From Flavobacterium sp. 9R (lineage in GTDB: Bacteria; Bacteroidota; Bacteroidia; Flavobacteriales; Flavobacteriaceae): DNA of 64,000 bases. The position numbers and the translations under genes were made by a program. Positions 1 through 64,000 of the stretch are shown piece after piece. The stretch spans positions 2,915,974 through 2,979,973 of the forward strand of contig NZ_LR733413.1 in NCBI RefSeq assembly GCF_902506345.1, read 5' to 3'. The number at the start of each line of letters is the position of its first letter. The first letter of the stretch is position 1. The notes beneath the pieces are model-generated. The model did no database searches, was not told the DNA's origin, and was given only the letters and a program-made list of their open reading frames with translations.

Positions 1-1135
1 GGCTAGCGAAATGCGGTTTGAAGAAGCACAGAAAATAAAGGAAAAAATTGAGGTTCTAGAAAATTACCAATCCCGTTCTACGATTGTCAATCCGAAAATT
101 ACGAATATCGATGTGTTTTCGATTGTTTCGGATGAAAGTGCGGCTTTTGTCAATTTCTTGCAAATTTCCCACGGTTCGATTATTCGTTCACATACGATGG
201 AAATCAAGAAGAAGTTAGCAGAAACGGATGAGGAGTTGTTAGAATTAGCCATTGTAGAACTTAGAGAACGCTTTCATTTATTGTCCAGAGAAGTTATAGT
301 TCCTTTCGCCATAGATTTGGGTGAAAACATCAAAATAACAGTGCCTCAATTGGGCGATAAAAAACAAATATTGGATTTGTCTATTCGCAACGCTAAGTTT
401 TATCGCATAGAACAGCTCAAACAATTGCAGATTGTCGACCCAGACCGTCACACCAATCGCATTATGGCGCAAATGCAAAAGGACTTGCGATTGCCTGTAG
501 AACCAAGGCATATCGAATGTTTTGATAATTCTAATATTCAAGGAACGAATCCTGTGTCGGCTTGTGTGGTTTTTAAAGATGGGAAGCCTAGCAAGAAAGA
601 TTACCGTCATTTTAATATCAAAACCGTCGAAGGGCCCGATGATTTTGCTTCGATGACTGAGGTGGTGTACCGACGATACAAACGATTATTGGACGAAAAA
701 GAACCTTTACCACAATTGATAATTATTGATGGAGGAAAAGGACAATTATCTGCGGCCTTAAAAAGTATTGATGAGCTAGGATTGAGAGGGAAAATCACCA
801 TCATTGGTATTGCCAAACGATTGGAAGAACTCTTTTTTCCAGGAGATTCCATCCCGTTGTATTTGGATAAAAAATCCGAAACATTAAAGGTGATTCAGCA
901 ATTGCGAAACGAAGCCCACCGATTCGGAATCACACATCATCGTGACAAACGAAGCAAAGCCGCTTTGAATTCTTCCATTGAAAGCATTCCAGGAATAGGC
1001 GAAAAAACAATGACAACTTTGATTCAACATTTCAAAAGTGTTAAAAGATTGCAAATGGCCACAGAAAAAGAAATTTCTGACGTTATAGGAGTGTCGAAAG
1101 CCAAAAAAATTTCCGACTTTTACAAGACAAAATAA
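1..1135 (+). CDS. uvrC: UvrABC system protein C (excinuclease subunit C), 3' part
   Basis: This is the C-terminal 60% or so of the UvrC nuclease subunit of nucleotide excision repair; the reading frame is open to the left edge, so the true start lies outside the window. What is left begins in the UVR motif (RFEEAQKIKEKIE) that contacts UvrB. The RNase H-like endonuclease domain follows, with the CFDNSN segment carrying a conserved catalytic Asp, and then DGGKGQL and HRFGITHHR, all typical of UvrC. A C-terminal helix-hairpin-helix pair (SIPGIGEKT, VIGVSKAK) should bind DNA. It acts in the cytoplasm and incises on both sides of bulky lesions. The patatin gene starts 20 bp downstream on the same strand, so the two may be co-transcribed. 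Identity is clear from the motifs; only the N-terminus is missing. Confidence 0.96.
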   Translation, partial: ASEMRFEEAQKIKEKIEVLENYQSRSTIVNPKITNIDVFSIVSDESAAFVNFLQISHGSIIRSHTMEIKKKLAETDEELLELAIVELRERFHLLSREVIVPFAIDLGENIKITVPQLGDKKQILDLSIRNAKFYRIEQLKQLQIVDPDRHTNRIMAQMQKDLRLPVEPRHIECFDNSNIQGTNPVSACVVFKDGKPSKKDYRHFNIKTVEGPDDFASMTEVVYRRYKRLLDEKEPLPQLIIIDGGKGQLSAALKSIDELGLRGKITIIGIAKRLEELFFPGDSIPLYLDKKSETLKVIQQLRNEAHRFGITHHRDKRSKAALNSSIESIPGIGEKTMTTLIQHFKSVKRLQMATEKEISDVIGVSKAKKISDFYKTK

Positions 1136-1155
1136 CGGTATAACATTTCCGATTT

Positions 1156-3357
1156 ATGAAGAAACTCTCGATTATCTTTATCTTATTACTTAGTAGTTTC
1201 TCATTATTTGCGCAAAGCCAAGACAAAAGACCAAAAATAGGTTTGGTATTGAGTGGTGGTGGCGCGAAAGGGTTTGCGCATATTGGGGTACTCAAAGTAC
1301 TCGAAGAAGCAGGAATCAAGATTGATTATATTGGGGGAACTAGTATGGGCGCAGTTATTGGTGGACTTTATGCATCAGGTTATACCGCCTCACAAATTGA
1401 TTCTATTTTTCAGAAAACTAATTTTGACGAATTGATTAATGATTATATTCCTCGAGCTTCAAAGAATTTTTATGAGAAAAGGAATGACGAGCTGTATGCT
1501 TTTGTATTGCCTTTTAATAAATTTAGAGTTGGAATTCCTGAGGCGCTTTCTAAAGGAATGTATAATTTCAATTTGCTGACCAGATTAACTAGGAATGTAA
1601 AAGACGTAAAAGACTTCAATCAACTTCCTATTCCCTTTTTATGTATAGCTACCGATATTGAGACCGGTGAACAAGTGTTACTCAATAAAGGTAATTTGGC
1701 TCAGGCAATGTTGGCCAGTTCGGCTTTTCCTTCGTTGTTTTCTCCTGTAGAGATTGATGGTAAATTGCTTATCGATGGTGGTGTTGTAAATAATTATCCA
1801 GTTGATGAGGTGCTTAAATTAGGCGCCGATATTATCATTGGTGTAGATGTACAAGATGGTCTAAAAGACCGAACACTATTGAGAGATGCTACCAAAATAT
1901 TGGTACAGATTAGCAATCTCAATATGATTGATCGAATGAAAGACAATGTAAAAAAAACAACTATTTATATTAAACCAGATATCAAAGAGTATGGTGTGAT
2001 TTCTTTTGATAAAGGCCGTGAGATTATCACAAAAGGAGAAGAGGCGACCTTTGCTGTCTATGAAGCATTAAAAAAATTAGTTCCAGAAAACAGTGCTTAT
2101 CATAAACCTAAATTGCAGATTGTTTCTGATAGTGTTTTTGTTTCCGAAGTAAAGGTAAACGAATTGAAAAACTTCACGAAAGCATATGTAAAAGGAAAAT
2201 TACGATTTAAAGAAGGAACCACAATAACCTACGAAAAGCTACAAAGTGGAATAAATAATATTAAAGCAACAGAAAACTTTAGTGCCATTAACTATACATT
2301 AGAACCTAACGGATATGGAGAAACATTAAATATAAGTCTAAAAGAAGACCCTTTGAAAACGTTCTTAAAGTTTGGGTTACACTACGACGGCTTGTACAAA
2401 AGTGCCGTTTTGGCTAATATCAGCCAGAAAAATCTTTTCTTCAAAAATGATAATGCCTCTTTGGATTTGATTATTGGAGACAACTTGCGCTATAATTTAG
2501 ATTATTATGTGGATAATGGTTTTAATATTAGTTTTGGTTTTAAATCTACTTTTGCTCAGTTCAATCGAAACGTGGCAAATTCCATTCAGCCAGGCGGAAT
2601 TGTTGGAGGGGATATTTCACTAATTAATATTGATTTTAAAGATTGGACAAATCAGGCGTATTTTCAATCCGTTTTTGTTCAGAAATTCTTGATTGGTGCG
2701 GGTTTAGAATATAAGCATCTGCAAATTGTGCCTATTACAATCGCAAAAAATTCTCCGGATATTGACAATAATAATTATGTAAGTGCTTTTGGATATTTAA
2801 AATATGATGCATTTGATAATAAATATTTCCCAACAAAAGGATGGTCTTTTTCGAGTGATATTCATACCTATTTGATGTCATCTAATAATAGTGGATTTAA
2901 CCCATTCACTATTCTTAAAGCCGATTTTTCTGTGGCTTTTAAAATTTTACCCAAACTCGTTTTTAAGTTTCAAACAGATGCTGGGTTTAGTGTTGGAGAA
3001 GAAAGTGTGCCTTTCTTTAATTTTGTTTTAGGAGGATATGGCTTTAATGCAATAAACAATTTTAAACCCTTCTATGGATATGATTTTTTAAGTATCGGAG
3101 GGAATAGTTATATAAAGACATCCGGAACTTTAGATTATGAGTTTTACAAAAAAAATCATTTTAATTTTTCGGCAAACTTTGCCAATTTAGGGAATGATAT
3201 TTTTAGTAGTTTGGACTGGTTTTCTATACCAGAATTATCAGGATATGCAGTAGGTTATGGTTTGGATACGATTATAGGCCCTGTTGAGGTGAAGTATTCA
3301 TGGTCTCCAGAGACCCCAAGTGGCTATACTTGGTTTAGTATAGGATATGTATTTTAA
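1156..3357 (+). CDS. patatin-like phospholipase fused to an outer-membrane beta-barrel
   Basis: A 733-residue secreted protein: signal peptide (about residues 1-20, ending LFAQ), a patatin phospholipase domain (about 27-310), a POTRA-like linker (about 320-400) and a C-terminal Omp85/D15-type beta-barrel ending in an aromatic residue (GYVF). The patatin catalytic elements are all visible: oxyanion loop GGGAKG (34-39), nucleophile motif GTSMG with Ser63, and the dyad Asp207 in DGG. This architecture is that of PlpD-type (type Vd) autotransporters, in which the barrel carries its own lipase to the cell surface. In Bacteroidota the passenger is often kept as one polypeptide. Expected role: lipid acyl hydrolysis at the outer membrane or outside the cell; the substrate cannot be inferred. 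It lies 20 bp after uvrC. Confidence 0.9.
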   Translation: MKKLSIIFILLLSSFSLFAQSQDKRPKIGLVLSGGGAKGFAHIGVLKVLEEAGIKIDYIGGTSMGAVIGGLYASGYTASQIDSIFQKTNFDELINDYIPRASKNFYEKRNDELYAFVLPFNKFRVGIPEALSKGMYNFNLLTRLTRNVKDVKDFNQLPIPFLCIATDIETGEQVLLNKGNLAQAMLASSAFPSLFSPVEIDGKLLIDGGVVNNYPVDEVLKLGADIIIGVDVQDGLKDRTLLRDATKILVQISNLNMIDRMKDNVKKTTIYIKPDIKEYGVISFDKGREIITKGEEATFAVYEALKKLVPENSAYHKPKLQIVSDSVFVSEVKVNELKNFTKAYVKGKLRFKEGTTITYEKLQSGINNIKATENFSAINYTLEPNGYGETLNISLKEDPLKTFLKFGLHYDGLYKSAVLANISQKNLFFKNDNASLDLIIGDNLRYNLDYYVDNGFNISFGFKSTFAQFNRNVANSIQPGGIVGGDISLINIDFKDWTNQAYFQSVFVQKFLIGAGLEYKHLQIVPITIAKNSPDIDNNNYVSAFGYLKYDAFDNKYFPTKGWSFSSDIHTYLMSSNNSGFNPFTILKADFSVAFKILPKLVFKFQTDAGFSVGEESVPFFNFVLGGYGFNAINNFKPFYGYDFLSIGGNSYIKTSGTLDYEFYKKNHFNFSANFANLGNDIFSSLDWFSIPELSGYAVGYGLDTIIGPVEVKYSWSPETPSGYTWFSIGYVF

Positions 3358-3514
3358 TCGTAAATTATATCAAAAAAAATTACGACATTTGCTTTCATGA
3401 AAACAAAATGGCAAGGTTTATTAGATTATCTGCAATTTCTTATTAAAAGAAATCCAGAATGATTGCACTATTTTTTAAGGAATACAATTAGGTTGAATCT
3501 AAATTTTTTAAAAA

Positions 3515-4672
3515 ATGCCAATATATCATAAACTAGGAGATTTTCCTCAAAAACGCCACGTACAATTCGAGAAACCTGATGGGGGATTGTATTACGAGCA
3601 ACTATTCGGTACCGAGGGTTTTCACGGTCATTCGTCACTATTATATCATGTACACAGACCTACTCAGGTCAAAGAAATACTAAATTCGTATTCGGTAGAA
3701 CCCAAAATTGCTATCGGTAAAAACATCAAATCGTTATTGCTAAAAGGGTTTGAATTGTTACCCGAAAATGATTTCTTAGAAAGCCGCAAACCTATGTTAG
3801 TCAATAAAGATTGTACCATTGGTTTAGCCGCTCCAACAGCATCCTTGCGCTCTTATTTTTATAAAAATGCCGATGCCGATGAAATGATTTTCATCCACAA
3901 AGGAAGCGGAACCCTAAGAACGATGATGGGTAATATTCCTTTTGAATATGGAGACTATCTCATCATACCTCGCGGAATGATTTATCAAATCGATTTTGAT
4001 ACTACTGAGAATCGCTTGTTTTATGTTGAATCTTTCGCGCCTTTTTATACACCAAAACGATATAAAAACGAATCGGGTCAGCATTTAGAGCACGCTCCTT
4101 TTTGTGAACGCGATTTCAAATTGCCAATAGCCTTAGAAACGCACGACGAAAAAGGAGATTTCTTAATCAAAATCAAAAAAGAAGGGATGATGCACGAGGT
4201 GGTATATGCCACGCATCCTTTTGATGTTATTGGTTGGGATGGCTATAACTTTCCTTATGGCTTTAGCATCCACAACTTCGAGCCCATAACTGGTCGCGTG
4301 CACCAACCACCACCAGTACACCAAACCTTCGAGACGGCTACTTTTGTAGTGTGTTCTTTCGTGCCTCGTTTGTACGATTACCATCCAAAAGCCATTCCTG
4401 CGCCTTACAATCACAGCAACATCGATAGCGATGAGGTATTGTATTATGTAGATGGCGATTTTATGAGCCGTAATAATATCGAACAAGGTCACATCACTTT
4501 GCATCCAAAAGGAATTCCTCACGGGCCAGCACCAGGAGCTATGGAACGAAGCATTGGTCAAACCATCACACAAGAATTAGCCGTAATGGTCGATACGTTT
4601 CGCCCTTTGATGGTTACCGAAGAAGCGATGGGTCTTGATGACGGACAGTACTACAAATCTTGGGTAGAGTAA
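3515..4672 (+). CDS. hmgA: homogentisate 1,2-dioxygenase
   Basis: Opens the aromatic ring of homogentisate to give maleylacetoacetate in tyrosine and phenylalanine breakdown. The protein is a 385-residue cupin-type dioxygenase, shorter than the ~430-residue animal enzyme and similar to the bacterial short form. The N-terminal signature (YYEQLFGTEGF, HRPTQ) and the C-terminal iron site are present: by analogy His300, Glu307 and His336 are the likely iron ligands (NHSNIDSDE and KGIPHGP). The next gene is 4-hydroxyphenylpyruvate dioxygenase, which makes the substrate, so the two form a catabolic pair; a structured repeat element sits in the 150-bp gap between them. The ATG at 3515 is the only start in keeping with the conserved N-terminus. 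Confidence 0.93.
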   Translation: MPIYHKLGDFPQKRHVQFEKPDGGLYYEQLFGTEGFHGHSSLLYHVHRPTQVKEILNSYSVEPKIAIGKNIKSLLLKGFELLPENDFLESRKPMLVNKDCTIGLAAPTASLRSYFYKNADADEMIFIHKGSGTLRTMMGNIPFEYGDYLIIPRGMIYQIDFDTTENRLFYVESFAPFYTPKRYKNESGQHLEHAPFCERDFKLPIALETHDEKGDFLIKIKKEGMMHEVVYATHPFDVIGWDGYNFPYGFSIHNFEPITGRVHQPPPVHQTFETATFVVCSFVPRLYDYHPKAIPAPYNHSNIDSDEVLYYVDGDFMSRNNIEQGHITLHPKGIPHGPAPGAMERSIGQTITQELAVMVDTFRPLMVTEEAMGLDDGQYYKSWVE

Positions 4673-4691
4673 AAAATAATTAAAAAAATAA

Positions 4692-4768
4692 GGAGCTATT
4701 TCCTGCTGTACGCTATATCTGTGGCTCCGAACCCCGGAGCCACAGGATGCCGCTTCCATCAGGGCTAG
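4692..4768 (-). ncRNA. dispersed structured element, copy 1 (between hmgA and hpd)
   Basis: One of four intergenic copies in this window of an ~80-bp element. On the plus strand it begins GGAGCTATTTCC and ends CAGGGCTAG; these flanks are nearly identical to copy 2 at 40032. The middle is a perfect 10-bp inverted repeat (4719-4728 with 4736-4745, CTGTGGCTCC/GGAGCCACAG) whose sequence is unrelated to the other copies. In the probable sense direction (minus strand) CCTG near the 5' end can pair with CAGG near the 3' end. Strand is inferred from wobble and G-A mismatches in copies 3 and 4. It may be the Rfam Flavo-1 RNA, but this is from memory and was not checked. Confidence 0.6.
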
Positions 4769-4822
4769 ACTTTCAACTAATCAACAACATTTTCGGAATC
4801 ACCGAAACAAATAATATATACA

Positions 4823-5983
4823 ATGGCAAAAGAAGTACAATCAGTAGAATACGGACTAGAGAAAATATTTGAAGGAGCACAAGATTTCCTTCCATTAATG
4901 GGAACTGATTACGTAGAATTTTATGTGGGTAACGCTAAACAAGCGGCTCATTTTTATAAAACAGCTTTCGGATTTCAATCGCACGCGTATTGCGGTTTAG
5001 AAACAGGCTCAAGGGACAAAGTTTCTTATGTGCTAAAACAAGACAAAATCCGTTTGGTGTTGACTACCGCTCTTACTAGTGAATCCCCAATTGGTGAACA
5101 CGTAAAAAAACACGGCGATGGGGTAAAAATCGTGGCGCTTTGGGTAGAAGATGCTCGTAAATCTTTTGAAGAAACCACCAAGCGTGGCGCAAAAGTATAT
5201 ATGGAACCTACCGTAGAAAAAGACGAATTTGGAGAAGTAGTTCGCGCTGGAATTTATACTTATGGCGAAACCGTACATATGTTTGTAGAGCGTAAAAACT
5301 ACACAGGTGCTTTTCTTCCAGGATTTGTAGAATGGAAATCGGACTACAACCCAACTTCTGTTGGTTTAAAGTACATAGACCATATGGTAGGAAATGTGGG
5401 GTGGAACCAAATGAATGTTTGGGTAAAATGGTACGAAGACGTTATGGGATTTGTGAATTTCCTTTCTTTTGATGACAAACAAATCCATACCGAGTATTCT
5501 GCTTTGATGAGTAAAGTAATGAGTAATGGTAACGGAAGAATTAAATTCCCAATCAACGAACCAGCGAAAGGAAACAAGCGTTCACAAATTGAAGAATATT
5601 TAGATTTTTATGAAGGAGCAGGCGTGCAGCACATTGCCATTGCTACCGATGATATTATTACTACTGTTACTGAGCTTAGAGCTCGTGGTGTAGAATTTTT
5701 GTCAGCGCCACCTCATGCCTATTACCAAGCCATTCCAGAACGTTTGGGTGAGCATATGAGTATGATGAAAGAGGATTTAGCCGTTATCGAAAAGTTAGCC
5801 ATCATGGTCGATGCTGATGAAGATGGGTATTTATTACAAATCTTTACCAAGCCAGTTGAGGACCGTCCTACCTTGTTTTTTGAGATTATTCAGCGAATGG
5901 GAGCCAAAGGATTTGGTGCAGGTAATTTCAAAGCTTTATTCGAATCTATTGAAAGAGAGCAAAAATTGCGAGGAACGTTGTAA
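4823..5983 (+). CDS. hpd: 4-hydroxyphenylpyruvate dioxygenase
   Basis: Converts 4-hydroxyphenylpyruvate to homogentisate, the step before hmgA in tyrosine degradation. The 386-residue protein has the two vicinal-oxygen-chelate domains of the family (about 27-160 and 180-345). The iron triad is visible as His187 (YIDHMVGN), His270 (GVQHIAIATDD) and Glu354 (LFFEIIQRMG), and the C-terminal GFGAGNFKALF segment that closes over the active site is intact. Cytoplasmic. It follows hmgA on the same strand after a 150-bp gap holding repeat copy 1. No terminator is evident directly after the stop. Confidence 0.95.
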   Translation: MAKEVQSVEYGLEKIFEGAQDFLPLMGTDYVEFYVGNAKQAAHFYKTAFGFQSHAYCGLETGSRDKVSYVLKQDKIRLVLTTALTSESPIGEHVKKHGDGVKIVALWVEDARKSFEETTKRGAKVYMEPTVEKDEFGEVVRAGIYTYGETVHMFVERKNYTGAFLPGFVEWKSDYNPTSVGLKYIDHMVGNVGWNQMNVWVKWYEDVMGFVNFLSFDDKQIHTEYSALMSKVMSNGNGRIKFPINEPAKGNKRSQIEEYLDFYEGAGVQHIAIATDDIITTVTELRARGVEFLSAPPHAYYQAIPERLGEHMSMMKEDLAVIEKLAIMVDADEDGYLLQIFTKPVEDRPTLFFEIIQRMGAKGFGAGNFKALFESIEREQKLRGTL

Positions 5984-6106
5984 AATTAAGTTTTTTTTGC
6001 ATTATCAAAAAAAATAACTAAACCAAAAGCTAATTTTTTGCAAATGTTGTGTTAAACTCAATTTTTACGCAAAAAAATATGGATTTGTGTTTTACCTTTG
6101 TACTCA

Positions 6107-6217
6107 CAAATGAAAGGGGTGGTTTCCTTTCATGGGTATTATAAATTTCATAATTTATAGTTTTTTGGTTAGTTAATAGCATAAAAACTCAGTCATTAAT
6201 TTGACTGGGTTTTTTTG
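6107..6217 (+). ncRNA. candidate ~110-nt small RNA with three hairpins and its own terminator
   Basis: A stand-alone transcription unit is suggested by a good -7 element TACCTTTG at 6093-6100 and a Rho-independent terminator at its other end. Three stem-loops follow in order: ATGAAAGG 6110-6117 with CCTTTCAT 6126-6133; TATAAATT 6140-6147 with AATTTATA 6152-6159 around a TCAT loop; and AACTCAGTCA 6186-6195 with TGACTGGGTT 6202-6211 (one G-U pair) followed by a T run. There is no reading frame of note. No convincing -33 TTG is seen at the expected distance. It lies between hpd and the DUF3108 gene. It could instead be a long structured leader attenuating the downstream gene. Function unknown. 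Confidence 0.5.
6186..6216 (+). terminator. Rho-independent terminator upstream of the DUF3108 gene
   Basis: Ten-pair stem (6186-6195 with 6202-6211, one G-U) with a 6-nt loop and a run of seven T. It ends the candidate small RNA and lies 62 bp before the start of the DUF3108 gene. Confidence 0.75.
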
Positions 6218-6278
6218 TTTTAATACATTTGGAATCATTTTTGCCAAAAGAATCTCTAAAAAGCTCAAATTTTACATA

Positions 6279-7052
6279 ATGAGAAAATTAATACTCCTCT
6301 TTTTGTTGGCCTTAACAGTTAGCTTTGATTCTCAGGACACTTCAGCATTCGATGCTGGTGAATGGTTTAAATTCCGAATACATTATGGTTTTGTAAATGC
6401 AGGTTATGCTACATTAGAAGTAAAAGATGCAGTCATCAATCAAAAATCCGTTTACCATGTTATAGGTAAGGGATACACTACCGGAATGTCTCGTTTCTTT
6501 TTCAAAGTGGATGATTTATACGAAAGTTATTTCGATAAAGAAACCGGTTATCCTTATCAATTTGTTCGAAAAATAGACGAAGGCGGTTATACCAAAAATC
6601 AAGAAGGTTTTTTTAATCAAGCTACCAATAAAGTGTTAGTCAAAGATTATAAACACAAAAACGAAAAAACATTTTCATTTCCCAAGGGCACACAAGACAT
6701 TGTTTCTACTTTTTATTATCTTAGAAATTACCCCACAATCGACAAATTAAAAGTGGGGGAATCTGTTGCGATTGATATGTTTTTTGACAATGAAACTACA
6801 AAGTTTAAGTTAAAATTCTTAGGTCGTGAAGATATTACAACTAAATTTGGCGTGATTTCAGCAATGATATTTCGCCCTTTAGTGCAATCTGGCCGTGTTT
6901 TTAAAGAGAAAGAGAGTTTAACGGTTTGGATTTCAAATGATCAAAATAAAATTCCTTTACGAATCAAAGCAGAACTAGCAGTTGGGTCTATCAAAGCTGA
7001 TTTGGATGCCTACAAAGGATTAAAGCATCCCTTTAAAATAAAAGCAAAATAG
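6279..7052 (+). CDS. DUF3108 domain-containing exported protein
   Basis: A 257-residue protein with a signal peptide (MRKLILLFLLALTVSF) followed by a DUF3108-type domain (FDAGEWFKFRIHYGFVNAGYA, then YESYFDKETGYPYQFVRKI). The longer open frame begins at a TTG at 6201 inside a terminator hairpin, so the ATG at 6279, which begins a clean signal peptide, is chosen. DUF3108 proteins are predicted periplasmic or outer-membrane-associated beta-rich proteins; no biochemical role is established. The stop codon is one base from the start of kynA, so the two are probably translationally coupled or at least co-transcribed. It is often found beside tryptophan dioxygenase and an M23 peptidase in flavobacteria (recollection, not checked). 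Confidence 0.8.
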   Translation: MRKLILLFLLALTVSFDSQDTSAFDAGEWFKFRIHYGFVNAGYATLEVKDAVINQKSVYHVIGKGYTTGMSRFFFKVDDLYESYFDKETGYPYQFVRKIDEGGYTKNQEGFFNQATNKVLVKDYKHKNEKTFSFPKGTQDIVSTFYYLRNYPTIDKLKVGESVAIDMFFDNETTKFKLKFLGREDITTKFGVISAMIFRPLVQSGRVFKEKESLTVWISNDQNKIPLRIKAELAVGSIKADLDAYKGLKHPFKIKAK

Positions 7053-7053
7053 A

Positions 7054-7989
7054 ATGAATCTTAAAGATAATACCTCTTCATTATTAGAACAACTCGATCA
7101 AAAATTTAAAGCAATAGATCAAAAAACAACCACTCATTTGGAAGGTCTTTTGTGGTCTAAACCCATTACCTATTGGGATTATATTCAAACGGATGCATTG
7201 TTGAATCTGCAAACCCAGCGCACGACTTTACCTGACGAAATGGTTTTTATTATGTACCATCAGGTCAATGAATTGTTGTTCAAAATGATTCTTTGGGAAA
7301 TGCAACAAATCTCTTATTGTGAACAGATAGAAACCTCTTTTTTTACGGAGAGATTAATGAGAATTAGTCGTTATTTCACTATGCTGACAACTTCATTCGA
7401 TATTATGGGTGACGGAATGGAAGTAGAGCAGTACATGAAATTTAGAAATACGTTGACACCAGCTAGTGGTTTTCAAAGCGCCCAATACCGAATGATTGAA
7501 TTTGCATCAACAGATCTAATTAATTTAATCGACGCGAGATTTCGTGCTACTATTGATCGTAATACTCCTTATGAACATGCTTTCGAACATTTATATTGGC
7601 AAGCGGCTGGAAAAGATCATAAAACAGGCGAGAAATCCTATCTATTACAAGAGTTTGAGCGTAAATATAAGTCTTCTTTCCTTACTCAAATGAAGGAGTA
7701 CAATACCATCAATCTTTGGCAGAAATTCAAACAATTGCCAGATGAAGCTCAGCAAGATCCTGCTTTAATCAAGGCTATGAGAGAGTATGATTATACGGTA
7801 AATGTTACTTGGGTAATGCAACATTTAAATACAGCCAAAAAGTATATTGAGTCCAGTGGATTCGGAGATGGAGAAGCTACAGGTGGAAGTGATTGGAAAA
7901 AATACATGCATCCAAAGTATCAAAGACGTATATTTTTTCCTGAATTATGGAGCACAGAGGAATTAGCCAATTGGGGAGTTGAATTATAA
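7054..7989 (+). CDS. kynA: tryptophan 2,3-dioxygenase
   Basis: Haem enzyme that opens the indole ring of L-tryptophan to N-formylkynurenine, the first step of the kynurenine pathway. The 311-residue protein has the family's helical core: FIMYHQVNELLFKMILWEM near residues 65-85, and SGFQSAQYRMIEF near 140, where substrate- and haem-contacting residues lie. The C-terminal segment GGSDWKKYMHP is the conserved loop GGxxG/S-type that binds substrate carboxylate. Cytoplasmic. Start ATG is one base after the DUF3108 stop. With hpd and hmgA nearby, the strain can use aromatic amino acids. No other kynurenine genes are in the window. Confidence 0.93.
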   Translation: MNLKDNTSSLLEQLDQKFKAIDQKTTTHLEGLLWSKPITYWDYIQTDALLNLQTQRTTLPDEMVFIMYHQVNELLFKMILWEMQQISYCEQIETSFFTERLMRISRYFTMLTTSFDIMGDGMEVEQYMKFRNTLTPASGFQSAQYRMIEFASTDLINLIDARFRATIDRNTPYEHAFEHLYWQAAGKDHKTGEKSYLLQEFERKYKSSFLTQMKEYNTINLWQKFKQLPDEAQQDPALIKAMREYDYTVNVTWVMQHLNTAKKYIESSGFGDGEATGGSDWKKYMHPKYQRRIFFPELWSTEELANWGVEL

Positions 7990-8086
7990 TTGTATATTTA
8001 AAACGTAGAAGTTTCTTTGATTTTATAAAAGCCAATCATATTGCCTTGATTAAAGAATTAAAATAATAGAATAAAAAAGTAGTATA

Positions 8087-9307
8087 TTGAAACGTTTCGC
8101 AATCCTTTTATTATGTTCTCTAGTTTTTTTCTCATGTACGAAAAAAGATGAGGTTTGGAGTGAAGTCAAAACAAAACCTATTTCTAAAAAGAAAGAGTTT
8201 GGCTTTACTTATTCTGATTTTAATGTTGTGCATGATACTTTAAAGAGTGGAGATACTTTTGGTAGCATTATTCAGAAACAAAATATTGGTGACAAAAAAG
8301 TATTTGAATTAGTAGAACAAATCAAAGATTCATTTGATGTAAGATCCATTCGAAACAATAAGCCTTACACACTTTTACGTTCAAAAAACAAGACGAAAGA
8401 ATTGCTTGTTTTCGTCTACCAACCCGATGCTCTTCATTATTATGTAGTAGATTTTAGAGATTCAATAACAAAAGCCTACAAAAAAACAAAACCAATTACA
8501 ATCAAAAGAAGAACCATTGGTGGTGTGCTGAAAAGTTCTCTTTCTGAAACCCTTGAGAGTGCCAACGTTGAAGGTGGCTTGGCTAGCAGAATTGCAAAAA
8601 TTTATGCTTGGTCTATTGATTTTTTCAAGTTAAAAAGAGGAGATCGTTTTGCAATTACATTTACCGAACGGTATATCAACGACTCTATTTATGATGGCGT
8701 AGATAGTTTAGAAGCTTCTTTTTTTGAATATAAGGGCAAAATTATTTATGCTTTTCCGTTTGTGGCCAATCCTTCATCAAACAGAATTGAATATTATGAT
8801 GAAGAAGGAAAAGGCTTGAAAAATTTCTTTTTGAAAACACCTATTAAGTTTAGCCGTCTATCTTCGCGTTTTTCTGCAAGTCGTTTTCATCCTGTTCAAC
8901 TTACTTGGAAAGCGCACAAAGGTACGGATTATGCAGCGCCACACGGTACACCTATAACGACAACTGCTTCAGGAGTTGTAGAACAAACAGGTTATACCGC
9001 TGGGAATGGTAATTTTGTAAAAGTGAAGCATAATGGTACTTACTCCACTCAATATTTACACATGTCTAGAATTCTAGTGCGAAGAGGACAACGCGTAACT
9101 CAAGGTCAACCTATTGGTCTTGTAGGAAGTACAGGATTAGCGACAGGACCACACGTGTGTTATCGCTTTTGGAAAAACGGTGTGCAAGTAGATCCCCTGC
9201 GTTTGAAGTTGCCTAATGGTGAACCTTTGACCGGAGCAACCAAAGAACGTTTTTTCAAACAAATAACGCCTTTAAAATTTGAATTGGATAGTATTGCCAA
9301 TTTATAA
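8087..9307 (+). CDS. M23-family peptidase, predicted lipoprotein
   Basis: A 406-residue cell-envelope peptidase. It begins with a lipoprotein signal (MKRFAILLLCSLVFFSC, lipidated Cys17), has an OapA/LysM-like N-terminal part (LKSGDTFGSII about 52-62) and a C-terminal M23/LytM domain (about 270-370). Zinc-ligand motif HxxxD is His277/Asp281 (HKGTD) and His325 is the third conserved His of the fold. The usual HxH motif is HVC (His356, Cys358), so a Cys replaces the normal His. The start is TTG at 8087; no ATG fits the signal peptide. Likely job: cleavage of peptidoglycan cross-links, as in MepM/EnvC relatives. It lies 97 bp after kynA and upstream of pgi. Confidence 0.85.
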   Translation: MKRFAILLLCSLVFFSCTKKDEVWSEVKTKPISKKKEFGFTYSDFNVVHDTLKSGDTFGSIIQKQNIGDKKVFELVEQIKDSFDVRSIRNNKPYTLLRSKNKTKELLVFVYQPDALHYYVVDFRDSITKAYKKTKPITIKRRTIGGVLKSSLSETLESANVEGGLASRIAKIYAWSIDFFKLKRGDRFAITFTERYINDSIYDGVDSLEASFFEYKGKIIYAFPFVANPSSNRIEYYDEEGKGLKNFFLKTPIKFSRLSSRFSASRFHPVQLTWKAHKGTDYAAPHGTPITTTASGVVEQTGYTAGNGNFVKVKHNGTYSTQYLHMSRILVRRGQRVTQGQPIGLVGSTGLATGPHVCYRFWKNGVQVDPLRLKLPNGEPLTGATKERFFKQITPLKFELDSIANL

Positions 9308-9391
9308 ACGACCTTCATTTTTTATTATAACGTTTTCGTAGATTGTTGTTTGTTTAAACTAGGTATAACCATCAATTTAAAGTTAATTGCT

Positions 9392-9399
9392 TAATTTTG
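9392..9399 (+). promoter_or_regulatory. -7 promoter element of pgi
   Basis: TAATTTTG matches the Bacteroidota -7 consensus TAnnTTTG and lies 31 bp before the pgi ATG. A -33 TTG at the expected distance is not evident. Confidence 0.45.
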
Positions 9400-9430
9400 C
9401 ATCTATTAAAAATGCATTAAATTTAAGCAC

Positions 9431-11080
9431 ATGGCCTTACATACAATCAATCCAACGCAGACTAAAGCTTGGGAAAAATTACAAAATCATTTTGCTGCAT
9501 TGCAATCAGTTACGATGCAGGAGTTGTTTCTGAAAGACACTAATAGAGCAGAGCAATTCAATATTATTTGGAACGACTTTTTATTAGATTATTCCAAAAA
9601 TAATATAGATAAAGAGACTATTCAGTTATTAGTAGAATTGGCTAATGAATGTGGTTTACAATCGGCTATTTCGGATTATTTTGAAGGAGCTTTAATCAAT
9701 CAAACAGAAAATCGTGCCGTTTTGCACACGGCACTGAGAGCCAAATCAGACGCAGTTATAAATGTAGAGGGAGTAAATGTTATCCCTGAAGTCTATGAGG
9801 TAAAAGCCAAAATTAAAACGTTTACGAACGAGGTGGTTTCAGGAATCCGTAAAGGATACACTGGTAAAACTTTTACCGATGTTGTAAATATTGGTATTGG
9901 AGGTTCAGATTTAGGACCAGTAATGGCAGTTGAAGCCTTACAATTCTATAAAAATCATTTGAACGTTCATTTCGTATCCAATGTTGATGGAGATCACGCG
10001 AATGAGATTATCAAAAAATTAAAGCCAGAGACAACATTATTTGTGATTGTTTCTAAAACCTTTACTACACAAGAAACGTTGACGAATTCTGAAACCATTA
10101 GAAAGTGGTTTTTACAATCGGCTACACAAGAAGATGTTGCTAAACATTTTGTAGCGGTTTCTACCAATATGCAAAAAGTTACCGAATTTGGAATCAATCC
10201 TGATAATGTATTCCCAATGTGGGATTGGGTTGGAGGAAGATTTTCCTTATGGAGTGCCGTAGGATTGTCTATTAGCTTGGCAGTTGGTTACGACAATTAT
10301 GAAGCTTTATTAGGTGGAGCCAATGAAATGGACGAACATTTTAAAACCACTACTTTTGAAAATAACATTCCTGTTGTTTTAGGTTTGTTGAGTGTTTGGT
10401 ATAATAATTTCTTTGGTGCTGAAAGCGAAGCCTTGATTCCATATACTCAATATTTACAAAAATTAGCACCTTACTTGCAGCAAGGAACGATGGAAAGTAA
10501 TGGTAAAAGTATAGGTCGTGACGGAAAGCCAGTTGATTACCAAACGGGAACAATAATTTGGGGAGAGCCTGGTACCAACGCACAACATGCTTTTTTTCAA
10601 TTAATTCACCAAGGTACAAAATTGATTCCTACTGATTTTATTGGTTATGTGGAGCCATTGTACGGAGATTGGAATCATCATGATAAATTGATGTCAAATT
10701 TCTTTGCTCAAACTGAGGCCTTGTTGCATGGTAAAACTCCAGCTCAGGTACAAGCGGAATTCGATAAGCAAGGACTTGCTCCAGAAAAAGCAGCATATCT
10801 TTTGCCTTTTAAAGTATTCACTGGAAACAAACCTACCAATACCATTTTGATTCAAAAACTTACCCCTAAATCTCTTGGGTCATTGATTGCAATGTATGAG
10901 CACAAGATTTTTGTTCAAGGAGTTATTTGGAACATTTTTAGTTTTGACCAATGGGGCGTTGAATTAGGGAAGCAATTAGCGAATTCTATTTTAGAAGAAA
11001 TTGAAACGGAATCGGTTAAAAATCATGATAGTTCTACAGCATTTTTATTGAACCATTTTCTTAAAAATAAGAGAAAGTAA
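9431..11080 (+). CDS. pgi: glucose-6-phosphate isomerase
   Basis: Interconverts glucose 6-phosphate and fructose 6-phosphate in glycolysis and gluconeogenesis. At 549 residues it is the long, E. coli/eukaryote-type enzyme. Signatures visible: [18 protein letters not shown], the phosphate-binding [25 protein letters not shown], catalytic Glu in GTMESNGKS, the His of [10 protein letters not shown], and the C-terminal lysine segment [13 protein letters not shown]. All catalytic positions look intact. A -7 element sits 31 bp upstream and a strong terminator follows at 11103, so it is probably a single-gene unit. Confidence 0.97.
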
Positions 11081-11102
11081 TGCTAAAAATTGTGTTAAGA
11101 AG

Positions 11103-11137
11103 AAACCTCGAATAATAACCTATTTGAGGTTTTTTTT
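11103..11137 (+). terminator. Rho-independent terminator after pgi
   Basis: AAACCTCGAAT (11103-11113) pairs with ATTTGAGGTTT (11122-11132) with one G-U pair, followed by eight T. Confidence 0.85.
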
Positions 11138-11389
11138 ATAGGTTGTTATTGTTATGGACAAAAGATTGACGCCTTAATTTAGGTGCCGAATCAAAGAATA
11201 ATGTTTCAAAAAACACATAATTTCAAAAATACTATGCATTCATAACAATTTTTCATTTTTTTAACATAAAACCATTTAATGTGCTAATTGTTTATAAATG
11301 AAGGCTTAGTCGATTCTTATTAACATTAAATTAACATAAGATTGTCTTAAAAGTTAGAATTTTGCCAAGAATTAATAAACTAAACAACA
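11138..11389 (+). other. intergenic region before the TonB-dependent receptor
   Basis: AT-rich 250-bp stretch with no reading frame of note. It must hold the promoter of the receptor gene, but no unambiguous TAnnTTTG box was found; TTAGAATTTTG around 11355-11364 is the nearest. No repeat or further hairpin was recognised. Confidence 0.4.
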
Positions 11390-14176
11390 ATGAAGATAAT
11401 TAAAAATTGGTTACTCACTGGAATGGTGTTTTTTATGGTATCAATGGCTTTCTCACAAGGGAAAATAACAGGTACTATAACTGATGGACAAAGTTCGTTG
11501 CCTGGCGCAAATGTTATTATCAAAGGAACCTCCAAAGGAGTAGCTGTTGATTTTGATGGAAAGTTCACACTTTCTACAACAACAAGTTCAGGAGAAATAG
11601 TAATTTCTTTTCTAGGCTTTGATACAAAAACGGTAAAATTTTCAGTTTCTAAAGGTGAAACTCAAGATCTAGGAGATATTGTTTTGGTATCAAATTCAAA
11701 TGAATTACAAGAAATTGTAGTTAAGTCAAGTGTTATTGACGTAGCTAAAGACAGAAAAACACCTGTAGCAGTTTCAACAATCAAAGCTGCAGAAATTCAA
11801 GAAAAATTGGGTACACAAGAATTCCCAGAAATCTTAGCAAACACTCCTTCTGTTTATGCTACAAAATCCGGTGGTGGTTTTGGTGATGCCAGAATTAATA
11901 TACGTGGGTTTTCTCAAGAGAATATTGCGGTAATGGTTAATGGTATGCCAGTTAACGATATGGAGAATAGCCGTGTATTTTGGAGTAACTGGGCTGGTTT
12001 GTCTGATGTAACTTCAGCTATGCAAGTACAAAGAGGTTTGGGTTCATCTAAATTAGCAATTTCTTCAGTAGGTGGTACTATAAACGTTCTTACAAGAACT
12101 GCTGATATGAAAGAAGGCGGTACTATTTTGACGGGTTTTGGTAATGCAAATTATATTAAAACAAATGCATCTTATTCAACAGGTAAGATGGAAAATGGTT
12201 TATCCGCTTCTGTTTTGTTAGGACAAACTTTAGGTGATGGTTATGTTGATGGTACAAAATTTCAAGGGTATAATTATTTTGTAGGACTTGGTTATACTAC
12301 AGCTGATGATAAGCATAGTTTTCAATTTACATTTACTGGTGCTCCTCAGTGGCATAACCAAAGATCTAATGCTCCAACAATTGCAACTTACAGAAAGTAT
12401 GGTGCTAATAATGAACCAGACATCAGATACAATTCTGATTGGGGATATTTAGATGGTGAAGAGTATAGTTTTAGAACTAATTATTACCACAAGCCAGTTA
12501 TGTCATTAAATTGGGATTACAATATTAATGATAAAATGAAATTGTCTAGTGTAGTTTATGGCTCATGGGGTCGTGGTGGTGGAACTAATGGAGCTGGAGC
12601 GATTAGAGGAAATCGTTTTTTTGCTGATCCTTTGAAAACACCTAATGGTTTAATTAATGTTGATTTAATTCGTAATTATAACTCTGGTATGCCGGTAGTA
12701 ATTAATAATGTTTCTTATACCAGAGCAAAAATCAATGGCCTTTATGAAAGTAGTAGCTCTACTTCAAACAATTCGACAAATGGTATTTCGCAAATTGCTT
12801 CTGTAAACTCTCATAACTGGTATGGTACAGTAGTTAATTTAAACACAAAATTAACTGACAACTTAGTTTTGGATTTTGGTGTTGATGCTAGAACTTATAG
12901 AGGTATTCATTATCAAACTTTAGTTGACTTACTTGGTTCTGATACTTATAATGCAAATTATTCTGCAACTGGAGCTACAAGCAATGATATAAATAATAAG
13001 ATTCGTTCTATTACTCAGACTTCAAATGCAAGACCACATGGTAATCCGTTTTTTAATTCAGATCATCAAAATAAAATCAATTACAATAATGATGGTTTAG
13101 TAAGATGGTATGGAGCCTTTACTCAATTAGAATATCGTAAGGATAACTTAACTGCTTTTTTTCAAGGAGCAATTTCTCAACAAGGTTTTAAAAGAGAAGA
13201 TTATTTTAAATATCTTACAAGTGATCCTTTAAGTTCAACTGATTATGAAAATATTCTTGGTGGAAACGTAAAAGGTGGTGTAAATTACAATATTAATGAT
13301 AATCATAATGTGTTTGTAAATGCTGGTTATTATTCTAAACAACCATTTTTTAATGCAGTTTACCCTAACAATGCATCATTGGTTGGTGAGAACCTTACAA
13401 ATGAAAAAATTACTGGTTTAGAAGCTGGTTATGGTTTTAGGTCAGCTATTTTTAATGCTACATTGAATTTGTATTATACATCATGGAAAGATAGATACCA
13501 AAGAGCAACGGATAATGCTACCGATAATCCAGGTGGATACTATGACTTTTCTGGTATCACAGAGGTGCACTCAGGTGTTGAGCTTGAAGCTAATGCTAGG
13601 GTTACCAATAAATTTAAAGTTAATGGAATGGTTTCTGTTGGTAATTGGGTTTATGATGGTAATAGTAAAAGTAATAGATATGACTTTGAAAACAATCCTA
13701 TAAGTGGTGGTACTGCAACTACATTATATTTGGATAAAGTAAAAGTTGGTGATGCTGCTCAATTAACTGCTTCTATTGGTGCTTCTTATGAAGTTTTGGA
13801 AAGAGTTATTTTGGATGCTAATTACAGATATTCTGATCATTTGTATGCTTCTATTGATCCAGGTAGATTTACTTCAGCTACAAATAAGGGTACTTTAGAG
13901 TTACCTTCATACGGATTAATGGATGCTGGTTTTTCTTACAAAATGTTAGTTGGTAAAAATAAAGACAGATCTTTAAACTTCAGATTAAACGTTAATAATG
14001 TTTTAGATAAAATCTACATTGCGGAGTCAAGAACAAATATTTTTGCGGATGATATTGCTTCTGGAGGACAAACGTACGAGCAACTAGGAAGAACATACAA
14101 TGGAATAGCAGATGGTAACCAAGTATTCTTTGGTTTCGGAAGAACATGGAACTTTACCTTGCGTTATAATTTCTAA
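11390..14176 (+). CDS. TonB-dependent receptor with CarboxypepD_reg-like N-terminal domain
   Basis: A 928-residue outer-membrane active transporter. After a signal peptide (about 1-22, ending MAFSQ) comes a carboxypeptidase-regulatory-like beta-sandwich (about 25-105, GKITGTITDGQSSLPGANV), then the plug domain (about 120-235; INIRGFSQENIAVMVNGMPV, and the TonB-type VQRGLGSSKLAISSVGGTINV) and a 22-strand-type barrel ending in phenylalanine (FTLRYNF). No SusD-like partner follows, so this is not a canonical SusCD glycan uptake pair; siderophore or other small-ligand uptake is possible but not shown. It is flanked by terminators on both sides and thus probably monocistronic. Confidence 0.92.
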   Translation: MKIIKNWLLTGMVFFMVSMAFSQGKITGTITDGQSSLPGANVIIKGTSKGVAVDFDGKFTLSTTTSSGEIVISFLGFDTKTVKFSVSKGETQDLGDIVLVSNSNELQEIVVKSSVIDVAKDRKTPVAVSTIKAAEIQEKLGTQEFPEILANTPSVYATKSGGGFGDARINIRGFSQENIAVMVNGMPVNDMENSRVFWSNWAGLSDVTSAMQVQRGLGSSKLAISSVGGTINVLTRTADMKEGGTILTGFGNANYIKTNASYSTGKMENGLSASVLLGQTLGDGYVDGTKFQGYNYFVGLGYTTADDKHSFQFTFTGAPQWHNQRSNAPTIATYRKYGANNEPDIRYNSDWGYLDGEEYSFRTNYYHKPVMSLNWDYNINDKMKLSSVVYGSWGRGGGTNGAGAIRGNRFFADPLKTPNGLINVDLIRNYNSGMPVVINNVSYTRAKINGLYESSSSTSNNSTNGISQIASVNSHNWYGTVVNLNTKLTDNLVLDFGVDARTYRGIHYQTLVDLLGSDTYNANYSATGATSNDINNKIRSITQTSNARPHGNPFFNSDHQNKINYNNDGLVRWYGAFTQLEYRKDNLTAFFQGAISQQGFKREDYFKYLTSDPLSSTDYENILGGNVKGGVNYNINDNHNVFVNAGYYSKQPFFNAVYPNNASLVGENLTNEKITGLEAGYGFRSAIFNATLNLYYTSWKDRYQRATDNATDNPGGYYDFSGITEVHSGVELEANARVTNKFKVNGMVSVGNWVYDGNSKSNRYDFENNPISGGTATTLYLDKVKVGDAAQLTASIGASYEVLERVILDANYRYSDHLYASIDPGRFTSATNKGTLELPSYGLMDAGFSYKMLVGKNKDRSLNFRLNVNNVLDKIYIAESRTNIFADDIASGGQTYEQLGRTYNGIADGNQVFFGFGRTWNFTLRYNF

Positions 14177-14195
14177 TAGTTAGTTTTTAATATTT

Positions 14196-14234
14196 AAAAC
14201 GGCATTCACTTTTGGTGTAATGCCGTTTTTTTTT
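14196..14234 (+). terminator. terminator after the TonB-dependent receptor
   Basis: AAAACGGCATT (14196-14206) pairs with AATGCCGTTTT (14219-14229); CAC/GTG extends the stem inside. A run of nine T follows. Confidence 0.9.
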
Positions 14235-14277
14235 ACCCCATTTTTTCATATATTTGAAATTCTAAAACAGATATTAT

Positions 14278-14700
14278 ATGTACGAATTTATACAAAAATT
14301 TCACTCTGGTTGGGCCTATTTAGTTTTGTTAATTTTAGTAGTAGCAGTAGTTAATGCACTACTTGGTTCATCTTCCAAAAAAGAGTTTACCGCAAAAGAT
14401 CGAAAAATAGCCTTGTTTGCTCTAATCTTTACTCATATTCAGTTAGTTATCGGTTTAATAATCTATTTTGTCTCGCCATTAGGGTTGGTTTCATTCGGGC
14501 AGATGTCAGACAAAGCCCTTCGTTTGACTTCATTAGAGCATCCTTTAATCAATATCATAGCAATTGTTTTGATTACTATCGGTTGGTCAAAACATAAAAA
14601 ACTAACGGATGCTACTGCTCAATTTAAAACATTTGCTGTTTTTTATGGTATAGGATTACTTCTTATTTTGAGCAGAATCCCTTGGTCTCTGTGGCTTTAA
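14278..14700 (+). CDS. small four-helix membrane protein, haem-protein-like
   Basis: A 140-residue integral membrane protein with four predicted helices (about 13-33, 43-65, 87-106, 115-137). Three helices begin with or contain a histidine: HSGWAYLVLLILV (His10), ALIFTHIQLVIGLII (His53) and LEHPLINIIAIVLI (about His88). Such helix-embedded histidines could coordinate haem, and homologues are sometimes annotated as cytochrome b-like in flavobacteria, but I cannot confirm that here. It is separated from the receptor by a terminator. The RlpA-like gene follows after 61 bp on the same strand. No specific function is assigned. Confidence 0.65.
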   Translation: MYEFIQKFHSGWAYLVLLILVVAVVNALLGSSSKKEFTAKDRKIALFALIFTHIQLVIGLIIYFVSPLGLVSFGQMSDKALRLTSLEHPLINIIAIVLITIGWSKHKKLTDATAQFKTFAVFYGIGLLLILSRIPWSLWL

Positions 14701-14761
14701 TTTTTAAAGCAACTGTGTGTTATCAGTTGTTTTAATGTAGTATTAATTTAAAATAAACTAA

Positions 14762-15247
14762 ATGAAAAAATTATTAGCCATACTTTTTTTATTTGTTATC
14801 ATTGGGATAGTATATAGTCAGGGACCTTCTTTAATTAAAGAAAAGGTGACTAGTTCCAAAGACACAATAAAAAAAGAGAAGACCAATCTTTTGCCTCAGA
14901 CATTGATACAAGACACGATCTTTGATCCTAATGTAAAATATGTTTTGTATAAAAAAAATGCACATGCGTCCTATTATGCTGAAAAATTTCATGGTCGTAG
15001 AACTGCAAGTGGACAACGATTTGATATGCATAAAATGACAGCAGCCCACAAGAAATTACCATTTGGCTCTAAGATTAGAGTAACTAATGAAAGTAATGGT
15101 AAATCAGTTATTGTTGAAGTTAATGATAGAGGTCCTTTTGTTAAATCACGAGAAATTGATTTATCTAAAAAAGCTTTTATGGCCATCGCTTCATCAAAAG
15201 CTGCAGGTTCAATGAAAGTTACGATTGAAACTATTGTAAAAAAATAA
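14762..15247 (+). CDS. RlpA-like double-psi beta-barrel (septal ring/lytic transglycosylase family) protein
   Basis: A 161-residue exported protein: signal peptide ([19 protein letters not shown]), a Ser/Lys-rich linker, then an RlpA-type double-psi beta-barrel (about 65-160). The family pattern is clear: [20 protein letters not shown], then [18 protein letters not shown] and VEVNDRGPF, with the Asp of NDRGPF matching the residue regarded as catalytic in lytic transglycosylase RlpA. It lacks a SPOR domain, so it is a minimal form. Likely acts on glycan strands of peptidoglycan. A strong terminator follows. Confidence 0.87.
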
Positions 15248-15302
15248 GGAATCTTCATTAATGTTTTAATAGAGATTTATGATGATTCAACATCAGATTC
15301 AG

Positions 15303-15334
15303 AAAAGCCTAGGATTTCAAATTCTAGGCTTTTT
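15303..15334 (+). terminator. terminator after the RlpA-like gene
   Basis: AAAAGCCTAG (15303-15312) pairs with CTAGGCTTTT (15324-15333), and the stem continues inward with one G-U pair; T run follows. Confidence 0.88.
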
Positions 15335-15360
15335 GTTTTTGGTAAAGTTGTTTAATTTTG
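15333..15360 (+). promoter_or_regulatory. candidate dinB promoter
   Basis: TTG at 15333-15335, 17-bp spacer, TAATTTTG at 15353-15360, 22 bp before the ATG of dinB. The -33 box overlaps the T run of the preceding terminator. No SOS-type operator was recognised. Confidence 0.45.
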
Positions 15361-15382
15361 TTGATAATGAATATATTTGAGG

Positions 15383-16465
15383 ATGGATACTAGCAATTTT
15401 CAACGAAAAATTATTCACATTGATATGGATGCTTTTTATGCATCTGTAGAGCAAATGGATAATCCTTTATTGAAAGGTAAGCCTATTGCTGTTGGAGGTA
15501 ACGAAAATAGAGGTGTTGTGTCTGCGGCTAGTTACGAAGCAAGGAAGTTTGGAGTTCGAAGCGCTTTGAGTGGTGTGTTAGCCAAAAAGTATTGTCCCGA
15601 TTTGATTTTTGTGCGACCACGATTTGATCGTTATAAAGAGATTTCAAAACAAATTCAAAAAATATTTTATGAATATACAGACCTTGTTGAGCCACTTTCC
15701 TTGGATGAAGCTTATTTAGATGTTACCCATAATAAAAAAGGGAATCCAAGTGCTACTTTATTGGCTAAAGAAATTAGAGCACGGATTTTGTCTGAAGTTG
15801 GTCTCACTGCTTCTGCAGGGATTTCTGTAAACAAGTTTATCGCAAAAGTAGCCAGTGATTACAACAAACCTAATGGTCAAAAGACGGTAAGTGGCGATGA
15901 AATTGTTCCTTTTTTAGAAAATCTACCCATTCAAAAATTTTATGGTGTTGGTAAAGTTACAGCTGACAAAATGTTTCAATTGGGTATTTTTTCTGGATTA
16001 GATTTAAAGAATAAATCTTTGGAATATTTAGAAAACCAGTTTGGCAAGTCAGGAAGTTATTATTACAATGTAGTAAGAGGTATTCATAATAGCCTTGTTC
16101 AACCAAAACGCATAACAAAATCTGTAGCAGCTGAACACACTTTTGATGTTAATTTGTCTTCTGAAATTTTTATGCTCGAACAATTAGAGTCCATTTCAGC
16201 TCAAGTTGAAAAGAGATTGCTAAAACATTCCATTTCAGGGAAAACCATTACTTTGAAAATAAAGTATAGCGATTTTTCTCAGCAAACTAGGAGTAAAACA
16301 ATGCCTTATTTTATTTCTGATAAGAGCTTGATTTTTGAAATAGTTAAAGAATTATTGTATCAAGAGCGGCTTAAAGATTCAGTTCGTTTACTTGGAATTG
16401 CTCTGAGTAATTTAAATACAGATCAAAAGAAAACAGTAGTGATACAGCTACAATTTGATTTTTGA
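15383..16465 (+). CDS. dinB: DNA polymerase IV (Y-family translesion polymerase)
   Basis: Error-prone polymerase for bypass of damaged template. A 360-residue protein with the palm motifs IIHIDMDAFYASVE (Asp14) and SLDEAYLD (Asp108, Glu109) that hold the two metal ions, the helix-hairpin-helix thumb (FYGVGKVTADKM) and the little-finger domain. The extreme C-terminus, QLQFDF, resembles the beta-clamp binding motif expected for Pol IV. The open frame could start at a TTG at 15377, but the ATG six bases later is preferred. Flanked by its own promoter and followed by the PAS gene after 90 bp. Confidence 0.95.
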   Translation: MDTSNFQRKIIHIDMDAFYASVEQMDNPLLKGKPIAVGGNENRGVVSAASYEARKFGVRSALSGVLAKKYCPDLIFVRPRFDRYKEISKQIQKIFYEYTDLVEPLSLDEAYLDVTHNKKGNPSATLLAKEIRARILSEVGLTASAGISVNKFIAKVASDYNKPNGQKTVSGDEIVPFLENLPIQKFYGVGKVTADKMFQLGIFSGLDLKNKSLEYLENQFGKSGSYYYNVVRGIHNSLVQPKRITKSVAAEHTFDVNLSSEIFMLEQLESISAQVEKRLLKHSISGKTITLKIKYSDFSQQTRSKTMPYFISDKSLIFEIVKELLYQERLKDSVRLLGIALSNLNTDQKKTVVIQLQFDF

Positions 16466-16508
16466 TTTTAGAAGTGCCTTCAACAACAGTTAAATCCTAG
16501 AAAATGTG

Positions 16509-16538
16509 TTTGTACTTTTTAAAAATCAGGTACATTTG
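16509..16538 (+). promoter_or_regulatory. promoter of the PAS-domain gene
   Basis: TTTG (16509-16512), 18-bp spacer, TACATTTG (16531-16538): a full match to the Bacteroidota sigma-A pattern, ending 20 bp before the ATG at 16559. Confidence 0.65.
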
Positions 16539-16558
16539 ATAAATTAAAACTATTAGTG

Positions 16559-17074
16559 ATGGTCTGGATAAATGATTATGAAAATGCTAAGGCTAAGTAC
16601 TTTGGTACTTTGTGTGTAAAAACGACTTCGTTGGTTTCGATGAGTTTTCACAAAGAATTTTTAGGAAATGTGATGAAGTCCTTTGATGACTATAATCGAT
16701 TGAATTATATTTTATCTAGTAGTACATCTCAAATGGATGAGATAAGTTTAAGGGATTTTCTATTAGAAGATGTAGTGATTTTAACTGATAGTAATTTAAA
16801 AATTGTTTTTGCTTCTAATAATTTATCTAGAATGAATGGTTATTTAGAAAAGGAAGTGCTAGGTAAAAGTCCTAAAATCTTTCAAGGCTTAAAAACAAAC
16901 GCGGTTACTTCTAGAGAAATTCGTGAAAAAATTAATCAAGAATTACCTTTTGAAAAAAAAGTCATTAACTATAAAAAAAATGGTAAAACTTATGATTGTC
17001 TAATTAAAGGTTATCCCATAAAAAGCAAAAAAGGGAAGCTAACACATTTTATAGCTTTCGAAAAAGCATTATAA
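16559..17074 (+). CDS. single PAS-domain protein
   Basis: A 171-residue cytoplasmic protein. The C-terminal half (about 70-171) is a PAS sensor fold: VVILTDSNLKIVFASNNLSRMNGY, then EVLGKSPKIFQG, KTNAVTSREI and a final beta-strand pair with KNGKTYDCLIKGYPI. The GKxPxxxQG-like segment resembles that of LOV-type PAS domains, but the photoactive Cys (NCRFLQ) is absent, so it should not be a flavin photoreceptor. The N-terminal ~65 residues are not recognised. No kinase, cyclase or DNA-binding domain is attached, so it must signal through a partner. GTG at 16556 is an alternative start. It has its own promoter and a bidirectional terminator. Confidence 0.8.
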   Translation: MVWINDYENAKAKYFGTLCVKTTSLVSMSFHKEFLGNVMKSFDDYNRLNYILSSSTSQMDEISLRDFLLEDVVILTDSNLKIVFASNNLSRMNGYLEKEVLGKSPKIFQGLKTNAVTSREIREKINQELPFEKKVINYKKNGKTYDCLIKGYPIKSKKGKLTHFIAFEKAL

Positions 17075-17075
17075 G

Positions 17076-17107
17076 AAAAGGGCAGTTCAATTTGAACTGC
17101 CCTTTTT
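17076..17107. terminator. bidirectional terminator between the PAS gene and the BI-1 gene
   Basis: Perfect 13-bp stem AAAAGGGCAGTTC (17076-17088) with GAACTGCCCTTTT (17094-17106), with T and A runs on both sides; it serves two convergent genes. Confidence 0.9.
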
Positions 17108-17111
17108 ATTT

Positions 17112-17882
17112 TTAGTCTTTGCTAGATAGTTTTGATAACAATCGTAAAAATTCAATATAAAGCCATACTAGGGTTATGATTAAGCCCATAGCTCCGTACC
17201 ATTCCATGTATTTTGGCATTCTTTGATTTACTCCTTGTTCGATTCTGTCAAAGTCTAAAAACAAATTCAACGCGGCAATGATAATAACAAAAGCACTTAT
17301 ACCAATACTCATTAATGAGTTGTCATAATGTACAGGTGTATAGCTTGTAAACATTGAAAAAATCCAAGAAATTAAGTAGTAAGTTGCTATCGCTAATGTA
17401 GCAGCTATTACAACTGATTTAAATTGTTCAGTTACTTTGACAATTTTGTATTTGTATAGACCAAAACAAACCAAAAAAGTAACAAAAGTTGCACCTACTG
17501 CTTGTAAAACAATTCCAGGGTATTTAGCTTCGAAAATGGCTGAGATTGCTCCAATAAATAATCCTTCAAAAACGGCGTAGCCTGGAGCAAGATAAGGAGA
17601 AAGTTGTGGTTTGAAAGCCGCAATCACTACTAGTATAAGTCCAATTATTGCGCCACCAATTGCTGGTAGAATTGGGTTCATTCCATTAAAAGCCATCCAC
17701 CAAGTGATAGATGCTGCAGCAGTTAGAAGTAAAAATAAGACCATACTTTTGTTTATGGTTCCTGATAAGGTCATCTCGGAAGCAAAGTCAATAATTGTTG
17801 CCTCGTGTACTTCGTTTGAGTTTCCTTGATTTTTAAATGTTTTGTTGTTTAAAAACGGGTTATTCGAATTATTGAAAGCCAT
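17112..17882 (-). CDS. Bax inhibitor-1/YccA family membrane protein
   Basis: A 256-residue integral membrane protein with about seven hydrophobic helices, beginning after a ~45-residue polar N-terminus rich in Asn (MAFNNSNNPFLNN). The stretch LFIGAISAIFEAKYPGIVLQAV and the late NLFLDFDRIEQGVNQRMPKYMEWYGA segment are typical of the large YccA-like bacterial subfamily. Bacterial BI-1 proteins are proposed pH-sensitive calcium leak channels or protease modulators; the role here is not known. It ends 5 bp from a bidirectional terminator, and pyk lies 135 bp upstream on the same strand behind its own terminator. Confidence 0.88.
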   Translation of the reverse strand: MAFNNSNNPFLNNKTFKNQGNSNEVHEATIIDFASEMTLSGTINKSMVLFLLLTAAASITWWMAFNGMNPILPAIGGAIIGLILVVIAAFKPQLSPYLAPGYAVFEGLFIGAISAIFEAKYPGIVLQAVGATFVTFLVCFGLYKYKIVKVTEQFKSVVIAATLAIATYYLISWIFSMFTSYTPVHYDNSLMSIGISAFVIIIAALNLFLDFDRIEQGVNQRMPKYMEWYGAMGLIITLVWLYIEFLRLLSKLSSKD

Positions 17883-17967
17883 AAGTTTTGTTTTATAGTT
17901 ATGGAATGAAAATTAATTATGGTTAAAGATATAAATACTCCTGATTATTTTGAAATAAAATGTAAAT

Positions 17968-17996
17968 AAAAACGCTCCAAAAAAATGGAGCGTTTT
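17968..17996 (-). terminator. terminator after pyk
   Basis: CGCTCC (17973-17978) pairs with GGAGCG (17987-17992), extended by A/T pairs on both sides; on the minus strand a U run follows the stem, just after the pyk stop. Confidence 0.8.
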
Positions 17997-18016
17997 GTAA
18001 TTCGATACGTTAAGAA

Positions 18017-19447
18017 TTATGCTATTTCAGAAACTCTCAAGGTATTTACCATTCCTTTATCTTTGATTGGCATTGCGGCTAAATTGATTAGGAAATCTCC
18101 TTTTTTCACAAAACCTTTCTCTTTTACAATCTCGTTTACATCAGTTACAGTGTCGTCTGTACTAACATCTTTGGTGTACATAAAAGATTTAACTCCCCAC
18201 AATAGATTAAGTTGTGTAAGGATACGTCTGTTTGAAGTAAACACCAAGATATGCGCATTCGGTCTCCAAGCTGAAATTTGGAACGCAGTGTAACCACTAT
18301 TAGTCAATGTACAAATCGCTTTTGCATTAATAGAATTGGCCATCATTGCAGCATGGTGACACACTGTTTTGGTGATATAACGATTGGTTTTTACTTGTGG
18401 TGTATTTTGAGGAACATTAATTAGCGGCGAATCTTCAACTGCTTCTAATATTTGTGTCATTTTCTGAATAACTTGAACCGGGTAGTTACCTGTTGCTGTC
18501 TCTCCAGAAAGCATTACTGCATCGGCACCATCCATTACAGAATTCGCAACGTCATTCACCTCTGCACGAGTTGGAGTTAAGCTTGTAATCATTGTTTCCA
18601 TCATTTGAGTAGCAACGATTACAGGGATTCTCGCTGTTTTGGCTCTTCTGATTAATTCTTTTTGAACCAATGGTACTTCGTGAGCAGGAAGTTCAACTCC
18701 TAAATCTCCACGGGCTACCATTAGAGCATCACAAAAAGCTACAATTTTGTCCATATTTTCTAGTGCTTCTGGCATTTCGATTTTGGCAATAATTGGAATT
18801 TTGAATTCAGAATGCTCTGCGATTAATTCTTGTAAATCTTGTAAATCTCTTGGAGTTTTTACGAATGAAAGTGCAATCCAATCTAATTGTTGTTCTATTG
18901 CGAATTTTGCATCTGCAATATCTTTTTCAGTCATAGCCGGAAGAGAGATTTTCGTATTTGGAAGGTTAACTCCTTTTTTAGATTTTAATTCTCCACCTTG
19001 AATTACTTTTGCTAGTACTTCGGTTTTTTTATCTGTTTCAACAATTTCGAAAATAAGCTTTCCATCGTCTAAAAGTATTCTTTCTCCAGGATTTACATCG
19101 TTTGGAAAGTTTTGGTATTTCATAAATACCTTCTTAGAAGTTCCAATAATGTCTTCGGCTGTTGTGAAAGTAATAAGGTCTCCTTCATTAACAAATGCTC
19201 CGTCTTCCATCACACCAACTCGTAGTTTTGGGCCCTGTAAATCGCCTAATATTGCAGTTGTGTATCCAAATTCTTCATTTAAACCTCGAATGATGCTGAT
19301 TTTATTTTTTACATCCTCGTAATCGGCATGCGAAAAATTTACTCTAAACACATTAACTCCTGCTTCAATCATGTCTTTAATGATTTCTCTTGTGCTACAT
19401 GCAGGCCCTAAAGTGGCTACAATTTTCGTTTTTTTGTTTGTAAGCAT
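18017..19447 (-). CDS. pyk: pyruvate kinase
   Basis: Final glycolytic step: phosphoenolpyruvate and ADP to pyruvate and ATP. A 476-residue protein with the full family pattern: TLGPACSTREII and NVFRVNFSHADYED at the N-terminus, the active-site signature IIAKIEMPEALEN with its Lys and Glu, MVARGDLGVELP, and VMLSGETATGNYPV. The C-terminal allosteric domain is present but ends without an extra domain. Five bases upstream is the IPExxxVDY gene, so the two form one unit. Confidence 0.97.
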   Translation of the reverse strand: MLTNKKTKIVATLGPACSTREIIKDMIEAGVNVFRVNFSHADYEDVKNKISIIRGLNEEFGYTTAILGDLQGPKLRVGVMEDGAFVNEGDLITFTTAEDIIGTSKKVFMKYQNFPNDVNPGERILLDDGKLIFEIVETDKKTEVLAKVIQGGELKSKKGVNLPNTKISLPAMTEKDIADAKFAIEQQLDWIALSFVKTPRDLQDLQELIAEHSEFKIPIIAKIEMPEALENMDKIVAFCDALMVARGDLGVELPAHEVPLVQKELIRRAKTARIPVIVATQMMETMITSLTPTRAEVNDVANSVMDGADAVMLSGETATGNYPVQVIQKMTQILEAVEDSPLINVPQNTPQVKTNRYITKTVCHHAAMMANSINAKAICTLTNSGYTAFQISAWRPNAHILVFTSNRRILTQLNLLWGVKSFMYTKDVSTDDTVTDVNEIVKEKGFVKKGDFLINLAAMPIKDKGMVNTLRVSEIA

Positions 19448-19452
19448 TGGTA

Positions 19453-19941
19453 TTAAAAAATTAAATTGTTTTTCGATTTTATTGTTTCTGTTTTTACACT
19501 ATAAACCATATTTATGATTTCAATAGTGTTTAAAGCAGCTACAGTTTTTATACTATTAAAATTACTCTGGCAAGTTTCAATCTTCAAGAAATAGTCTGTT
19601 TTTTTCATTTCAGGTATTAAATATACTTGAGCTGCTATTTCTATATTTTGATCAAAAAATAAATTGGATTTTAACTGGGCATTATTCTGAGTTATTTCAT
19701 TTTTATTTTGAATCAGATGCCAAGTACTATCTTTTTTACAATCATAATAAGAGTATCTCGAAAAAAAAGATTCGCCCTCTTTTATGTGGATCAAAATGTC
19801 TTTTGGGCTCTTAACAAGATTAATGTTTAAGGCCTTATTGATAAAATAGGCCAAACGATAATCTTCTACAGTGGTATGTATGGCTATGATAGCATACTCA
19901 ACTTCCTCAAACTCGTTTAGACTTACTTTATGAACTGCCAT
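19453..19941 (-). CDS. IPExxxVDY family protein
   Basis: A 162-residue protein of a Bacteroidota-specific family named for the motif seen here as IPEMKKTDYFLKI (about 116-128; Thr replaces the usual Val). No enzymatic motif, signal peptide or membrane helix is evident. It starts with NEFEEVEYAIIAIHTTVEDYRLAYFINKAL, the usual N-terminal helix pair. In this phylum it is generally found directly before pyruvate kinase, as here with a 5-bp gap. Function unknown. A TATTTTTG box lies only two bases before the ATG, hinting at a leaderless message. Confidence 0.82.
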   Translation of the reverse strand: MAVHKVSLNEFEEVEYAIIAIHTTVEDYRLAYFINKALNINLVKSPKDILIHIKEGESFFSRYSYYDCKKDSTWHLIQNKNEITQNNAQLKSNLFFDQNIEIAAQVYLIPEMKKTDYFLKIETCQSNFNSIKTVAALNTIEIINMVYSVKTETIKSKNNLIF

Positions 19942-20054
19942 TTCAAAAATAAATAGCAGTAAAGATACTACATCTAAGGATGATTTTCTAAGAAAGATTG
20001 ATATGATTTTGTTAAAACGTTAACGAAAACGATATAGCTTTAAGAAAATTAGGA

Positions 20055-20795
20055 TTATTTCTTATTTATTTTTTCTTGAAATGCAAAGTAGGCTCGTTGA
20101 GCTGCTTTCTCTTCTGCTTTCTTTTTGGAAGTAGCTCTTGCTTTGGCAATTACTTTGTCATCTATGCTTAATCGAACTCCAAATAGACGTTGTCCATCTA
20201 TACCATTATCTTCAAAAATATCGAAAAAGAACATTTTCTTTTCTTTTTGACACCACTCAATAACTAAACTCTTGTAACTGATAACTTTTCCTTCAAGTCT
20301 GCTAATGTCAACGTAAGGAATGATAACGCGTGAATTAATAAATTTTTCGCAAAACTCATATCCTTTGTCGAGATAAATGGCGCCAATCAATGATTCAAAT
20401 ATATTTCCATGTATGTTGTCACCAAAATGTTGAACCGGTACTTTACTTTCGATGAATTGAATTAATTTTAAATCTTTCCCGAGTTCATTGAGGTGTTCTC
20501 TACTAACAATTTTTGATCTCATTTTGGTTAGATATCCTTCGTCGCCATATGGGGCTTTGTTGAATAAGTATCCAGCAATAACAGATCCCAACATAGCGTC
20601 GCCCAAAAATTCCAATCGTTCATAATTCATTGGATTTCCTTGTTTGTCAAGCTTATTTGATGACCGATGGGTAAATGCTTTTCGGTAAGGCTCTAATTCA
20701 TTTGGGGGAAAGCCTAATATTTTTTCGAGTGAATTAAAAAAAATCCCGTCTTCAAGAGAACGGGATTTTGAAAATATTTTTCTAATTATATTCAT
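20055..20795 (-). CDS. rnc: ribonuclease III
   Basis: Double-stranded-RNA endonuclease for rRNA and mRNA processing. A 246-residue protein: catalytic domain (about 15-165) with the signature ERLEFLGDAML (Glu62, Asp66) and the second acidic pair region ending with Glu134 in GNIFESLIGAIYLD; then a double-stranded-RNA-binding domain (about 170-240) ending AEEKAAQRAYFAF. Six bases separate it from fabF upstream, giving the operon acpP-fabF-rnc that is conserved in this phylum. Confidence 0.96.
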   Translation of the reverse strand: MNIIRKIFSKSRSLEDGIFFNSLEKILGFPPNELEPYRKAFTHRSSNKLDKQGNPMNYERLEFLGDAMLGSVIAGYLFNKAPYGDEGYLTKMRSKIVSREHLNELGKDLKLIQFIESKVPVQHFGDNIHGNIFESLIGAIYLDKGYEFCEKFINSRVIIPYVDISRLEGKVISYKSLVIEWCQKEKKMFFFDIFEDNGIDGQRLFGVRLSIDDKVIAKARATSKKKAEEKAAQRAYFAFQEKINKK

Positions 20796-20801
20796 ATATA
20801 A

Positions 20802-22055
20802 TTATAGCTCTAATTTTTTAACTAATACACATGCATTATGTCCGCCAAAACCAAAGGTGTTACTCATTACTACTTTCATATCTCTTTTTTGAGCTACATT
20901 GAATGTGAAGTTTAATTTCGCATCTATGTTTTCGTCTTGAGTAGAGTGGTTAATGGTTGGAGGAACTATTCCATGTTTTAGGGATAAAATAGAAGAAATT
21001 GTTTCTATTGCACCCGCAGCACCAAGTAGGTGACCAGTCATGGATTTTGTTGAATTTAAATTCATTGTGTATGCATGTTCTCCAAATACATGTTGAATAG
21101 CTTTTGATTCTGCAACATCTCCAAGAGGTGTTGAAGTTCCGTGCATGTTTACACCGTCAACATCTGTTGGTTGTAATCCGGCATCTCTCAAGCAATTAAG
21201 CATCACATTTTTGGCTCCTAATCCTTCAGGGTGTGGAGCTGTTATGTGGTAGGCATCTGCAGACATTCCGCCACCACCTACTTCGCAATAAATTTTTGCT
21301 CCACGAGCTACAGCGTGCTCATATTCTTCTAGGATTAGTGCTCCAGCTCCTTCGCCAAGTACAAAACCTTCACGTCCTGCATCCATTGGTCTAGAAGCGG
21401 TTTTTGGGTCATCGTTTCTTGTAGATAGAGCATGCATTGCATTGAATCCACCCATACCTGCAATTGTAACAGCAGCTTCAGAACCTCCAGTCACCATTGC
21501 GTCTGCGTGTCCTAAACGGATATAGTTAAAAGCGTCAATGATTGCATTTGTTGAAGAAGCACAAGCTGATACGGTTGCGAAATTTGGTCCTCTGAATCCG
21601 TATTTAATTGAAATATGTCCACAAGCAATATCAGAAATCATTTTTGGAATGAAGAACGGATTGAATTTTGGAGCACCGTCACCAGCTGCAAAATTTAGCA
21701 TTTCAATTTGAAATGTTTCTAAACCACCAATTCCAGAACCCCAGATAACACCAACGCGGTCTTTGTCTATTTTTTCAAGGTCAAAACCAGCGTCTTTAAC
21801 TGCTTCTTCGGTAGAAACCATGGCGTATTGTGCGTAACGATCCATTTTTCTAGCTTCTTTGCGGTCTATAAAATCTTCTACATTGAAGTTTTTTAACTCG
21901 CATGCAAAATGAGTTCTAAATTTTGAAGCATCAAAATAAGTAATTGGTGCTGCTCCACTAACTCCGTTGATCAAGCCATTCCAGTATTCTTCAATTGTGT
22001 TTCCAATAGGGGTTAATGCTCCTAGTCCTGTAACAACAACTCGCCTTAATTTCAT
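20802..22055 (-). CDS. fabF: beta-ketoacyl-ACP synthase II
   Basis: Elongating condensing enzyme of fatty acid synthesis, joining malonyl-ACP to acyl-ACP. A 417-residue thiolase-fold protein with nucleophile Cys165 (TVSACASSTNAI), the two active-site histidines in NMHGTSTPLGD and MTGHLLGAAG, and the C-terminal SNTFGFGGHNAC glycine-rich loop. Cytoplasmic. It follows acpP, whose product carries its substrates, after a gap that holds a weak hairpin terminator. Confidence 0.97.
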   Translation of the reverse strand: MKLRRVVVTGLGALTPIGNTIEEYWNGLINGVSGAAPITYFDASKFRTHFACELKNFNVEDFIDRKEARKMDRYAQYAMVSTEEAVKDAGFDLEKIDKDRVGVIWGSGIGGLETFQIEMLNFAAGDGAPKFNPFFIPKMISDIACGHISIKYGFRGPNFATVSACASSTNAIIDAFNYIRLGHADAMVTGGSEAAVTIAGMGGFNAMHALSTRNDDPKTASRPMDAGREGFVLGEGAGALILEEYEHAVARGAKIYCEVGGGGMSADAYHITAPHPEGLGAKNVMLNCLRDAGLQPTDVDGVNMHGTSTPLGDVAESKAIQHVFGEHAYTMNLNSTKSMTGHLLGAAGAIETISSILSLKHGIVPPTINHSTQDENIDAKLNFTFNVAQKRDMKVVMSNTFGFGGHNACVLVKKLEL

Positions 22056-22206
22056 AACGTATGTATTTTGTTAGCTTTAAACAAATAAAACCCACGCTTT
22101 CTTTATTGTATGAAAAGTACAAAAGAGACATGGGTATTACAATATAAGTATTTTTGAAGAGGATAATTCCTCTCTTAAGTATTTAATTGATTTGTAAAAA
22201 TAATAA

Positions 22207-22234
22207 CACCCGCTTGTTATAATACAAACGGGTG
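22207..22234 (-). terminator. hairpin between acpP and fabF (attenuator-like)
   Basis: Eleven-pair stem formed by 22207-22217 and 22224-22234. Its single non-Watson-Crick position is a U-G wobble on the minus strand but C-A on the plus strand, in keeping with a minus-strand transcript. The following U tract is weak, so partial termination that favours acpP over fabF is the likely effect. Confidence 0.55.
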
Positions 22235-22242
22235 AAAGTTTA

Positions 22243-22479
22243 TTATTTTTTTGCTTCCTCGATGTAAGAGATAGCTTGACCTACAGTAGCAATGTTTTCT
22301 GCTTGATCATCTGGAATTTGAATATCGAATTCTTTTTCGAATTCCATAATAAGCTCAACAGTGTCTAATGAATCAGCTCCTAAATCGTTTGTGAAGCTAG
22401 CTTCTGTTACAACTTCGTTTTCGTCAACACCTAATTTGTCTACGATAATCGCTTTTACTCTTGATGCAATGTCTGACAT
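22243..22479 (-). CDS. acpP: acyl carrier protein
   Basis: A 78-residue four-helix carrier. Ser37 in the [13 protein letters not shown] motif is the site for 4'-phosphopantetheine attachment. The rest ([19 protein letters not shown]) matches primary-metabolism ACPs of type II fatty acid synthesis. It heads acpP-fabF-rnc and is divergent from purN. A TATTTTTG -7 box is present upstream at 22510-22517 on the minus strand. Confidence 0.97.
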
Positions 22480-22509
22480 AATCTTTAATTTTAGAATTTA
22501 ATTTGTTGG

Positions 22510-22517
22510 CAAAAATA
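22510..22517 (-). promoter_or_regulatory. -7 element of the acpP operon
   Basis: TATTTTTG read on the minus strand, 31 bp before the acpP ATG. No clear -33 TTG found. Confidence 0.45.
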
Positions 22518-22654
22518 AAAAACTTTATTTTAAAACTACTATTTAGTTAATAAATGTATAGTAGAAATGCTAAAATTTATTTTAACAAAGGAGCAACAAA
22601 GCTGTTTTTTTTCGTTTTTTATACCGTTTTTTGCAAAATAAAATTACTTGTAAG

Positions 22655-23218
22655 ATGAAAAAAATTGTTGTTTTTGCCTCAGGATCGGGTACAAATGCAG
22701 AAAATATCATAAAATATTTTTTGAATACATCAAAAGCTAAGGTGGTGAGTGTGTTTACAAATAATCCTTCTGCAAAAGTGATTGAACGTGCTTCAAAGTA
22801 TACTATTCCAACACAAATTTTTTCAAAGCAAGAACTTAATGAAGGTTTTTTATTACAAAAAATTAATTTACTTGAACCAGATTTGATTGTTTTGGCTGGT
22901 TTTTTACTAAAAGTCCCTCAAAATCTAATAGATGCTTATCCCAATAAAATTATAAATATACACCCCGCATTATTGCCAAAGTTTGGTGGAAAAGGGATGT
23001 ATGGTATGCATATTCACGAAGCTGTGGTTGCTAACAAGGAAAAAGAGACTGGAATCACTATTCATTATGTGAATGAAAATTATGATGAAGGGGCTATTAT
23101 TTTTCAAAAGAGTGTTGCTGTTTTAGAAAAGGATACTCCAGAAATCGTAGCAGAAAAAATTCATGAATTAGAGCAAAACCATTTTCCTCAGGTTATTGAT
23201 ACTTTGTTAAACGATTAA
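22655..23218 (+). CDS. purN: phosphoribosylglycinamide formyltransferase
   Basis: Transfers a formyl group from 10-formyltetrahydrofolate to GAR in purine synthesis. The 187-residue protein has the GSGTN phosphate loop (10-14), catalytic Asn101 and His103 (NIHPALLP) and Asp144 (NYDEGAI). The open frame extends back to a TTG at 22631, but the ATG at 22655 begins the conserved KKIVVFASGSGTN. It is divergent from acpP and followed by rnhA in the same direction after 47 bp. Confidence 0.94.
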   Translation: MKKIVVFASGSGTNAENIIKYFLNTSKAKVVSVFTNNPSAKVIERASKYTIPTQIFSKQELNEGFLLQKINLLEPDLIVLAGFLLKVPQNLIDAYPNKIINIHPALLPKFGGKGMYGMHIHEAVVANKEKETGITIHYVNENYDEGAIIFQKSVAVLEKDTPEIVAEKIHELEQNHFPQVIDTLLND

Positions 23219-23265
23219 GTATTCTCTAAAGTAACTAGTCATTCTCTAGATCAAAAACACACACG

Positions 23266-23736
23266 ATGGAACATCAAGTTCACATATATACGGATGGAGC
23301 AGCCAAAGGAAATCCTGGAAATGGCGGTTACGGCGTGGTAATGGAATTGGTAGGAACACCACATAAAAAAGAATTCTATGAAGGTTTTCGTCTCACTACT
23401 AATAATAGGATGGAACTTTTGGCTGTAATTGTTGGCTTGGAAAAGCTCAAAAATCCAAATATGAAAGTCCTTGTAGTTTCAGATTCCAAATATGTTGTGG
23501 ATTCTGTTGAAAAAAAATGGGTACTAGGCTGGGAGAAAAAAGGCTTTGCAGGAAGAAAAAATGCAGATCTATGGAAACGCTTTCTAATAGTTTATCGCAA
23601 ACACCAAGTCGATTTTAAATGGATTAAAGGTCATAATAATCATCCTCAAAACGAACGTTGCGATGAATTGGCTGTAATGGCTTCACAACAAAAGCAACTT
23701 TCTATCGATTCTTTTTATGAAAACGAAGAGAAATAA
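23266..23736 (+). CDS. rnhA: ribonuclease HI
   Basis: Removes the RNA strand from RNA-DNA hybrids. At 156 residues it matches the E. coli length. Catalytic carboxylates are visible as Asp10 (YTDGAAKGNPGNGG), Glu50 (NNRMEL), Asp73 (SDSKYV) and Asp133 (RCDELA), with the flap His near 123 (KGHNNHPQNE). Cytoplasmic. It sits between purN and a PfkB-type kinase, all on the plus strand; the kinase has its own promoter. Confidence 0.96.
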   Translation: MEHQVHIYTDGAAKGNPGNGGYGVVMELVGTPHKKEFYEGFRLTTNNRMELLAVIVGLEKLKNPNMKVLVVSDSKYVVDSVEKKWVLGWEKKGFAGRKNADLWKRFLIVYRKHQVDFKWIKGHNNHPQNERCDELAVMASQQKQLSIDSFYENEEK

Positions 23737-23795
23737 TTATGTAAATTATTGAAAATCAATACTTTTTGTCTTTAGTGCTTTCAGCCTTTGAATCG

Positions 23796-23826
23796 TTGCA
23801 ACTTTACACTTTATAAACTATCTTTG
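23796..23826 (+). promoter_or_regulatory. promoter of the PfkB-family kinase gene
   Basis: TTG (23796-23798), 20-bp spacer, TATCTTTG (23819-23826); 23 bp before the ATG at 23850. A full match to the Bacteroidota pattern. Confidence 0.7.
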
Positions 23827-23849
23827 CGCCTTAATTCGAAACACAGCAA

Positions 23850-24773
23850 ATGAATAAATTATTGATTGTTGGAACAGTAGCTTTCGACGCAATTGAAACT
23901 CCTTTTGGGAAAACAGATAAAATATTAGGTGGTGCGGCAACATATATTGGTTTGTCAGCTTCTTTTTTCAACTTACAATCTGCTATTGTTTCTGTAGTAG
24001 GTGATGATTTTCCTCAAGAGCATTTAGATTTATTGACTTCTAGAAATATTGATATATCTGGAGTTGAAATCGTTAAGGGAGGAAAAACTTTCTTTTGGAG
24101 TGGCTTGTATCACAATGATTTGAATTCAAGAGATACATTGGTTACAGAACTTAATGTTTTGGCAGATTTTCAACCAAAAGTGCCTCAAAATTTCAAAGAT
24201 GCTGATGTCGTTATGCTTGGAAATCTACATCCATTAGTTCAAAGTAGTGTTTTGGATCAAATGGAAACTACTCCAAAATTAGTAGTTTTAGATACTATGA
24301 ATTTTTGGATGGATTGTGCGCTACCTGAATTGCTAGATGTGATTAAGCGCGTTGATGTAATTACCATAAATGATGAAGAGGCTAGACAACTGTCTGGAGA
24401 ATATTCATTAGTAAAAGCGGCTGCAAAAATTCATACTCTTGGACCTAAATATGTAGTGATCAAAAAAGGAGAACACGGAGCACTTTTATTCCATAATAGT
24501 GAAGTGTTTTTTGCTCCTGCTTTACCTTTAGAGGAAGTTTATGATCCAACGGGTGCGGGTGATACTTTTGCAGGTGGTTTTTCAGGTTACATTGCTCAAA
24601 GTGAAAACATTTCATTTGAAAACATGAAAAACGGAATCATTTATGGATCAAACTTGGCTTCTTTCTGTGTTGAGAAGTTTGGAACCGAAAGAATGGTAAG
24701 TTTAGAAGAAACGGAAGTGAATCAGCGATTGAAGCAGTTCAAGGCTTTGACGCAATTTGATATCGAACTATAA
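23850..24773 (+). CDS. PfkB-family carbohydrate/nucleoside kinase
   Basis: A 307-residue ribokinase-fold kinase. N-terminal motif KILGGAATYIGLSASFF and the C-terminal catalytic signature DPTGAGDTFAGGFSGY, whose second Asp is the catalytic base, are both present; the middle VITINDEEARQLSGE is the usual PfkB hinge. The substrate cannot be read from sequence; adenosine, ribose or another small sugar or nucleoside is possible. It is placed directly before an amidophosphoribosyltransferase, with a GAAA-loop terminator between them, so a nucleoside-salvage link is conceivable but only inferred. Confidence 0.85.
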   Translation: MNKLLIVGTVAFDAIETPFGKTDKILGGAATYIGLSASFFNLQSAIVSVVGDDFPQEHLDLLTSRNIDISGVEIVKGGKTFFWSGLYHNDLNSRDTLVTELNVLADFQPKVPQNFKDADVVMLGNLHPLVQSSVLDQMETTPKLVVLDTMNFWMDCALPELLDVIKRVDVITINDEEARQLSGEYSLVKAAAKIHTLGPKYVVIKKGEHGALLFHNSEVFFAPALPLEEVYDPTGAGDTFAGGFSGYIAQSENISFENMKNGIIYGSNLASFCVEKFGTERMVSLEETEVNQRLKQFKALTQFDIEL

Positions 24774-24779
24774 TGACTT

Positions 24780-24804
24780 AAGCTCAGGAAACTGAGCTTT
24801 TTTT
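24780..24804 (+). terminator. terminator between the PfkB kinase and the purF-like gene
   Basis: AAGCTCAG (24780-24787) and CTGAGCTT (24792-24799) close a GAAA tetraloop; a T run follows. Confidence 0.85.
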
Positions 24805-24844
24805 AATACACAATTTAATACAATACAACACAACAACAAATACC

Positions 24845-26743
24845 ATGAGTGACGCTTTACAACACGAATGTGGAATCGCTTTAGTTAGGCTTCTTAAGCC
24901 ACTTGAATACTATAAGGAAAAATATGGATCGGCTTTTTATGGCATCCAAAAAATGTATTTGCTTATGGAAAAACAGCACAACCGAGGACAAGATGGTGCT
25001 GGATTTGCAAGTATAAAATTAGATGTAGAGCCTGGTCAAAGATATATAAGTAGAGTGCGTTCTAATCATGCACAACCAATTCAAGATGTTTTTGCTCAGA
25101 TTAATTCAAGAATTAACGAAGAACTTACTCTTAACCCTGAATATGCTGAAAGCGTAGCGCTTCAAAAAGCAAATATTCCTTATTTGGGAGAGTTATTTTT
25201 GGGGCATGTTCGTTATGGTACTTTTGGAAAAAACAGTATCGAAAGTGTTCATCCTTTTCTACGTCAAAATAACTGGATGCATCGTAATTTGATTCTGGCT
25301 GGAAACTTTAATATGACCAATGTTAAAGAACTTTTCGAAAACTTGGTTGAGTTAGGTCAACATCCAAAAGAGATGGCGGATACCGTTACGGTAATGGAAA
25401 AAATTGGTCACTTTCTTGATGATGCAGTGACTGATTTGTATCAAGATTGCAAAAATGAAGGTTTAAATAAAAGAGAGGCTTCACCTGTAATAGCGGAACG
25501 ATTAAATGTTGCAAAGATTTTACGACGTGCAGCCAAAAATCTTGACGGAGGTTATGCTATGGCAGGTCTTTTAGGTCATGGAGATGCGTTTGTTTTTAGA
25601 GATCCAGCAGGAATTAGACCCGCTTATTATTATCAGGATGACGAAATTGTTGTTGTAGCCTCAGAGCGACCAGTGATTCAAACAGTATTTAATGTGCCTT
25701 TTGAAAAAGTGCATGAAATTGATCCAGGAGCTGCTTTGATAATCAAAAAGAACGGAACAGTTTCTATGCAAGAAATTCTTCCAGCAATTACAAAAAAGGC
25801 ATGTTCTTTTGAGCGAATTTATTTTTCAAGAGGTAGTGATGCCGAGATTTATAAAGAGCGCAAAATGTTAGGTAAACTGGTATTACCAGCTGTTTTGGAA
25901 ACAATTGATTACGATACTGATAATACTGTTTTTTCTTATATTCCGAATACTGCGGAAACTTCTTTCTTTGGTATGGTAGAAGCTGCTCAGGATTTTTTGA
26001 ATCAACGAAAAAACAATTATATTTTAGCCAATAGAAATACGTTAACAGCTGAGAGTTTACAAGAATTATTAGCCGTTAAAATCAGAACTGAAAAAGTAGC
26101 GATTAAAGATGCTAAATTAAGAACTTTTATCACAGAAGACAGTAGTAGAGACGATTTAGTGGCTCACGTTTATGATGTGACGTATGGAGTGGTTCAGCCA
26201 ACTGATAATTTAGTGATAATTGATGATAGTATTGTTCGTGGTACTACACTTAAGAAAAGTATCATCAAAATGATGGATCGTTTGAATCCTAAACGTATCG
26301 TTGTCGTTTCTTCAGCGCCTCAAATTCGTTACCCAGATTGTTACGGAATTGATATGGCCAAGCTTGAAGGTTTGATTGCTTTTAAAGCTGCTTTGGAGTT
26401 GCTTAAAGAAAGAAATCTATACCATATAGTTGATGAAGTTTATGCTAAGTGTAAAGCACAAGAAAACTTTAAAGATGTTGAAGTTGTGAATTATGTTAGT
26501 GCGATATATGATCCATTTACGCCACAAGAAATATCAGATAAAATTGCAGAAATGCTAAGTTCATCTGAAATCAATGCAGAAGTAAAAATTATTTTCCAAA
26601 CAGTTGAAAATTTACATATAGCTTGTCCTAAAAATTTAGGGGATTGGTATTTTACGGGTGATTATCCTACACCAGGAGGTAACCGTGTTGTCAATCGAGC
26701 TTTTATGAATTTTTATGAGGGCAAAGACGCCAGAGCGTATTAA
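24845..26743 (+). CDS. amidophosphoribosyltransferase, long form
   Basis: Glutamine amidotransferase fused to a phosphoribosyltransferase, the type that makes 5-phosphoribosylamine in purine synthesis. At 632 residues it is well above the ~470-510 of PurF in B. subtilis or E. coli. The N-terminal nucleophile is taken to be Cys9 (HECGIAL), with NRGQDGAGFAS and GHVRYGTFG downstream as in class II Gln amidotransferases. The PRPP loop is LVIIDDSIVRGTTLKKS (about 458-474). Extra length comes from insertions in the glutaminase half. A second, standard-length PurF probably exists elsewhere in the genome; this is not visible here. It follows the PfkB kinase and is closed by two terminators. Confidence 0.85.
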   Translation: MSDALQHECGIALVRLLKPLEYYKEKYGSAFYGIQKMYLLMEKQHNRGQDGAGFASIKLDVEPGQRYISRVRSNHAQPIQDVFAQINSRINEELTLNPEYAESVALQKANIPYLGELFLGHVRYGTFGKNSIESVHPFLRQNNWMHRNLILAGNFNMTNVKELFENLVELGQHPKEMADTVTVMEKIGHFLDDAVTDLYQDCKNEGLNKREASPVIAERLNVAKILRRAAKNLDGGYAMAGLLGHGDAFVFRDPAGIRPAYYYQDDEIVVVASERPVIQTVFNVPFEKVHEIDPGAALIIKKNGTVSMQEILPAITKKACSFERIYFSRGSDAEIYKERKMLGKLVLPAVLETIDYDTDNTVFSYIPNTAETSFFGMVEAAQDFLNQRKNNYILANRNTLTAESLQELLAVKIRTEKVAIKDAKLRTFITEDSSRDDLVAHVYDVTYGVVQPTDNLVIIDDSIVRGTTLKKSIIKMMDRLNPKRIVVVSSAPQIRYPDCYGIDMAKLEGLIAFKAALELLKERNLYHIVDEVYAKCKAQENFKDVEVVNYVSAIYDPFTPQEISDKIAEMLSSSEINAEVKIIFQTVENLHIACPKNLGDWYFTGDYPTPGGNRVVNRAFMNFYEGKDARAY

Positions 26744-26873
26744 AGAAATCATAAAATATGTATTTAATCGGATTTTTATGCATTTCATCGGAAAAGATTG
26801 TTAGTAATATTGCTTTGCAGTAAGTTTACTACACCATAATATTAGTAGGTTAAGTTTATGGTAGATTTGGGGC

Positions 26874-26903
26874 AAAAAGGGTGGAAGAAATTCCACCTTT
26901 TTT
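26874..26903 (+). terminator. terminator after the purF-like gene
   Basis: AAAAAGGGTGGAA (26874-26886) pairs with TTCCACCTTTTTT (26891-26903) with one G-U pair around a GAAA loop. The rest of the 312-bp gap to thiL holds one more terminator and no reading frame. Confidence 0.88.
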
Positions 26904-27000
26904 ATTTTAATCGTTAAATTAATTTGTTTCTGGCAATCATTGCATTCTTGTATTGCTTTTTTGGAATTATTTTAAGAATATTATTTAGGTATATTATATA

Positions 27001-27040
27001 AAAAAAGAGTCGTTTTCAATTAAGAAAACGACTCTTTTTT
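27001..27040. terminator. strong bidirectional terminator between the purF-like gene and thiL
   Basis: Perfect 17-bp stem (27001-27017 with 27024-27040) around AATTAA, with A and T runs at both ends; it terminates thiL on the minus strand and backs up the plus-strand terminator. Confidence 0.92.
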
Positions 27041-27054
27041 TTGGGATAAAATGG

Positions 27055-28101
27055 TTACTCACTCAAAGCATTCCAGCCTCTGGCTTTTAATGGAATTTTA
27101 GTATTGGCTCGAGTAATCAAATGTGTTCCTTCATTGGGTTCAGTCATATGGCCAATGATGGTGAAGTTGGGATTTCCTTTAATTTTGTCGAAATCAGTAA
27201 TAGCAATTGTAAACAATAATTCATAGTCTTCGCCACCATTTATAGCAATGGTAGTACTGTCAATATTGAATTCCTCGCATACTGAAATAAATTGAGGGTC
27301 TAATGGCAATTTGTCTTCATACAGATTACAGCCTACATTGGATTGTTTGCACAAATGCATAATTTCGGAAGAAATACCATCAGATACATCAATCATAGCC
27401 GTTGGTTGTATGTCTAAAGCGTGTAATAAGGTACGAATATCGGTTCTTGCTTCTGGTTTTAGTTGTCGCTCAATCAAATAAGTATAGGCGTCTAAATCAG
27501 GTTGTGAATTTGGATTTACTTGAAAGACTTGTTTTTCTCTTTCTAAAACTTGAAGTCCCATATATGCAGCACCAATATCTCCAGTCACTACTAATAAATC
27601 GGTCGCTTTGGCTCCGTTTCGATAAACAATCTCATTTTCATCTGCTTCACCCAAAGCGGTAATGCTAATAATCATTCCTTTTTGAGAAGAAGTAGTGTCG
27701 CCACCTATTACATCAACGTTGTATGCTTTGGCAGCTCGAGCAATTCCTTCATACAATTCTTCTAAAGCTTCTAATGGGAATCGATTAGAAACGGCTACCG
27801 AAACAGTGATTTGTGTAGGTTTGGCATTCATAGCACAAATATCAGATAGATTAACTACAACTGCTTTGTATCCCAAATGTTTTAAAGGCATATAAGCCAA
27901 ATCAAAGTGTACTCCTTCAATTAACAAGTCGGTTGAAATCACTGTTTTTTTTGTACCAAAATCTAAAACAGCTGCATCGTCACCAATTCCTTTTAATGTT
28001 GACTCTTGGTTTATTTCAAAGTTTTTTGTCAAATGGTCGATTAACCCAAATTCACCTAATTGAGCAATACTAGTACGTTGAGGGTTTTTATCTTCAATCA
28101 T
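27055..28101 (-). CDS. thiL: thiamine-monophosphate kinase
   Basis: Phosphorylates thiamine monophosphate to the active diphosphate. A 348-residue PurM/ThiL-fold protein: N-terminal FGLIDHLTKNF and GIGDDAAVLDFG with the metal-binding Asp pair, then ISTDLLIEGVHFDLAYMP, GGDTTSS and the C-terminal INGGEDYELLF signature. Cytoplasmic. It lies downstream of the large secreted-protein gene on the same strand, with about 100 bp between. Confidence 0.95.
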   Translation of the reverse strand: MIEDKNPQRTSIAQLGEFGLIDHLTKNFEINQESTLKGIGDDAAVLDFGTKKTVISTDLLIEGVHFDLAYMPLKHLGYKAVVVNLSDICAMNAKPTQITVSVAVSNRFPLEALEELYEGIARAAKAYNVDVIGGDTTSSQKGMIISITALGEADENEIVYRNGAKATDLLVVTGDIGAAYMGLQVLEREKQVFQVNPNSQPDLDAYTYLIERQLKPEARTDIRTLLHALDIQPTAMIDVSDGISSEIMHLCKQSNVGCNLYEDKLPLDPQFISVCEEFNIDSTTIAINGGEDYELLFTIAITDFDKIKGNPNFTIIGHMTEPNEGTHLITRANTKIPLKARGWNALSE

Positions 28102-28207
28102 GTTTAACTATTTTTTAAAAAAGCAAAGGTACGAAGATGTTGTTCTAATTTCGTTGGAATTTACATAGGTTTATAAAACTAATCAGTTTCTTTGCTTAAA
28201 ACAGTGC

Positions 28208-31200
28208 TTACCTTTTCATACTAAAATGCGATTTGAATACTTGTTGTTCTCCATTTAAAAGATAAGTGACTAGAAACCAATAATCGGTCGACGGCAATGG
28301 TCGGCCATTGTAATTCCCGTCCCATCCTGGACCTGAGGGTTTGATCTCTTTTATAAATTTCCCGTAGCGATCAAAGATTTGAATGATGGCATCGGGTTGA
28401 AATGCTAAATCCATTATGTTCCAAGTATCATTAAATCCATCATTATTTGGGGTGAAAAATTTTGGATATTTCAACACATTGGCTACCAAAATACGATCGT
28501 CACAGCCTCCTTTAATATCTTTAATGGTAACGGTATGTGCGCCCGAATCGACATCATAAAAAATAGAGCCAGTTTGAAAATCGCCATCGTCAAGTTTGAA
28601 TTCATAGCTGCCTAATCCATTCTTTACCGTTACTTCAATGTCGATAGAGTTAGTAAAAGCACTAGAGACCATAATGGTTGCCTCGGCTGGACTTGACTTT
28701 TCGACTGTATAAGTCGCGGGATTGAACCCACAATCAGCCCCAACACTTGGAGTTATTTTTTGACTTCTCATCGTGTAAACTCCTTCTTGAGTTGTTGAAA
28801 AATCAACTCCTGTACTAATTTTGGTACCTGACAAATACCAATCAACATTATAATCATTCGGATCTAGTCCTGAGGCTAATATGGCGGGTTGTAACACTTT
28901 GCCTGACTGAAAATCAACACAAATATAAGCCTGCTGCGGCGCTAAATCCTTCAAAGGAAATATGGTGATTTCAAAAGTAATCTCTGAGAAACAGTTAGGA
29001 TTCGTTGGCGAAGCAGCATAAATATACATTTTTTGACTTGCTGTAATCTCATCGCCAGCCTGATAGGGTGTGCCTCCTTTATTTACATTTGAATAATAAG
29101 CACCAAGGCTCAAAGGTGGTAAAATATAGCTAACACAAGCAGTGATATTTGTCGCAGGTTGAAGTGTGGGAGTGTTAGAGATGTTCACCATGAAAGACGT
29201 TTCACTCGAGCAAGTGATTCGGTTACCAGCCTCAGCAAAAACATATATTCTTTGAGTTGTTTTTAAAACAGTACCCACTGCGATTGGATCTTTCCCGTTT
29301 GGACTTAAGTAATATCCTCCGACAGTTAAAGGTGGCAAGGTATAACTATCACATGTATTTACATCAGCGAATGATCCTATATCCACTTTTTTTATGTTAA
29401 TTTTAAAGAAAGATTCATTACTACATGCTTTAAAATCATTCCATTCATTATAGATAAAGACAGTTTGTGAAGTGCTGATCAACGTGCCTTCAGGAATTAC
29501 CGTTCCAACTCCGTTACTGCCTCCCGAAGCCGTGTAATAGGTGCCATTTGTTAATCTTGGCAACGGAAAACTTGTACATGAAATGATGTCTGTAAAATTA
29601 TCAACAACGGGTTTTGGTCTAATTTCAATTTTAAACGCATGCTCGTTGCTGCACTCTGGGCTAGATGCAAATACATAAATCGTTTGGTTTATGGTAATAC
29701 GTGTTCCTGCTTGTAGTTGGTTTCCTCCTCCATTGGGTAAGGTGTAATATTTTCCATTTGTTAAAGCGGGTAAAATATATTCTTCACAAGCAAACACGTC
29801 ATCCGGTTTGTCAACCAATGGCAAGGGTTTTATTGTTATATCTATTTTTAGCGTATCGGTACAATTGGGTGTAGTGGTAGTAGTTGCAAAAAAATAGACC
29901 GTTTGCGAACTAATAATTTGGGTTCCAGCAGGAATTGCATTGCCATTACCTCTGGGCTGATCATAGTATCCGCCAATTGAAAGTGGAGGTAAGATATAAG
30001 ATCCACAACGGCTTACTGGCCCAAATAAGGAGGGATCAATGATCACAATTCTAAATGATGTTTCATTAGTGCATTGTCCATCATCGGTAAATATGTAAAT
30101 GGTTTGAGTGGCTGTTGTACTGCTTCCAGGGGACAAATTTGTTCCGCTTCCGCCCGGTTGCGTGTAATAGTTTCCTTTTGTTATAGTAGGTAAAACATAC
30201 GAGTTGCATGTTACCACATCTGCTAATTGCTCCACGAGTGGCAGCACAAAGACGGTTATAGCCACCGCTTCGTCTCTGCAAACTACTCCATTAATTTCAG
30301 CATAGTAAAAAATAGTTTGACTTGTTGTCAAAATAGTTCCTGCTGGTAAACGGCTACCACCACCATTGGATTGGGTATAAAACTCACCCACAAGTACATC
30401 TGGAACAACATATTGTCCACACCCTTCTTTCAAAAAAGATAAGTCATATGCCAAAGTGACCAAAAATGAAGTTTCATTACTGCAAATAGAATTGGGTGAG
30501 GGATCGTTGTATATATAATAAGTGCCCGATGTGGTAATCACATCACCGATATTGAGTTGAGTTCCTGTAGCGTTCGGACCAGTATAGTACTTTCCATTGG
30601 TAATATTAGGCAAGGTGTAACTATTGCAGGCAATAACATCAGCTATTCGATCCACATTGGCCAAGGGTGTAACAATTACATCAAAGGTGGCCGTGGAATA
30701 GCATTTCGACTCATTGTTGCTTTCTACACGTACCCAAATTGGAAGGGGAGATTGGGTTAATGTCATAATAAAATTACGGGGATTACTAATGCCATTAGTT
30801 TTATTATTGGCATCAATTAAATTAAAGTAATACCATAACGTATAATCTGTTGTTGGTAATCCATTTAAAATAATACTAACATTACTAGTTAAATCAACGG
30901 AGATTCGTCCATTTGCAGTATCGCACACTTTAATCTCAGGCGGATTGATAATATTTAGTGGAGCTGTAATTTGTAGTTCAAACGAAACCAAATCATTGCA
31001 AAGCGTGTTATTGGTAATGTGAATGGGTTTGATGTATATCGTTTTTTTGGCTGAAGTGATATAATTGGTCAATTGGTTAGCTGGAATAGCAGGTCCGTTT
31101 GCATTGGCATTGGACAAGGAGTCAAAATACAAAAGTGAATAGGCAGCAGGATCTAACCCAAGTGCAGCTGCATTATTTTGAGTTAAATCGAATGGGTAAC

Positions 31201-32260
31201 TTGTACTAGCATTATAGCAATTAACCAAGTCTTTAGGAGGGACTAAAGCCAATTCGAAAATGGTCACTTCATCTTTAATAACACATCCCGAAAGAGTGGC
31301 CGTTACACCATAGGTTCCTGCTTGAGTTACGGTCAATGAGGCGTTTGTCTCGCCTATGATTTCAACACCATTTAAAGTCCAAATATAACTGTAATTTCCA
31401 ATTAGATCCGACTGAAGTAGTAGCTGCTCTCCTTTGCAAAGAGTCTGGTCCGGCCCTAAGTTCATAGATGTTTTAAAACTACCACCTTTAATAAAAACTG
31501 CAGAATCATAGTTGCTATCGTTGTAATCGCCTATAGCCAATTTGATTTGATATGTCCGATTCGGAACTACCGCTGCAGAGGCAGTTAATACCTTGGTTTC
31601 GCCCCTCATATTCATAGCAGAAGTAGTGGGATTGCCAACATTATAATTATCAAAAAAAGAAGCATTAGCCGAAACACACGACGAATTGTACTTATTATCT
31701 CGAATATTTAAAACGGATACTGCTTGGTTTGTTTGGGGAAGTACTGCCAAATTAGTAGAAATACCAGTAGTAAGATCTGTCAATATAAAGCCAAAAACAT
31801 CGCTAAAACCACATTGAAACTCCCCATATTCGTTAGAAGCAAACAAAAAATCAAAACTAAAATTACTGGAGACTGGCGTAAAATCAAATTGAATTAAACT
31901 CACGTCAGTAATTGGGGTAATTTGTCCGTTACTATTACTAATCGCTTGCAAATCTGCATCCCCATTAGTGTTCAACTGACTACTCTCGTTGGCGCCAGTA
32001 TAGGTTCCCTCGGTGTACTTAGCGATTCCGTTTCTAATAATAATACCCTCTTGAAAGGGAAAATTAGGATTTGTGCTGCTAAACTTCCCAATCCCTAATC
32101 GTGATGAAAATTTGAAGTTGCTCTCCTCTGCGCAAGCATTTTGCAACAATTCTTTTCTGACCAATTCGGGAATACTCAACGTTGTAGTATCCACAACAAT
32201 GCCCTGCGACCAAGAGTGTGCCGAACAAAATAATAAAACAAGAAATAGAGCTTTTCTCAT
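28208..32260 (-). CDS. large secreted protein: choice-of-anchor L domain, eight internal repeats, T9SS type B sorting domain
   Basis: A 1350-residue exported protein. It has a signal peptide (MRKALFLVLLFCSAHSWSQ), a choice-of-anchor L domain (about 20-270; FDFLFASNEYGEFQCGFSDVFGF), Ig/PKD-like modules (about 270-540), then eight tandem ~65-70-residue repeats (roughly 540-1100, about positions 28965-30650) of the form C.SY.LP.L..G.YY...GG...L..GT.I..SQT.Y.FA....C..E..F.I, and a C-terminal type B gliding-motility-associated sorting domain (KFFTPNNDGFNDTWNI to the end, GWDGNYNGRPLPSTDYWF). The longer frame starts at a TTG at 32290; the ATG at 32260 is preferred because it begins the signal peptide. 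It should be exported by the type IX system and either released or anchored at the surface; adhesin-like function is an inference. A TATATTTG -7 box lies at 32288-32295 on the minus strand. Confidence 0.9.
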   Translation of the reverse strand: MRKALFLVLLFCSAHSWSQGIVVDTTTLSIPELVRKELLQNACAEESNFKFSSRLGIGKFSSTNPNFPFQEGIIIRNGIAKYTEGTYTGANESSQLNTNGDADLQAISNSNGQITPITDVSLIQFDFTPVSSNFSFDFLFASNEYGEFQCGFSDVFGFILTDLTTGISTNLAVLPQTNQAVSVLNIRDNKYNSSCVSANASFFDNYNVGNPTTSAMNMRGETKVLTASAAVVPNRTYQIKLAIGDYNDSNYDSAVFIKGGSFKTSMNLGPDQTLCKGEQLLLQSDLIGNYSYIWTLNGVEIIGETNASLTVTQAGTYGVTATLSGCVIKDEVTIFELALVPPKDLVNCYNASTSYPFDLTQNNAAALGLDPAAYSLLYFDSLSNANANGPAIPANQLTNYITSAKKTIYIKPIHITNNTLCNDLVSFELQITAPLNIINPPEIKVCDTANGRISVDLTSNVSIILNGLPTTDYTLWYYFNLIDANNKTNGISNPRNFIMTLTQSPLPIWVRVESNNESKCYSTATFDVIVTPLANVDRIADVIACNSYTLPNITNGKYYTGPNATGTQLNIGDVITTSGTYYIYNDPSPNSICSNETSFLVTLAYDLSFLKEGCGQYVVPDVLVGEFYTQSNGGGSRLPAGTILTTSQTIFYYAEINGVVCRDEAVAITVFVLPLVEQLADVVTCNSYVLPTITKGNYYTQPGGSGTNLSPGSSTTATQTIYIFTDDGQCTNETSFRIVIIDPSLFGPVSRCGSYILPPLSIGGYYDQPRGNGNAIPAGTQIISSQTVYFFATTTTTPNCTDTLKIDITIKPLPLVDKPDDVFACEEYILPALTNGKYYTLPNGGGNQLQAGTRITINQTIYVFASSPECSNEHAFKIEIRPKPVVDNFTDIISCTSFPLPRLTNGTYYTASGGSNGVGTVIPEGTLISTSQTVFIYNEWNDFKACSNESFFKINIKKVDIGSFADVNTCDSYTLPPLTVGGYYLSPNGKDPIAVGTVLKTTQRIYVFAEAGNRITCSSETSFMVNISNTPTLQPATNITACVSYILPPLSLGAYYSNVNKGGTPYQAGDEITASQKMYIYAASPTNPNCFSEITFEITIFPLKDLAPQQAYICVDFQSGKVLQPAILASGLDPNDYNVDWYLSGTKISTGVDFSTTQEGVYTMRSQKITPSVGADCGFNPATYTVEKSSPAEATIMVSSAFTNSIDIEVTVKNGLGSYEFKLDDGDFQTGSIFYDVDSGAHTVTIKDIKGGCDDRILVANVLKYPKFFTPNNDGFNDTWNIMDLAFQPDAIIQIFDRYGKFIKEIKPSGPGWDGNYNGRPLPSTDYWFLVTYLLNGEQQVFKSHFSMKR

Positions 32261-32287
32261 AATTCTGAATGTATTATTTGGGTTACA

Positions 32288-32295
32288 CAAATATA
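32288..32295 (-). promoter_or_regulatory. -7 element of the large secreted-protein gene
   Basis: TATATTTG on the minus strand, 27 bp before the chosen ATG; it overlaps the TTG that opens the longer frame, which argues against that start. Confidence 0.5.
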
Positions 32296-32477
32296 CAAAT
32301 CAAAACAGTAAAAATTTGATAATCAATAAATTGAGTTGTTTATTGTTTGAAAAAACTACCATTTCACACCAACAATGTCAAACATCCGAAAGCAATTGAT
32401 TACAAAATAACAGTAGCACCTAGCGCATCGCATCAAAATTGATTAAATTGCAACTTAGACCTATAAAATTAAAAAAA

Positions 32478-33410
32478 ATGGAAGCATTCGATATAGTGAC
32501 CCTAACGGTCAACCCAGCAGTTGATAAAAGCACTAGTTTTAAAGGATTAGTAGCCGAACAAAAAATTCGTTGCGAAGTGCCAAGATACGATGCGGGTGGA
32601 GGCGGAATCAATGTTTCTAAAGCTATCGCTCGTTTGGGCGGCAATTCTATGGCTGTATTTACTTCAGGTGGGGCAATGGGACAATTGTTAGAAGAATTAG
32701 TAGCCAAAGAAAATATTGCCAGTGAGGCTGTTGCTGTGGAGAGTTGGACAAGAGAAAGTTTTGTGGCGGTAGATACGAATACCAACTCACAATACCGATT
32801 TGGATTTACTGGAGGTTCGTTAACGGAAGAAGAAAGTAAGCTATTTTTAGCTAAAATTGGGGAGTTCAAACCCAAATTTTTGATCGCTAGCGGTAGTTTG
32901 AATGAAGGCTTGAATGCTGATTTTTATCAAAAAGTAGCTGAAATTGCTAAAAAAAACAATTCAAAACTAATAGTAGATACTTCAGGAGAAGCTTTAGAAA
33001 AAGTCCTTGAAGTTGGCGCTTATTTAATTAAGCCAAACGTTGGTGAACTAGCCAAATTAATTGGAGAAGAGCGACTAGAAATGGAAGAAGTAAACGAAGC
33101 AGCCAAGAAAATTATAGCTAAAGGAGGTGCGGAAATAGTCGTAGTTTCTTTGGGACCACAAGGCGCCGTACTGGTTACCAAAGACCATTATGAGTTTGTT
33201 CCTGCACCCAATGTCGCTAAAAAGAGTACGGTAGGTGCTGGTGATAGTATGGTAGGAGGAATGGTTTGGGCACTTTCTCAAAATAAACCTTTAAAAGAAG
33301 TTATTCGATGGGGAGTGGCTTGTGGTTCAGCCGCTACGATGAACGAAGGCACCCAATTATTCAAAGGCTCCGATGCACAGCGATTGTTTGATTGGTTGAA
33401 GGATAAATAG
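32478..33410 (+). CDS. 1-phosphofructokinase/6-phosphofructokinase II family kinase
   Basis: A 310-residue PfkB-family hexose-phosphate kinase. The N-terminal LTVNPAVDKST, KAIARLGGNSMAV and the C-terminal STVGAGDSMVGGMVW (catalytic Asp) fit the FruK/PfkB/LacC branch rather than ribokinase. Whether the substrate is fructose 6-phosphate, fructose 1-phosphate or tagatose 6-phosphate cannot be told. The ATG at 32478 is preferred to a TTG at 32439, since it begins the conserved MEAFDIVTLTVNPA. Divergent from the secreted-protein gene; the terminator hairpin after it is copy A of a direct repeat. Confidence 0.88.
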   Translation: MEAFDIVTLTVNPAVDKSTSFKGLVAEQKIRCEVPRYDAGGGGINVSKAIARLGGNSMAVFTSGGAMGQLLEELVAKENIASEAVAVESWTRESFVAVDTNTNSQYRFGFTGGSLTEEESKLFLAKIGEFKPKFLIASGSLNEGLNADFYQKVAEIAKKNNSKLIVDTSGEALEKVLEVGAYLIKPNVGELAKLIGEERLEMEEVNEAAKKIIAKGGAEIVVVSLGPQGAVLVTKDHYEFVPAPNVAKKSTVGAGDSMVGGMVWALSQNKPLKEVIRWGVACGSAATMNEGTQLFKGSDAQRLFDWLKDK

Positions 33411-33450
33411 GAAAAGTCCCTAACCCCAACTTGGCGGGGAATTAGAAATA

Positions 33451-33493
33451 AAAAAACTTGACAATTTTTACATCGTCAGGTTTTCTTTTTATT
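33451..33493 (+). repeat. 43-bp direct repeat, copy A (terminator of the PfkB-type gene)
   Basis: Identical to 34176-34218 at 41 of 43 positions. It contains a terminator hairpin, CTTGAC...GTCAGG with A and T runs. The one change in the stem gives U-G on the plus strand but C-A on the minus strand, in keeping with use as the plus-strand terminator of the upstream kinase gene. Together with copy B it brackets the toxin-antitoxin pair. Confidence 0.85.
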
Positions 33494-33529
33494 GTCATAA
33501 AAGCTAATGCAATATTTGCAGAAAAAAAA

Positions 33530-33835
33530 TTACTTATTTCGCTTTTTCCAAATTTCAGGATTTCTCGAAGTATGAAAAACAGCAAAAACAGTAATTAACT
33601 TTAGTTCTTCGTTTACTAGATAATGAATTAGGAAAGGGAATTTTTCAATTTTCCGACATCTCACCTCGTCGTATTTTATAGAATATAAGTAAGGGTTTTT
33701 CTTTAAAGAATTAATTTGTCTTTTAACTTGAGATTTATAGCGAAAACCCAAACCTTTTAATTGTATTTCATACCATTCAGAGGTTTCAAGGATGTCATTG
33801 AATGCGTCAATATCTATCTTTAATTTATAGCCCAA
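33530..33835 (-). CDS. RelE/ParE-family toxin
   Basis: A 101-residue basic protein of the ParE/RelE toxin fold: N-terminal helices with SEWYEIQLKGLGFRYKSQVKRQI, then KNPYLYSIKYDEVRCRKIEKFPFLIHYLV, and a C-terminal strand ITVFAVFHTSRNPEIWKKR. The FPF.I.Y and HTSRNP segments are typical of ParE toxins, which inhibit gyrase, but RelE-like ribonuclease action is not excluded. The only possible start is a TTG at 33835, five bases after the antitoxin stop, so its translation is probably coupled to the antitoxin. The pair sits between two convergent core genes. Confidence 0.82.
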   Translation of the reverse strand: MGYKLKIDIDAFNDILETSEWYEIQLKGLGFRYKSQVKRQINSLKKNPYLYSIKYDEVRCRKIEKFPFLIHYLVNEELKLITVFAVFHTSRNPEIWKKRNK

Positions 33836-33840
33836 ACCTT

Positions 33841-34062
33841 TTATAGTGCTTTAGATACTTTGTCCCAATCCAAAAGGCGTTCAGAATTAGTTTTAGCTTT
33901 AGCGATTCGATCTAAAACAATTTTTTGATGTTCTATAGGAATTTCAACATCTTCATTCCAAAGCGCATCATTGATTTTCAATCGATCTTTTGGAGATAAT
34001 TGTTTAACCGCTTCAAGTAATTGACTTACACTTAAATCAATGTTTAATTTTATTGTTTCCAT
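33841..34062 (-). CDS. addiction-module antitoxin
   Basis: A 73-residue acidic protein: METIKLNIDLSVSQLLEAVKQLSPKDRLKINDALW, then NSERLLDWDKVSKAL, as in the small addiction-module protein family paired with RelE/ParE toxins. The C-terminal half is the expected toxin-binding region. It is the first gene of the pair and ends five bases before the toxin start. No operator palindrome was recognised upstream. The unit is bracketed by copies A and B of a 43-bp direct repeat. Confidence 0.8.
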   Translation of the reverse strand: METIKLNIDLSVSQLLEAVKQLSPKDRLKINDALWNEDVEIPIEHQKIVLDRIAKAKTNSERLLDWDKVSKAL

Positions 34063-34175
34063 AAAAACAAAGTTAATGAAAAAAGGTTTTGTTACCTGTT
34101 AGCCTTATACTATTTTCTAAGTATAAATAGTCTTAATTATTAGTTTGAAAATAAATATGATTTTTAATCTAAACA

Positions 34176-34218
34176 AAAAAACCTGACAATTTTTACATCG
34201 TCAGGTTTTCTCTTTATT
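34176..34218 (-). repeat. 43-bp direct repeat, copy B (terminator of lepA)
   Basis: Copy of 33451-33493 with two differences. CCTGAC (34182-34187) pairs perfectly with GTCAGG (34200-34205), with A/T extensions, giving a terminator 32 bp past the lepA stop on the minus strand. Confidence 0.85.
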
Positions 34219-34249
34219 CTATTTTCTATATTCTTTTCTCTAAAAAAAA

Positions 34250-36046
34250 CTAGTCGTTCAGTTTAAGAACCGCCATAAACGCTTCCTGCGGAATTTCTAC
34301 ATTTCCAACTTGGCGCATACGTTTTTTACCTTTTTTCTGTTTTTCCAACAATTTACGTTTACGAGAAATATCTCCACCGTAACATTTGGCAGTAACGTCT
34401 TTACGTAAGGCTTTTATGGTTTCACGAGCAATGATTTTGGCTCCAATAGCTGCTTGAATCGGAATGTCAAATTGTTGTCTCGGAATCAACTCACGTAATT
34501 TTTCGGTCATTTTTTTACCAATCGTGTAAGCATTGCTTTCGTGAATCAACGCAGAAAGCGCATCCACTTGATTAGCATTTAATAATACATCCAATTTAAC
34601 CAATTTTGAAGCACGCATTCCAATAGGAGAGTAATCAAACGATGCATAACCTTTAGAAACTGTTTTTAATCGGTCGTAAAAGTCGAATACTATTTCGGCC
34701 AATGGCATATCAAAGTTTAATTCCACACGTTCAGTGGTCAAATAGGTTTGATTCGTGATAATACCACGTTTTTCAATACACAAACTCATTACGTTACCCA
34801 CGAAATCAGACTTGGTAATGATAGTCGCTTTGATATAAGGTTCCTCTACACGGTCCAGTTTTGATGGTTCCGGCAAATCGGATGGGTTGTTAACGATAAT
34901 AGCTGTTTCAGGCTCTTTTTTGGTATACGCTAAATACGAAACGTTCGGAACCGTAGTAATTACCGTCATATCGAACTCGCGCTCCAATCGCTCCTGAATA
35001 ATTTCCATATGTAGCATTCCTAAGAATCCACAACGGAAACCAAATCCTAAAGCCGCCGAACTTTCAGCCGTAAATACCAGCGAAGCATCGTTTAGCTGTA
35101 GTTTTTCCATCGAAGCTCTTAGTTCTTCAAAATCTTCTGTATCGACAGGGTAAATTCCAGCAAAAACCATCGGTTTCACATCCTCAAAACCTGTAATCAT
35201 ATTGGTGGTAGGTGTTTTGGCATCTGTGATGGTGTCTCCTACTTTTACTTCTTTGGCTTCTTTGATTCCAGAAATCAAATATCCAACATCCCCTGTGGAG
35301 ATTACGCTTTTTGGAACTTGATTCAGTTTTAAAGTACCTACTTCATCGGCAAAATATTCATTGCCAGTAGCCATAAATTTTATCTTTTGACCTTTTTTGA
35401 TTTCTCCATTTACCACACGGAAGATAACTTCAATTCCGCGGAAAGGGTTGTAATGTGAATCAAAAATTAAGGCTTGTAAAGGTTCTTCTTTGTTACCTTT
35501 TGGAGGAGGAATTTTTTCGATAATGGCAGCCAAAATATTTTCGACACCAAAACCTGTTTTTCCTGACGCGTGAATAATATCTTCTAATTCACAGCCCAAT
35601 AAATCGATAATGTCATCGCTTACCTCCTCAGGATTAGCACTTGGTAAATCGACTTTATTCAAAACAGGAATGATTTCTAAGTCGTTTTCTAAAGCCAAGT
35701 ATAAGTTAGAAATCGTTTGTGCTTGTATACTTTGAGCCGCATCTACAATCAAAAGGGCACCTTCACAAGCGGCAATTGAACGAGAAACTTCATAGGAGAA
35801 ATCAACGTGACCAGGAGTGTCAATCAAATTCAAGATATATTGTTCGCCTTTGTAGGTGTATTCCATCTGGATGGCGTGACTTTTAATAGTGATACCACGT
35901 TCGCGCTCCAAATCCATATTGTCAAGCAATTGGGCTTTTTCTTCGCGAGCGGTAACGGTTTGCGTAGCGCCTAATAATCGGTCGGCAAGGGTACTTTTTC
36001 CGTGATCAATGTGTGCAATAATGCAAAAATTTCTAATGTGTTTCAT
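34250..36046 (-). CDS. lepA: elongation factor 4 (LepA)
   Basis: Ribosome-associated GTPase that back-translocates or helps assemble ribosomes under stress. The 598-residue protein is of standard length. Visible: P-loop [24 protein letters not shown] (switch I), DTPGHVDF (switch II), NKVDLP, and the LepA-specific C-terminal domain with [18 protein letters not shown] and [17 protein letters not shown]. The ATG at 36046 gives the conserved [17 protein letters not shown]. Divergent from the DUF4345 gene. Confidence 0.97.
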
Positions 36047-36259
36047 GTGCTTCTTCTGTCATTTGTGCAAATGCTTTCGCATTCAGTCTGCAAATATAGC
36101 GCAAAGTTTATATTTATGACCGAAGATTTTGAGGATAGTGGCCTTTAACGCTTGAATTTATAAGCATTAATAGGATACTTTGTAACTATTTTTTAGAATG
36201 AGAAGTGATTTAAGGCCTGCAGTCTATTTTTACCAAGGAGTTTTTGGTATTTTTGATTC

Positions 36260-36634
36260 ATGATCGCAAAGCATTTACATCTTATTTTGTCAGCAGGAAT
36301 CGTTTTTTCGGTGGCAATGGTATATGGATTTCAACCTACTTTAGTTTTTGATGTTACTATTTCATCAATTGATGAAGCAAATATCTTTAAAGCGATTATG
36401 GGGCTTTATCTTGGCTTCGCTGCACTTTGGATTATTGGTGTTTTTAAAGCACAATTTTGGACAATTGCCACCCTCTCAAATGTGGTTTTTATGCTAGGCT
36501 TGGCAGCAGGTAGAATTATTTCTATTCTTTTTGATGGATTGCCATCTGGTATTTTTGTTTTAGGAATCTTCGGTGAATTGGTATTGGGTTGTTTTGCCAT
36601 TTATAACTATAGAAAATTTAATGTACCCAATTAA
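36260..36634 (+). CDS. DUF4345 domain membrane protein
   Basis: A 124-residue integral membrane protein with four hydrophobic helices (about 5-25, 42-62, 66-86, 98-117). The pattern ANIFKAIMGLYLGFAALWIIG and AGRIISILFDGLPS is that of DUF4345 proteins, which are small four-helix proteins of unknown function. No charged active-site residues are evident beyond an Arg-Asp pair in the third loop. It stands alone between lepA (divergent) and the dihydrouridine synthase gene. Confidence 0.75.
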   Translation: MIAKHLHLILSAGIVFSVAMVYGFQPTLVFDVTISSIDEANIFKAIMGLYLGFAALWIIGVFKAQFWTIATLSNVVFMLGLAAGRIISILFDGLPSGIFVLGIFGELVLGCFAIYNYRKFNVPN

Positions 36635-36751
36635 ACACTTCTGTAATGTCCAATGTTAGCAATTTGATATCGAAGTTTTCGTAAAAATAATTATAAAATG
36701 CTAAAACTGTGGCACTCTTGAGATTAAATTTTATTACTAAAAATTCTTAAC

Positions 36752-36759
36752 TATCTTTG
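36752..36759 (+). promoter_or_regulatory. -7 element of the tRNA-dihydrouridine synthase gene
   Basis: TATCTTTG, 15 bp before the ATG at 36775. No -33 TTG at the expected spacing. Confidence 0.5.
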
Positions 36760-36774
36760 CAAAAAATTTAAGCA

Positions 36775-37767
36775 ATGCCCAAAATTGGCAACATAGAACT
36801 TCCAGATTTTCCTTTACTTCTTGCACCTATGGAAGACGTAAGCGACCCGCCTTTTCGTAGATTGTGCAAAATGCACGGTGCCGACTTAATGTATTCCGAG
36901 TTTATTTCTTCTGAAGGATTGATTCGCGATGCCATCAAGAGCCGAATGAAGTTGGATATTTTCGATTACGAACGTCCTGTTGGAATACAAATCTTTGGCG
37001 GCGACGAAGAAGCGATGGCGTTATCTTCCAAAATTGTTTCTACCGTAAACCCCGATTTAATTGATATTAATTTTGGTTGTCCTGTAAAGAAAGTCGTTTG
37101 TAAAGGTGCTGGTGCAGGAGTTCTAAAAGACGTCGATTTGATGATTCGTTTGACCAAAGCGGTGATTGATAGCACTCATTTACCGGTAACAGTAAAAACG
37201 CGTTTGGGTTGGGACGATAATTCTATCAACATCGATGAGGTGGCTGAGCGTTTGCAAGATATTGGCGTTGCCGCATTGAGTATTCACGCTAGAACGCGCG
37301 CTCAAATGTACAAAGGTCATTCCGATTGGTCACACATTGCTCGTGTCAAAAACAATCCAAGAATTACGATGCCGATTTTTGGAAACGGCGATATTGATTC
37401 TCCTGAAAAAGCATTAGAATACAAAAACAAATACGGAGTCGACGGTATTATGATTGGTCGTGCCGCAATTGGTTATCCTTGGATTTTTAACGAAATCAAG
37501 CATTTCTTTAAAACAGGAGAACATTTGGCCAAACCCACCGTTGCTGATAGAGTAGAAGCGGTTCGCAACCATTTGACTTGGGCTATGGACTGGAAAGGCG
37601 AACGTCACGGAATTGTAGAAACAAGACCACATTATACCAATTATTTCAAAGGAATTCATTCGTTCAAAACCTACAAACAACAATTGGTTACGCTTGATAA
37701 ACCTGAAGAATTATTTGCAGTTCTTGACGAGATTATCGACGCTTATTCTGGGTATGAAGTGGTGTAA
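36775..37767 (+). CDS. dusB: tRNA-dihydrouridine synthase (DusB type)
   Basis: FMN enzyme that reduces uridine to dihydrouridine in tRNA. A 330-residue TIM-barrel protein with LLLAPMEDVSDPPFRRLC, YSEFISSEGL, DINFGCPVKKVVCKGAGAG and its catalytic Cys109, then the phosphate-binding FGNGDI and GVDGIMIGRAAIGYPWIF. Length and motifs fit the DusB subfamily usual in this phylum. It has a -7 box close upstream and is followed after 55 bp by the second toxin-antitoxin pair. Confidence 0.93.
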   Translation: MPKIGNIELPDFPLLLAPMEDVSDPPFRRLCKMHGADLMYSEFISSEGLIRDAIKSRMKLDIFDYERPVGIQIFGGDEEAMALSSKIVSTVNPDLIDINFGCPVKKVVCKGAGAGVLKDVDLMIRLTKAVIDSTHLPVTVKTRLGWDDNSINIDEVAERLQDIGVAALSIHARTRAQMYKGHSDWSHIARVKNNPRITMPIFGNGDIDSPEKALEYKNKYGVDGIMIGRAAIGYPWIFNEIKHFFKTGEHLAKPTVADRVEAVRNHLTWAMDWKGERHGIVETRPHYTNYFKGIHSFKTYKQQLVTLDKPEELFAVLDEIIDAYSGYEVV

Positions 37768-37796
37768 ATAAATGGTTTAGCTACCTTGTTTTTTAC

Positions 37797-37804
37797 TATA
37801 TTTG
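37797..37804 (+). promoter_or_regulatory. -7 element of the second toxin-antitoxin pair
   Basis: TATATTTG, 18 bp before the antitoxin ATG. The spacing to any TTG upstream is not standard. Confidence 0.45.
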
Positions 37805-37822
37805 ACTAAACAATAAGTTATT

Positions 37823-38056
37823 ATGAGTGTTCAGGCAGAAAAATCTTTTTTAATTGATTTACTTCAAAATAGTAATGATGCTTCATTTATTCAGAAAGTA
37901 AAAAACTTTGTTTTGAAGGAAATGGAAGCTATTCCTTTAACTGAAAAGCAAAAAAAGGAATTGGATAAAAGAATGTTAGAGCATCAGGAAAACCCTAAGT
38001 CTGGTTTGGATGCTTTTGATTTTTTAGATAAGCTAGCATCCAAATATGAATTATAA
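37823..38056 (+). CDS. putative antitoxin of the second pair
   Basis: A 77-residue protein. The C-terminal half, IPLTEKQKKELDKRMLEHQENPKSGLDAFDFLDKL, is the pattern of antitoxins that pair with RelE/ParE toxins: a helix followed by a disordered toxin-wrapping segment. The N-terminal half (KSFLIDLLQNSNDASFIQKVKNFVL) is helical. It overlaps the downstream toxin start by 11 bp, so the two are translationally coupled. It is not closely similar to the first antitoxin. It lies between the convergent genes dusB and the LolC/E-like gene. Confidence 0.72.
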   Translation: MSVQAEKSFLIDLLQNSNDASFIQKVKNFVLKEMEAIPLTEKQKKELDKRMLEHQENPKSGLDAFDFLDKLASKYEL

Positions 38057-38348
38057 AAAGCTTATTCTAAAGACAAATGCTGCCGTTGAAATAGAAGAAA
38101 TAATGGCTTTTTATGCGTCTGTAAATCTAACCATATTTAAAAAATTCTCTACTGAAATCAGAAAAGCATTTCAAGTAATTCAACGAAACCCAGAAAGTTT
38201 TCAATATAGATATTCAAAAGTTAGGGTGTTTTGGTTGCGGAAATTTCCCTATGGATTATATTATTTTATAGAAGAACAAGAAATTGTGATTATAGCGTTT
38301 TGGCATTCAAAAGAAGATATTCCCAATAAGTTACCTAAAATTTTATAG
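38046..38348 (+). CDS. RelE/ParE-family toxin of the second pair
   Basis: A 100-residue protein with the ParE/RelE layout: KLILKTNAAVEIEEIMAFYASVN, KFSTEIRKAFQVIQRNPESFQYRYSKVRVFWLRKFPYGLYYFIEE, and a final strand IVIIAFWHSKEDIPNKLPK. RKFPYGLYYFI is the characteristic central strand of these toxins. The ATG at 38046 lies inside the antitoxin coding region (frame shift -1 relative to it). The gene ends 5 bp before the end of the convergent permease gene; no terminator is visible between them. Confidence 0.8.
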   Translation: MNYKKLILKTNAAVEIEEIMAFYASVNLTIFKKFSTEIRKAFQVIQRNPESFQYRYSKVRVFWLRKFPYGLYYFIEEQEIVIIAFWHSKEDIPNKLPKIL

Positions 38349-38352
38349 TCTT

Positions 38353-39552
38353 TTAATCCAACAACTTCTTACTCACACGACTACTTGCAATCAATGAAGC
38401 CAAAAAGCCAAGTGTGATAATGGTCGCCATTACGATTGCGATGTTTTCAAAACTAAAAACGACTGGATAGGCCAATGTTGGGGTAATCATAATCCACTCG
38501 AATTGTTGTTGCAATAACACAATTACGATACCCAAAACCAATCCGATGATTCCTCCATAAACACTCAATAAAGTGCCTTGAAGCAAGAAAATATTGCGAA
38601 GACTCTTGATTTCTGTTCCGAGATTGAATAAGGTTTTCAGATTCCCTTTTTTGTCCAAAATCATCATAATCAAAGCGCCAATCAAGTTAAAAAGTGCCAC
38701 GACAATCACTAAAGTAAAAATTAGATACACCGCGATGTTTTCGGTGTTCAACATTTTATAAAGCGACTCGTTCAGTTGCGCTCTATTTTTTAGCGTGATT
38801 TTATTTTTGAAAATCGTTTGTAGTTGCTCAATAATAGCCTCTTCATCGGCATTTGGGCGGAGTTTAAATTCTATTCCCGAAATTTGATTGGGTTGGTATT
38901 CTAGTAATTCTTGCGCCAAGCTTAAATCGGCAAAAACGTATTTTGAATCCAAATCTTCACTAATCGAATAAATCCCAATCGGAATCAAATCGGTTTGATT
39001 AAAGGCTTCTGATGGAATAGTAATCGTACCTTTTCCCGGTCTTGGTACCATAACTTCTAGCGCCGTATTGTAATCAAACAAACCCATCGAGAATTTTTGC
39101 GCCATTCCGTATCCTACCACAACTTGATATGTGTTGGGTTGCAGCCATTGCCCGTTGTACAATTTTTTTTCAATGGCGTTTACTTTGGTGAATTGCGTGT
39201 CTACTCCTTTCAAATAAGTCACTTCTTGCTTGTCTGCAAAAGTAAAAAGCACTCGTTCTTCAATAATTTTGGAGAACGAAGCAATTCCGGCTATTTTTTT
39301 GATTTCTAGGTCTTGTTGGGGAGTAACAAAAAACGATTTGCCAAGGGTAGGCGTCGCTTTTAAATCGGGGTCAATTTCGTTGGTAAACGAAAGACTAAAT
39401 TCTTTCAAACCGCTAAATACCGACAGCACCACAAAAAGCGCCATAGCACCCACAATGATGCCCAAACTAGCTATACGATTGATGATGTTAATAGCGCTGT
39501 TTTTGCTATTACTCCTAAGGTATCGGTGCGCGATGTAAAGCGGAAAATTCAA
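38353..39552 (-). CDS. FtsX-like ABC transporter permease (LolC/LolE type)
   Basis: A 399-residue permease: one N-terminal helix (NIINRIASLGIIVGAMALFVVLSVF, about 22-48), a large periplasmic MacB-like domain (about 50-260), then three helices of the FtsX domain (about 275-300, 320-350, 365-390). This is the layout of LolC/LolE, the lipoprotein-releasing complex, and of MacB-type permeases. The first residues FPLYIAHRYLRSNSKNSAINIINRIA are typical of the LolC/E branch in this phylum. The ATPase partner is not here. It follows rbfA, one base from its stop, in the same direction. Confidence 0.88.
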   Translation of the reverse strand: MNFPLYIAHRYLRSNSKNSAINIINRIASLGIIVGAMALFVVLSVFSGLKEFSLSFTNEIDPDLKATPTLGKSFFVTPQQDLEIKKIAGIASFSKIIEERVLFTFADKQEVTYLKGVDTQFTKVNAIEKKLYNGQWLQPNTYQVVVGYGMAQKFSMGLFDYNTALEVMVPRPGKGTITIPSEAFNQTDLIPIGIYSISEDLDSKYVFADLSLAQELLEYQPNQISGIEFKLRPNADEEAIIEQLQTIFKNKITLKNRAQLNESLYKMLNTENIAVYLIFTLVIVVALFNLIGALIMMILDKKGNLKTLFNLGTEIKSLRNIFLLQGTLLSVYGGIIGLVLGIVIVLLQQQFEWIMITPTLAYPVVFSFENIAIVMATIITLGFLASLIASSRVSKKLLD

Positions 39553-39553
39553 T

Positions 39554-39946
39554 TTAAAACTGTCTGCGTTTTTCTAATAAATCTCTGTTTTCAATAGGAT
39601 TTTCTTGATTTTTCAAGGCATTGTCGATTTTCTCGATGTAATCCAACGAGTCATCAATAAAGAAAACCAAATTAGGAACTCTACGCAATTGCAAACGAAC
39701 ACGTTGCGACAAATCGTGTTTTATCAAGTTGGTATTCGTTTTTATGGCTTCTAATGTTTCTTTTGCCTTCTCTTGAGGAAAAATACTTAAATGCACCGTA
39801 GCTACCGATAAATCTGAGGTTACCACTACTTTGGATACTGAAATTACTAAGTTAGTAACGCCATTTTTTCTCACTTCACCTTGCAAAATGTCCACCAAAT
39901 CTTTTTGGATGACACCGCCTATTTTTTTCTGTCTATTTGTTTCCAT
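39554..39946 (-). CDS. rbfA: ribosome-binding factor A
   Basis: Small KH-like protein that helps mature the 16S rRNA 5' end. The 130-residue protein starts METNRQKKIGGVIQKDLVDILQ and has the ISVSKVVVTSDLSVATVHLSIFP core and the DSLDYIEKIDNAL C-terminus of RbfA. The stop is one base from the start of the permease gene. Upstream, at 40032-40117, is a copy of the dispersed structured element. Confidence 0.9.
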   Translation of the reverse strand: METNRQKKIGGVIQKDLVDILQGEVRKNGVTNLVISVSKVVVTSDLSVATVHLSIFPQEKAKETLEAIKTNTNLIKHDLSQRVRLQLRRVPNLVFFIDDSLDYIEKIDNALKNQENPIENRDLLEKRRQF

Positions 39947-40387
39947 ACTGCAAAAATACTACTTTTAAGCTTTATTCGAACAAATTTTCAACGGAACAAT
40001 CCTGATTCTAAAATATTCCGATTGGTAATCAGGAGCTATTTCCTGCTGTACGCTATATCTTTGCTGCCTCGTCCCAAAAGACGAGGCAGCAAAGGACGCC
40101 GCTTCCATCAGGGCTAGGGTTTAGGATAATCGAGAAGTTTTATTTATTGTTCGATTTTTCAACCGTTTGGTGAAATTCAAATAAAATAAAAAAAATAACC
40201 ACATAGAACAATAGATTACAGTTTATGAAAAAGAATAAATAGAAATAGTTCTATTTCACACATATTATACTATGTGAATAGTAAAACGTCTATCTTTTCT
40301 TTTACGAATAATAAATTCTATGTTTCTCCCTATGTGGTAAAAAAAAATTCACTAAAGGGTCATAAAAGTTTACAAACAATCACAACT
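39947..40387. other. intergenic region between rbfA and addA-like gene
   Basis: A 441-bp divergent gap. It holds copy 2 of the structured element (40032-40117). The rest is AT-rich with no gene recognised; an open frame from GTG at 40274 is in frame with the AddA-like gene but lacks the conserved start and is taken as non-coding leader. No standard promoter was identified. Confidence 0.4.
40032..40117 (-). ncRNA. dispersed structured element, copy 2 (between rbfA and addA)
   Basis: Flanks are nearly identical to copy 1: the left 29 bp match exactly and the right 24 bp differ at one position. The core is a different 15-bp perfect inverted repeat (40059-40073 with 40080-40094; CTTTGCTGCCTCGTC and its complement) around CCAAAA. 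In the proposed sense direction (minus) it lies 86 bp upstream of rbfA and would be in its leader if co-transcribed. Confidence 0.6.
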
Positions 40388-43300
40388 ATGCAAAGCACTT
40401 CCTTTTCAATATATGACGCATCTGCTGGCTCGGGGAAGACCTATGCATTGGTCAAAGAATACCTCAAAATTATTCTAGTTGCCCCAAAAAACGATGCCTA
40501 TCGTCATATTCTAGCCATCACTTTTACCAACAAAGCGGTGCAAGAAATGAAGAGCAGGATTGTAGGTAGTCTATCCGAATTTGCTAAAGACGAACCCAAT
40601 GCCAAAGCACTTGATTTAATGCAGGATTTGGCTATTGATACTCAGTTGTCTTTGATTCAAATCAAAACCAAAGCCCAACAAATCATCAAGCATATTATTC
40701 ATAATTATGCTGCTTTTGATATTTCAACTATCGATAAATTTACGCACAAAGTTATTCGCGCTTTTGCGCTTGATTTGAATCTCCCGATGACTTTTGAGGT
40801 CACTTTGGATACCGAAAATTTATTAGTCGAAACCGTAGACGCCATTATTGCTCAAGCTGGCGAAGATGCAACCCTAACGCAACTACTCATCGATTTTACT
40901 ATGGAGAAAACCGATGATGATAAATCTTGGGATATTTCAAGGGAAATATTAGAAACGGGTCGACTAGTGCTTAATGAGAATAATCGCAATGAAATTGCTC
41001 AATTTCAAGACACTTCGATTGGTGAATTTGTAAAAATAAAAGAGAAGTTACTGCAACTCAATCGCGATTTAGAACAAGAGACGATGACTGCGGCAGCTGC
41101 AATTTTAGAACAAATAGACTCAAATGGCATTGATTCAAAATCATTTTCCGGGGCTTATTTTCCAAAGCATATTTTAAGTATTCAAGAAGGAAAATTTAAT
41201 CCTAAGAACAAAACCTATCATGAATTTGACGATATAAAAATCAACAAAACGGCCAAAGATAGAGCGATTATAGAGGCCTTAATTCCTGAATTTTTGAGTC
41301 AGTTAGCTGCTATTTATAAAGTTTTTGAAAAGATTAATTTTTATAAAGCTTTTCTAAAAAACATCACGCCTTTGTCCTTATTGAATACGGTCAGCAACGA
41401 ATTGGCCAAAATTCAAGAAGAGCAAAATGTGCTTTCCATTGCCGAGTTCAATGCGATTATTCATCGAGAGATTCAAAATCAACCTGCGCCTTTTATTTAT
41501 GAGCGTTTGGGAGAGCGGTATCGTCATTTTTTTATCGATGAGTTTCAAGATACTTCCGAAATGCAATGGCAAAATCTCATTCCGTTAATTGATAATGCCT
41601 TGGCGGGTCAAGATGATTATGGCGTAAAAGGAACATTGATGATTGTGGGCGACCCGAAACAATCCATTTATCGATGGAGAGGCGGAAAAGCAGAGCAATT
41701 TATCGCCTTGAGCAAAGACCATAATCCGTTTAGCAACCCAGATAAAAAACTGATTCATCTAGACAAAAATTATCGAAGTTATGCTGAAGTAATTGATTTT
41801 AATAATGCTTTTTTTAAGATGTTATCGGCTGAATTTACCAATGAAGATTACAAAGATTTATACGAAAATCATAGTCATCAAAAAGCGAATGATAAAACGG
41901 GAGGTTATGTAAATATTTCTTTTATTCCTCAGTCAGCCACTAATCAGGAAGAGGAGGAAACACTTGACAAAACAGAATTGTATGTTTTGGCAACATTGCA
42001 AACGATTCAAAAAGTAATCGCTCAAGGATTTGAATATAAAGACATCGTAATTCTTACCCGAAAACGCGAGCAAGGAATTGCGGTAGCGAATTATTTAACG
42101 GAACAAAACATTCCGTTGCTGTCTTCAGAAACCTTGATGATTCAAAACGCCACTGAAGTTCGTTTTCTGATTCATTTATTGAAGTATTTGAACAATAGCA
42201 ATGACTTAGAAGCTAAGGTGAATTTCTTGTATTTCATTGCTAAAAACAAACAAGATGTAGTAGCTGTCCCTGATTGTATCGCACAAGGAATGGCATTGTC
42301 AAACGAAGCTGATTTTGAGGCTTGGTTGCAGCAGTTATTTGGGGTGCAATTTTCATTTCAGGATATCCGAAAAAAAGCTTTGTATGAGGCGGTTGAGATT
42401 AGTATTGCTAAGTTTTTGACTGCAGAAAATAGCAATTCTTATGTACAGTATTTTTTAGACATTGTCTTAGAGCGAGACATTCGTAATCAAGCTGGAATTG
42501 CAGATTTTTTACTGTTTTGGGAGAAAAATGGTTCCAAATTCAGTATTCCTTCTCCAGAAGGCAGCAATGCAGTCAGAATAATGACCATTCATAAATCCAA
42601 AGGACTGGAGTTTCCAGTAGTAATTATGCCTTTTGCAGAAGAAGATTATTCGCGCAAACCCAAAGATAAACTATGGCTCGATGCCGAAAAAGAAGAGCTC
42701 GGATTAGAGAAAGTATTGATTGATAATAGTAGTGCGGTTGAGGGTTTCGGAGCAGAAGCATCTGAAGTTTACCATCAAAAAAAGCAAGAAGAATTGTTGG
42801 ATAATATCAACGTTTTGTATGTAGCGTTGACTAGGGCAGAGGAGCAATTGTATATTATTTCTAATATGAACTTGTCTAGTAAAGGTGAGATGCCAAAGAA
42901 TAATATGTGTACTTTTTTTATCCAATATCTAGAAAGCCAGAATCAATTTGATAGCGAAAAATTAACCTATGATTTTGGTTCAGCTACTAAGCTTTCAAAA
43001 TCTGTAAAACATATCGATTCTACCAAGTCAATTCCAGTGATGGAAGCGTTTTTAGATCCCAAAAATATTAAGATTGCTCAAAAAGAAGCTCTAATGTGGG
43101 GCACACAACAGCAAGAGGCCATCGCTTACGGAAACGTGGTGCACGAAATCTTGTCATTGGTAAAGTATAAAACGGACATTGAAAAGGCTATTGAAATTGC
43201 TTTGGCGAATGGTTGGATTCATTTCGAACAAACAGCAACGGTGACTCAAACGATTCAAGCCATTGTTTCACATCCTGAGTTGGTGGGCTATTTTGAGGAA

Positions 43301-43546
43301 GGAAATCAGGTTTTTAATGAGCAAGCCATTATTCAAAACGAAGGAAAAACAATGAAACCTGACCGTATGGTTTTGAAAGGCGCCAATGAAATGCTGTTGT
43401 TGGATTATAAAACTGGAGTTCATAATGTTAAATATCAGCAACAATTGGAGAATTATCAAGATGCTATTGAGAAAATGGGATATAAAGTAGTTAAAAAGGT
43501 ATTGGTATATATCGGATTAGCAATCGATATAGTAAATTTGTCATAA
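40388..43546 (+). CDS. addA: AddA-like UvrD/RecB-family helicase-nuclease
   Basis: Helicase subunit of an AddAB-type double-strand-break repair complex. The 1052-residue protein begins MQSTSFSIYDASAGSGKTYA, where the Walker A lies at 11-18; further helicase motifs are HRHFFIDEFQDTSEMQW (Walker B), IVGDPKQSIYRWRGG, RIMTIHKSKGLEFPVVI and LYVALTRAEEQLYI. The C-terminus holds a PD-(D/E)XK nuclease (GNVVHEIL, MKPDRMV, LLDYKTG). The frame extends back to a GTG at 40274, but ATG at 40388 is preferred because it starts the conserved block. The partner nuclease gene is at 46418, separated by kbl and an OmpA gene. Symbol given by homology of function, not by sequence identity to B. subtilis AddA. Confidence 0.85.
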   Translation: MQSTSFSIYDASAGSGKTYALVKEYLKIILVAPKNDAYRHILAITFTNKAVQEMKSRIVGSLSEFAKDEPNAKALDLMQDLAIDTQLSLIQIKTKAQQIIKHIIHNYAAFDISTIDKFTHKVIRAFALDLNLPMTFEVTLDTENLLVETVDAIIAQAGEDATLTQLLIDFTMEKTDDDKSWDISREILETGRLVLNENNRNEIAQFQDTSIGEFVKIKEKLLQLNRDLEQETMTAAAAILEQIDSNGIDSKSFSGAYFPKHILSIQEGKFNPKNKTYHEFDDIKINKTAKDRAIIEALIPEFLSQLAAIYKVFEKINFYKAFLKNITPLSLLNTVSNELAKIQEEQNVLSIAEFNAIIHREIQNQPAPFIYERLGERYRHFFIDEFQDTSEMQWQNLIPLIDNALAGQDDYGVKGTLMIVGDPKQSIYRWRGGKAEQFIALSKDHNPFSNPDKKLIHLDKNYRSYAEVIDFNNAFFKMLSAEFTNEDYKDLYENHSHQKANDKTGGYVNISFIPQSATNQEEEETLDKTELYVLATLQTIQKVIAQGFEYKDIVILTRKREQGIAVANYLTEQNIPLLSSETLMIQNATEVRFLIHLLKYLNNSNDLEAKVNFLYFIAKNKQDVVAVPDCIAQGMALSNEADFEAWLQQLFGVQFSFQDIRKKALYEAVEISIAKFLTAENSNSYVQYFLDIVLERDIRNQAGIADFLLFWEKNGSKFSIPSPEGSNAVRIMTIHKSKGLEFPVVIMPFAEEDYSRKPKDKLWLDAEKEELGLEKVLIDNSSAVEGFGAEASEVYHQKKQEELLDNINVLYVALTRAEEQLYIISNMNLSSKGEMPKNNMCTFFIQYLESQNQFDSEKLTYDFGSATKLSKSVKHIDSTKSIPVMEAFLDPKNIKIAQKEALMWGTQQQEAIAYGNVVHEILSLVKYKTDIEKAIEIALANGWIHFEQTATVTQTIQAIVSHPELVGYFEEGNQVFNEQAIIQNEGKTMKPDRMVLKGANEMLLLDYKTGVHNVKYQQQLENYQDAIEKMGYKVVKKVLVYIGLAIDIVNLS

Positions 43547-43577
43547 AAACTAAATTTAGAATATAAAAACACATACT

Positions 43578-44768
43578 ATGTACGGTAAGATACAAGAATA
43601 TTTGCAAAACGAATTGCAAACCATCGAAGCGAATGGCCTTTTTAAAAAAGAAAGAATCATTACTTCAGCTCAAGGGGCAGAAATTACAGTGAATGGTGAA
43701 ACCGTACTTAATTTTTGTGCCAATAATTATTTAGGACTTTCTTCGCATCCGGAAGTAATACAGGCGGCAAAAGACACCTTGGATTCTCACGGCTTCGGAA
43801 TGTCATCCGTTCGTTTTATTTGTGGGACACAGGATATTCACAAAACCTTAGAAAAAAAGATTGCTGATTTTTATGGTACTGAAGATACTATATTGTATGC
43901 AGCAGCTTTTGATGCTAATGGAGGTGTTTTTGAACCTTTATTAGGAGAGCAAGACTGTATCATTTCAGATAGTTTGAACCACGCTTCTATAATAGATGGC
44001 GTGCGTTTGTGTAAAGCGGCTCGCTATCGTTATGAAAATAGCAATATGGAAGATTTGGAGCAACAACTAATTAAAGCTACTGAAGCAGGTACACGTTTTA
44101 AATTGATTGTTACTGATGGTGTTTTCTCTATGGATGGACTTGTAGCGCCCTTAGATAAAATTTGCGACTTAGCCGATAAATACGACGCAATGGTAATGGT
44201 TGATGAATGTCACGCGGCTGGTTTTATTGGAGCTACAGGAAAAGGTACATTGGAAGCTAAAGGAGTAATGGGACGTATAGATATAATTACAGGTACCCTT
44301 GGGAAAGCTTTAGGAGGAGCTATGGGTGGCTATACTACAGCTAAAAAAGAGATTATTGAAATTTTGCGTCAACGTTCTAGACCTTATTTGTTTTCAAATT
44401 CATTGGCTCCAGCTATAGTTGGGGCATCAATTAAGGTATTCGAGTTGTTAGAAAAAGACACGTCTCTTAGAGATCAATTAGAGTGGAATACCAACTATTT
44501 CAAACAAGGAATGCTTATAGCTGGATTTGACATTATTGATGGGGATTCTGCTATTGTGCCAGTAATGTTATACGATGCGAAGTTGGCACAAACAATGGCC
44601 AATGAGTTGTTAAAAAACGGAGTTTATGTTATAGGTTTCTTTTTTCCTGTAGTGCCAAAAGAGAAGGCTAGAATCAGAGTGCAGTTGTCTGCCGGTCATA
44701 CTAAAGCGCACTTAGATAGGGCGTTGAGTGCTTTTGAAAAAGTGGGAAAACAATTAAAAGTTATATAA
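43578..44768 (+). CDS. kbl: glycine C-acetyltransferase (2-amino-3-ketobutyrate CoA ligase)
   Basis: PLP enzyme that cleaves 2-amino-3-ketobutyrate with CoA to glycine and acetyl-CoA, the second step of threonine degradation. A 396-residue alpha-oxoamine synthase; PLP-lysine is Lys243 in [14 protein letters not shown], and [11 protein letters not shown] holds the cofactor Asp. N-terminus ([13 protein letters not shown]) and length fit Kbl rather than the AONS or HemA branches. Threonine dehydrogenase is not in the window. It lies 31 bp after the AddA-like gene. Confidence 0.92.
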
Positions 44769-44814
44769 TTTCGCTGATTTTGTTTTTTTTTGTAGGTTTT
44801 TTTTAGCTTTTAAT

Positions 44815-44845
44815 TTTGCGGATAAAAATTAAGTTGCTATTTTTG
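44815..44845 (+). promoter_or_regulatory. promoter of the OmpA/TSP3 gene
   Basis: TTTG (44815-44818), 19-bp spacer, TATTTTTG (44838-44845): full Bacteroidota pattern, 32 bp before the ATG. A strong promoter is in keeping with an abundant outer-membrane protein. Confidence 0.7.
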
Positions 44846-44877
44846 TTTATAATTAACTAAATTTTAATAGAATCATT

Positions 44878-46356
44878 ATGAAACATCTTAACAAACTTTT
44901 AGTTGCTGTATTGATGGCTGCGGGTTTATCTTCGCAAGCACAGGACAGCAACAATCCATGGGCAATAACCATTGGAGCAAATGCAGTTGACTCAAGATCA
45001 AGTGCGTCAAGAGACGGCCTTAACTGGTTTGACCAACACTTTTCTCAACCATTCGCAGTAAAAGATAACTGGAACATTCTTCCATCAGTATCTTACCTTA
45101 ATGTATCAAGATACATTGGAAGTGGTTTTACATTCGGAGTGTCTGGATCTGTGAACAAAATTGACAAATATGTTAATTTCAACCCAGCTGCTGCTAATGC
45201 TGATAGTAGAGGATTGACTGTTACAAATCCTGGAGATTTAATGTTTTACGGAATCGATGCTACTGCAAAATACAGTTTCATGGATTTAATTGGTACAAAA
45301 TGGTTTGACCCAAGCTTACAAGCTGGTGGAGGTTATACTTTCTTAGGAAAAGATAGTTTCGGTCACGTTAACTTAGGAGTTGGATTAACTTTTTGGTTTA
45401 CTGAAAATGTTGGTTTAGCATTATCTTCTGGATACAGAATGGCATTGCCTAATGACGAAAGAAATGATGCTGCTGGTTTACCAGAAAAACCATCTTTAGT
45501 ACAACACACTGCTGGTATCGTATTCAAATTTGGAGGTAAAGATACTGACGGAGACGGAATCTACGATAAAGATGATGCTTGTCCAGAAGTTGCTGGTTTA
45601 AAACAATTCAACGGATGTCCTGATACAGACGGTGACGGAATCGTTGACGGAAGTGATGCTTGTCCAGATGTTGCTGGTTTAGCTGCTTTCAACGGATGTC
45701 CTGATACTGACGGAGACGGAATCGCTGATAAAGATGATGCTTGTCCAGATGTTGCTGGTCCTGCTTCAACTAGAGGTTGTCCAGATGCTGACGGTGACGG
45801 TGTTGCTGATAAAGATGACAAATGTCCAACTGTACCAGGTCCAAAAGATAACCAAGGTTGTCCAGTTATCTTAGATGCGGATAAAGATGGTATCGTAGAT
45901 GCTGAAGATGCTTGTCCATTAGTGCCTGGTCCTAAAGAAAATAAAGGTTGTCCTTATGTAACCAAAGAAACTTTAGAGAGAGTTAAATTGGAAGCTAGAT
46001 CAGTATTCTTCGTGACTGGTAAAGCTGAATTACAAACAGCTGATAAAGGTGAAACTTCTCAAAGATTAGATGCAATTAAAGAAATCTTGAAAGATTATCC
46101 TAATGCAAAATGGTCTATCGAAGGACATACTGATAATGTTGGTAAAAAAGCGGCTAACCAAAAACTTTCTGAGGCAAGAGCTAAAGCAGTTATGGATGCA
46201 TTGATCGCAAGAGGTATAAAAGCTGAGAACTTAACTTCTAAAGGTTTTGGTGATACTAAACCTGCAGCTACAAACAAAACACCAAAAGGTAGAGCTGAAA
46301 ACAGAAGAACTGAAATCATTTATGTTGGAGGTGCTGATGTTGATATCATAAAATAA
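44878..46356 (+). CDS. OmpA-family outer-membrane protein with thrombospondin type 3 repeats
   Basis: A 492-residue envelope protein: signal peptide (about 1-22), an eight-strand-type N-terminal barrel (about 25-220), five calcium-binding TSP3 repeats (222-359; four of 27 residues and one of 30, with the DTDGDGI...D.DACP..AG core) and a C-terminal OmpA/MotB peptidoglycan-binding domain (about 375-485; IEGHTDNVG and NRRTEI). The repeats are also visible at DNA level as an 81-bp period from 45541. The TSP3 stretch probably forms a rigid spacer between barrel and cell wall. It has a full promoter and a terminator, so it is a single-gene unit. Confidence 0.93.
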   Translation: MKHLNKLLVAVLMAAGLSSQAQDSNNPWAITIGANAVDSRSSASRDGLNWFDQHFSQPFAVKDNWNILPSVSYLNVSRYIGSGFTFGVSGSVNKIDKYVNFNPAAANADSRGLTVTNPGDLMFYGIDATAKYSFMDLIGTKWFDPSLQAGGGYTFLGKDSFGHVNLGVGLTFWFTENVGLALSSGYRMALPNDERNDAAGLPEKPSLVQHTAGIVFKFGGKDTDGDGIYDKDDACPEVAGLKQFNGCPDTDGDGIVDGSDACPDVAGLAAFNGCPDTDGDGIADKDDACPDVAGPASTRGCPDADGDGVADKDDKCPTVPGPKDNQGCPVILDADKDGIVDAEDACPLVPGPKENKGCPYVTKETLERVKLEARSVFFVTGKAELQTADKGETSQRLDAIKEILKDYPNAKWSIEGHTDNVGKKAANQKLSEARAKAVMDALIARGIKAENLTSKGFGDTKPAATNKTPKGRAENRRTEIIYVGGADVDIIK

Positions 46357-46375
46357 TATTTAACTACTATTTTTG

Positions 46376-46406
46376 AAAAGCCGTTCTTAATTGAACGGCT
46401 TTTTTT
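46376..46406 (+). terminator. terminator after the OmpA/TSP3 gene
   Basis: AAAAGCCGTTC (46376-46386) pairs with GAACGGCTTTT (46393-46403), followed by T; it ends 12 bp before the AddB-like start codon. Confidence 0.88.
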
Positions 46407-46417
46407 ATATTTATAAA

Positions 46418-49180
46418 ATGACAAACGCTACTTTTCTAGATCAAATTGCGACTCAATTAATCTCTAATTATTCGGAAGATTTTTCGAATACTATAGTGAT
46501 TCTTCCCAACAAAAGGGCTAAAATATTTTTAATTGAAGCCTTAAAAAAACAAATTACACGAACGGTATTTTGTCCAGAGATAACTAGTATTGAAGATTTT
46601 GTACAAGAGGTCTCAGGGATTCGCTCAATAGATTCTATAGCCTTATTGTTTGAGTTTTATGAAGTGTATTTGTCAATTACTTCCAAACAGAACCAACAAT
46701 CTTTTGAGTTATTTGCCAACTGGGCGAAAATGTTATTGCAGGATTTTAATGAAATCGATCGCTATTTGTTGGATCCCAATCACGTTTTGTCTTATTTAAA
46801 AGATATAGAAGATATTAAAAAATGGGGAATAGCTGTTGAGGATAAAACGCAATTACTTGAAAACTATATTGATTTTTGGAAGCTTTTACCTCATTATTAC
46901 CAATCGCTGTATCACTATTTATTAGAAAAAAAGACTGGGTACCAAGGCTTGATTTATAGAGAAGCGGTTTCTAATCTCCCTGTATTTTCAAAAGAAATTG
47001 GTTCTAAATTTTATGTATTCGCAGGGTTTAATGCTTTAAATGCTGCCGAAGAAAAAATCATTCAGCATTTAATAGCTAATGGTAAAGCCACTATTTTTTG
47101 GGATGCTGATCAAACATTTTTGAATGATCCTTATCACGATGCTGGATTATTTCTTAGAAGATTTAAAGAAAGTTGGAAGCACTACAAATCCCACCCTTTT
47201 GAATGTATACAGGATGATTTCTCTAAGTCTAAAAACATTCATATAATCGGTACTCCAAAAACCATTGGACAAGCCAAAATTGTGGGTAGCCTTATTGAAA
47301 AGACCATTGCTGAACAAGAGGCACAGCATCTCGATAAAGTTGCGGTTGTTTTAGGTGAGGAAGACCTTTTAGTGCCGTTGTTATATTCTCTTCCTGCTTC
47401 GGTTGGTGCGTTAAATATTACTATGGGGTATTCGAGTAAAAATAACCCAGCGCAATTGTTAGTGGCGAAATTGTTTAAAATGCATACCAATGCTTTGAAA
47501 AGGAATCCCTCTCAATATGTGTTTTATTATAAAGATGTACTCGATATTCTTACGCACCCATTAGTAGAATCTTTTGCTAATGCGAATCACTTGGTTCGGA
47601 TTATAAAAGAGAATAATTACACTTTTATTACACTTAAGAAAATATTAGAACTCCAAAACCAAACGAATTCATTATTCGATTTGTTGTTTCAAAAATGGGA
47701 CAGTGGTTCTATGGCAGTTTTAGATGTTATTTCTAGTTTGTTGTTGCTCTTACGCAACAATTTGAGTAACGATAATGAAGAAGAGAAATTAACCAAAGCT
47801 TTTGTGTTTTCAATCTTTACGGTGATTAACAAGTTGAAGAGTTATTATGCTCAACACTTGCATATTGATCAAATACCGACTCTTTTTGCTATTTACAAAC
47901 AGATAATTGATTTGGCTGAGGTTTCCTTTGAAGGAGAGCCGTTGAATGGTTTGCAAATTATGGGAGTTTTGGAAAGTAGGGTGTTGGATTTTGATACCGT
48001 CATTGTGACTTCAATGAACGAAGGGAAATTTCCTGCGGGTAAGTCTATGAATTCTTTTATTCCTTATGATGTCAAAAGAGAATTGGGATTGCCCACTTTT
48101 AAAGAAAAAGATGCGATTTATACCTATCACTTTTATCATTTATTGCAACGTGCCAAAAATGTTTATTTGATTTACAATACCGAAAATGAAGGATTAGATG
48201 GTGGTGAGAAAAGCCGTTTCATCACACAACTCGAAGTGGAGCAACGTCCGAATCATACACTTACTCACGAGATTTACAATGCCACTGTTCCTGATTCGGC
48301 TTACTTGCCGATGAGTGTTGAAAAGTCGCCATTGGTTATGGAGCGTTTGAAAGAAATAGCTGAGAAAGGGTTTTCGCCTTCGGCGTTGACTAGTTACATT
48401 CGAAATCCTATCGATTTTTATTTCAAAAAAATAGTGCGTATTCGTGATACAGAAGAAGTCGAAGAGACTATTGCTTTGAATACTTTAGGTACAATCATTC
48501 ATAAAACTTTGGAGGAATTGTATACGCCTTTTATCGACAAGTTCATTTCGGAACAAGATATCGAACAGGCTATTCAAAAAATTGATTCCGAGGTGTTGAA
48601 ACAATTTAAATTGGTGTATAAAGAAGGCGAAATTTCCAAAGGACGAAATTTATTAGCTTTTGAAGTAGCCAAGCGCAATGTATTTAATTTCTTAAAATCG
48701 GAATTGCAATCCATAAAAGCGGGTGATGCTGTTAAAATTTTGGCTTTGGAAGCGACTTTTGAGCGTGTTTTGGAGCATCCGAGTTTTCCTTTTCCAGTGA
48801 AAATTGCAGGTAATGTTGACCGAATTGAAGTCCGAAACGGTACTATTCGAATTATAGATTATAAAACTGGTAAAGTTGAAAAAGGCAATGTTACCTTAAA
48901 AGCTTGGAATGGTTTAGTGGATGATATTAAAAACGACAAAATCATTCAAATTTTGGCGTATGCATTTATGTATGAAACCCTAGCCAAAGAACAACCGATG
49001 CAAGCGGGTATTATCTCTTTTAAAAATAGTAAAGCTGGATTTTTGCCTTTTACTTTAAAAGAAGATAAAACAGAAGAATCCACTATTAATACAGCTATTT
49101 TGACCGCTTACTTGGAGCAATTAGTTGGCTTATTGCAAGAAATTTTAGATCCTGTAATTCCATTTAAGGAGAAGGCTTAA
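46418..49180 (+). CDS. addB: AddB-like PD-(D/E)XK nuclease
   Basis: Partner nuclease of the AddA-like helicase. The 920-residue protein begins with a degenerate helicase-like region (IVILPNKRAKIFLIEAL) without a proper Walker A, as usual for AddB; the middle contains VIVTSMNEGKFPAGKS, and the C-terminus (about 650-915) a RecB-type nuclease: SALTSYIRNPIDFYFKKI, GTIIHKTLEELY, NVDRIE and IRIIDYKTGK, with the catalytic Asp and Lys in DYKTGK. No iron-sulfur Cys cluster is evident. ATG at 46418 is chosen over TTG at 46391 that lies in the terminator stem. Its stop overlaps the stop of the convergent hydrolase gene. Confidence 0.83.
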   Translation: MTNATFLDQIATQLISNYSEDFSNTIVILPNKRAKIFLIEALKKQITRTVFCPEITSIEDFVQEVSGIRSIDSIALLFEFYEVYLSITSKQNQQSFELFANWAKMLLQDFNEIDRYLLDPNHVLSYLKDIEDIKKWGIAVEDKTQLLENYIDFWKLLPHYYQSLYHYLLEKKTGYQGLIYREAVSNLPVFSKEIGSKFYVFAGFNALNAAEEKIIQHLIANGKATIFWDADQTFLNDPYHDAGLFLRRFKESWKHYKSHPFECIQDDFSKSKNIHIIGTPKTIGQAKIVGSLIEKTIAEQEAQHLDKVAVVLGEEDLLVPLLYSLPASVGALNITMGYSSKNNPAQLLVAKLFKMHTNALKRNPSQYVFYYKDVLDILTHPLVESFANANHLVRIIKENNYTFITLKKILELQNQTNSLFDLLFQKWDSGSMAVLDVISSLLLLLRNNLSNDNEEEKLTKAFVFSIFTVINKLKSYYAQHLHIDQIPTLFAIYKQIIDLAEVSFEGEPLNGLQIMGVLESRVLDFDTVIVTSMNEGKFPAGKSMNSFIPYDVKRELGLPTFKEKDAIYTYHFYHLLQRAKNVYLIYNTENEGLDGGEKSRFITQLEVEQRPNHTLTHEIYNATVPDSAYLPMSVEKSPLVMERLKEIAEKGFSPSALTSYIRNPIDFYFKKIVRIRDTEEVEETIALNTLGTIIHKTLEELYTPFIDKFISEQDIEQAIQKIDSEVLKQFKLVYKEGEISKGRNLLAFEVAKRNVFNFLKSELQSIKAGDAVKILALEATFERVLEHPSFPFPVKIAGNVDRIEVRNGTIRIIDYKTGKVEKGNVTLKAWNGLVDDIKNDKIIQILAYAFMYETLAKEQPMQAGIISFKNSKAGFLPFTLKEDKTEESTINTAILTAYLEQLVGLLQEILDPVIPFKEKA

Positions 49181-49959
49181 ATTTTCTTCAAAAAAGATAA
49201 CAATTCTGTAGTCAAATCGGATTCATTTTCGATGTGGCTCATATGGCCGTCTGGGAAAGTTACCAACTCAACGGTAGTCCCTTGGATTTGAGTGACGGTT
49301 TCTTCGTAGTTCAAAACAGGATCTTTTTTTCCTAGGATTACTACTTTAGGAAAAGTAGTAGTGTGGAGCAAGATTTCACGGTCTTTACGGATTTTCATTC
49401 CTTCGAGAGAGGCGACGATGCCTTGCAAGGGTGTTTGTAAAGCTTCGATTTTTACTTTTTCGATGCGGTCGTTTAAACGATTGCGGTTGTCTTCGCTGAA
49501 TAAGTTGGCGATAGAAAGACGAATAAAGGTTTCGTAATCTTTTTTTACTGCTTTAATGGCGCGGTCTCGGTTGGTTTTGCGTTCGGGACTGTCTTCTTTG
49601 GCGGTGGAGTTGAGTAACACCAATCCTTTGACGCTTTCAGGATACAACTCGGCATATGCTAAAGCTACGTAACCGCCCATTGAATGTCCGATGAAAACCG
49701 CTTTTCGCAGACGCAAACTAGAAAGCACTTCGTGTACCGCATCGGCATTGTCTTCCATAGTTTGGAGGTAACCCATAGGTTCGGTTTGGCCGTGACCTAA
49801 CAAATCGATGGTGATGACGCGGTATTTTTGACTCAAAACGGGTACTAAAGCACTCCACATCGATTGGTTTTCTAGGAAGCCGTGCAATAAAACAATAGCG
49901 GTTCCTTTTCCCGTGTCGGTGAATGCGATAGAGGTGTTTTTGTAGTGAAGGGTTTTCAA
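49177..49959 (-). CDS. alpha/beta hydrolase
   Basis: A 260-residue hydrolase: oxyanion-region LLHGFLENQSMW, nucleophile elbow GHSMGG (Ser93), and the final His in FPDGHMSHIEN. The lid (about 120-180) is helical. This is the MenH/BioH-like branch; the substrate is not known. No signal peptide is seen, so it is cytoplasmic. It is convergent with the AddB-like gene, sharing a TTAA where the stop codons overlap, and divergent from abiH. Confidence 0.85.
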   Translation of the reverse strand: MKTLHYKNTSIAFTDTGKGTAIVLLHGFLENQSMWSALVPVLSQKYRVITIDLLGHGQTEPMGYLQTMEDNADAVHEVLSSLRLRKAVFIGHSMGGYVALAYAELYPESVKGLVLLNSTAKEDSPERKTNRDRAIKAVKKDYETFIRLSIANLFSEDNRNRLNDRIEKVKIEALQTPLQGIVASLEGMKIRKDREILLHTTTFPKVVILGKKDPVLNYEETVTQIQGTTVELVTFPDGHMSHIENESDLTTELLSFLKKI

Positions 49960-50011
49960 AGTTTACGGATATAAATGAAGGTCAAAATTAAAGTTTAAAA
50001 ATCAAAAACCC

Positions 50012-50019
50012 TATATTTG
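50012..50019 (+). promoter_or_regulatory. -7 element of the abiH-like gene
   Basis: TATATTTG, 17 bp before the ATG. No TTG at -33 spacing. Confidence 0.45.
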
Positions 50020-50036
50020 AGAAACGCATTTTTTAT

Positions 50037-51233
50037 ATGAGTAAAATTTTAATTACAGGAAATGGATTTGATTTGTTTCATCATTTACCTACAAAATACC
50101 ATCATTTTATTTCAATAATGAAAACTATTGAAAACCAAAATTATGATAGGATGTTGCTCTTTGAAGATATATTTGGAAAATCCTTTAAAGTTGATTTTCC
50201 AAATGATTTTAATTTAATTGTTGAAAATTATAATACTGATGAAATTATATTTGATTTTAATAAAGTTAATGAATTAAGCAATTTATTGAATGTTAATCCT
50301 TGGTATAAGTATTTTAAAAATGTTTTAGAAGTTGACACTTGGATTGATTTTGAAATTGAAATTGAGGTCGTTTTAAATCAATTATCTATTTTTAATAAGT
50401 ATGATGATAAAAGTATAATAAGAAGCAATAGATTCAGAGACCCTCTGATGAAAGAAACAGATTTTGATTTATTTGATTTAATTAAACATCAGGCAAGTAG
50501 CTGTTTCACTATAAATGAAAAGTATATTAATAATAGAAAAGGTTCTATTGATGTAAAAGGGATACTTGCAGATTTGATTTCATCTTTTGAAGAATTTATT
50601 TTAATTTTTAACCGTTACCTTAAAGATGTTGTTGGAAATTTTTATGACGCTACAAAAAGTAAAGTAAATCTTCCTTTTCATTTGTTAGATCATATCTATA
50701 CATTTAATTATACTCCCACTTTAGAGAGATTATACAATATTGCAACCTTAAAAATTACTTATCTACATGGCAAATTAGGAGAAGATACTACCCAAAATTT
50801 AGTTCTCGGAGTAAGTGAACTGCCTGAACAAATAAAAAACAGTAGAATTTTTGACTTTACTAAATACTATCAAAAAGTAAAGAAAAACTCTAATCTAAAA
50901 TTTATTGATTTATCAAAAGTTGCTAAAAGCAATTTGAGTCAAACAGTCTTCTACATTATGGGGCATTCTTTAGATGAATCGGATAAGGAATATATATTTG
51001 ATTTATTTGAGTATTTGAAACTTGATAAGCAAAAATGGTCAAAGATTTGTGTTTTTTGTTATAGTGAACAAGATAAAGAAAGTAAACTAAGGAATTTATT
51101 CAATATAATAGACAAGGATATTATTCTTGAAATGAATAAAACAGGTAGGCTATATTTTAGTTCGCTGACAAATGAAAATATTTCTAAAGAACTTGAAAAA
51201 GAACTTAGAGTTTATAAAATTACTTTTGGGTAA
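50037..51233 (+). CDS. AbiH-family protein (putative abortive infection)
   Basis: A 398-residue cytoplasmic protein of the AbiH family, named for a lactococcal phage-abortive-infection protein whose mechanism is not settled. The N-terminus is the family signature: ILITGNGFDLFHHLPTKY (4-21). Further conserved blocks are WIDFEIEIE (102-110), TFNYTPTLERLY (222-233), YLHGKLG (242-248) and a C-terminal MGHSLDESDKEYI (308-320). The order glycine-rich loop, NYT, LHG and GHSLxxSD recalls SIR2-like defence enzymes; see findings. The gene is more AT-rich than its neighbours and stands alone between a hydrolase gene and an AIM24 gene, as a one-gene defence cargo would. A structured repeat copy follows it. 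Confidence 0.82.
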   Translation: MSKILITGNGFDLFHHLPTKYHHFISIMKTIENQNYDRMLLFEDIFGKSFKVDFPNDFNLIVENYNTDEIIFDFNKVNELSNLLNVNPWYKYFKNVLEVDTWIDFEIEIEVVLNQLSIFNKYDDKSIIRSNRFRDPLMKETDFDLFDLIKHQASSCFTINEKYINNRKGSIDVKGILADLISSFEEFILIFNRYLKDVVGNFYDATKSKVNLPFHLLDHIYTFNYTPTLERLYNIATLKITYLHGKLGEDTTQNLVLGVSELPEQIKNSRIFDFTKYYQKVKKNSNLKFIDLSKVAKSNLSQTVFYIMGHSLDESDKEYIFDLFEYLKLDKQKWSKICVFCYSEQDKESKLRNLFNIIDKDIILEMNKTGRLYFSSLTNENISKELEKELRVYKITFG

Positions 51234-51319
51234 ACAGCTCATATCTTGTTACTTTCAAAAATATTTTTCTAGAATTTTTGAGTTCAAAATGTAACCTAAT
51301 AAAGCTAAATGTTGGTTTT

Positions 51320-51398
51320 TAGCCCCGATAGTAGCGAAAATCCTCTAGTGCCGGGGTTCGGTACTAGAGATTGTAGCGGATAGCGGGACGGCGTTTCC
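51320..51398 (+). ncRNA. dispersed structured element, copy 3 (after abiH)
   Basis: Inverted relative to copies 1, 2 and 4. Begins TAGCCCCGATAG and ends GCGTTTCC. The core stem is 51343-51353 with 51359-51369 (CTCTAGTGCCG and CGGTACTAGAG) around GGGTT; the single imperfect pair is G-U on the plus strand and would be C-A on the minus strand. Outer CCCG can pair with CGGG where copies 1 and 2 have CCTG and CAGG, a compensated change. Confidence 0.6.
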
Positions 51399-51431
51399 AA
51401 AAAATCCCTATGCTTACTGCTCCTAAAAAAA

Positions 51432-51460
51432 ATACCCCAAAATTTGTTGTTTTGGGGTAT
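51432..51460 (-). terminator. terminator after the AIM24 gene
   Basis: Perfect 11-bp stem ATACCCCAAAA (51432-51442) with TTTTGGGGTAT (51450-51460), followed on the minus strand by a run of eight U. Confidence 0.9.
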
Positions 51461-51483
51461 GGTGTTTTGAAAAAATGCTGTTA

Positions 51484-52284
51484 TTAAAAGCGGTTATCGC
51501 CGTCTAAAAGATTGCCGAGTCCGCCCAAAAGGCTACCTTCTTCACGGCTACTTCCGCCAGCTCTTGGGGCTGAAGCAATGATGCGATCGGCCAATCTGGA
51601 GAACGGAAGCGACTGAATGTACACTGTTCCAGGACCACGTAAAGTCGCGTAAAACAAGCCTTCTCCACCGAAAAGAGAGTTTTTGATGCCGCCAATGAAC
51701 TCGATATCATAATCGACATCTTGAGTGAAACCAACGATACAGCCGGTGTCAACTTTTAGGATTTCGCCAGGTTGTAATTCTTTTTTGGCTAAAGTTCCGC
51801 CTGAATGTACAAAAGCCATTCCGTCGCCTTCTAGTTTTTGCATGATGAAACCCTCGCCGCCAAAAAGTCCTGTGCCTAATTTTTTGGAGAATTCAATACC
51901 CACGGCTACGCCTTTGGCAGCACAAAGGAAAGCATTCTTTTGGCAAATGAATTTTCCGCGAAATTGTTTCAAATCAATGGGAATGATTTTTCCGGGATAG
52001 GGCGAGGCAAAGGAGACTTTGCTTTTGTTGTAATTTTGATTGATAAATGCCGTCATGAACAGGCTTTCTCCTGTTAAAACTCTTTTTCCTGCGCTTAGTA
52101 GTTTGCCAAACAAACCCGTTTGTTCCTGTGAACCGTCTCCGAAAATGGTTTCCATTTGGATGCCATTGTCCATCATCATAAAACTTCCCGCCTCGGCAAT
52201 GACAATTTCTTGTGGGTCGAGTTCTATTTCTACATATTGCATTTCTTCACCATAAATATGGTAGTCTATTTCGTGTGCTATCAT
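51484..52284 (-). CDS. AIM24/TIGR00266 family protein
   Basis: A 266-residue all-beta protein of the AIM24/TIGR00266 family: [28 protein letters not shown] at the N-terminus, then repeated glycine-rich turns such as [50 protein letters not shown] and [14 protein letters not shown]. The fold is a pair of beta-sandwiches like tRNA-intron-endonuclease-like trimers; the role in bacteria is not known. The C-terminus ends in a short Gly-rich tail. It has no signal peptide. The terminator of pepP-type gene lies upstream. Confidence 0.85.
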
Positions 52285-52354
52285 GATTTTGTGTTTTACC
52301 GTTTAGGGAATTAGTAAGTGGTTAAATTGAAATGTTACATTTTTTGACGTAAAA

Positions 52355-52382
52355 AAAACGGCATCCAAAATAGATGCCGTTT
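52355..52382 (-). terminator. terminator after the aminopeptidase P gene
   Basis: AAAACGGCATC (52355-52365) pairs with GATGCCGTTT (52373-52382), with a U run on the minus strand. Confidence 0.85.
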
Positions 52383-52440
52383 GTTGTTTAGGGTTTTTGA
52401 TGTACAATTTCGCTTCAATTTGCGAATTTGCGGTTGAACT

Positions 52441-53733
52441 TTAAGCGTTCATTAAACTTTCGATTTCGTCTACTTCTATCGGTATGTTGCGCATCAAATT
52501 GAATGGTTCACCTGATTTTTGAATCACCACGTCGTCTTCAATTCGGATACCGAAACCTTCGGCAGGAATATAAATTCCAGGTTCTACGGTGAACACCATA
52601 TTGGCTTCCATCGGTTCGTGGAGCAATCCATAATCGTGTGTGTCGAGTCCCATATGGTGAGAAGTTCCGTGCATAAAATATTTTTTGTAAGCTGGCCAAT
52701 CAGGATTTTCGTTTTGAACGTCGGCTTTGTCAATCAGACCTAAACCTAATAATTCGGAAGTCATAATTTTGCCCACTTCTACGTGATATTGTTTCCAAAG
52801 TGTACCTGGCGTAAGCATTTTTGTTGCTTCGTTTTTTACTCGAAGTACTGCGTTGTACACCGCTTTTTGTCTTTCTGAATAGCGACCAGAAACTGGTATG
52901 GTACGGGTTAAGTCGCTTGAATAATTGGCGTATTCCGCCGCTACATCTAGCAACAATAAATCGCCCGCTTTGCATTGTTGGTTGTTTTCGATGTAATGCA
53001 ATACATTGGCATTATTTCCTGAAGCGATAATGGGTGTGTAGGCAAAACCTTTAGAACGGTTGCGAATGAACTCGTGAATCAATTCGGCTTCTACCTCATA
53101 TTCCATCACGTTGGGTTTCACAAAAGAAAGCAAACGACGGAACCCTTTCTCGGTAATGTTGCACGCTTGTTGGATTAAATCGATTTCTTCGGTTTCTTTT
53201 ATGGAGCGAATGCGTTGCAAAATTGGGTTGCTTTTGGCTACCGTATGTGCAGGATATTGTGCTTTCCATTTTTTGATAAAACGGTCTTCGCGAGTTTCTG
53301 TTTCTACGGCTGAACGATAGTGTTCGTTGGTGTTGATGTACATCACTTCGGCATACATCATAATTTCTTTCAAGGTTTTGTCAAAATCTTGTAGCCAGAA
53401 AACTGTTTTGATTCCTGATACCTGAAACGCACGTTCTTTGGTTAGTTTTTCTCCTTCCCAAATCGCAATGTGCTCATTGGTTTCTCTCAAGAAAAGGATT
53501 TCTTTCAAGTGTTCGTAAGGCGCATCTGGGAACAATAACAAAATGCTTTCTTCTTGATCTACACCGGATAAATAGAAAATATCTCTATGTTGCGCAAATG
53601 GTAAAGTGCTATCGGCAGAAACAGGATATATGTCGTTTGAATTAAAAACTGCAACGCTTTTCGGTTTCATTTGAGCAGTGAATTTTTCTCTATTTTTTAC
53701 AAAAAGGCCACTGTTTATTTGATGATATTTCAT
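52441..53733 (-). CDS. aminopeptidase P family metallopeptidase
   Basis: Releases N-terminal residues that precede proline. The 430-residue protein has the N-terminal domain (about 1-170) and a pita-bread catalytic domain with the dinuclear metal ligands visible as LLDVAAEYANYSSDLTRT (two Asp), HGTSHHMGLDTHD (His), EPGIYIP (Glu) and GIRIEDDVVI (Glu). ATG at 53733 (MKYHQINSGLFVKNREKF) is preferred to TTG at 53742. Cytoplasmic. Divergent from the sortilin-like gene. Confidence 0.93.
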   Translation of the reverse strand: MKYHQINSGLFVKNREKFTAQMKPKSVAVFNSNDIYPVSADSTLPFAQHRDIFYLSGVDQEESILLLFPDAPYEHLKEILFLRETNEHIAIWEGEKLTKERAFQVSGIKTVFWLQDFDKTLKEIMMYAEVMYINTNEHYRSAVETETREDRFIKKWKAQYPAHTVAKSNPILQRIRSIKETEEIDLIQQACNITEKGFRRLLSFVKPNVMEYEVEAELIHEFIRNRSKGFAYTPIIASGNNANVLHYIENNQQCKAGDLLLLDVAAEYANYSSDLTRTIPVSGRYSERQKAVYNAVLRVKNEATKMLTPGTLWKQYHVEVGKIMTSELLGLGLIDKADVQNENPDWPAYKKYFMHGTSHHMGLDTHDYGLLHEPMEANMVFTVEPGIYIPAEGFGIRIEDDVVIQKSGEPFNLMRNIPIEVDEIESLMNA

Positions 53734-53856
53734 AACAACCAATTATTTATTAGTAATACTCAAAAATAGTAACTTTAGTAGAAACGGGTGTTAATTTGGG
53801 TATAAAATTTTTGTGTCTCTATTTTAATGCTTAATTTTCGTTCAAAATTTACGCAA

Positions 53857-56481
53857 ATGAAAAAAATAGCCTTCCTAATTTCTGCTTTGACCTTTAGTGT
53901 TTCCTGGGGACAAAACGGTACTACTACCACAACGCCTTCTTTGTTTCAGGAGTTGACTTTGCAAAATGTTGGACCCACAGTAATGAGTGGACGCGTAGTT
54001 GACGTGGCGGTAAATCCTGAGAATCCAATTGAATTTTATGTAGCTTATGCTTCAGGTGGGTTGTGGTATTCGAATACGAATGGTTTGCGAATGGAACCAG
54101 TGATGGATACCTCGCCTACACTAAATTGTGGTTCTGTCTTTGTGGATTGGAAATCAGGAATGATTCTGGTAGGTACAGGAGAAATCAATTCTTCGAGATC
54201 TTCTTATGCAGGGATAGGTTTGTTGCAATCATTTGACAAAGGGAAGACCTGGAAAAATATAGGATTGACCGACAGTCATCATATCAGTAAAATTTTGGTT
54301 AACCCAAAAAACAGCCAAGAAATTGTTGTTGGAGTAGCGGGACATTTGTATACCAAAAACAAGGAAAGAGGTATTTTTAAAACAACCGATGGTGGAAATT
54401 CGTGGCAACAAGTGTTGTTTGTAAATGACGAAACCGGAGTGATTGATATGGCTGTGACCGAAAATAATTTTGACATTATGTACGCCAGTGCCTGGCAGAA
54501 AGACAGAAAAGCGCATAATTTCAATGGAAACGGAAAAGCTTCTGGTATTTATAAAAGTACCGATGCAGGATCGACTTGGCAGTTGGTTTCTACCCCAGAA
54601 AGCGGCTTTCCTTCGGATGAATTCGTCGGACGTATTGGATTATCAGCTTTTACTTCAGACATTATATATGCGGTGATGGACAATCAAAAAATGCGTCCTT
54701 CGGCTAAAAAAGAAAAAGATCCCAACGATGAAGATCCCGAGGTAATTGGAGCTGAAGTTTTTAAGTCCATTAATGGAGGGAAAACTTGGGTAAAAACCAA
54801 TACGAGCTTTATTGATGATTTTTACTCTAGTTATGGCTATTATTTTGGTGACATCACGGTAGATCCAAAAAACCAAGAACGCATTTATATAACGGGTGTT
54901 CCGTTGTTGTTTTCAGATAATGGAGGCAAAACATTTCAAGCTATTGATGGTGACAATGTACACTCCGATCATCACGTGGTTTGGATCAATCCTAATAATC
55001 CGAATCATTTGGTTAACGGAAATGACGGTGGTTTGAATATTACCTATGACAACGGAAAATCGTGGCAGTTATGCAACAGTATACCAGTGGGACAGTTTTA
55101 TGCCGTGAATGTCGACGAACAAGAACCGTATAATATTTATGGAGGTTTGCAGGATAATGGCGTTTGGGTTGGAGCGAGTAATTACAATGCTTCTATTGGT
55201 TGGCAACAAGAAGGGAAATATCCGTATTCCAGATTAATGGGAGGCGATGGGATGCAAATCCAAATTGATAAGCGCAATCCAAATATTGTTTTTACAGGCT
55301 ACCAATACGGAAGTTACTACCGCATCAATCGTGCGGATGAATCTAAAAGTAAATTCATTGCACCGAAAGCCAAAAAAGGAGATAAACCTTATCGATACAA
55401 TTGGCAATCGCCTATTTTATTGTCATCTCACAATCAAGACATTTTGTATTTAGGGTCTAATTTTTTACACCGTTCTATGAATCAAGGGGATACTTGGACG
55501 GCCATTTCGCCGGATTTAACTCAGGGAGGTAAACAAGGAAATGTGGCTTTTGGAACGTTGACCACTATCAGCGAAAGTCCTTTCGAGTTTGGAGTGTTGT
55601 ATACCGGTAGCGATGATGGTTTAGTGCAATTCAGTAATAACGGTGGAGCGAGTTGGAAAGTGATTTCTACTACTTTGCCACAAAACCTTTGGGTAAGTAG
55701 AGTAGTGGCTTCTGCCCACAAAAAAGAACGCGTTTATGTAACGCTCAATGGGTACCGAAATGACGATTTTACCAGTTATGTATATGTTTCAGAAGATGCA
55801 GGACAAACTTGGAAAAGTATTGCAAACAATCTTCCTGCAAGTCCAGTCAATGTGATTTTAGAAGACAGTATTTTGGATAGTGTGTTGTATGTAGGAACTG
55901 ATAATGGTTTGTACATTTCTGTAGATGGCGGAGCTTCTTGGCAAGATTTTTCAAACGGAATGCCTCCTGTAGCAGTGCACGATTTGGTGATTCAAAAGAA
56001 AGCCAAAGATTTAATTGTGGGGACACACGGTCGTTCTGTATATAAAGTGAGTTTGAAACAAGTACAAGAATTGAAAAAGGAGGTTTTAGACAAAACTCTT
56101 TATGTGTATGAAGTCAAAAGCACAACCAAATCCGAAAGATGGGGTTCGAAACGTGGCGCTTGGGGTGACGAGTTTATTCCAAAAAATGAGCTTTGGTTTT
56201 ATACCAATTCCACTGGAAATGTAAGCGTTCAATTAGAAAACTCTTCTAAAGAAATCGTGTATTCAACCACTGTTGCTGCCCAAAAAGGATTGAACAAAGT
56301 GGTGTATGATTTAGCAATCGACAAAGCTGCGGCCGACAAATGGATGGCAAAAGATAAAAAGCTAAAAATAACGCCTGCTAAAAACGGCAAGTATTATTTG
56401 CCAGTAGCTAAATATATTTGGAGCCTTGCAAAAGACAAAGAGAAAGCAACAACACCTTTCGAAATAGTTGCGCCTAAATAA
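53857..56481 (+). CDS. secreted sortilin/VPS10-like protein with Asp-box repeats
   Basis: A 874-residue exported protein with a signal peptide (MKKIAFLISALTFSVSWGQ) and a ten-bladed-type beta-propeller: ten Asp-box motifs of the form S.D.G.TW are seen, for example SFDKGKTW, TTDGGNSW, STDAGSTW, SDNGGKTF, TYDNGKSW, SMNQGDTW, SNNGGASW, SEDAGQTW and SVDGGASW. A C-terminal region of about 170 residues (after YKVSLKQVQELKKEV) has no obvious sorting domain. Family members are annotated as glycosyl hydrolases or sortilins; no catalytic glycosidase residue can be assigned. An upstream ATG at 53827 is in frame but the signal peptide starts at 53857. Confidence 0.85.
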   Translation: MKKIAFLISALTFSVSWGQNGTTTTTPSLFQELTLQNVGPTVMSGRVVDVAVNPENPIEFYVAYASGGLWYSNTNGLRMEPVMDTSPTLNCGSVFVDWKSGMILVGTGEINSSRSSYAGIGLLQSFDKGKTWKNIGLTDSHHISKILVNPKNSQEIVVGVAGHLYTKNKERGIFKTTDGGNSWQQVLFVNDETGVIDMAVTENNFDIMYASAWQKDRKAHNFNGNGKASGIYKSTDAGSTWQLVSTPESGFPSDEFVGRIGLSAFTSDIIYAVMDNQKMRPSAKKEKDPNDEDPEVIGAEVFKSINGGKTWVKTNTSFIDDFYSSYGYYFGDITVDPKNQERIYITGVPLLFSDNGGKTFQAIDGDNVHSDHHVVWINPNNPNHLVNGNDGGLNITYDNGKSWQLCNSIPVGQFYAVNVDEQEPYNIYGGLQDNGVWVGASNYNASIGWQQEGKYPYSRLMGGDGMQIQIDKRNPNIVFTGYQYGSYYRINRADESKSKFIAPKAKKGDKPYRYNWQSPILLSSHNQDILYLGSNFLHRSMNQGDTWTAISPDLTQGGKQGNVAFGTLTTISESPFEFGVLYTGSDDGLVQFSNNGGASWKVISTTLPQNLWVSRVVASAHKKERVYVTLNGYRNDDFTSYVYVSEDAGQTWKSIANNLPASPVNVILEDSILDSVLYVGTDNGLYISVDGGASWQDFSNGMPPVAVHDLVIQKKAKDLIVGTHGRSVYKVSLKQVQELKKEVLDKTLYVYEVKSTTKSERWGSKRGAWGDEFIPKNELWFYTNSTGNVSVQLENSSKEIVYSTTVAAQKGLNKVVYDLAIDKAAADKWMAKDKKLKITPAKNGKYYLPVAKYIWSLAKDKEKATTPFEIVAPK

Positions 56482-56543
56482 AACGCGGTTTATAATAAAA
56501 ACAAATTTGACAATCCGTTACTTGAACCAATAATAAAAATGGC

Positions 56544-56622
56544 ACGCAGATGACGTAGATTTAAACGGATTTTTATATACAAATCAGCGAAAATACGTAC
56601 TATCCGTGTCATCCGTGTTCCA
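56544..56622. repeat. imperfect inverted-repeat element in the gap after the sortilin gene
   Basis: An ~80-bp element from ACGCAGATGACGTAGAT to ATCCGTGTCATCCGTGT. The 17-bp ends are complementary at 12 positions, and every difference is a transition. It resembles a dispersed intergenic repeat I recall from many bacterial genomes (cgcagat...atccgtgt); not checked. It has no coding potential. Confidence 0.5.
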
Positions 56623-56655
56623 TTCTTGGTACACATAGCGGAAGTCAAAAAAAAC

Positions 56656-56693
56656 AAAAGGCACGATTCCAAGTTGGTTTCGTGCCTTTTTTT
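56656..56693. terminator. bidirectional terminator between the sortilin gene and aceA
   Basis: AAAAGGCACGA (56656-56666) pairs with TCGTGCCTTTT (56680-56690), with A and T runs on both sides. Confidence 0.88.
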
Positions 56694-56730
56694 GGCAAAC
56701 ATCTTTAGCAATTAATCTTCTAAAATATTT

Positions 56731-58011
56731 TTAAAATTGTGCCACTTCTGTCGAATCTTTCATTGCGGTTGTAGAAGCTTTTCCGGTAGTAACCGTATTT
56801 TGAACGGCGTCAAAATAGCTCGTTCCCACAAAACCTTGGTGTTTTACGGCTCTAAAACCGTGTTGTTGCAAAGCAAATTCTCTTTCTTGTAATTCAGAGT
56901 AGCCCGCCATACCTCTTTCTTTGTAAGCTTTAGACAATTCAAACATACTCGTGTTCAAAGCGTGGAATCCAGCCAAAGTAATGAATTGGAATTTATACCC
57001 CATAGCCGCCAAGTCTTCTCTAAAGGTTTCCATTTCAGCAACTGATAGTTTCGCCGCCCAGTTGAACGAAGGCGAACAGTTGTAAGCCAACATTTTTCCT
57101 GGATATTTCGCGTGAATCGCATCGGCAAATTGTTTAGCGTAAGCCAAATCAGGATTACTCGTTTCCATCCAAATCAAGTCCGCATAAGGTGCATAACTCA
57201 ACCCACGGTCAATACCTTGCTCCACGCCACAGTTTACGTAAAAGAAACCTTCGTCTGTTTTTTCTCCCGTGATGAATTTGGCATCCCTTGGGTCGATATC
57301 GCTCGTCAATAAGTTCGCAGCATCTGCATCGGTTCTTGCTACAATCAGGGTTGGTGTTCCCATTACGTCGGCAGCCAAACGCGCAGCGATTAATTTATTG
57401 ATGGCTTCTTGCGTAGGAACCAAAACTTTTCCACCCAAGTGGCCACATTTTTTAGCAGAACTCAATTGGTCTTCAAAGTGTACACCCGCTGCACCTGATT
57501 CAATCATCGATTTCATCAATTCAAAAGCGTTCAAGTTTCCTCCAAAACCTGCTTCAGCATCGGCTACAATCGGAACTAAATAGTCTTTTTTATCTGCGGT
57601 TTTGTTCACCACTTGAATTTGGTCAGCACGCAACAAAGCGTTGTTGATTCTTTTTACAACCAACGGAACACTGTTGGCAGGATACAACGATTGGTCAGGA
57701 TACATTTCGCCTGCCACATTCGCATCAGCCGCCACTTGCCAGCCGCTCAAGTAAATCGCTTCTAGTCCAGCTTCCACTTCTTGAATGGCTTGATTACCAG
57801 TCAATGCGCCTAATCCGGCAACAAAATCCTGTGATTTCAATCTGTTCCAAAGTTTCGTAGCGCCCATTCTAGCGATACTGTGTTCAATTTGATACGAACC
57901 TTGCAATTGTACCACTTCTTCAGCGGTGTAAGGACGTTCGATGCCTTCCCATCTTGGGTTCGTTAACCAATCGGTTACTAATTCTTGAATGCGTGTCTCG
58001 GTGGTTTTCAT
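56731..58011 (-). CDS. aceA: isocitrate lyase
   Basis: First step of the glyoxylate bypass, cleaving isocitrate to succinate and glyoxylate. The 426-residue TIM-barrel protein has the catalytic signature [14 protein letters not shown] and the usual ICL blocks [35 protein letters not shown] and YNCSPSFNW. The length matches the short bacterial ICL class. It is downstream of aceB on the same strand; the gap of 360 bp holds a structured repeat copy and a heptad array, so co-transcription is likely but not proven. Confidence 0.97.
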
Positions 58012-58110
58012 AATTTTTGATTTAAGTTTTTTGGTTTTTTATTTTGGTTTGTTTTGATTTCAATAATTGAAAAAGGTATTTTCAGGAGCGGCAATCAAAG
58101 GGCTTTTTCA

Positions 58111-58191
58111 GGAAGTATGGTTCCCGCTCTCCGTTATATCTCTGTCCTCGCTCGTTCGCGAGTCCAGAGGATGCCACTGCTATCGGGGCTA
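58111..58191 (-). ncRNA. dispersed structured element, copy 4 (between aceB and aceA)
   Basis: Diverged copy of the element, same orientation as copies 1 and 2; the plus strand runs from GGAAGTATGGTTCCCGC to ATCGGGGCTA. In the sense direction (minus) the core is CTCTG, GA, CTCGC, loop GAACGA, GCGAG, GA, CAGAG: two five-pair stems flanking a tandem G-A mismatch, a stable RNA motif that on the opposite strand would be U-C mismatches. CCCG and CGGG pair in the outer stem. It lies in the aceB-to-aceA direction. Confidence 0.6.
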
Positions 58192-58216
58192 AAAGCCAGC
58201 ACAGTGAATTCTTGTT

Positions 58217-58374
58217 AGTAATAGCCAATCACGAAGTACTAGAAACGTACACCCAACGGCTAAGAACTAGCACTAAGTTCTAAGGACTATTGACTAATCA
58301 CTAGAAACAAAAAGCTAACGACTAAGAGCTATCCACTAATTACTAAGGACTAATCACTAAGTACTACTCACTAC
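58217..58374. repeat. 7-bp-periodic array between aceA and aceB
   Basis: On the plus strand ACTA (or a one-base variant) recurs at exactly 7-bp steps: 58279, 58286, 58293, 58300, 58307, 58314, 58321, 58328, 58335, 58342, 58349, 58356, 58363 and 58370, so 14 units in register. Ten are exactly ACTA. Earlier, degraded units lie at 58217-58272, with one 6-bp step. The consensus on the minus strand is TTAGTnn. The array starts at the TAG stop of aceB, which forms part of the last ACTA unit. No protein can be encoded because the period is not a multiple of 3 and each unit carries a stop. Confidence 0.75.
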
Positions 58375-59972
58375 AAATACTTATATCCCGGTATCGTCAA
58401 GAACTCTACAAATTTTTTGTTCACTACCAGTTGGTCTAGTAATTTTTCTGCCAAGATGTAGTTTTCCTCCTCGTGTGCTTGGTCGCCCACTTGCTTTCTG
58501 ATTTTTTCATATTCCTCCAAAGCAATGCGGTGGTACAATTTGGTCGTTAATTTTTCACCCGAATCCAACGTCACTTCATTTTGAAGCCATTGCCACAATT
58601 GAGACCTTGAGATTTCGGCTGTGGCGGCATCTTCCATCAAGTGGTGAATCGCTGCAGCGCCTTGACCGTTTAACCAAGAAGTGATGTACAGCACGGCTAC
58701 ATTTACGTTTTTGCGAATCCCTTCTTCGGTAATGGTGCCCACTGGAATTTGCAACAAATCAGCCTCAGTAATGTGCAAATCCGCTCTTTTGATGTGAATA
58801 TGATTTTTGGTCATCATATTTTCATTAAACACTTTCATCGCTATCGGAACCAAATCAGGATGCGCTACCCAAGTCCCGTCGTGTCCGTTTCTCGCTTCTC
58901 TTTCCTTGTCTGCAATTACTTTTTTGAAGGCGATTTCGTTAGCTTCAGGGTCATTCTTAATCGGAATTTGTGCTGCCATTCCGCCCATTGCGTGAATGTT
59001 GCGTTTGTGACAACGCTGAATCACCAATTTAGAATAAGCGTTCATAAAAGGCGAAGTCATAGTAACTTGGTCGCGGTTCGGAACGATAAAAGCAGGATTA
59101 TTTCTGAATTTTTTGATGTATGAAAAAATGTAATCCCAACGCCCGCAGTTCAAGCCTACGATATGGTCTCTTAATTCGTAGATGATTTCGTCCAACTGAA
59201 AACTGGCGGTTATCGTTTCAATCAAAACCGTTGCTTTAAACGTACCGTGTTGCTCGCCAAGGTATTCTTGTGCAAATTCAAACACTTCGTTCCACCATCT
59301 GGCTTCCAAATAATGTTCTAGTTTGGGTAAGTAAAAATAAGGAGCCGAACCGTTTCTGGCCAATTGGTCGTGATTGTGAAAAGCATACAAGCCAAAGTCA
59401 ATCAAAGAGCCAGAAGCTTCTTCGTCTTCTATCAAGATGTGCTTTTCATTCAAATGCAATCCTCTTGGACGCACAATCAAAACGGCTGTTTTTTCTTTTA
59501 GTGCATATTTTTTATTGCGTAAAGGGTCGTCAAGTGTTATGGTTTTGTTTACGGCATCTTTTAGGTTTTGTTGCCCTTCCATTATGTTGTTCCAAGTAGG
59601 CGAAGTACTGTCTTCAAAATCGGCCATAAAAGTTTTCGCACCTGAGTTCAACGCGTTAATCACCATTTTTCTATCTACTGGTCCAGTGATTTCCACTCGT
59701 CTGTCGATTAAATCTTTTGGGATAGGAGCCGCTTGCCAGTTGCTTTCTCTAATGCTTTTGGTCTCCAAAGGAAAGGTGGGTAACACACCATTATCAAATT
59801 GGACTTGTTGTGCTTTACGTGCATCTAAAAGTTCCAATCGTTTAGCATTGAAATTTTCGTGCAAAGCTGTCAAAAAATCGATGGCTTCCTCAGTTAAAAT
59901 GTTCTCGTGTTGTGCAATTTCTTCATTCAAAAATTGCCATTTTTTTTCGGTGGTTTCGGTTAGTGTTTTCAT
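58371..59972 (-). CDS. aceB: malate synthase A
   Basis: Second step of the glyoxylate bypass, condensing glyoxylate with acetyl-CoA to malate. The 533-residue TIM-barrel enzyme shows the segments FMADFEDSTSPTWNN, the family signature VLIETITASFQLDEI with catalytic Glu, GLNCGRWDYIFS, and GMAAQIPIK. The frame runs back to 60023, but the ATG at 59972 (MKTLTETTEKK) is the preferred start; the upstream part overlaps the regulatory region. It precedes aceA and is divergent from the RamB-like regulator. Its TAG stop lies in the heptad array. Confidence 0.96.
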   Translation of the reverse strand: MKTLTETTEKKWQFLNEEIAQHENILTEEAIDFLTALHENFNAKRLELLDARKAQQVQFDNGVLPTFPLETKSIRESNWQAAPIPKDLIDRRVEITGPVDRKMVINALNSGAKTFMADFEDSTSPTWNNIMEGQQNLKDAVNKTITLDDPLRNKKYALKEKTAVLIVRPRGLHLNEKHILIEDEEASGSLIDFGLYAFHNHDQLARNGSAPYFYLPKLEHYLEARWWNEVFEFAQEYLGEQHGTFKATVLIETITASFQLDEIIYELRDHIVGLNCGRWDYIFSYIKKFRNNPAFIVPNRDQVTMTSPFMNAYSKLVIQRCHKRNIHAMGGMAAQIPIKNDPEANEIAFKKVIADKEREARNGHDGTWVAHPDLVPIAMKVFNENMMTKNHIHIKRADLHITEADLLQIPVGTITEEGIRKNVNVAVLYITSWLNGQGAAAIHHLMEDAATAEISRSQLWQWLQNEVTLDSGEKLTTKLYHRIALEEYEKIRKQVGDQAHEEENYILAEKLLDQLVVNKKFVEFLTIPGYKYL

Positions 59973-60023
59973 AACTAGTTCATTTTGATATTGCAATACT
60001 ACAAAAAGTTTTTTACAAAACAA

Positions 60024-60035
60024 GCGAACGTTCGC
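60024..60035. promoter_or_regulatory. candidate operator: perfect 12-bp palindrome between aceB and its regulator
   Basis: GCGAACGTTCGC is self-complementary and lies 52 bp upstream of aceB and 22 bp before the -33 box of the regulator gene. It is GC-rich in an AT-rich gap, which makes it stand out. It is a plausible site for the regulator, but no binding data are known here. Confidence 0.5.
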
Positions 60036-60056
60036 AAAAAATGAAAAAAATATTTT

Positions 60057-60087
60057 TTGCGTATTTTGGTTTTTTAATTTATCTTTG
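60057..60087 (+). promoter_or_regulatory. promoter of the RamB/ScfR-like regulator gene
   Basis: TTG (60057-60059), 20-bp spacer, TATCTTTG (60080-60087). The -7 box ends only five bases before the ATG, so the message should be nearly leaderless. Confidence 0.65.
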
Positions 60088-60092
60088 ATTTT

Positions 60093-61574
60093 ATGAACAT
60101 AGAGAAAGATTATATTAAGTTGATTTTTGGGCTTAAACTCAAGCAGGCTCGAATGAATAAGGATTTGTCTTTATTCGGTTTGGCGAAGATTACGGAGTTG
60201 TCCAAATCGTATTTGAACGAAATCGAAAAAGGAAAAAAATATCCCAAAACGGATAAAATTATTCTGTTGGCCGAAAAACTAGAGGTTTCTTATGACCAAA
60301 TGGTGTCTTTGAAACTTGATAATAATCTGGCTCCTATTGGGGAAATATTGAAATCGGGTGTGTTGAAAGAAATTCCATTGGAATTGTTTGGCATCCAAGA
60401 AGCCGATTTAATTGACATTATTGCCAATGCGCCCGCAAAAGTGACGGCTTTTATCAGCACGATTATCGAAATTGCTCAACATTATAATCTTACACGTGAA
60501 AGTTTCTTTTTGGCGTCTCTGCGTTCCTATCAAGAAGCACACAACAACTATTTTGAAGATTTAGAAGAAAAGGTATTGTTATTCTGCAAAGCCTTTCACG
60601 TAGACGTAACTACAAATATTTCTATCGAGGAGTTAAAGGCGATTCTAAAAGAGGAATACGGCTATACCATCAAAGAATTGGTGTTTTCTGAGCAAGAAGA
60701 AATGGGTGATTTACGCTCTATTTATGTGCCTACGAGCAAAACCTTATTGCTTTCTGACGAAATTGATGAAGGGCAAAAGGCTTTTGTTTTGGCCAAAGAA
60801 ATCGCTTATAATTTTATGGAAATCAAAGAGCGTTTGTATACGTTCAGTTGGATTAAATTCGACAATTTTGACCAAGTCTTGAATAATTTTTATGCGTCTT
60901 ATTTTGCAGGAGCTTTGCTGTTGCCGAGACAAAATCTGATTGATGAATTGAATTTGTTTTTGGCTAAAGAAAATCCAAAACCACAAGAAATGGTCCAATT
61001 GATGACGCAATTCAACGTCTCGCCAGAATCCTTCTATCAGCGATTGACGAATATTTTGCCCAAGGATTTTAATTTGAAAAACTTATTTTTCTTGCGTTTG
61101 TCACACAAAATAGGCGCGGATACCTATCAAATCAAAAAGGAGCTACATATTACGAATCAGCAAGAGCCGCACGCCAACGAAATGAACGAGCATTACTGTC
61201 GCAGATGGGTGTCGATTAAAACTATTGAGCAATTGTTACAACAAGGCAAGACGCATTTTTTTGATGCGCAAGTGTCGCGTTACGAAAACAGCAGCAATGA
61301 ATATTTAGTGTTTTCTTCGGCTACTCCTGATCCGTTTAAGAAAGATTGTTTGAGAAGTATTTCGGTGGGGATTTTAATCACGCCATCGGTAAAGAAAAAG
61401 TTCAAATTTTTAGAAGGCGATGTGGTGCCTAGGCAATTGGTAGGTGTTACCTGTGAAACTTGTGCGGTGAAAGATTGCCAAGAGCGCGCCTCCGAGCCCA
61501 TTCATCTCAATCAAAAAATACGCAACGAAAACACTGAAGCCATCGTTCAGAAATATATGGCGAAGTTTAGTTAA
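60093..61574 (+). CDS. XRE-family regulator with degenerate IrrE/ImmA-like domain (RamB/ScfR type)
   Basis: A 493-residue transcription factor: helix-turn-helix (about 10-65, with AKITELSKSYLNEIEKGKKYP), an ImmA/IrrE-like middle (about 160-290) and a C-terminal short-chain-fatty-acyl-sensor-type domain with Cys369 (HYCRRW), Cys419, and CETC...DC (Cys454, Cys457, Cys462). The HExxH zinc motif expected in ImmA proteases is AKEIAYN here (234-240), so it is not a protease. RamB and its relatives control glyoxylate-bypass genes, and this gene is divergent from aceB, so control of aceB-aceA in response to acetate or acyl-CoA is likely; this is inference from context. Confidence 0.85.
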   Translation: MNIEKDYIKLIFGLKLKQARMNKDLSLFGLAKITELSKSYLNEIEKGKKYPKTDKIILLAEKLEVSYDQMVSLKLDNNLAPIGEILKSGVLKEIPLELFGIQEADLIDIIANAPAKVTAFISTIIEIAQHYNLTRESFFLASLRSYQEAHNNYFEDLEEKVLLFCKAFHVDVTTNISIEELKAILKEEYGYTIKELVFSEQEEMGDLRSIYVPTSKTLLLSDEIDEGQKAFVLAKEIAYNFMEIKERLYTFSWIKFDNFDQVLNNFYASYFAGALLLPRQNLIDELNLFLAKENPKPQEMVQLMTQFNVSPESFYQRLTNILPKDFNLKNLFFLRLSHKIGADTYQIKKELHITNQQEPHANEMNEHYCRRWVSIKTIEQLLQQGKTHFFDAQVSRYENSSNEYLVFSSATPDPFKKDCLRSISVGILITPSVKKKFKFLEGDVVPRQLVGVTCETCAVKDCQERASEPIHLNQKIRNENTEAIVQKYMAKFS

Positions 61575-61683
61575 AATGTACTTTCGTCTCGTGTTAGAAG
61601 TTGTGTAGTGTTTTTTGATACAGATTTCATTGCTTTGTTCCGAAACAAATCAATGAAATCTGTTTTTATTTACAATTTACATT

Positions 61684-63045
61684 CTACTCCACCCATTTGT
61701 AATAACGAGCGCCTAGTAAGTTGGGATTTTCGTTTTCGATACGATCCAAAATCCATTCGTTTTGTGGGGTGCGAATGGGTTGTTTTTGTTCCTTTTTGTG
61801 GAGTTTTTCGTAAGTTTCAAAATCTATGGCGACACTTTTTTCTAATGTTTCAAAAAGTGCCACGGGTTGCAAGGCTTTTTTCCATTCGGATTGAATGGTT
61901 CCCTCGAAAACTTTAGATTTAGAGCCACTTCCATAGGCTAAAAAGCCCATTTTTTCGTTGGTGATTTCAGTGTTGGTCTTTGAAAAATGCGCTAAAGTCG
62001 ATAGCAATCCCATAAAAATAGAACCTGTATATAAGTTTCCAATTAAAGAGGAAGCGATTTCTGCAGGTTGCAATTTTTGACTCACAAAATCTTGATAAGC
62101 TGGTGTCTTGCTGATTTCTTTGAGTTTGTTTTGGTATTCTTCGGGCGTTTCGTTTCCGGTAATAATTGCTTCGGTTGCATCTAATGCATAAATTTCCGTC
62201 AACATACGTCGTCCTTGAAAGGCATACGGTAAGTGCATTACAATGCTTTTCCAGCTCTCATAAATCGTTTCAGAAGTATTTTTTTCTTTTTTGAAGGCAA
62301 AGTAAGCGTTTTTGGTACGATCCATATAACATTGGTTCGAATACTGTCCGTCAAAGACCGGTTGGTCTTTGTGAATTTCAATTTCTCCTTCCAAATTATC
62401 AAACCAAGCCTCGTTGTTGTTATTGCCTGTGATTTCTTGTTTTGAGATAGTTCTATAAGGTTTAAAAAAGTCAAATACCCCTTTCGTGCTTACGCCCCAA
62501 TGATTCTCAAAAGCAATAATTCTTGGGTTAGCAGAGATGAGTAAGGCCACAGCTCCTGCACCTTGGGTGTATTCTCCTGTAGAGTTGAGGTCGTATTTGG
62601 CAAAATCCGTAGTGACAACAATGGCTTTTTTGGTGGGATTTAATTTTACAAAATCTAAGCAATTTTGTAGTGCATCCACACCTCCAATACAGGCAAAAGT
62701 AAAATCAACGGCATCGCAATGCGTTAAACAGTTTTCTCCAAATTTTTGTTCCATCAAGGCTACCAAAAACGAAGCGATGGGTTTTGAACTGTCGATTGCG
62801 CTTTCAGTTCCAACGTAAATTCTAGCAATGTCCTCTAAAGCTATTTTTTGGTCTTGGATGAGTTTTGTTAGGGCATTGGCGCCAAAAACTACAGTATCTT
62901 GATGGGTATCGGCGAGAGTCATATTGATCAATCCGAGTCCTTTTTGCAATTTTGCGGGTTCTATATTTCGAGCTTCTGCTAAGGTTTGTATGGGTAAGTG
63001 TATTTTGGCTACATCAAAGGATAGGGCGTCAATTCCGATTTTCAT
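61684..63045 (-). CDS. mvaS: hydroxymethylglutaryl-CoA synthase
   Basis: Condenses acetyl-CoA with acetoacetyl-CoA to HMG-CoA, the entry of the mevalonate pathway to isoprenoids. The 453-residue thiolase-fold protein has catalytic Cys119 (DFTFACIGGVDAL), the Glu of GTESAIDSSKP, and the GSIFMGLLSTLAH and YGSGSKSKVFEG blocks. The longer frame begins at 63129; the ATG at 63045 gives MKIGIDALSFDVAKIHLP, the conserved beginning. Flavobacteria use this pathway, in keeping with the assignment. It is divergent from sdhC. Confidence 0.93.
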   Translation of the reverse strand: MKIGIDALSFDVAKIHLPIQTLAEARNIEPAKLQKGLGLINMTLADTHQDTVVFGANALTKLIQDQKIALEDIARIYVGTESAIDSSKPIASFLVALMEQKFGENCLTHCDAVDFTFACIGGVDALQNCLDFVKLNPTKKAIVVTTDFAKYDLNSTGEYTQGAGAVALLISANPRIIAFENHWGVSTKGVFDFFKPYRTISKQEITGNNNNEAWFDNLEGEIEIHKDQPVFDGQYSNQCYMDRTKNAYFAFKKEKNTSETIYESWKSIVMHLPYAFQGRRMLTEIYALDATEAIITGNETPEEYQNKLKEISKTPAYQDFVSQKLQPAEIASSLIGNLYTGSIFMGLLSTLAHFSKTNTEITNEKMGFLAYGSGSKSKVFEGTIQSEWKKALQPVALFETLEKSVAIDFETYEKLHKKEQKQPIRTPQNEWILDRIENENPNLLGARYYKWVE

Positions 63046-63393
63046 GGTATAAATTTTTCTATTGCAAAGGTAAAATGACAACGGGCAAATACAAGGTTTT
63101 TGGGGTATTATTGTGTTTTTGGGTTGCATTTTTTTTGATTAAAAGCAAAATAAAAAGCTTTGTTAGTAAATCTGTAATTTTAGTTTCTTTTTGGTCGAAA
63201 ATACTGTAGATATGGTAATTGTATTTTTTTTCTTTTTTTAAGTTTTGTTTAGAGTATAACGCCTAAAAATAACTGAAAAACAGTAGGATATTAAACACTT
63301 TAAAATCATTATAAATAAAGCAAAAAAGGTTGTGGTTCATGAGTAATTCGCTTATTTTTGTGTGAAATTTTTAATAATCTATATAAAAACATT
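63046..63393. other. intergenic region between mvaS and sdhC
   Basis: A 348-bp AT-rich divergent gap. Only the sdhC promoter (63330-63360) was recognised. An open frame across 62952-63209 on the plus strand is opposite mvaS and is not believed. Confidence 0.45.
63330..63360 (+). promoter_or_regulatory. promoter of the sdh operon
   Basis: TTG (63330-63332), 20-bp spacer, TATTTTTG (63353-63360), 33 bp before the sdhC ATG. Confidence 0.68.
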
Positions 63394-64000
63394 ATGGCAC
63401 AAACTGCATTGTTAAAGTCTTCCATAGCCAGAAAAGTGGCGATGGCACTTTCGGGGCTTTTCTTAATTACTTTCTTGTCATTGCATTTTTTTATTAATAT
63501 GATATCGGTTTTTAGTGCGGATACTTTTAATGCAATGTCTCACTTTATGGGTTACAATCCATTGATTCAATTTGTTATGCAGCCTATTTTGATTGCAGGT
63601 GTAATTTTTCACTTTGTAATGGGGATAGTTTTAGAATTGCAAAACAAAAAAGCAAGACCTGTAGCTTATGCCAAATATGATGGAGCAGCTAATGCTTCTT
63701 GGGCTTCTAGAAATATGATTATTTCTGGATTGGTGGTTTTGGCTTTCTTAGGATTGCACTTTTATGATTTCTGGGTACACGAAATTACCTATAAATATGT
63801 AGAGGTTGGTGCAATTAACGAAACTCGCTATTTTGAAGAATTGGTTCATAAATTCGAGAGTCCAGTACGTACAGGTATTTACGTTGGCGCTTTTGTATTA
63901 TTGGCACTACACTTATGGCATGGTTTCAGTTCTTCTTTTCAATCAGTAGGATTCAATAACAAGTTTTCTTCTACTATTCAAAAATTAGGATATGCGTTCG
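63394..64000 (+). CDS. sdhC: succinate dehydrogenase cytochrome b subunit, 5' part
   Basis: Membrane haem subunit of the succinate dehydrogenase/fumarate reductase complex, type found in Bacteroidota (single fused cytochrome b with five helices). The 202 residues visible start MAQTALLKSSIARKVAMALS and continue with SGLFLITFLSLHFFINM (first helix with its His), PILIAGVIFHFVMGIVLE (second helix, His), MIISGLVVLAFLGLHFYDFW (third helix, His) and GAFVLLALHLWHGFSSSF (fourth helix, His). These are the haem-binding positions expected. The gene runs past the window end; sdhA and sdhB should follow. Confidence 0.93.
   Translation, partial: MAQTALLKSSIARKVAMALSGLFLITFLSLHFFINMISVFSADTFNAMSHFMGYNPLIQFVMQPILIAGVIFHFVMGIVLELQNKKARPVAYAKYDGAANASWASRNMIISGLVVLAFLGLHFYDFWVHEITYKYVEVGAINETRYFEELVHKFESPVRTGIYVGAFVLLALHLWHGFSSSFQSVGFNNKFSSTIQKLGYAF

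Follow-up and report, generated by a model that had tools for sequence, protein, structure and literature searches.

Flavo-1 repeats of a Flavobacterium genome combine conserved arms with a replaceable hairpin core

Four repeats within a window of 64,000 nucleotides of the Flavobacterium sp. 9R genome (the whole stretch of DNA that was analysed) share their ends and differ in their cores. What is preserved in such an element, and is it preserved as RNA or as DNA? The earlier note had suggested a structured RNA or a mobile element recognised through its hairpin and had named the Rfam family Flavo-1 as a possible match, which the literature has carried since 2010 as an RNA without a known function (PMC2864571).

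The four repeats belong to Flavo-1

The repeats were found at the positions claimed for them (4692-4768, 40032-40117, 51320-51398 and 58111-58191), and the suggested identity proved correct: cmscan assigned all four to Flavo-1 (RF01705) with 52.4 to 73.5 bits. Membership was defined as a covariance-model score above the gathering score of 42 bits. Scoring of 150 out of 1,120 candidates gave at least 146 matches in the genome, at least 143 of them over the cut-off (143 of the 146). Copy 1 lies between two computed open reading frames which, from recognition of their proteins, we take to be hmgA (3515-4672) and hppD (4823-5983).

Table 1. Positions of the four Flavo-1 copies and their parts in the window.
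Feature	Position	Strand	Basis and remarks
Flavo-1 copy 1	4695..4770	-	cmscan, 67 bits; between hmgA and hppD, antisense to both
Copy 1 left arm TAGCCCTGATGGAAGCGGCATCC	4745..4767	-	Sequence read
Copy 1 variable core hairpin	4720..4744	-	Sequence read; predicted fold
Copy 1 right arm	4702..4719	-	Sequence read
Copy 1 GCTCC 3' end	4692..4696	-	Sequence read; GCTCC end common in classes a, b and c
Flavo-1 copy 2	40035..40119	-	cmscan, 69.3 bits
Copy 2 left arm	40094..40116	-	Sequence read
Copy 2 core hairpin	40060..40093	-	Sequence read; predicted fold
Copy 2 right arm	40042..40059	-	Sequence read
Copy 2 GCTCC 3' end	40032..40036	-	Sequence read
Flavo-1 copy 3	51317..51394	+	cmscan, 73.5 bits
Copy 3 left arm	51320..51343	+	Sequence read
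Copy 3 core hairpin	51344..51368	+	Sequence read; one G-T pair
Copy 3 right arm	51369..51387	+	Sequence read
Copy 3 GCTCC 3' end	51419..51423	+	Sequence read; past a class a linker
Flavo-1 copy 4	58116..58194	-	cmscan, 52.4 bits
Copy 4 left arm	58169..58191	-	Sequence read
Copy 4 imperfect core hairpin	58141..58168	-	Sequence read; predicted fold
Copy 4 right arm	58123..58140	-	Sequence read
Copy 4 GCTCC 3' end	58085..58089	-	Sequence read

Flavo-1 is mostly intergenic, with an ORF overlap in at most 13 of the 146 matches by crude ORF calling. Contig C1 carries 63 matches on the plus and 76 on the minus strand, and no replication-strand bias was evident in a coarse table. Most copies begin TAGCC and finish GGGA or AGGA, as judged by eye rather than by systematic count. 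Abundance within the genus is uneven: some species hold many copies and others 0 to 4. A plasmid search with window bases 1-20000 as the query returned no match, and the class c flank was not accepted as coding, since its frames shift from copy to copy.

Copies 1 and 2 have unrelated cores and agree at 23 of 24 bases at one end, as previously described; at the right-arm end, however, they share 30 identical bases (aggagctatttcctgctgtacgctatatct) and not 29. The outer stem reads CCTG/CAGG in copies 1 and 2 and CCCG/CGGG in copies 3 and 4, again as claimed. Folding z-scores against shuffles for copies 1 to 4 were -3.39, -4.98, -2.46 and -2.38 as RNA, and -4.50, -6.15, -2.41 and -1.79 as DNA. RNA energies put copies 1 to 3 into the Flavo-1 frame; copy 4 has a weak fold, and the outer stem is missing from its predicted minimum.

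Core and frame are kept as paired structures

Pairing within the core was assessed in 136 parsed copies (10 of the 146 could not be parsed), which together possess 114 distinct cores, some identical cores recurring at separate loci. The first seven core pairs contained a mean of 6.65 Watson-Crick pairs, compared with 3.78 after arms were exchanged between copies (200 shuffles, shuffle maximum 4.04). Thus the earlier proposal, that the core is preserved in its structure and not in its sequence, is borne out across the genome, where the cores are not random, and also at the orthologous sites described below.

The stems of one element strand accept G·T and hardly A·C, regardless of the direction of the neighbouring genes. 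In distinct cores the ratio of G·T to A·C was 30:2 (p 2.5e-7), and in copies antisense to both neighbouring genes it was 14:0 (p 1.2e-4). A wider set of 142 distinct cores, which includes most of the first, gave 35:1, together with A-G (26) and G-G (7) mismatches. The core arms are T-rich on the 5' side and A-rich on the 3' side, the reverse of the intrinsic terminator arrangement (sequence read).

The frame covaries. Among 168 distinct elements picked by pattern, the N:N' pair, which the pattern leaves free, was AT in 73, GC in 58, CG in 17, TA in 12 and another combination in 8. The next two pairs, at which the pattern permits a purine then a pyrimidine on either side, were GC/GC (78), GT/AC (48), AC/GT (19) or AT/AT (4), with a G·T in 19 elements and an A·C in 0. 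When 15 of the 18 orthologous hmgA-hppD copies were aligned with MAFFT, the core came out one column off in some rows, and the alignment was therefore not used for pair counts. Borrowing of cores from another palindromic repeat was considered and rejected: the CCTGnCAGG double palindrome occurs twice in the 1.63 Mb that were read, both times inside Flavo-1 frames.

Orientation and promoter search disfavour an sRNA gene or mRNA signal

Could the folded strand be a trans- or cis-acting structured RNA, with transcription beginning at a start of its own or coming in from adjacent genes? The Rfam type label of the family (Gene; sRNA) and the RNA z-scores of -2.4 to -5.0 agree with this, and tolerance of G·T is equally expected of RNA. 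Furthermore, several 5' transcribed regions of F. psychrophilum coincide with Flavo-1 hits, according to the sections of PMC9723704 on these regions; the same sections describe hits that are sense or antisense indistinctly, many of them outside transcribed regions. Sense orientation is not favoured in the present genome either, where copies were sense to both neighbouring genes in 38 cases, antisense to both in 43, convergent in 31 and divergent in 19 (no bias, p 0.66 and 0.12). A promoter of the element's own was rejected, as the one motif searched for, TAnnTTTG, was not enriched upstream (present within 60 nt in 4 of 136 copies, against 2 in the mirror control and 7 in the far control), and class b copies have almost nothing in common upstream of the arm. 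Since the G·T excess extends to antisense copies, orientation is unbiased, promoter enrichment is absent and the number of copies does not go with the presence of Y1 transposases (see below), Flavo-1 is unlikely to be an sRNA gene or mRNA signal. The earlier note is right on the preserved core structure; we regard the structured RNA as a doubtful, though serious, alternative.

Cores differ between conserved arms at fixed sites

Thirty-eight Flavo-1 sites were compared with two close relatives under a strict occupancy rule demanding similar arms. The relative was occupied at 31 sites (29 by the rule and 2 by eye) and was without Flavo-1 at 7; G231 has none at the intergenic site corresponding to copy 2. 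Cores differ at these fixed sites. Amongst the 29 rule-passing orthologous cores, 10 were identical, 13 showed point or loop changes and 6 were wholesale different, with a hairpin in both versions of all 6. In 4 of these the arms retained their paired states, and in 2 they carried compensated changes. The hmgA-hppD site holds a Flavo-1 in many species, again with cores differing between them, and a strict pattern search found it antisense in 18 of 18 distinct sequences. Given this uniform orientation, Flavo-1 is probably mostly inherited.

The arms are better conserved than the flanks. At 22 sites picked by the left arm alone, right arms were 95.7% and flanks 87.4% identical (p 0.0017); at 21 sites picked by the right arm, left arms were 96.7% and flanks 87.2% identical (p 8e-5). 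An initial comparison (94.7% versus 85.0%, 25 sites, p 9e-5) was set aside, being restricted to sites with an arm-like pattern and including C1:2375540 and C1:480065, both rejected by the later occupancy rule.

A non-autonomous element that is moving now, recognised by an enzyme through its hairpin and retaining its arms as only intact copies move, would account for the uneven abundance in the genus, the 7 sites at which the relative lacks Flavo-1 and the identical cores at different loci. Conversely, occupancy at most sites and the uniform orientation at hmgA-hppD argue against it. No clean empty site, insertion junction or target duplication was seen among the sites compared with relatives, no Y1 transposase tracks copy number, and one left-arm pattern had no exact counterpart in viral contigs, on which ground phage carriage was also rejected. 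The mobile element of the earlier note is compatible with the sites lacking Flavo-1, none of which gives a clean junction; we consider current mobility improbable. The least probable reading, a neutral relic homogenised by gene conversion that also swaps cores, suits the uniform arms and exchangeable cores, but conversion alone would not produce G·T over A·C, the differing cores of the relatives did not turn up elsewhere in the approximately one fifth of each relative's genome that was read, and, as private arm states survive in 4 of the 6 wholesale differences, exchange would need to break within a few nucleotides on both sides.

Insertion sequences occupy the left arm

Some Flavo-1 copies carry an IS110-like end or an IS4-like element inside their left arm. 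The IS110-like element splits 10 Flavo-1 copies in this genome, with one of its ends inside a left arm in 10 of 10 genome copies; in relatives, the IS4-like element occupies the same arm. Eight nucleotides of the IS110-like hairpin loop match the left-arm target, and the loop changes with the target in G089; the loop is a putative guide of a bridge RNA. The related element of G089 carries PF01548 and PF02371 (DEDD recombinase), whereas the assembly yielded no recombinase for the copies of the present genome. Most related IS110-like ends of other genomes are situated elsewhere, 1 of the 12 read being in Flavo-1 by cmscan and 1 by eye. Insertion sequences may use Flavo-1 as a landing pad away from genes.

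Discussion

The reading that we prefer, and to which we would grant an even chance, takes Flavo-1 for an element dispersed mostly between genes, with two conserved arms around a hairpin core that is open to wholesale replacement at some sites; one of its strands likely folds as DNA and is read by a putative protein in the manner of REP elements. The folded strand would be DNA and not RNA, and the putative protein would read the arms and internal loops, needing a capping hairpin of no given sequence. Its spread presumably belongs to the past, with most copies now inherited at their present sites. As for the replacement itself, it is a long shot that the capping hairpin is a cassette on a single-stranded DNA folding site, which a putative enzyme cuts and recloses inside the frame, such that the core changes in one step while address and arms are kept.

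Should Flavo-1 be a strand-specific DNA hairpin, the label of small RNA gene would be wrong for more than 100 loci of this genome. Wholesale core differences between fixed arms provide a countable system for studying palindrome renewal. Moreover, two unlike transposon families in one arm represent a naturally occurring example of landing directed by a repeat; one family is likely RNA-guided, with a putative guide that follows target variation.

Comparison with known systems

The elements share family, arms, hairpin and Bacteroidetes range with RF01705 as given in the relevant parts of PMC2864571, where the table of Weinberg et al. 2010 lists Flavo-1 as RNA 'y', cis-regulatory 'n' and switch 'n'. 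To that listing the present genome adds a high copy number, freedom of orientation, left arms that harbour insertion sequences, and cores that differ wholesale at fixed sites.

Flavo-1 resembles REP/BIME elements in being high-copy, mostly intergenic, palindromic and without orientation bias. Members of the IS110 and IS4 families insert into REP elements (PMC1525189), a trait that Flavo-1 shares. In contrast to REP/BIME, it is longer, possesses internal loops and has a core that is not conserved, and three defining REP traits fail: the foot (GT[AG]G or CGTC, absent by eye without systematic count), dimers (no head-head or tail-tail pair, the closest of the 146 matches lying 889 bp apart) and a cognate RAYT. 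No protein partner came to light, and a RAYT partnership was rejected, as copy number does not track Y1 transposases: Y1_Tnp (PF01797) is absent from G004, G011, G029 and G030 (99 to 100% complete), yet these gave 41 to 65 Flavo-1 matches per 65 scored. The two Y1 genes of the present genome, which by motif resemble subclasses 1.2 and 2.1, have no Flavo-1 over the cut-off within 1.5 kb on each side; a sub-cut-off match (37.1 bits) is situated 1.4 kb away from the first. Bacteroidetes TnpA-REP genes of subclass 2.6 are flanked by atypical hairpins (passages of PMC6006769 on this subclass), which share with Flavo-1 the phylum and the lack of GT[AG]G; the case differs in the subclass of the Y1 genes and in the distance of Flavo-1 from them.

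IS621 and other IS110 elements insert in REPs and employ a bridge RNA (sections of PMC11208160 on these elements). The element described here has in common with IS621 the family and a guide-like loop matching the target, and its ATCGGGGCTAA is similar to the E. coli target ATCAGGCCTAC. It differs in that the target is Flavo-1 and in that the bridge RNA is suggested by the loop match alone. Finally, integron attC sites offer an analogy only, as they too combine conserved ends with a variable hairpin.

Family and architecture of the repeated element

All four copies in the window score over the gathering cut-off of Rfam Flavo-1 (RF01705), the family that the earlier note had tentatively named. 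On the Rfam strand, each carries the left arm TAGCCCyGATNGnAGyGGCATCC and the right arm GATATAGCGGAN'AGCrGG, or near variants, with a core hairpin between them. The fold predicted for copies 1 to 3 runs from an outer CCyG/CrGG pairing through T-A and the variable frame pair N:N', then through two further pairs and ATC/GAT, into the core. Elements of classes a, b and c usually extend by way of a short linker to GCTCC; class d (17 copies) possesses another ending, and each of the 10 class e copies is interrupted by an IS. There are class d copies with the outer stem inverted to GGG/CCC; several of these have two hairpins, and GCGTGA pairs with TCACGC at the outermost position. At three further positions, GAGCTC and AGCGGGAACG replace ATCC and GAT.

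Coordinates of Flavo-1 copies, neighbouring genes and individual sites (C1, contig of Flavobacterium sp. 9R)
Feature	Sequence	Position	Strand
Flavo-1 copy 1	window	4695..4770	-
Flavo-1 copy 2	window	40035..40119	-
Flavo-1 copy 3	window	51317..51394	+
Flavo-1 copy 4	window	58116..58194	-
hmgA	window	3515-4672	
hppD	window	4823-5983	
Variant frame	G000:C1	331818, 2526086, 2146949	
Rule-negative site, Flavo-1 seen by eye in relative	C1	480065, 2355707	
IS110-like insertion (one of ten)	G000:C1	373918	
IS110 transposase (L164)	G000:C1	699673	
Core with further palindrome	L177	3858-3958	

The genome of Flavobacterium sp. 9R contains at least 146 Flavo-1 matches, 143 of them over the cut-off; this is a lower bound, 150 of 1,120 candidates having been scored, and one further match (37.1 bits) lies beyond the 146. 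With up to 65 candidates scored per genome under stricter filters, matches were found in 40 of 60 genomes (9R included), and only G018 and G020 lacked them among 36 relatives within the genus. A sample of the phylum gave a match in 28 of 198 genomes (up to 22 candidates scored in each). By crude gene calling, at most 13 of the 146 copies overlap an ORF; 38 are sense to both neighbours, 43 antisense to both, 31 lie between convergent and 19 between divergent genes, and 2 are at contig edges.

Selection on the frame and turnover of the core

The first seven core pairs contain a mean of 6.65 Watson-Crick pairs in the 136 copies that could be parsed (10 could not), versus 3.78 when arms were mixed between copies, and 114 distinct cores occur among these 136. 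Orthologous sites were compared in two relatives, G128 (hppD identity 94%) and G231 (92%), each read in part. Flanks were adjacent in a relative for 39 of the 146 copies, and exclusion of one IS-split copy left 38 sites. A strict rule, with thresholds of 16 of 22 bases for the left arm and 18 of 24 for the right, scored 29 sites as occupied and 9 as unoccupied, yet Flavo-1 was recognisable by eye at two rule-negative sites; 7 of 38 thus lack it in the relative, including window copies 1 (G128) and 2 (G231).

Cores at the 29 occupied sites were identical in 10, differed by point or loop changes in 13 and differed wholesale in 6 (five below 60% identity and one at 73%, either version of a pair being possibly the older). 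At each of these six sites, 8 of 8 positions pair in the core of the relative (G·T allowed), and 8, 8, 8, 7, 5 and 8 in the 9R cores; paired states in the arms are unchanged in four and show compensated changes in two. The sole requirement on the core is that it form a hairpin. When one arm was used to select sites and the opposite arm measured, arms were 95.7% identical versus 87.4% for flanks (22 sites), and 96.7% versus 87.2% (21 sites). Because arms are more identical than flanks, the Flavo-1 frame is under selection.

The hmgA-hppD site, occupied in 9R by copy 1, was followed across species. hmgA lies upstream of hppD in 77 of 80 GTDB loci. A strict pattern placed Flavo-1 between the genes in 23 of 110 loci (9R included, some species counted twice), always antisense to both; their 18 distinct sequences include one from Bizionia (L243). 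At least eight of the 87 pattern-negative loci contain Flavo-1 by eye (L165, L198, L203, L211, L212, L214, L228 and L233), L212 being a variant in Tenacibaculum. Cores diverge widely between loci, and one encloses a further palindrome, CACCCTGAGCGCAGTCGAAGGG (hppD-strand reading). In G128 (L395) an AT-rich element of about 200 bp with CAATGTCATTAAGTTAAG-like ends and their inverse replaces Flavo-1 here; the same element adjoins Flavo-1 at two G231 sites.

The folding strand

Core-stem mismatches on the Rfam strand comprise 30 G·T versus 2 A·C among distinct cores; where a copy is antisense to the genes on both sides, the counts are 14 and 0. Single stem mismatches in 142 distinct cores (all sequence then fetched, entry requiring four of the five outermost pairs) were G-T 35, A-G 26, G-G 7, T-T 4, A-A 4, C-T 1 and A-C 1. 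Element orientation is unbiased relative to genes and, coarsely, to replication. Since the asymmetry nevertheless follows the element's own strand, the Rfam strand is the folding strand. Read-through mRNA does not account for the asymmetry, and no promoter motif was enriched upstream of the copies. What remains is single-stranded DNA or an undetected RNA, of which we favour the former, by inference.

Left arms interrupted by insertion sequences

Ten Flavo-1 copies are cut at TAGCCCC/GAT by one and the same IS end, and all ten genome matches to this end lie inside Flavo-1. The left junction is TAGCCCCGATTACTATG at all four visible sites, the other six being concealed where the assembly has gaps or a contig stops. 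A relative of this IS in G089 encodes an IS110 recombinase (PF01548, PF02371) and occupies a Flavo-1 carrying CCCTGAT. A hairpin in the noncoding IS end displays the loop GCCCCGAT in 9R and GCCCTGAT in G089, each matching its own target; a bridge-RNA guide would have this appearance (PMC11208160). Among 12 related IS ends read from 8 other genomes, cmscan places only that of G089 in Flavo-1; one in G128 adjoins a right arm by eye, and the other ten stretches contain no Flavo-1 over the cut-off. At the ten insertions N is T in 5, C in 3, G in 2 and never A, in contrast to the commonest N overall, A (73 of 168). The sole IS110 transposase found in the 9R assembly lies in a stretch without a Flavo-1-matching loop.

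The left arm is also the insertion site, in relatives, of an element 206 bp long that ends in CTACCGTCTGGACACA, with an exact 9 bp duplication at L411 and a near-exact one at L400. Most matches to it are short pieces; of the eight insertions read, five lie in Flavo-1 by eye (three in G128, one of these with the left junction only, one in G323 and one, at one end, in G014), G231 is ambiguous, and G173 and G229 lie outside. Three of the five have cmscan support: L400 (45.5 bits) and, below the cut-off, L439 (41.4) and L411 (33.6). The G014 copy contains a transposase with PF14706, a domain that marks Tn5/IS4-type transposases.

Relation to known elements

Neither core exchange nor IS targeting was found described for Flavo-1 in those parts of the PMC literature searched. 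The nearest known kind is the REP element. REPs are likewise targeted by these two families, IS110 and IS4 (PMC1525189). Flavo-1 is without three defining REP features, and is therefore classed as a variant that probably works like REP.
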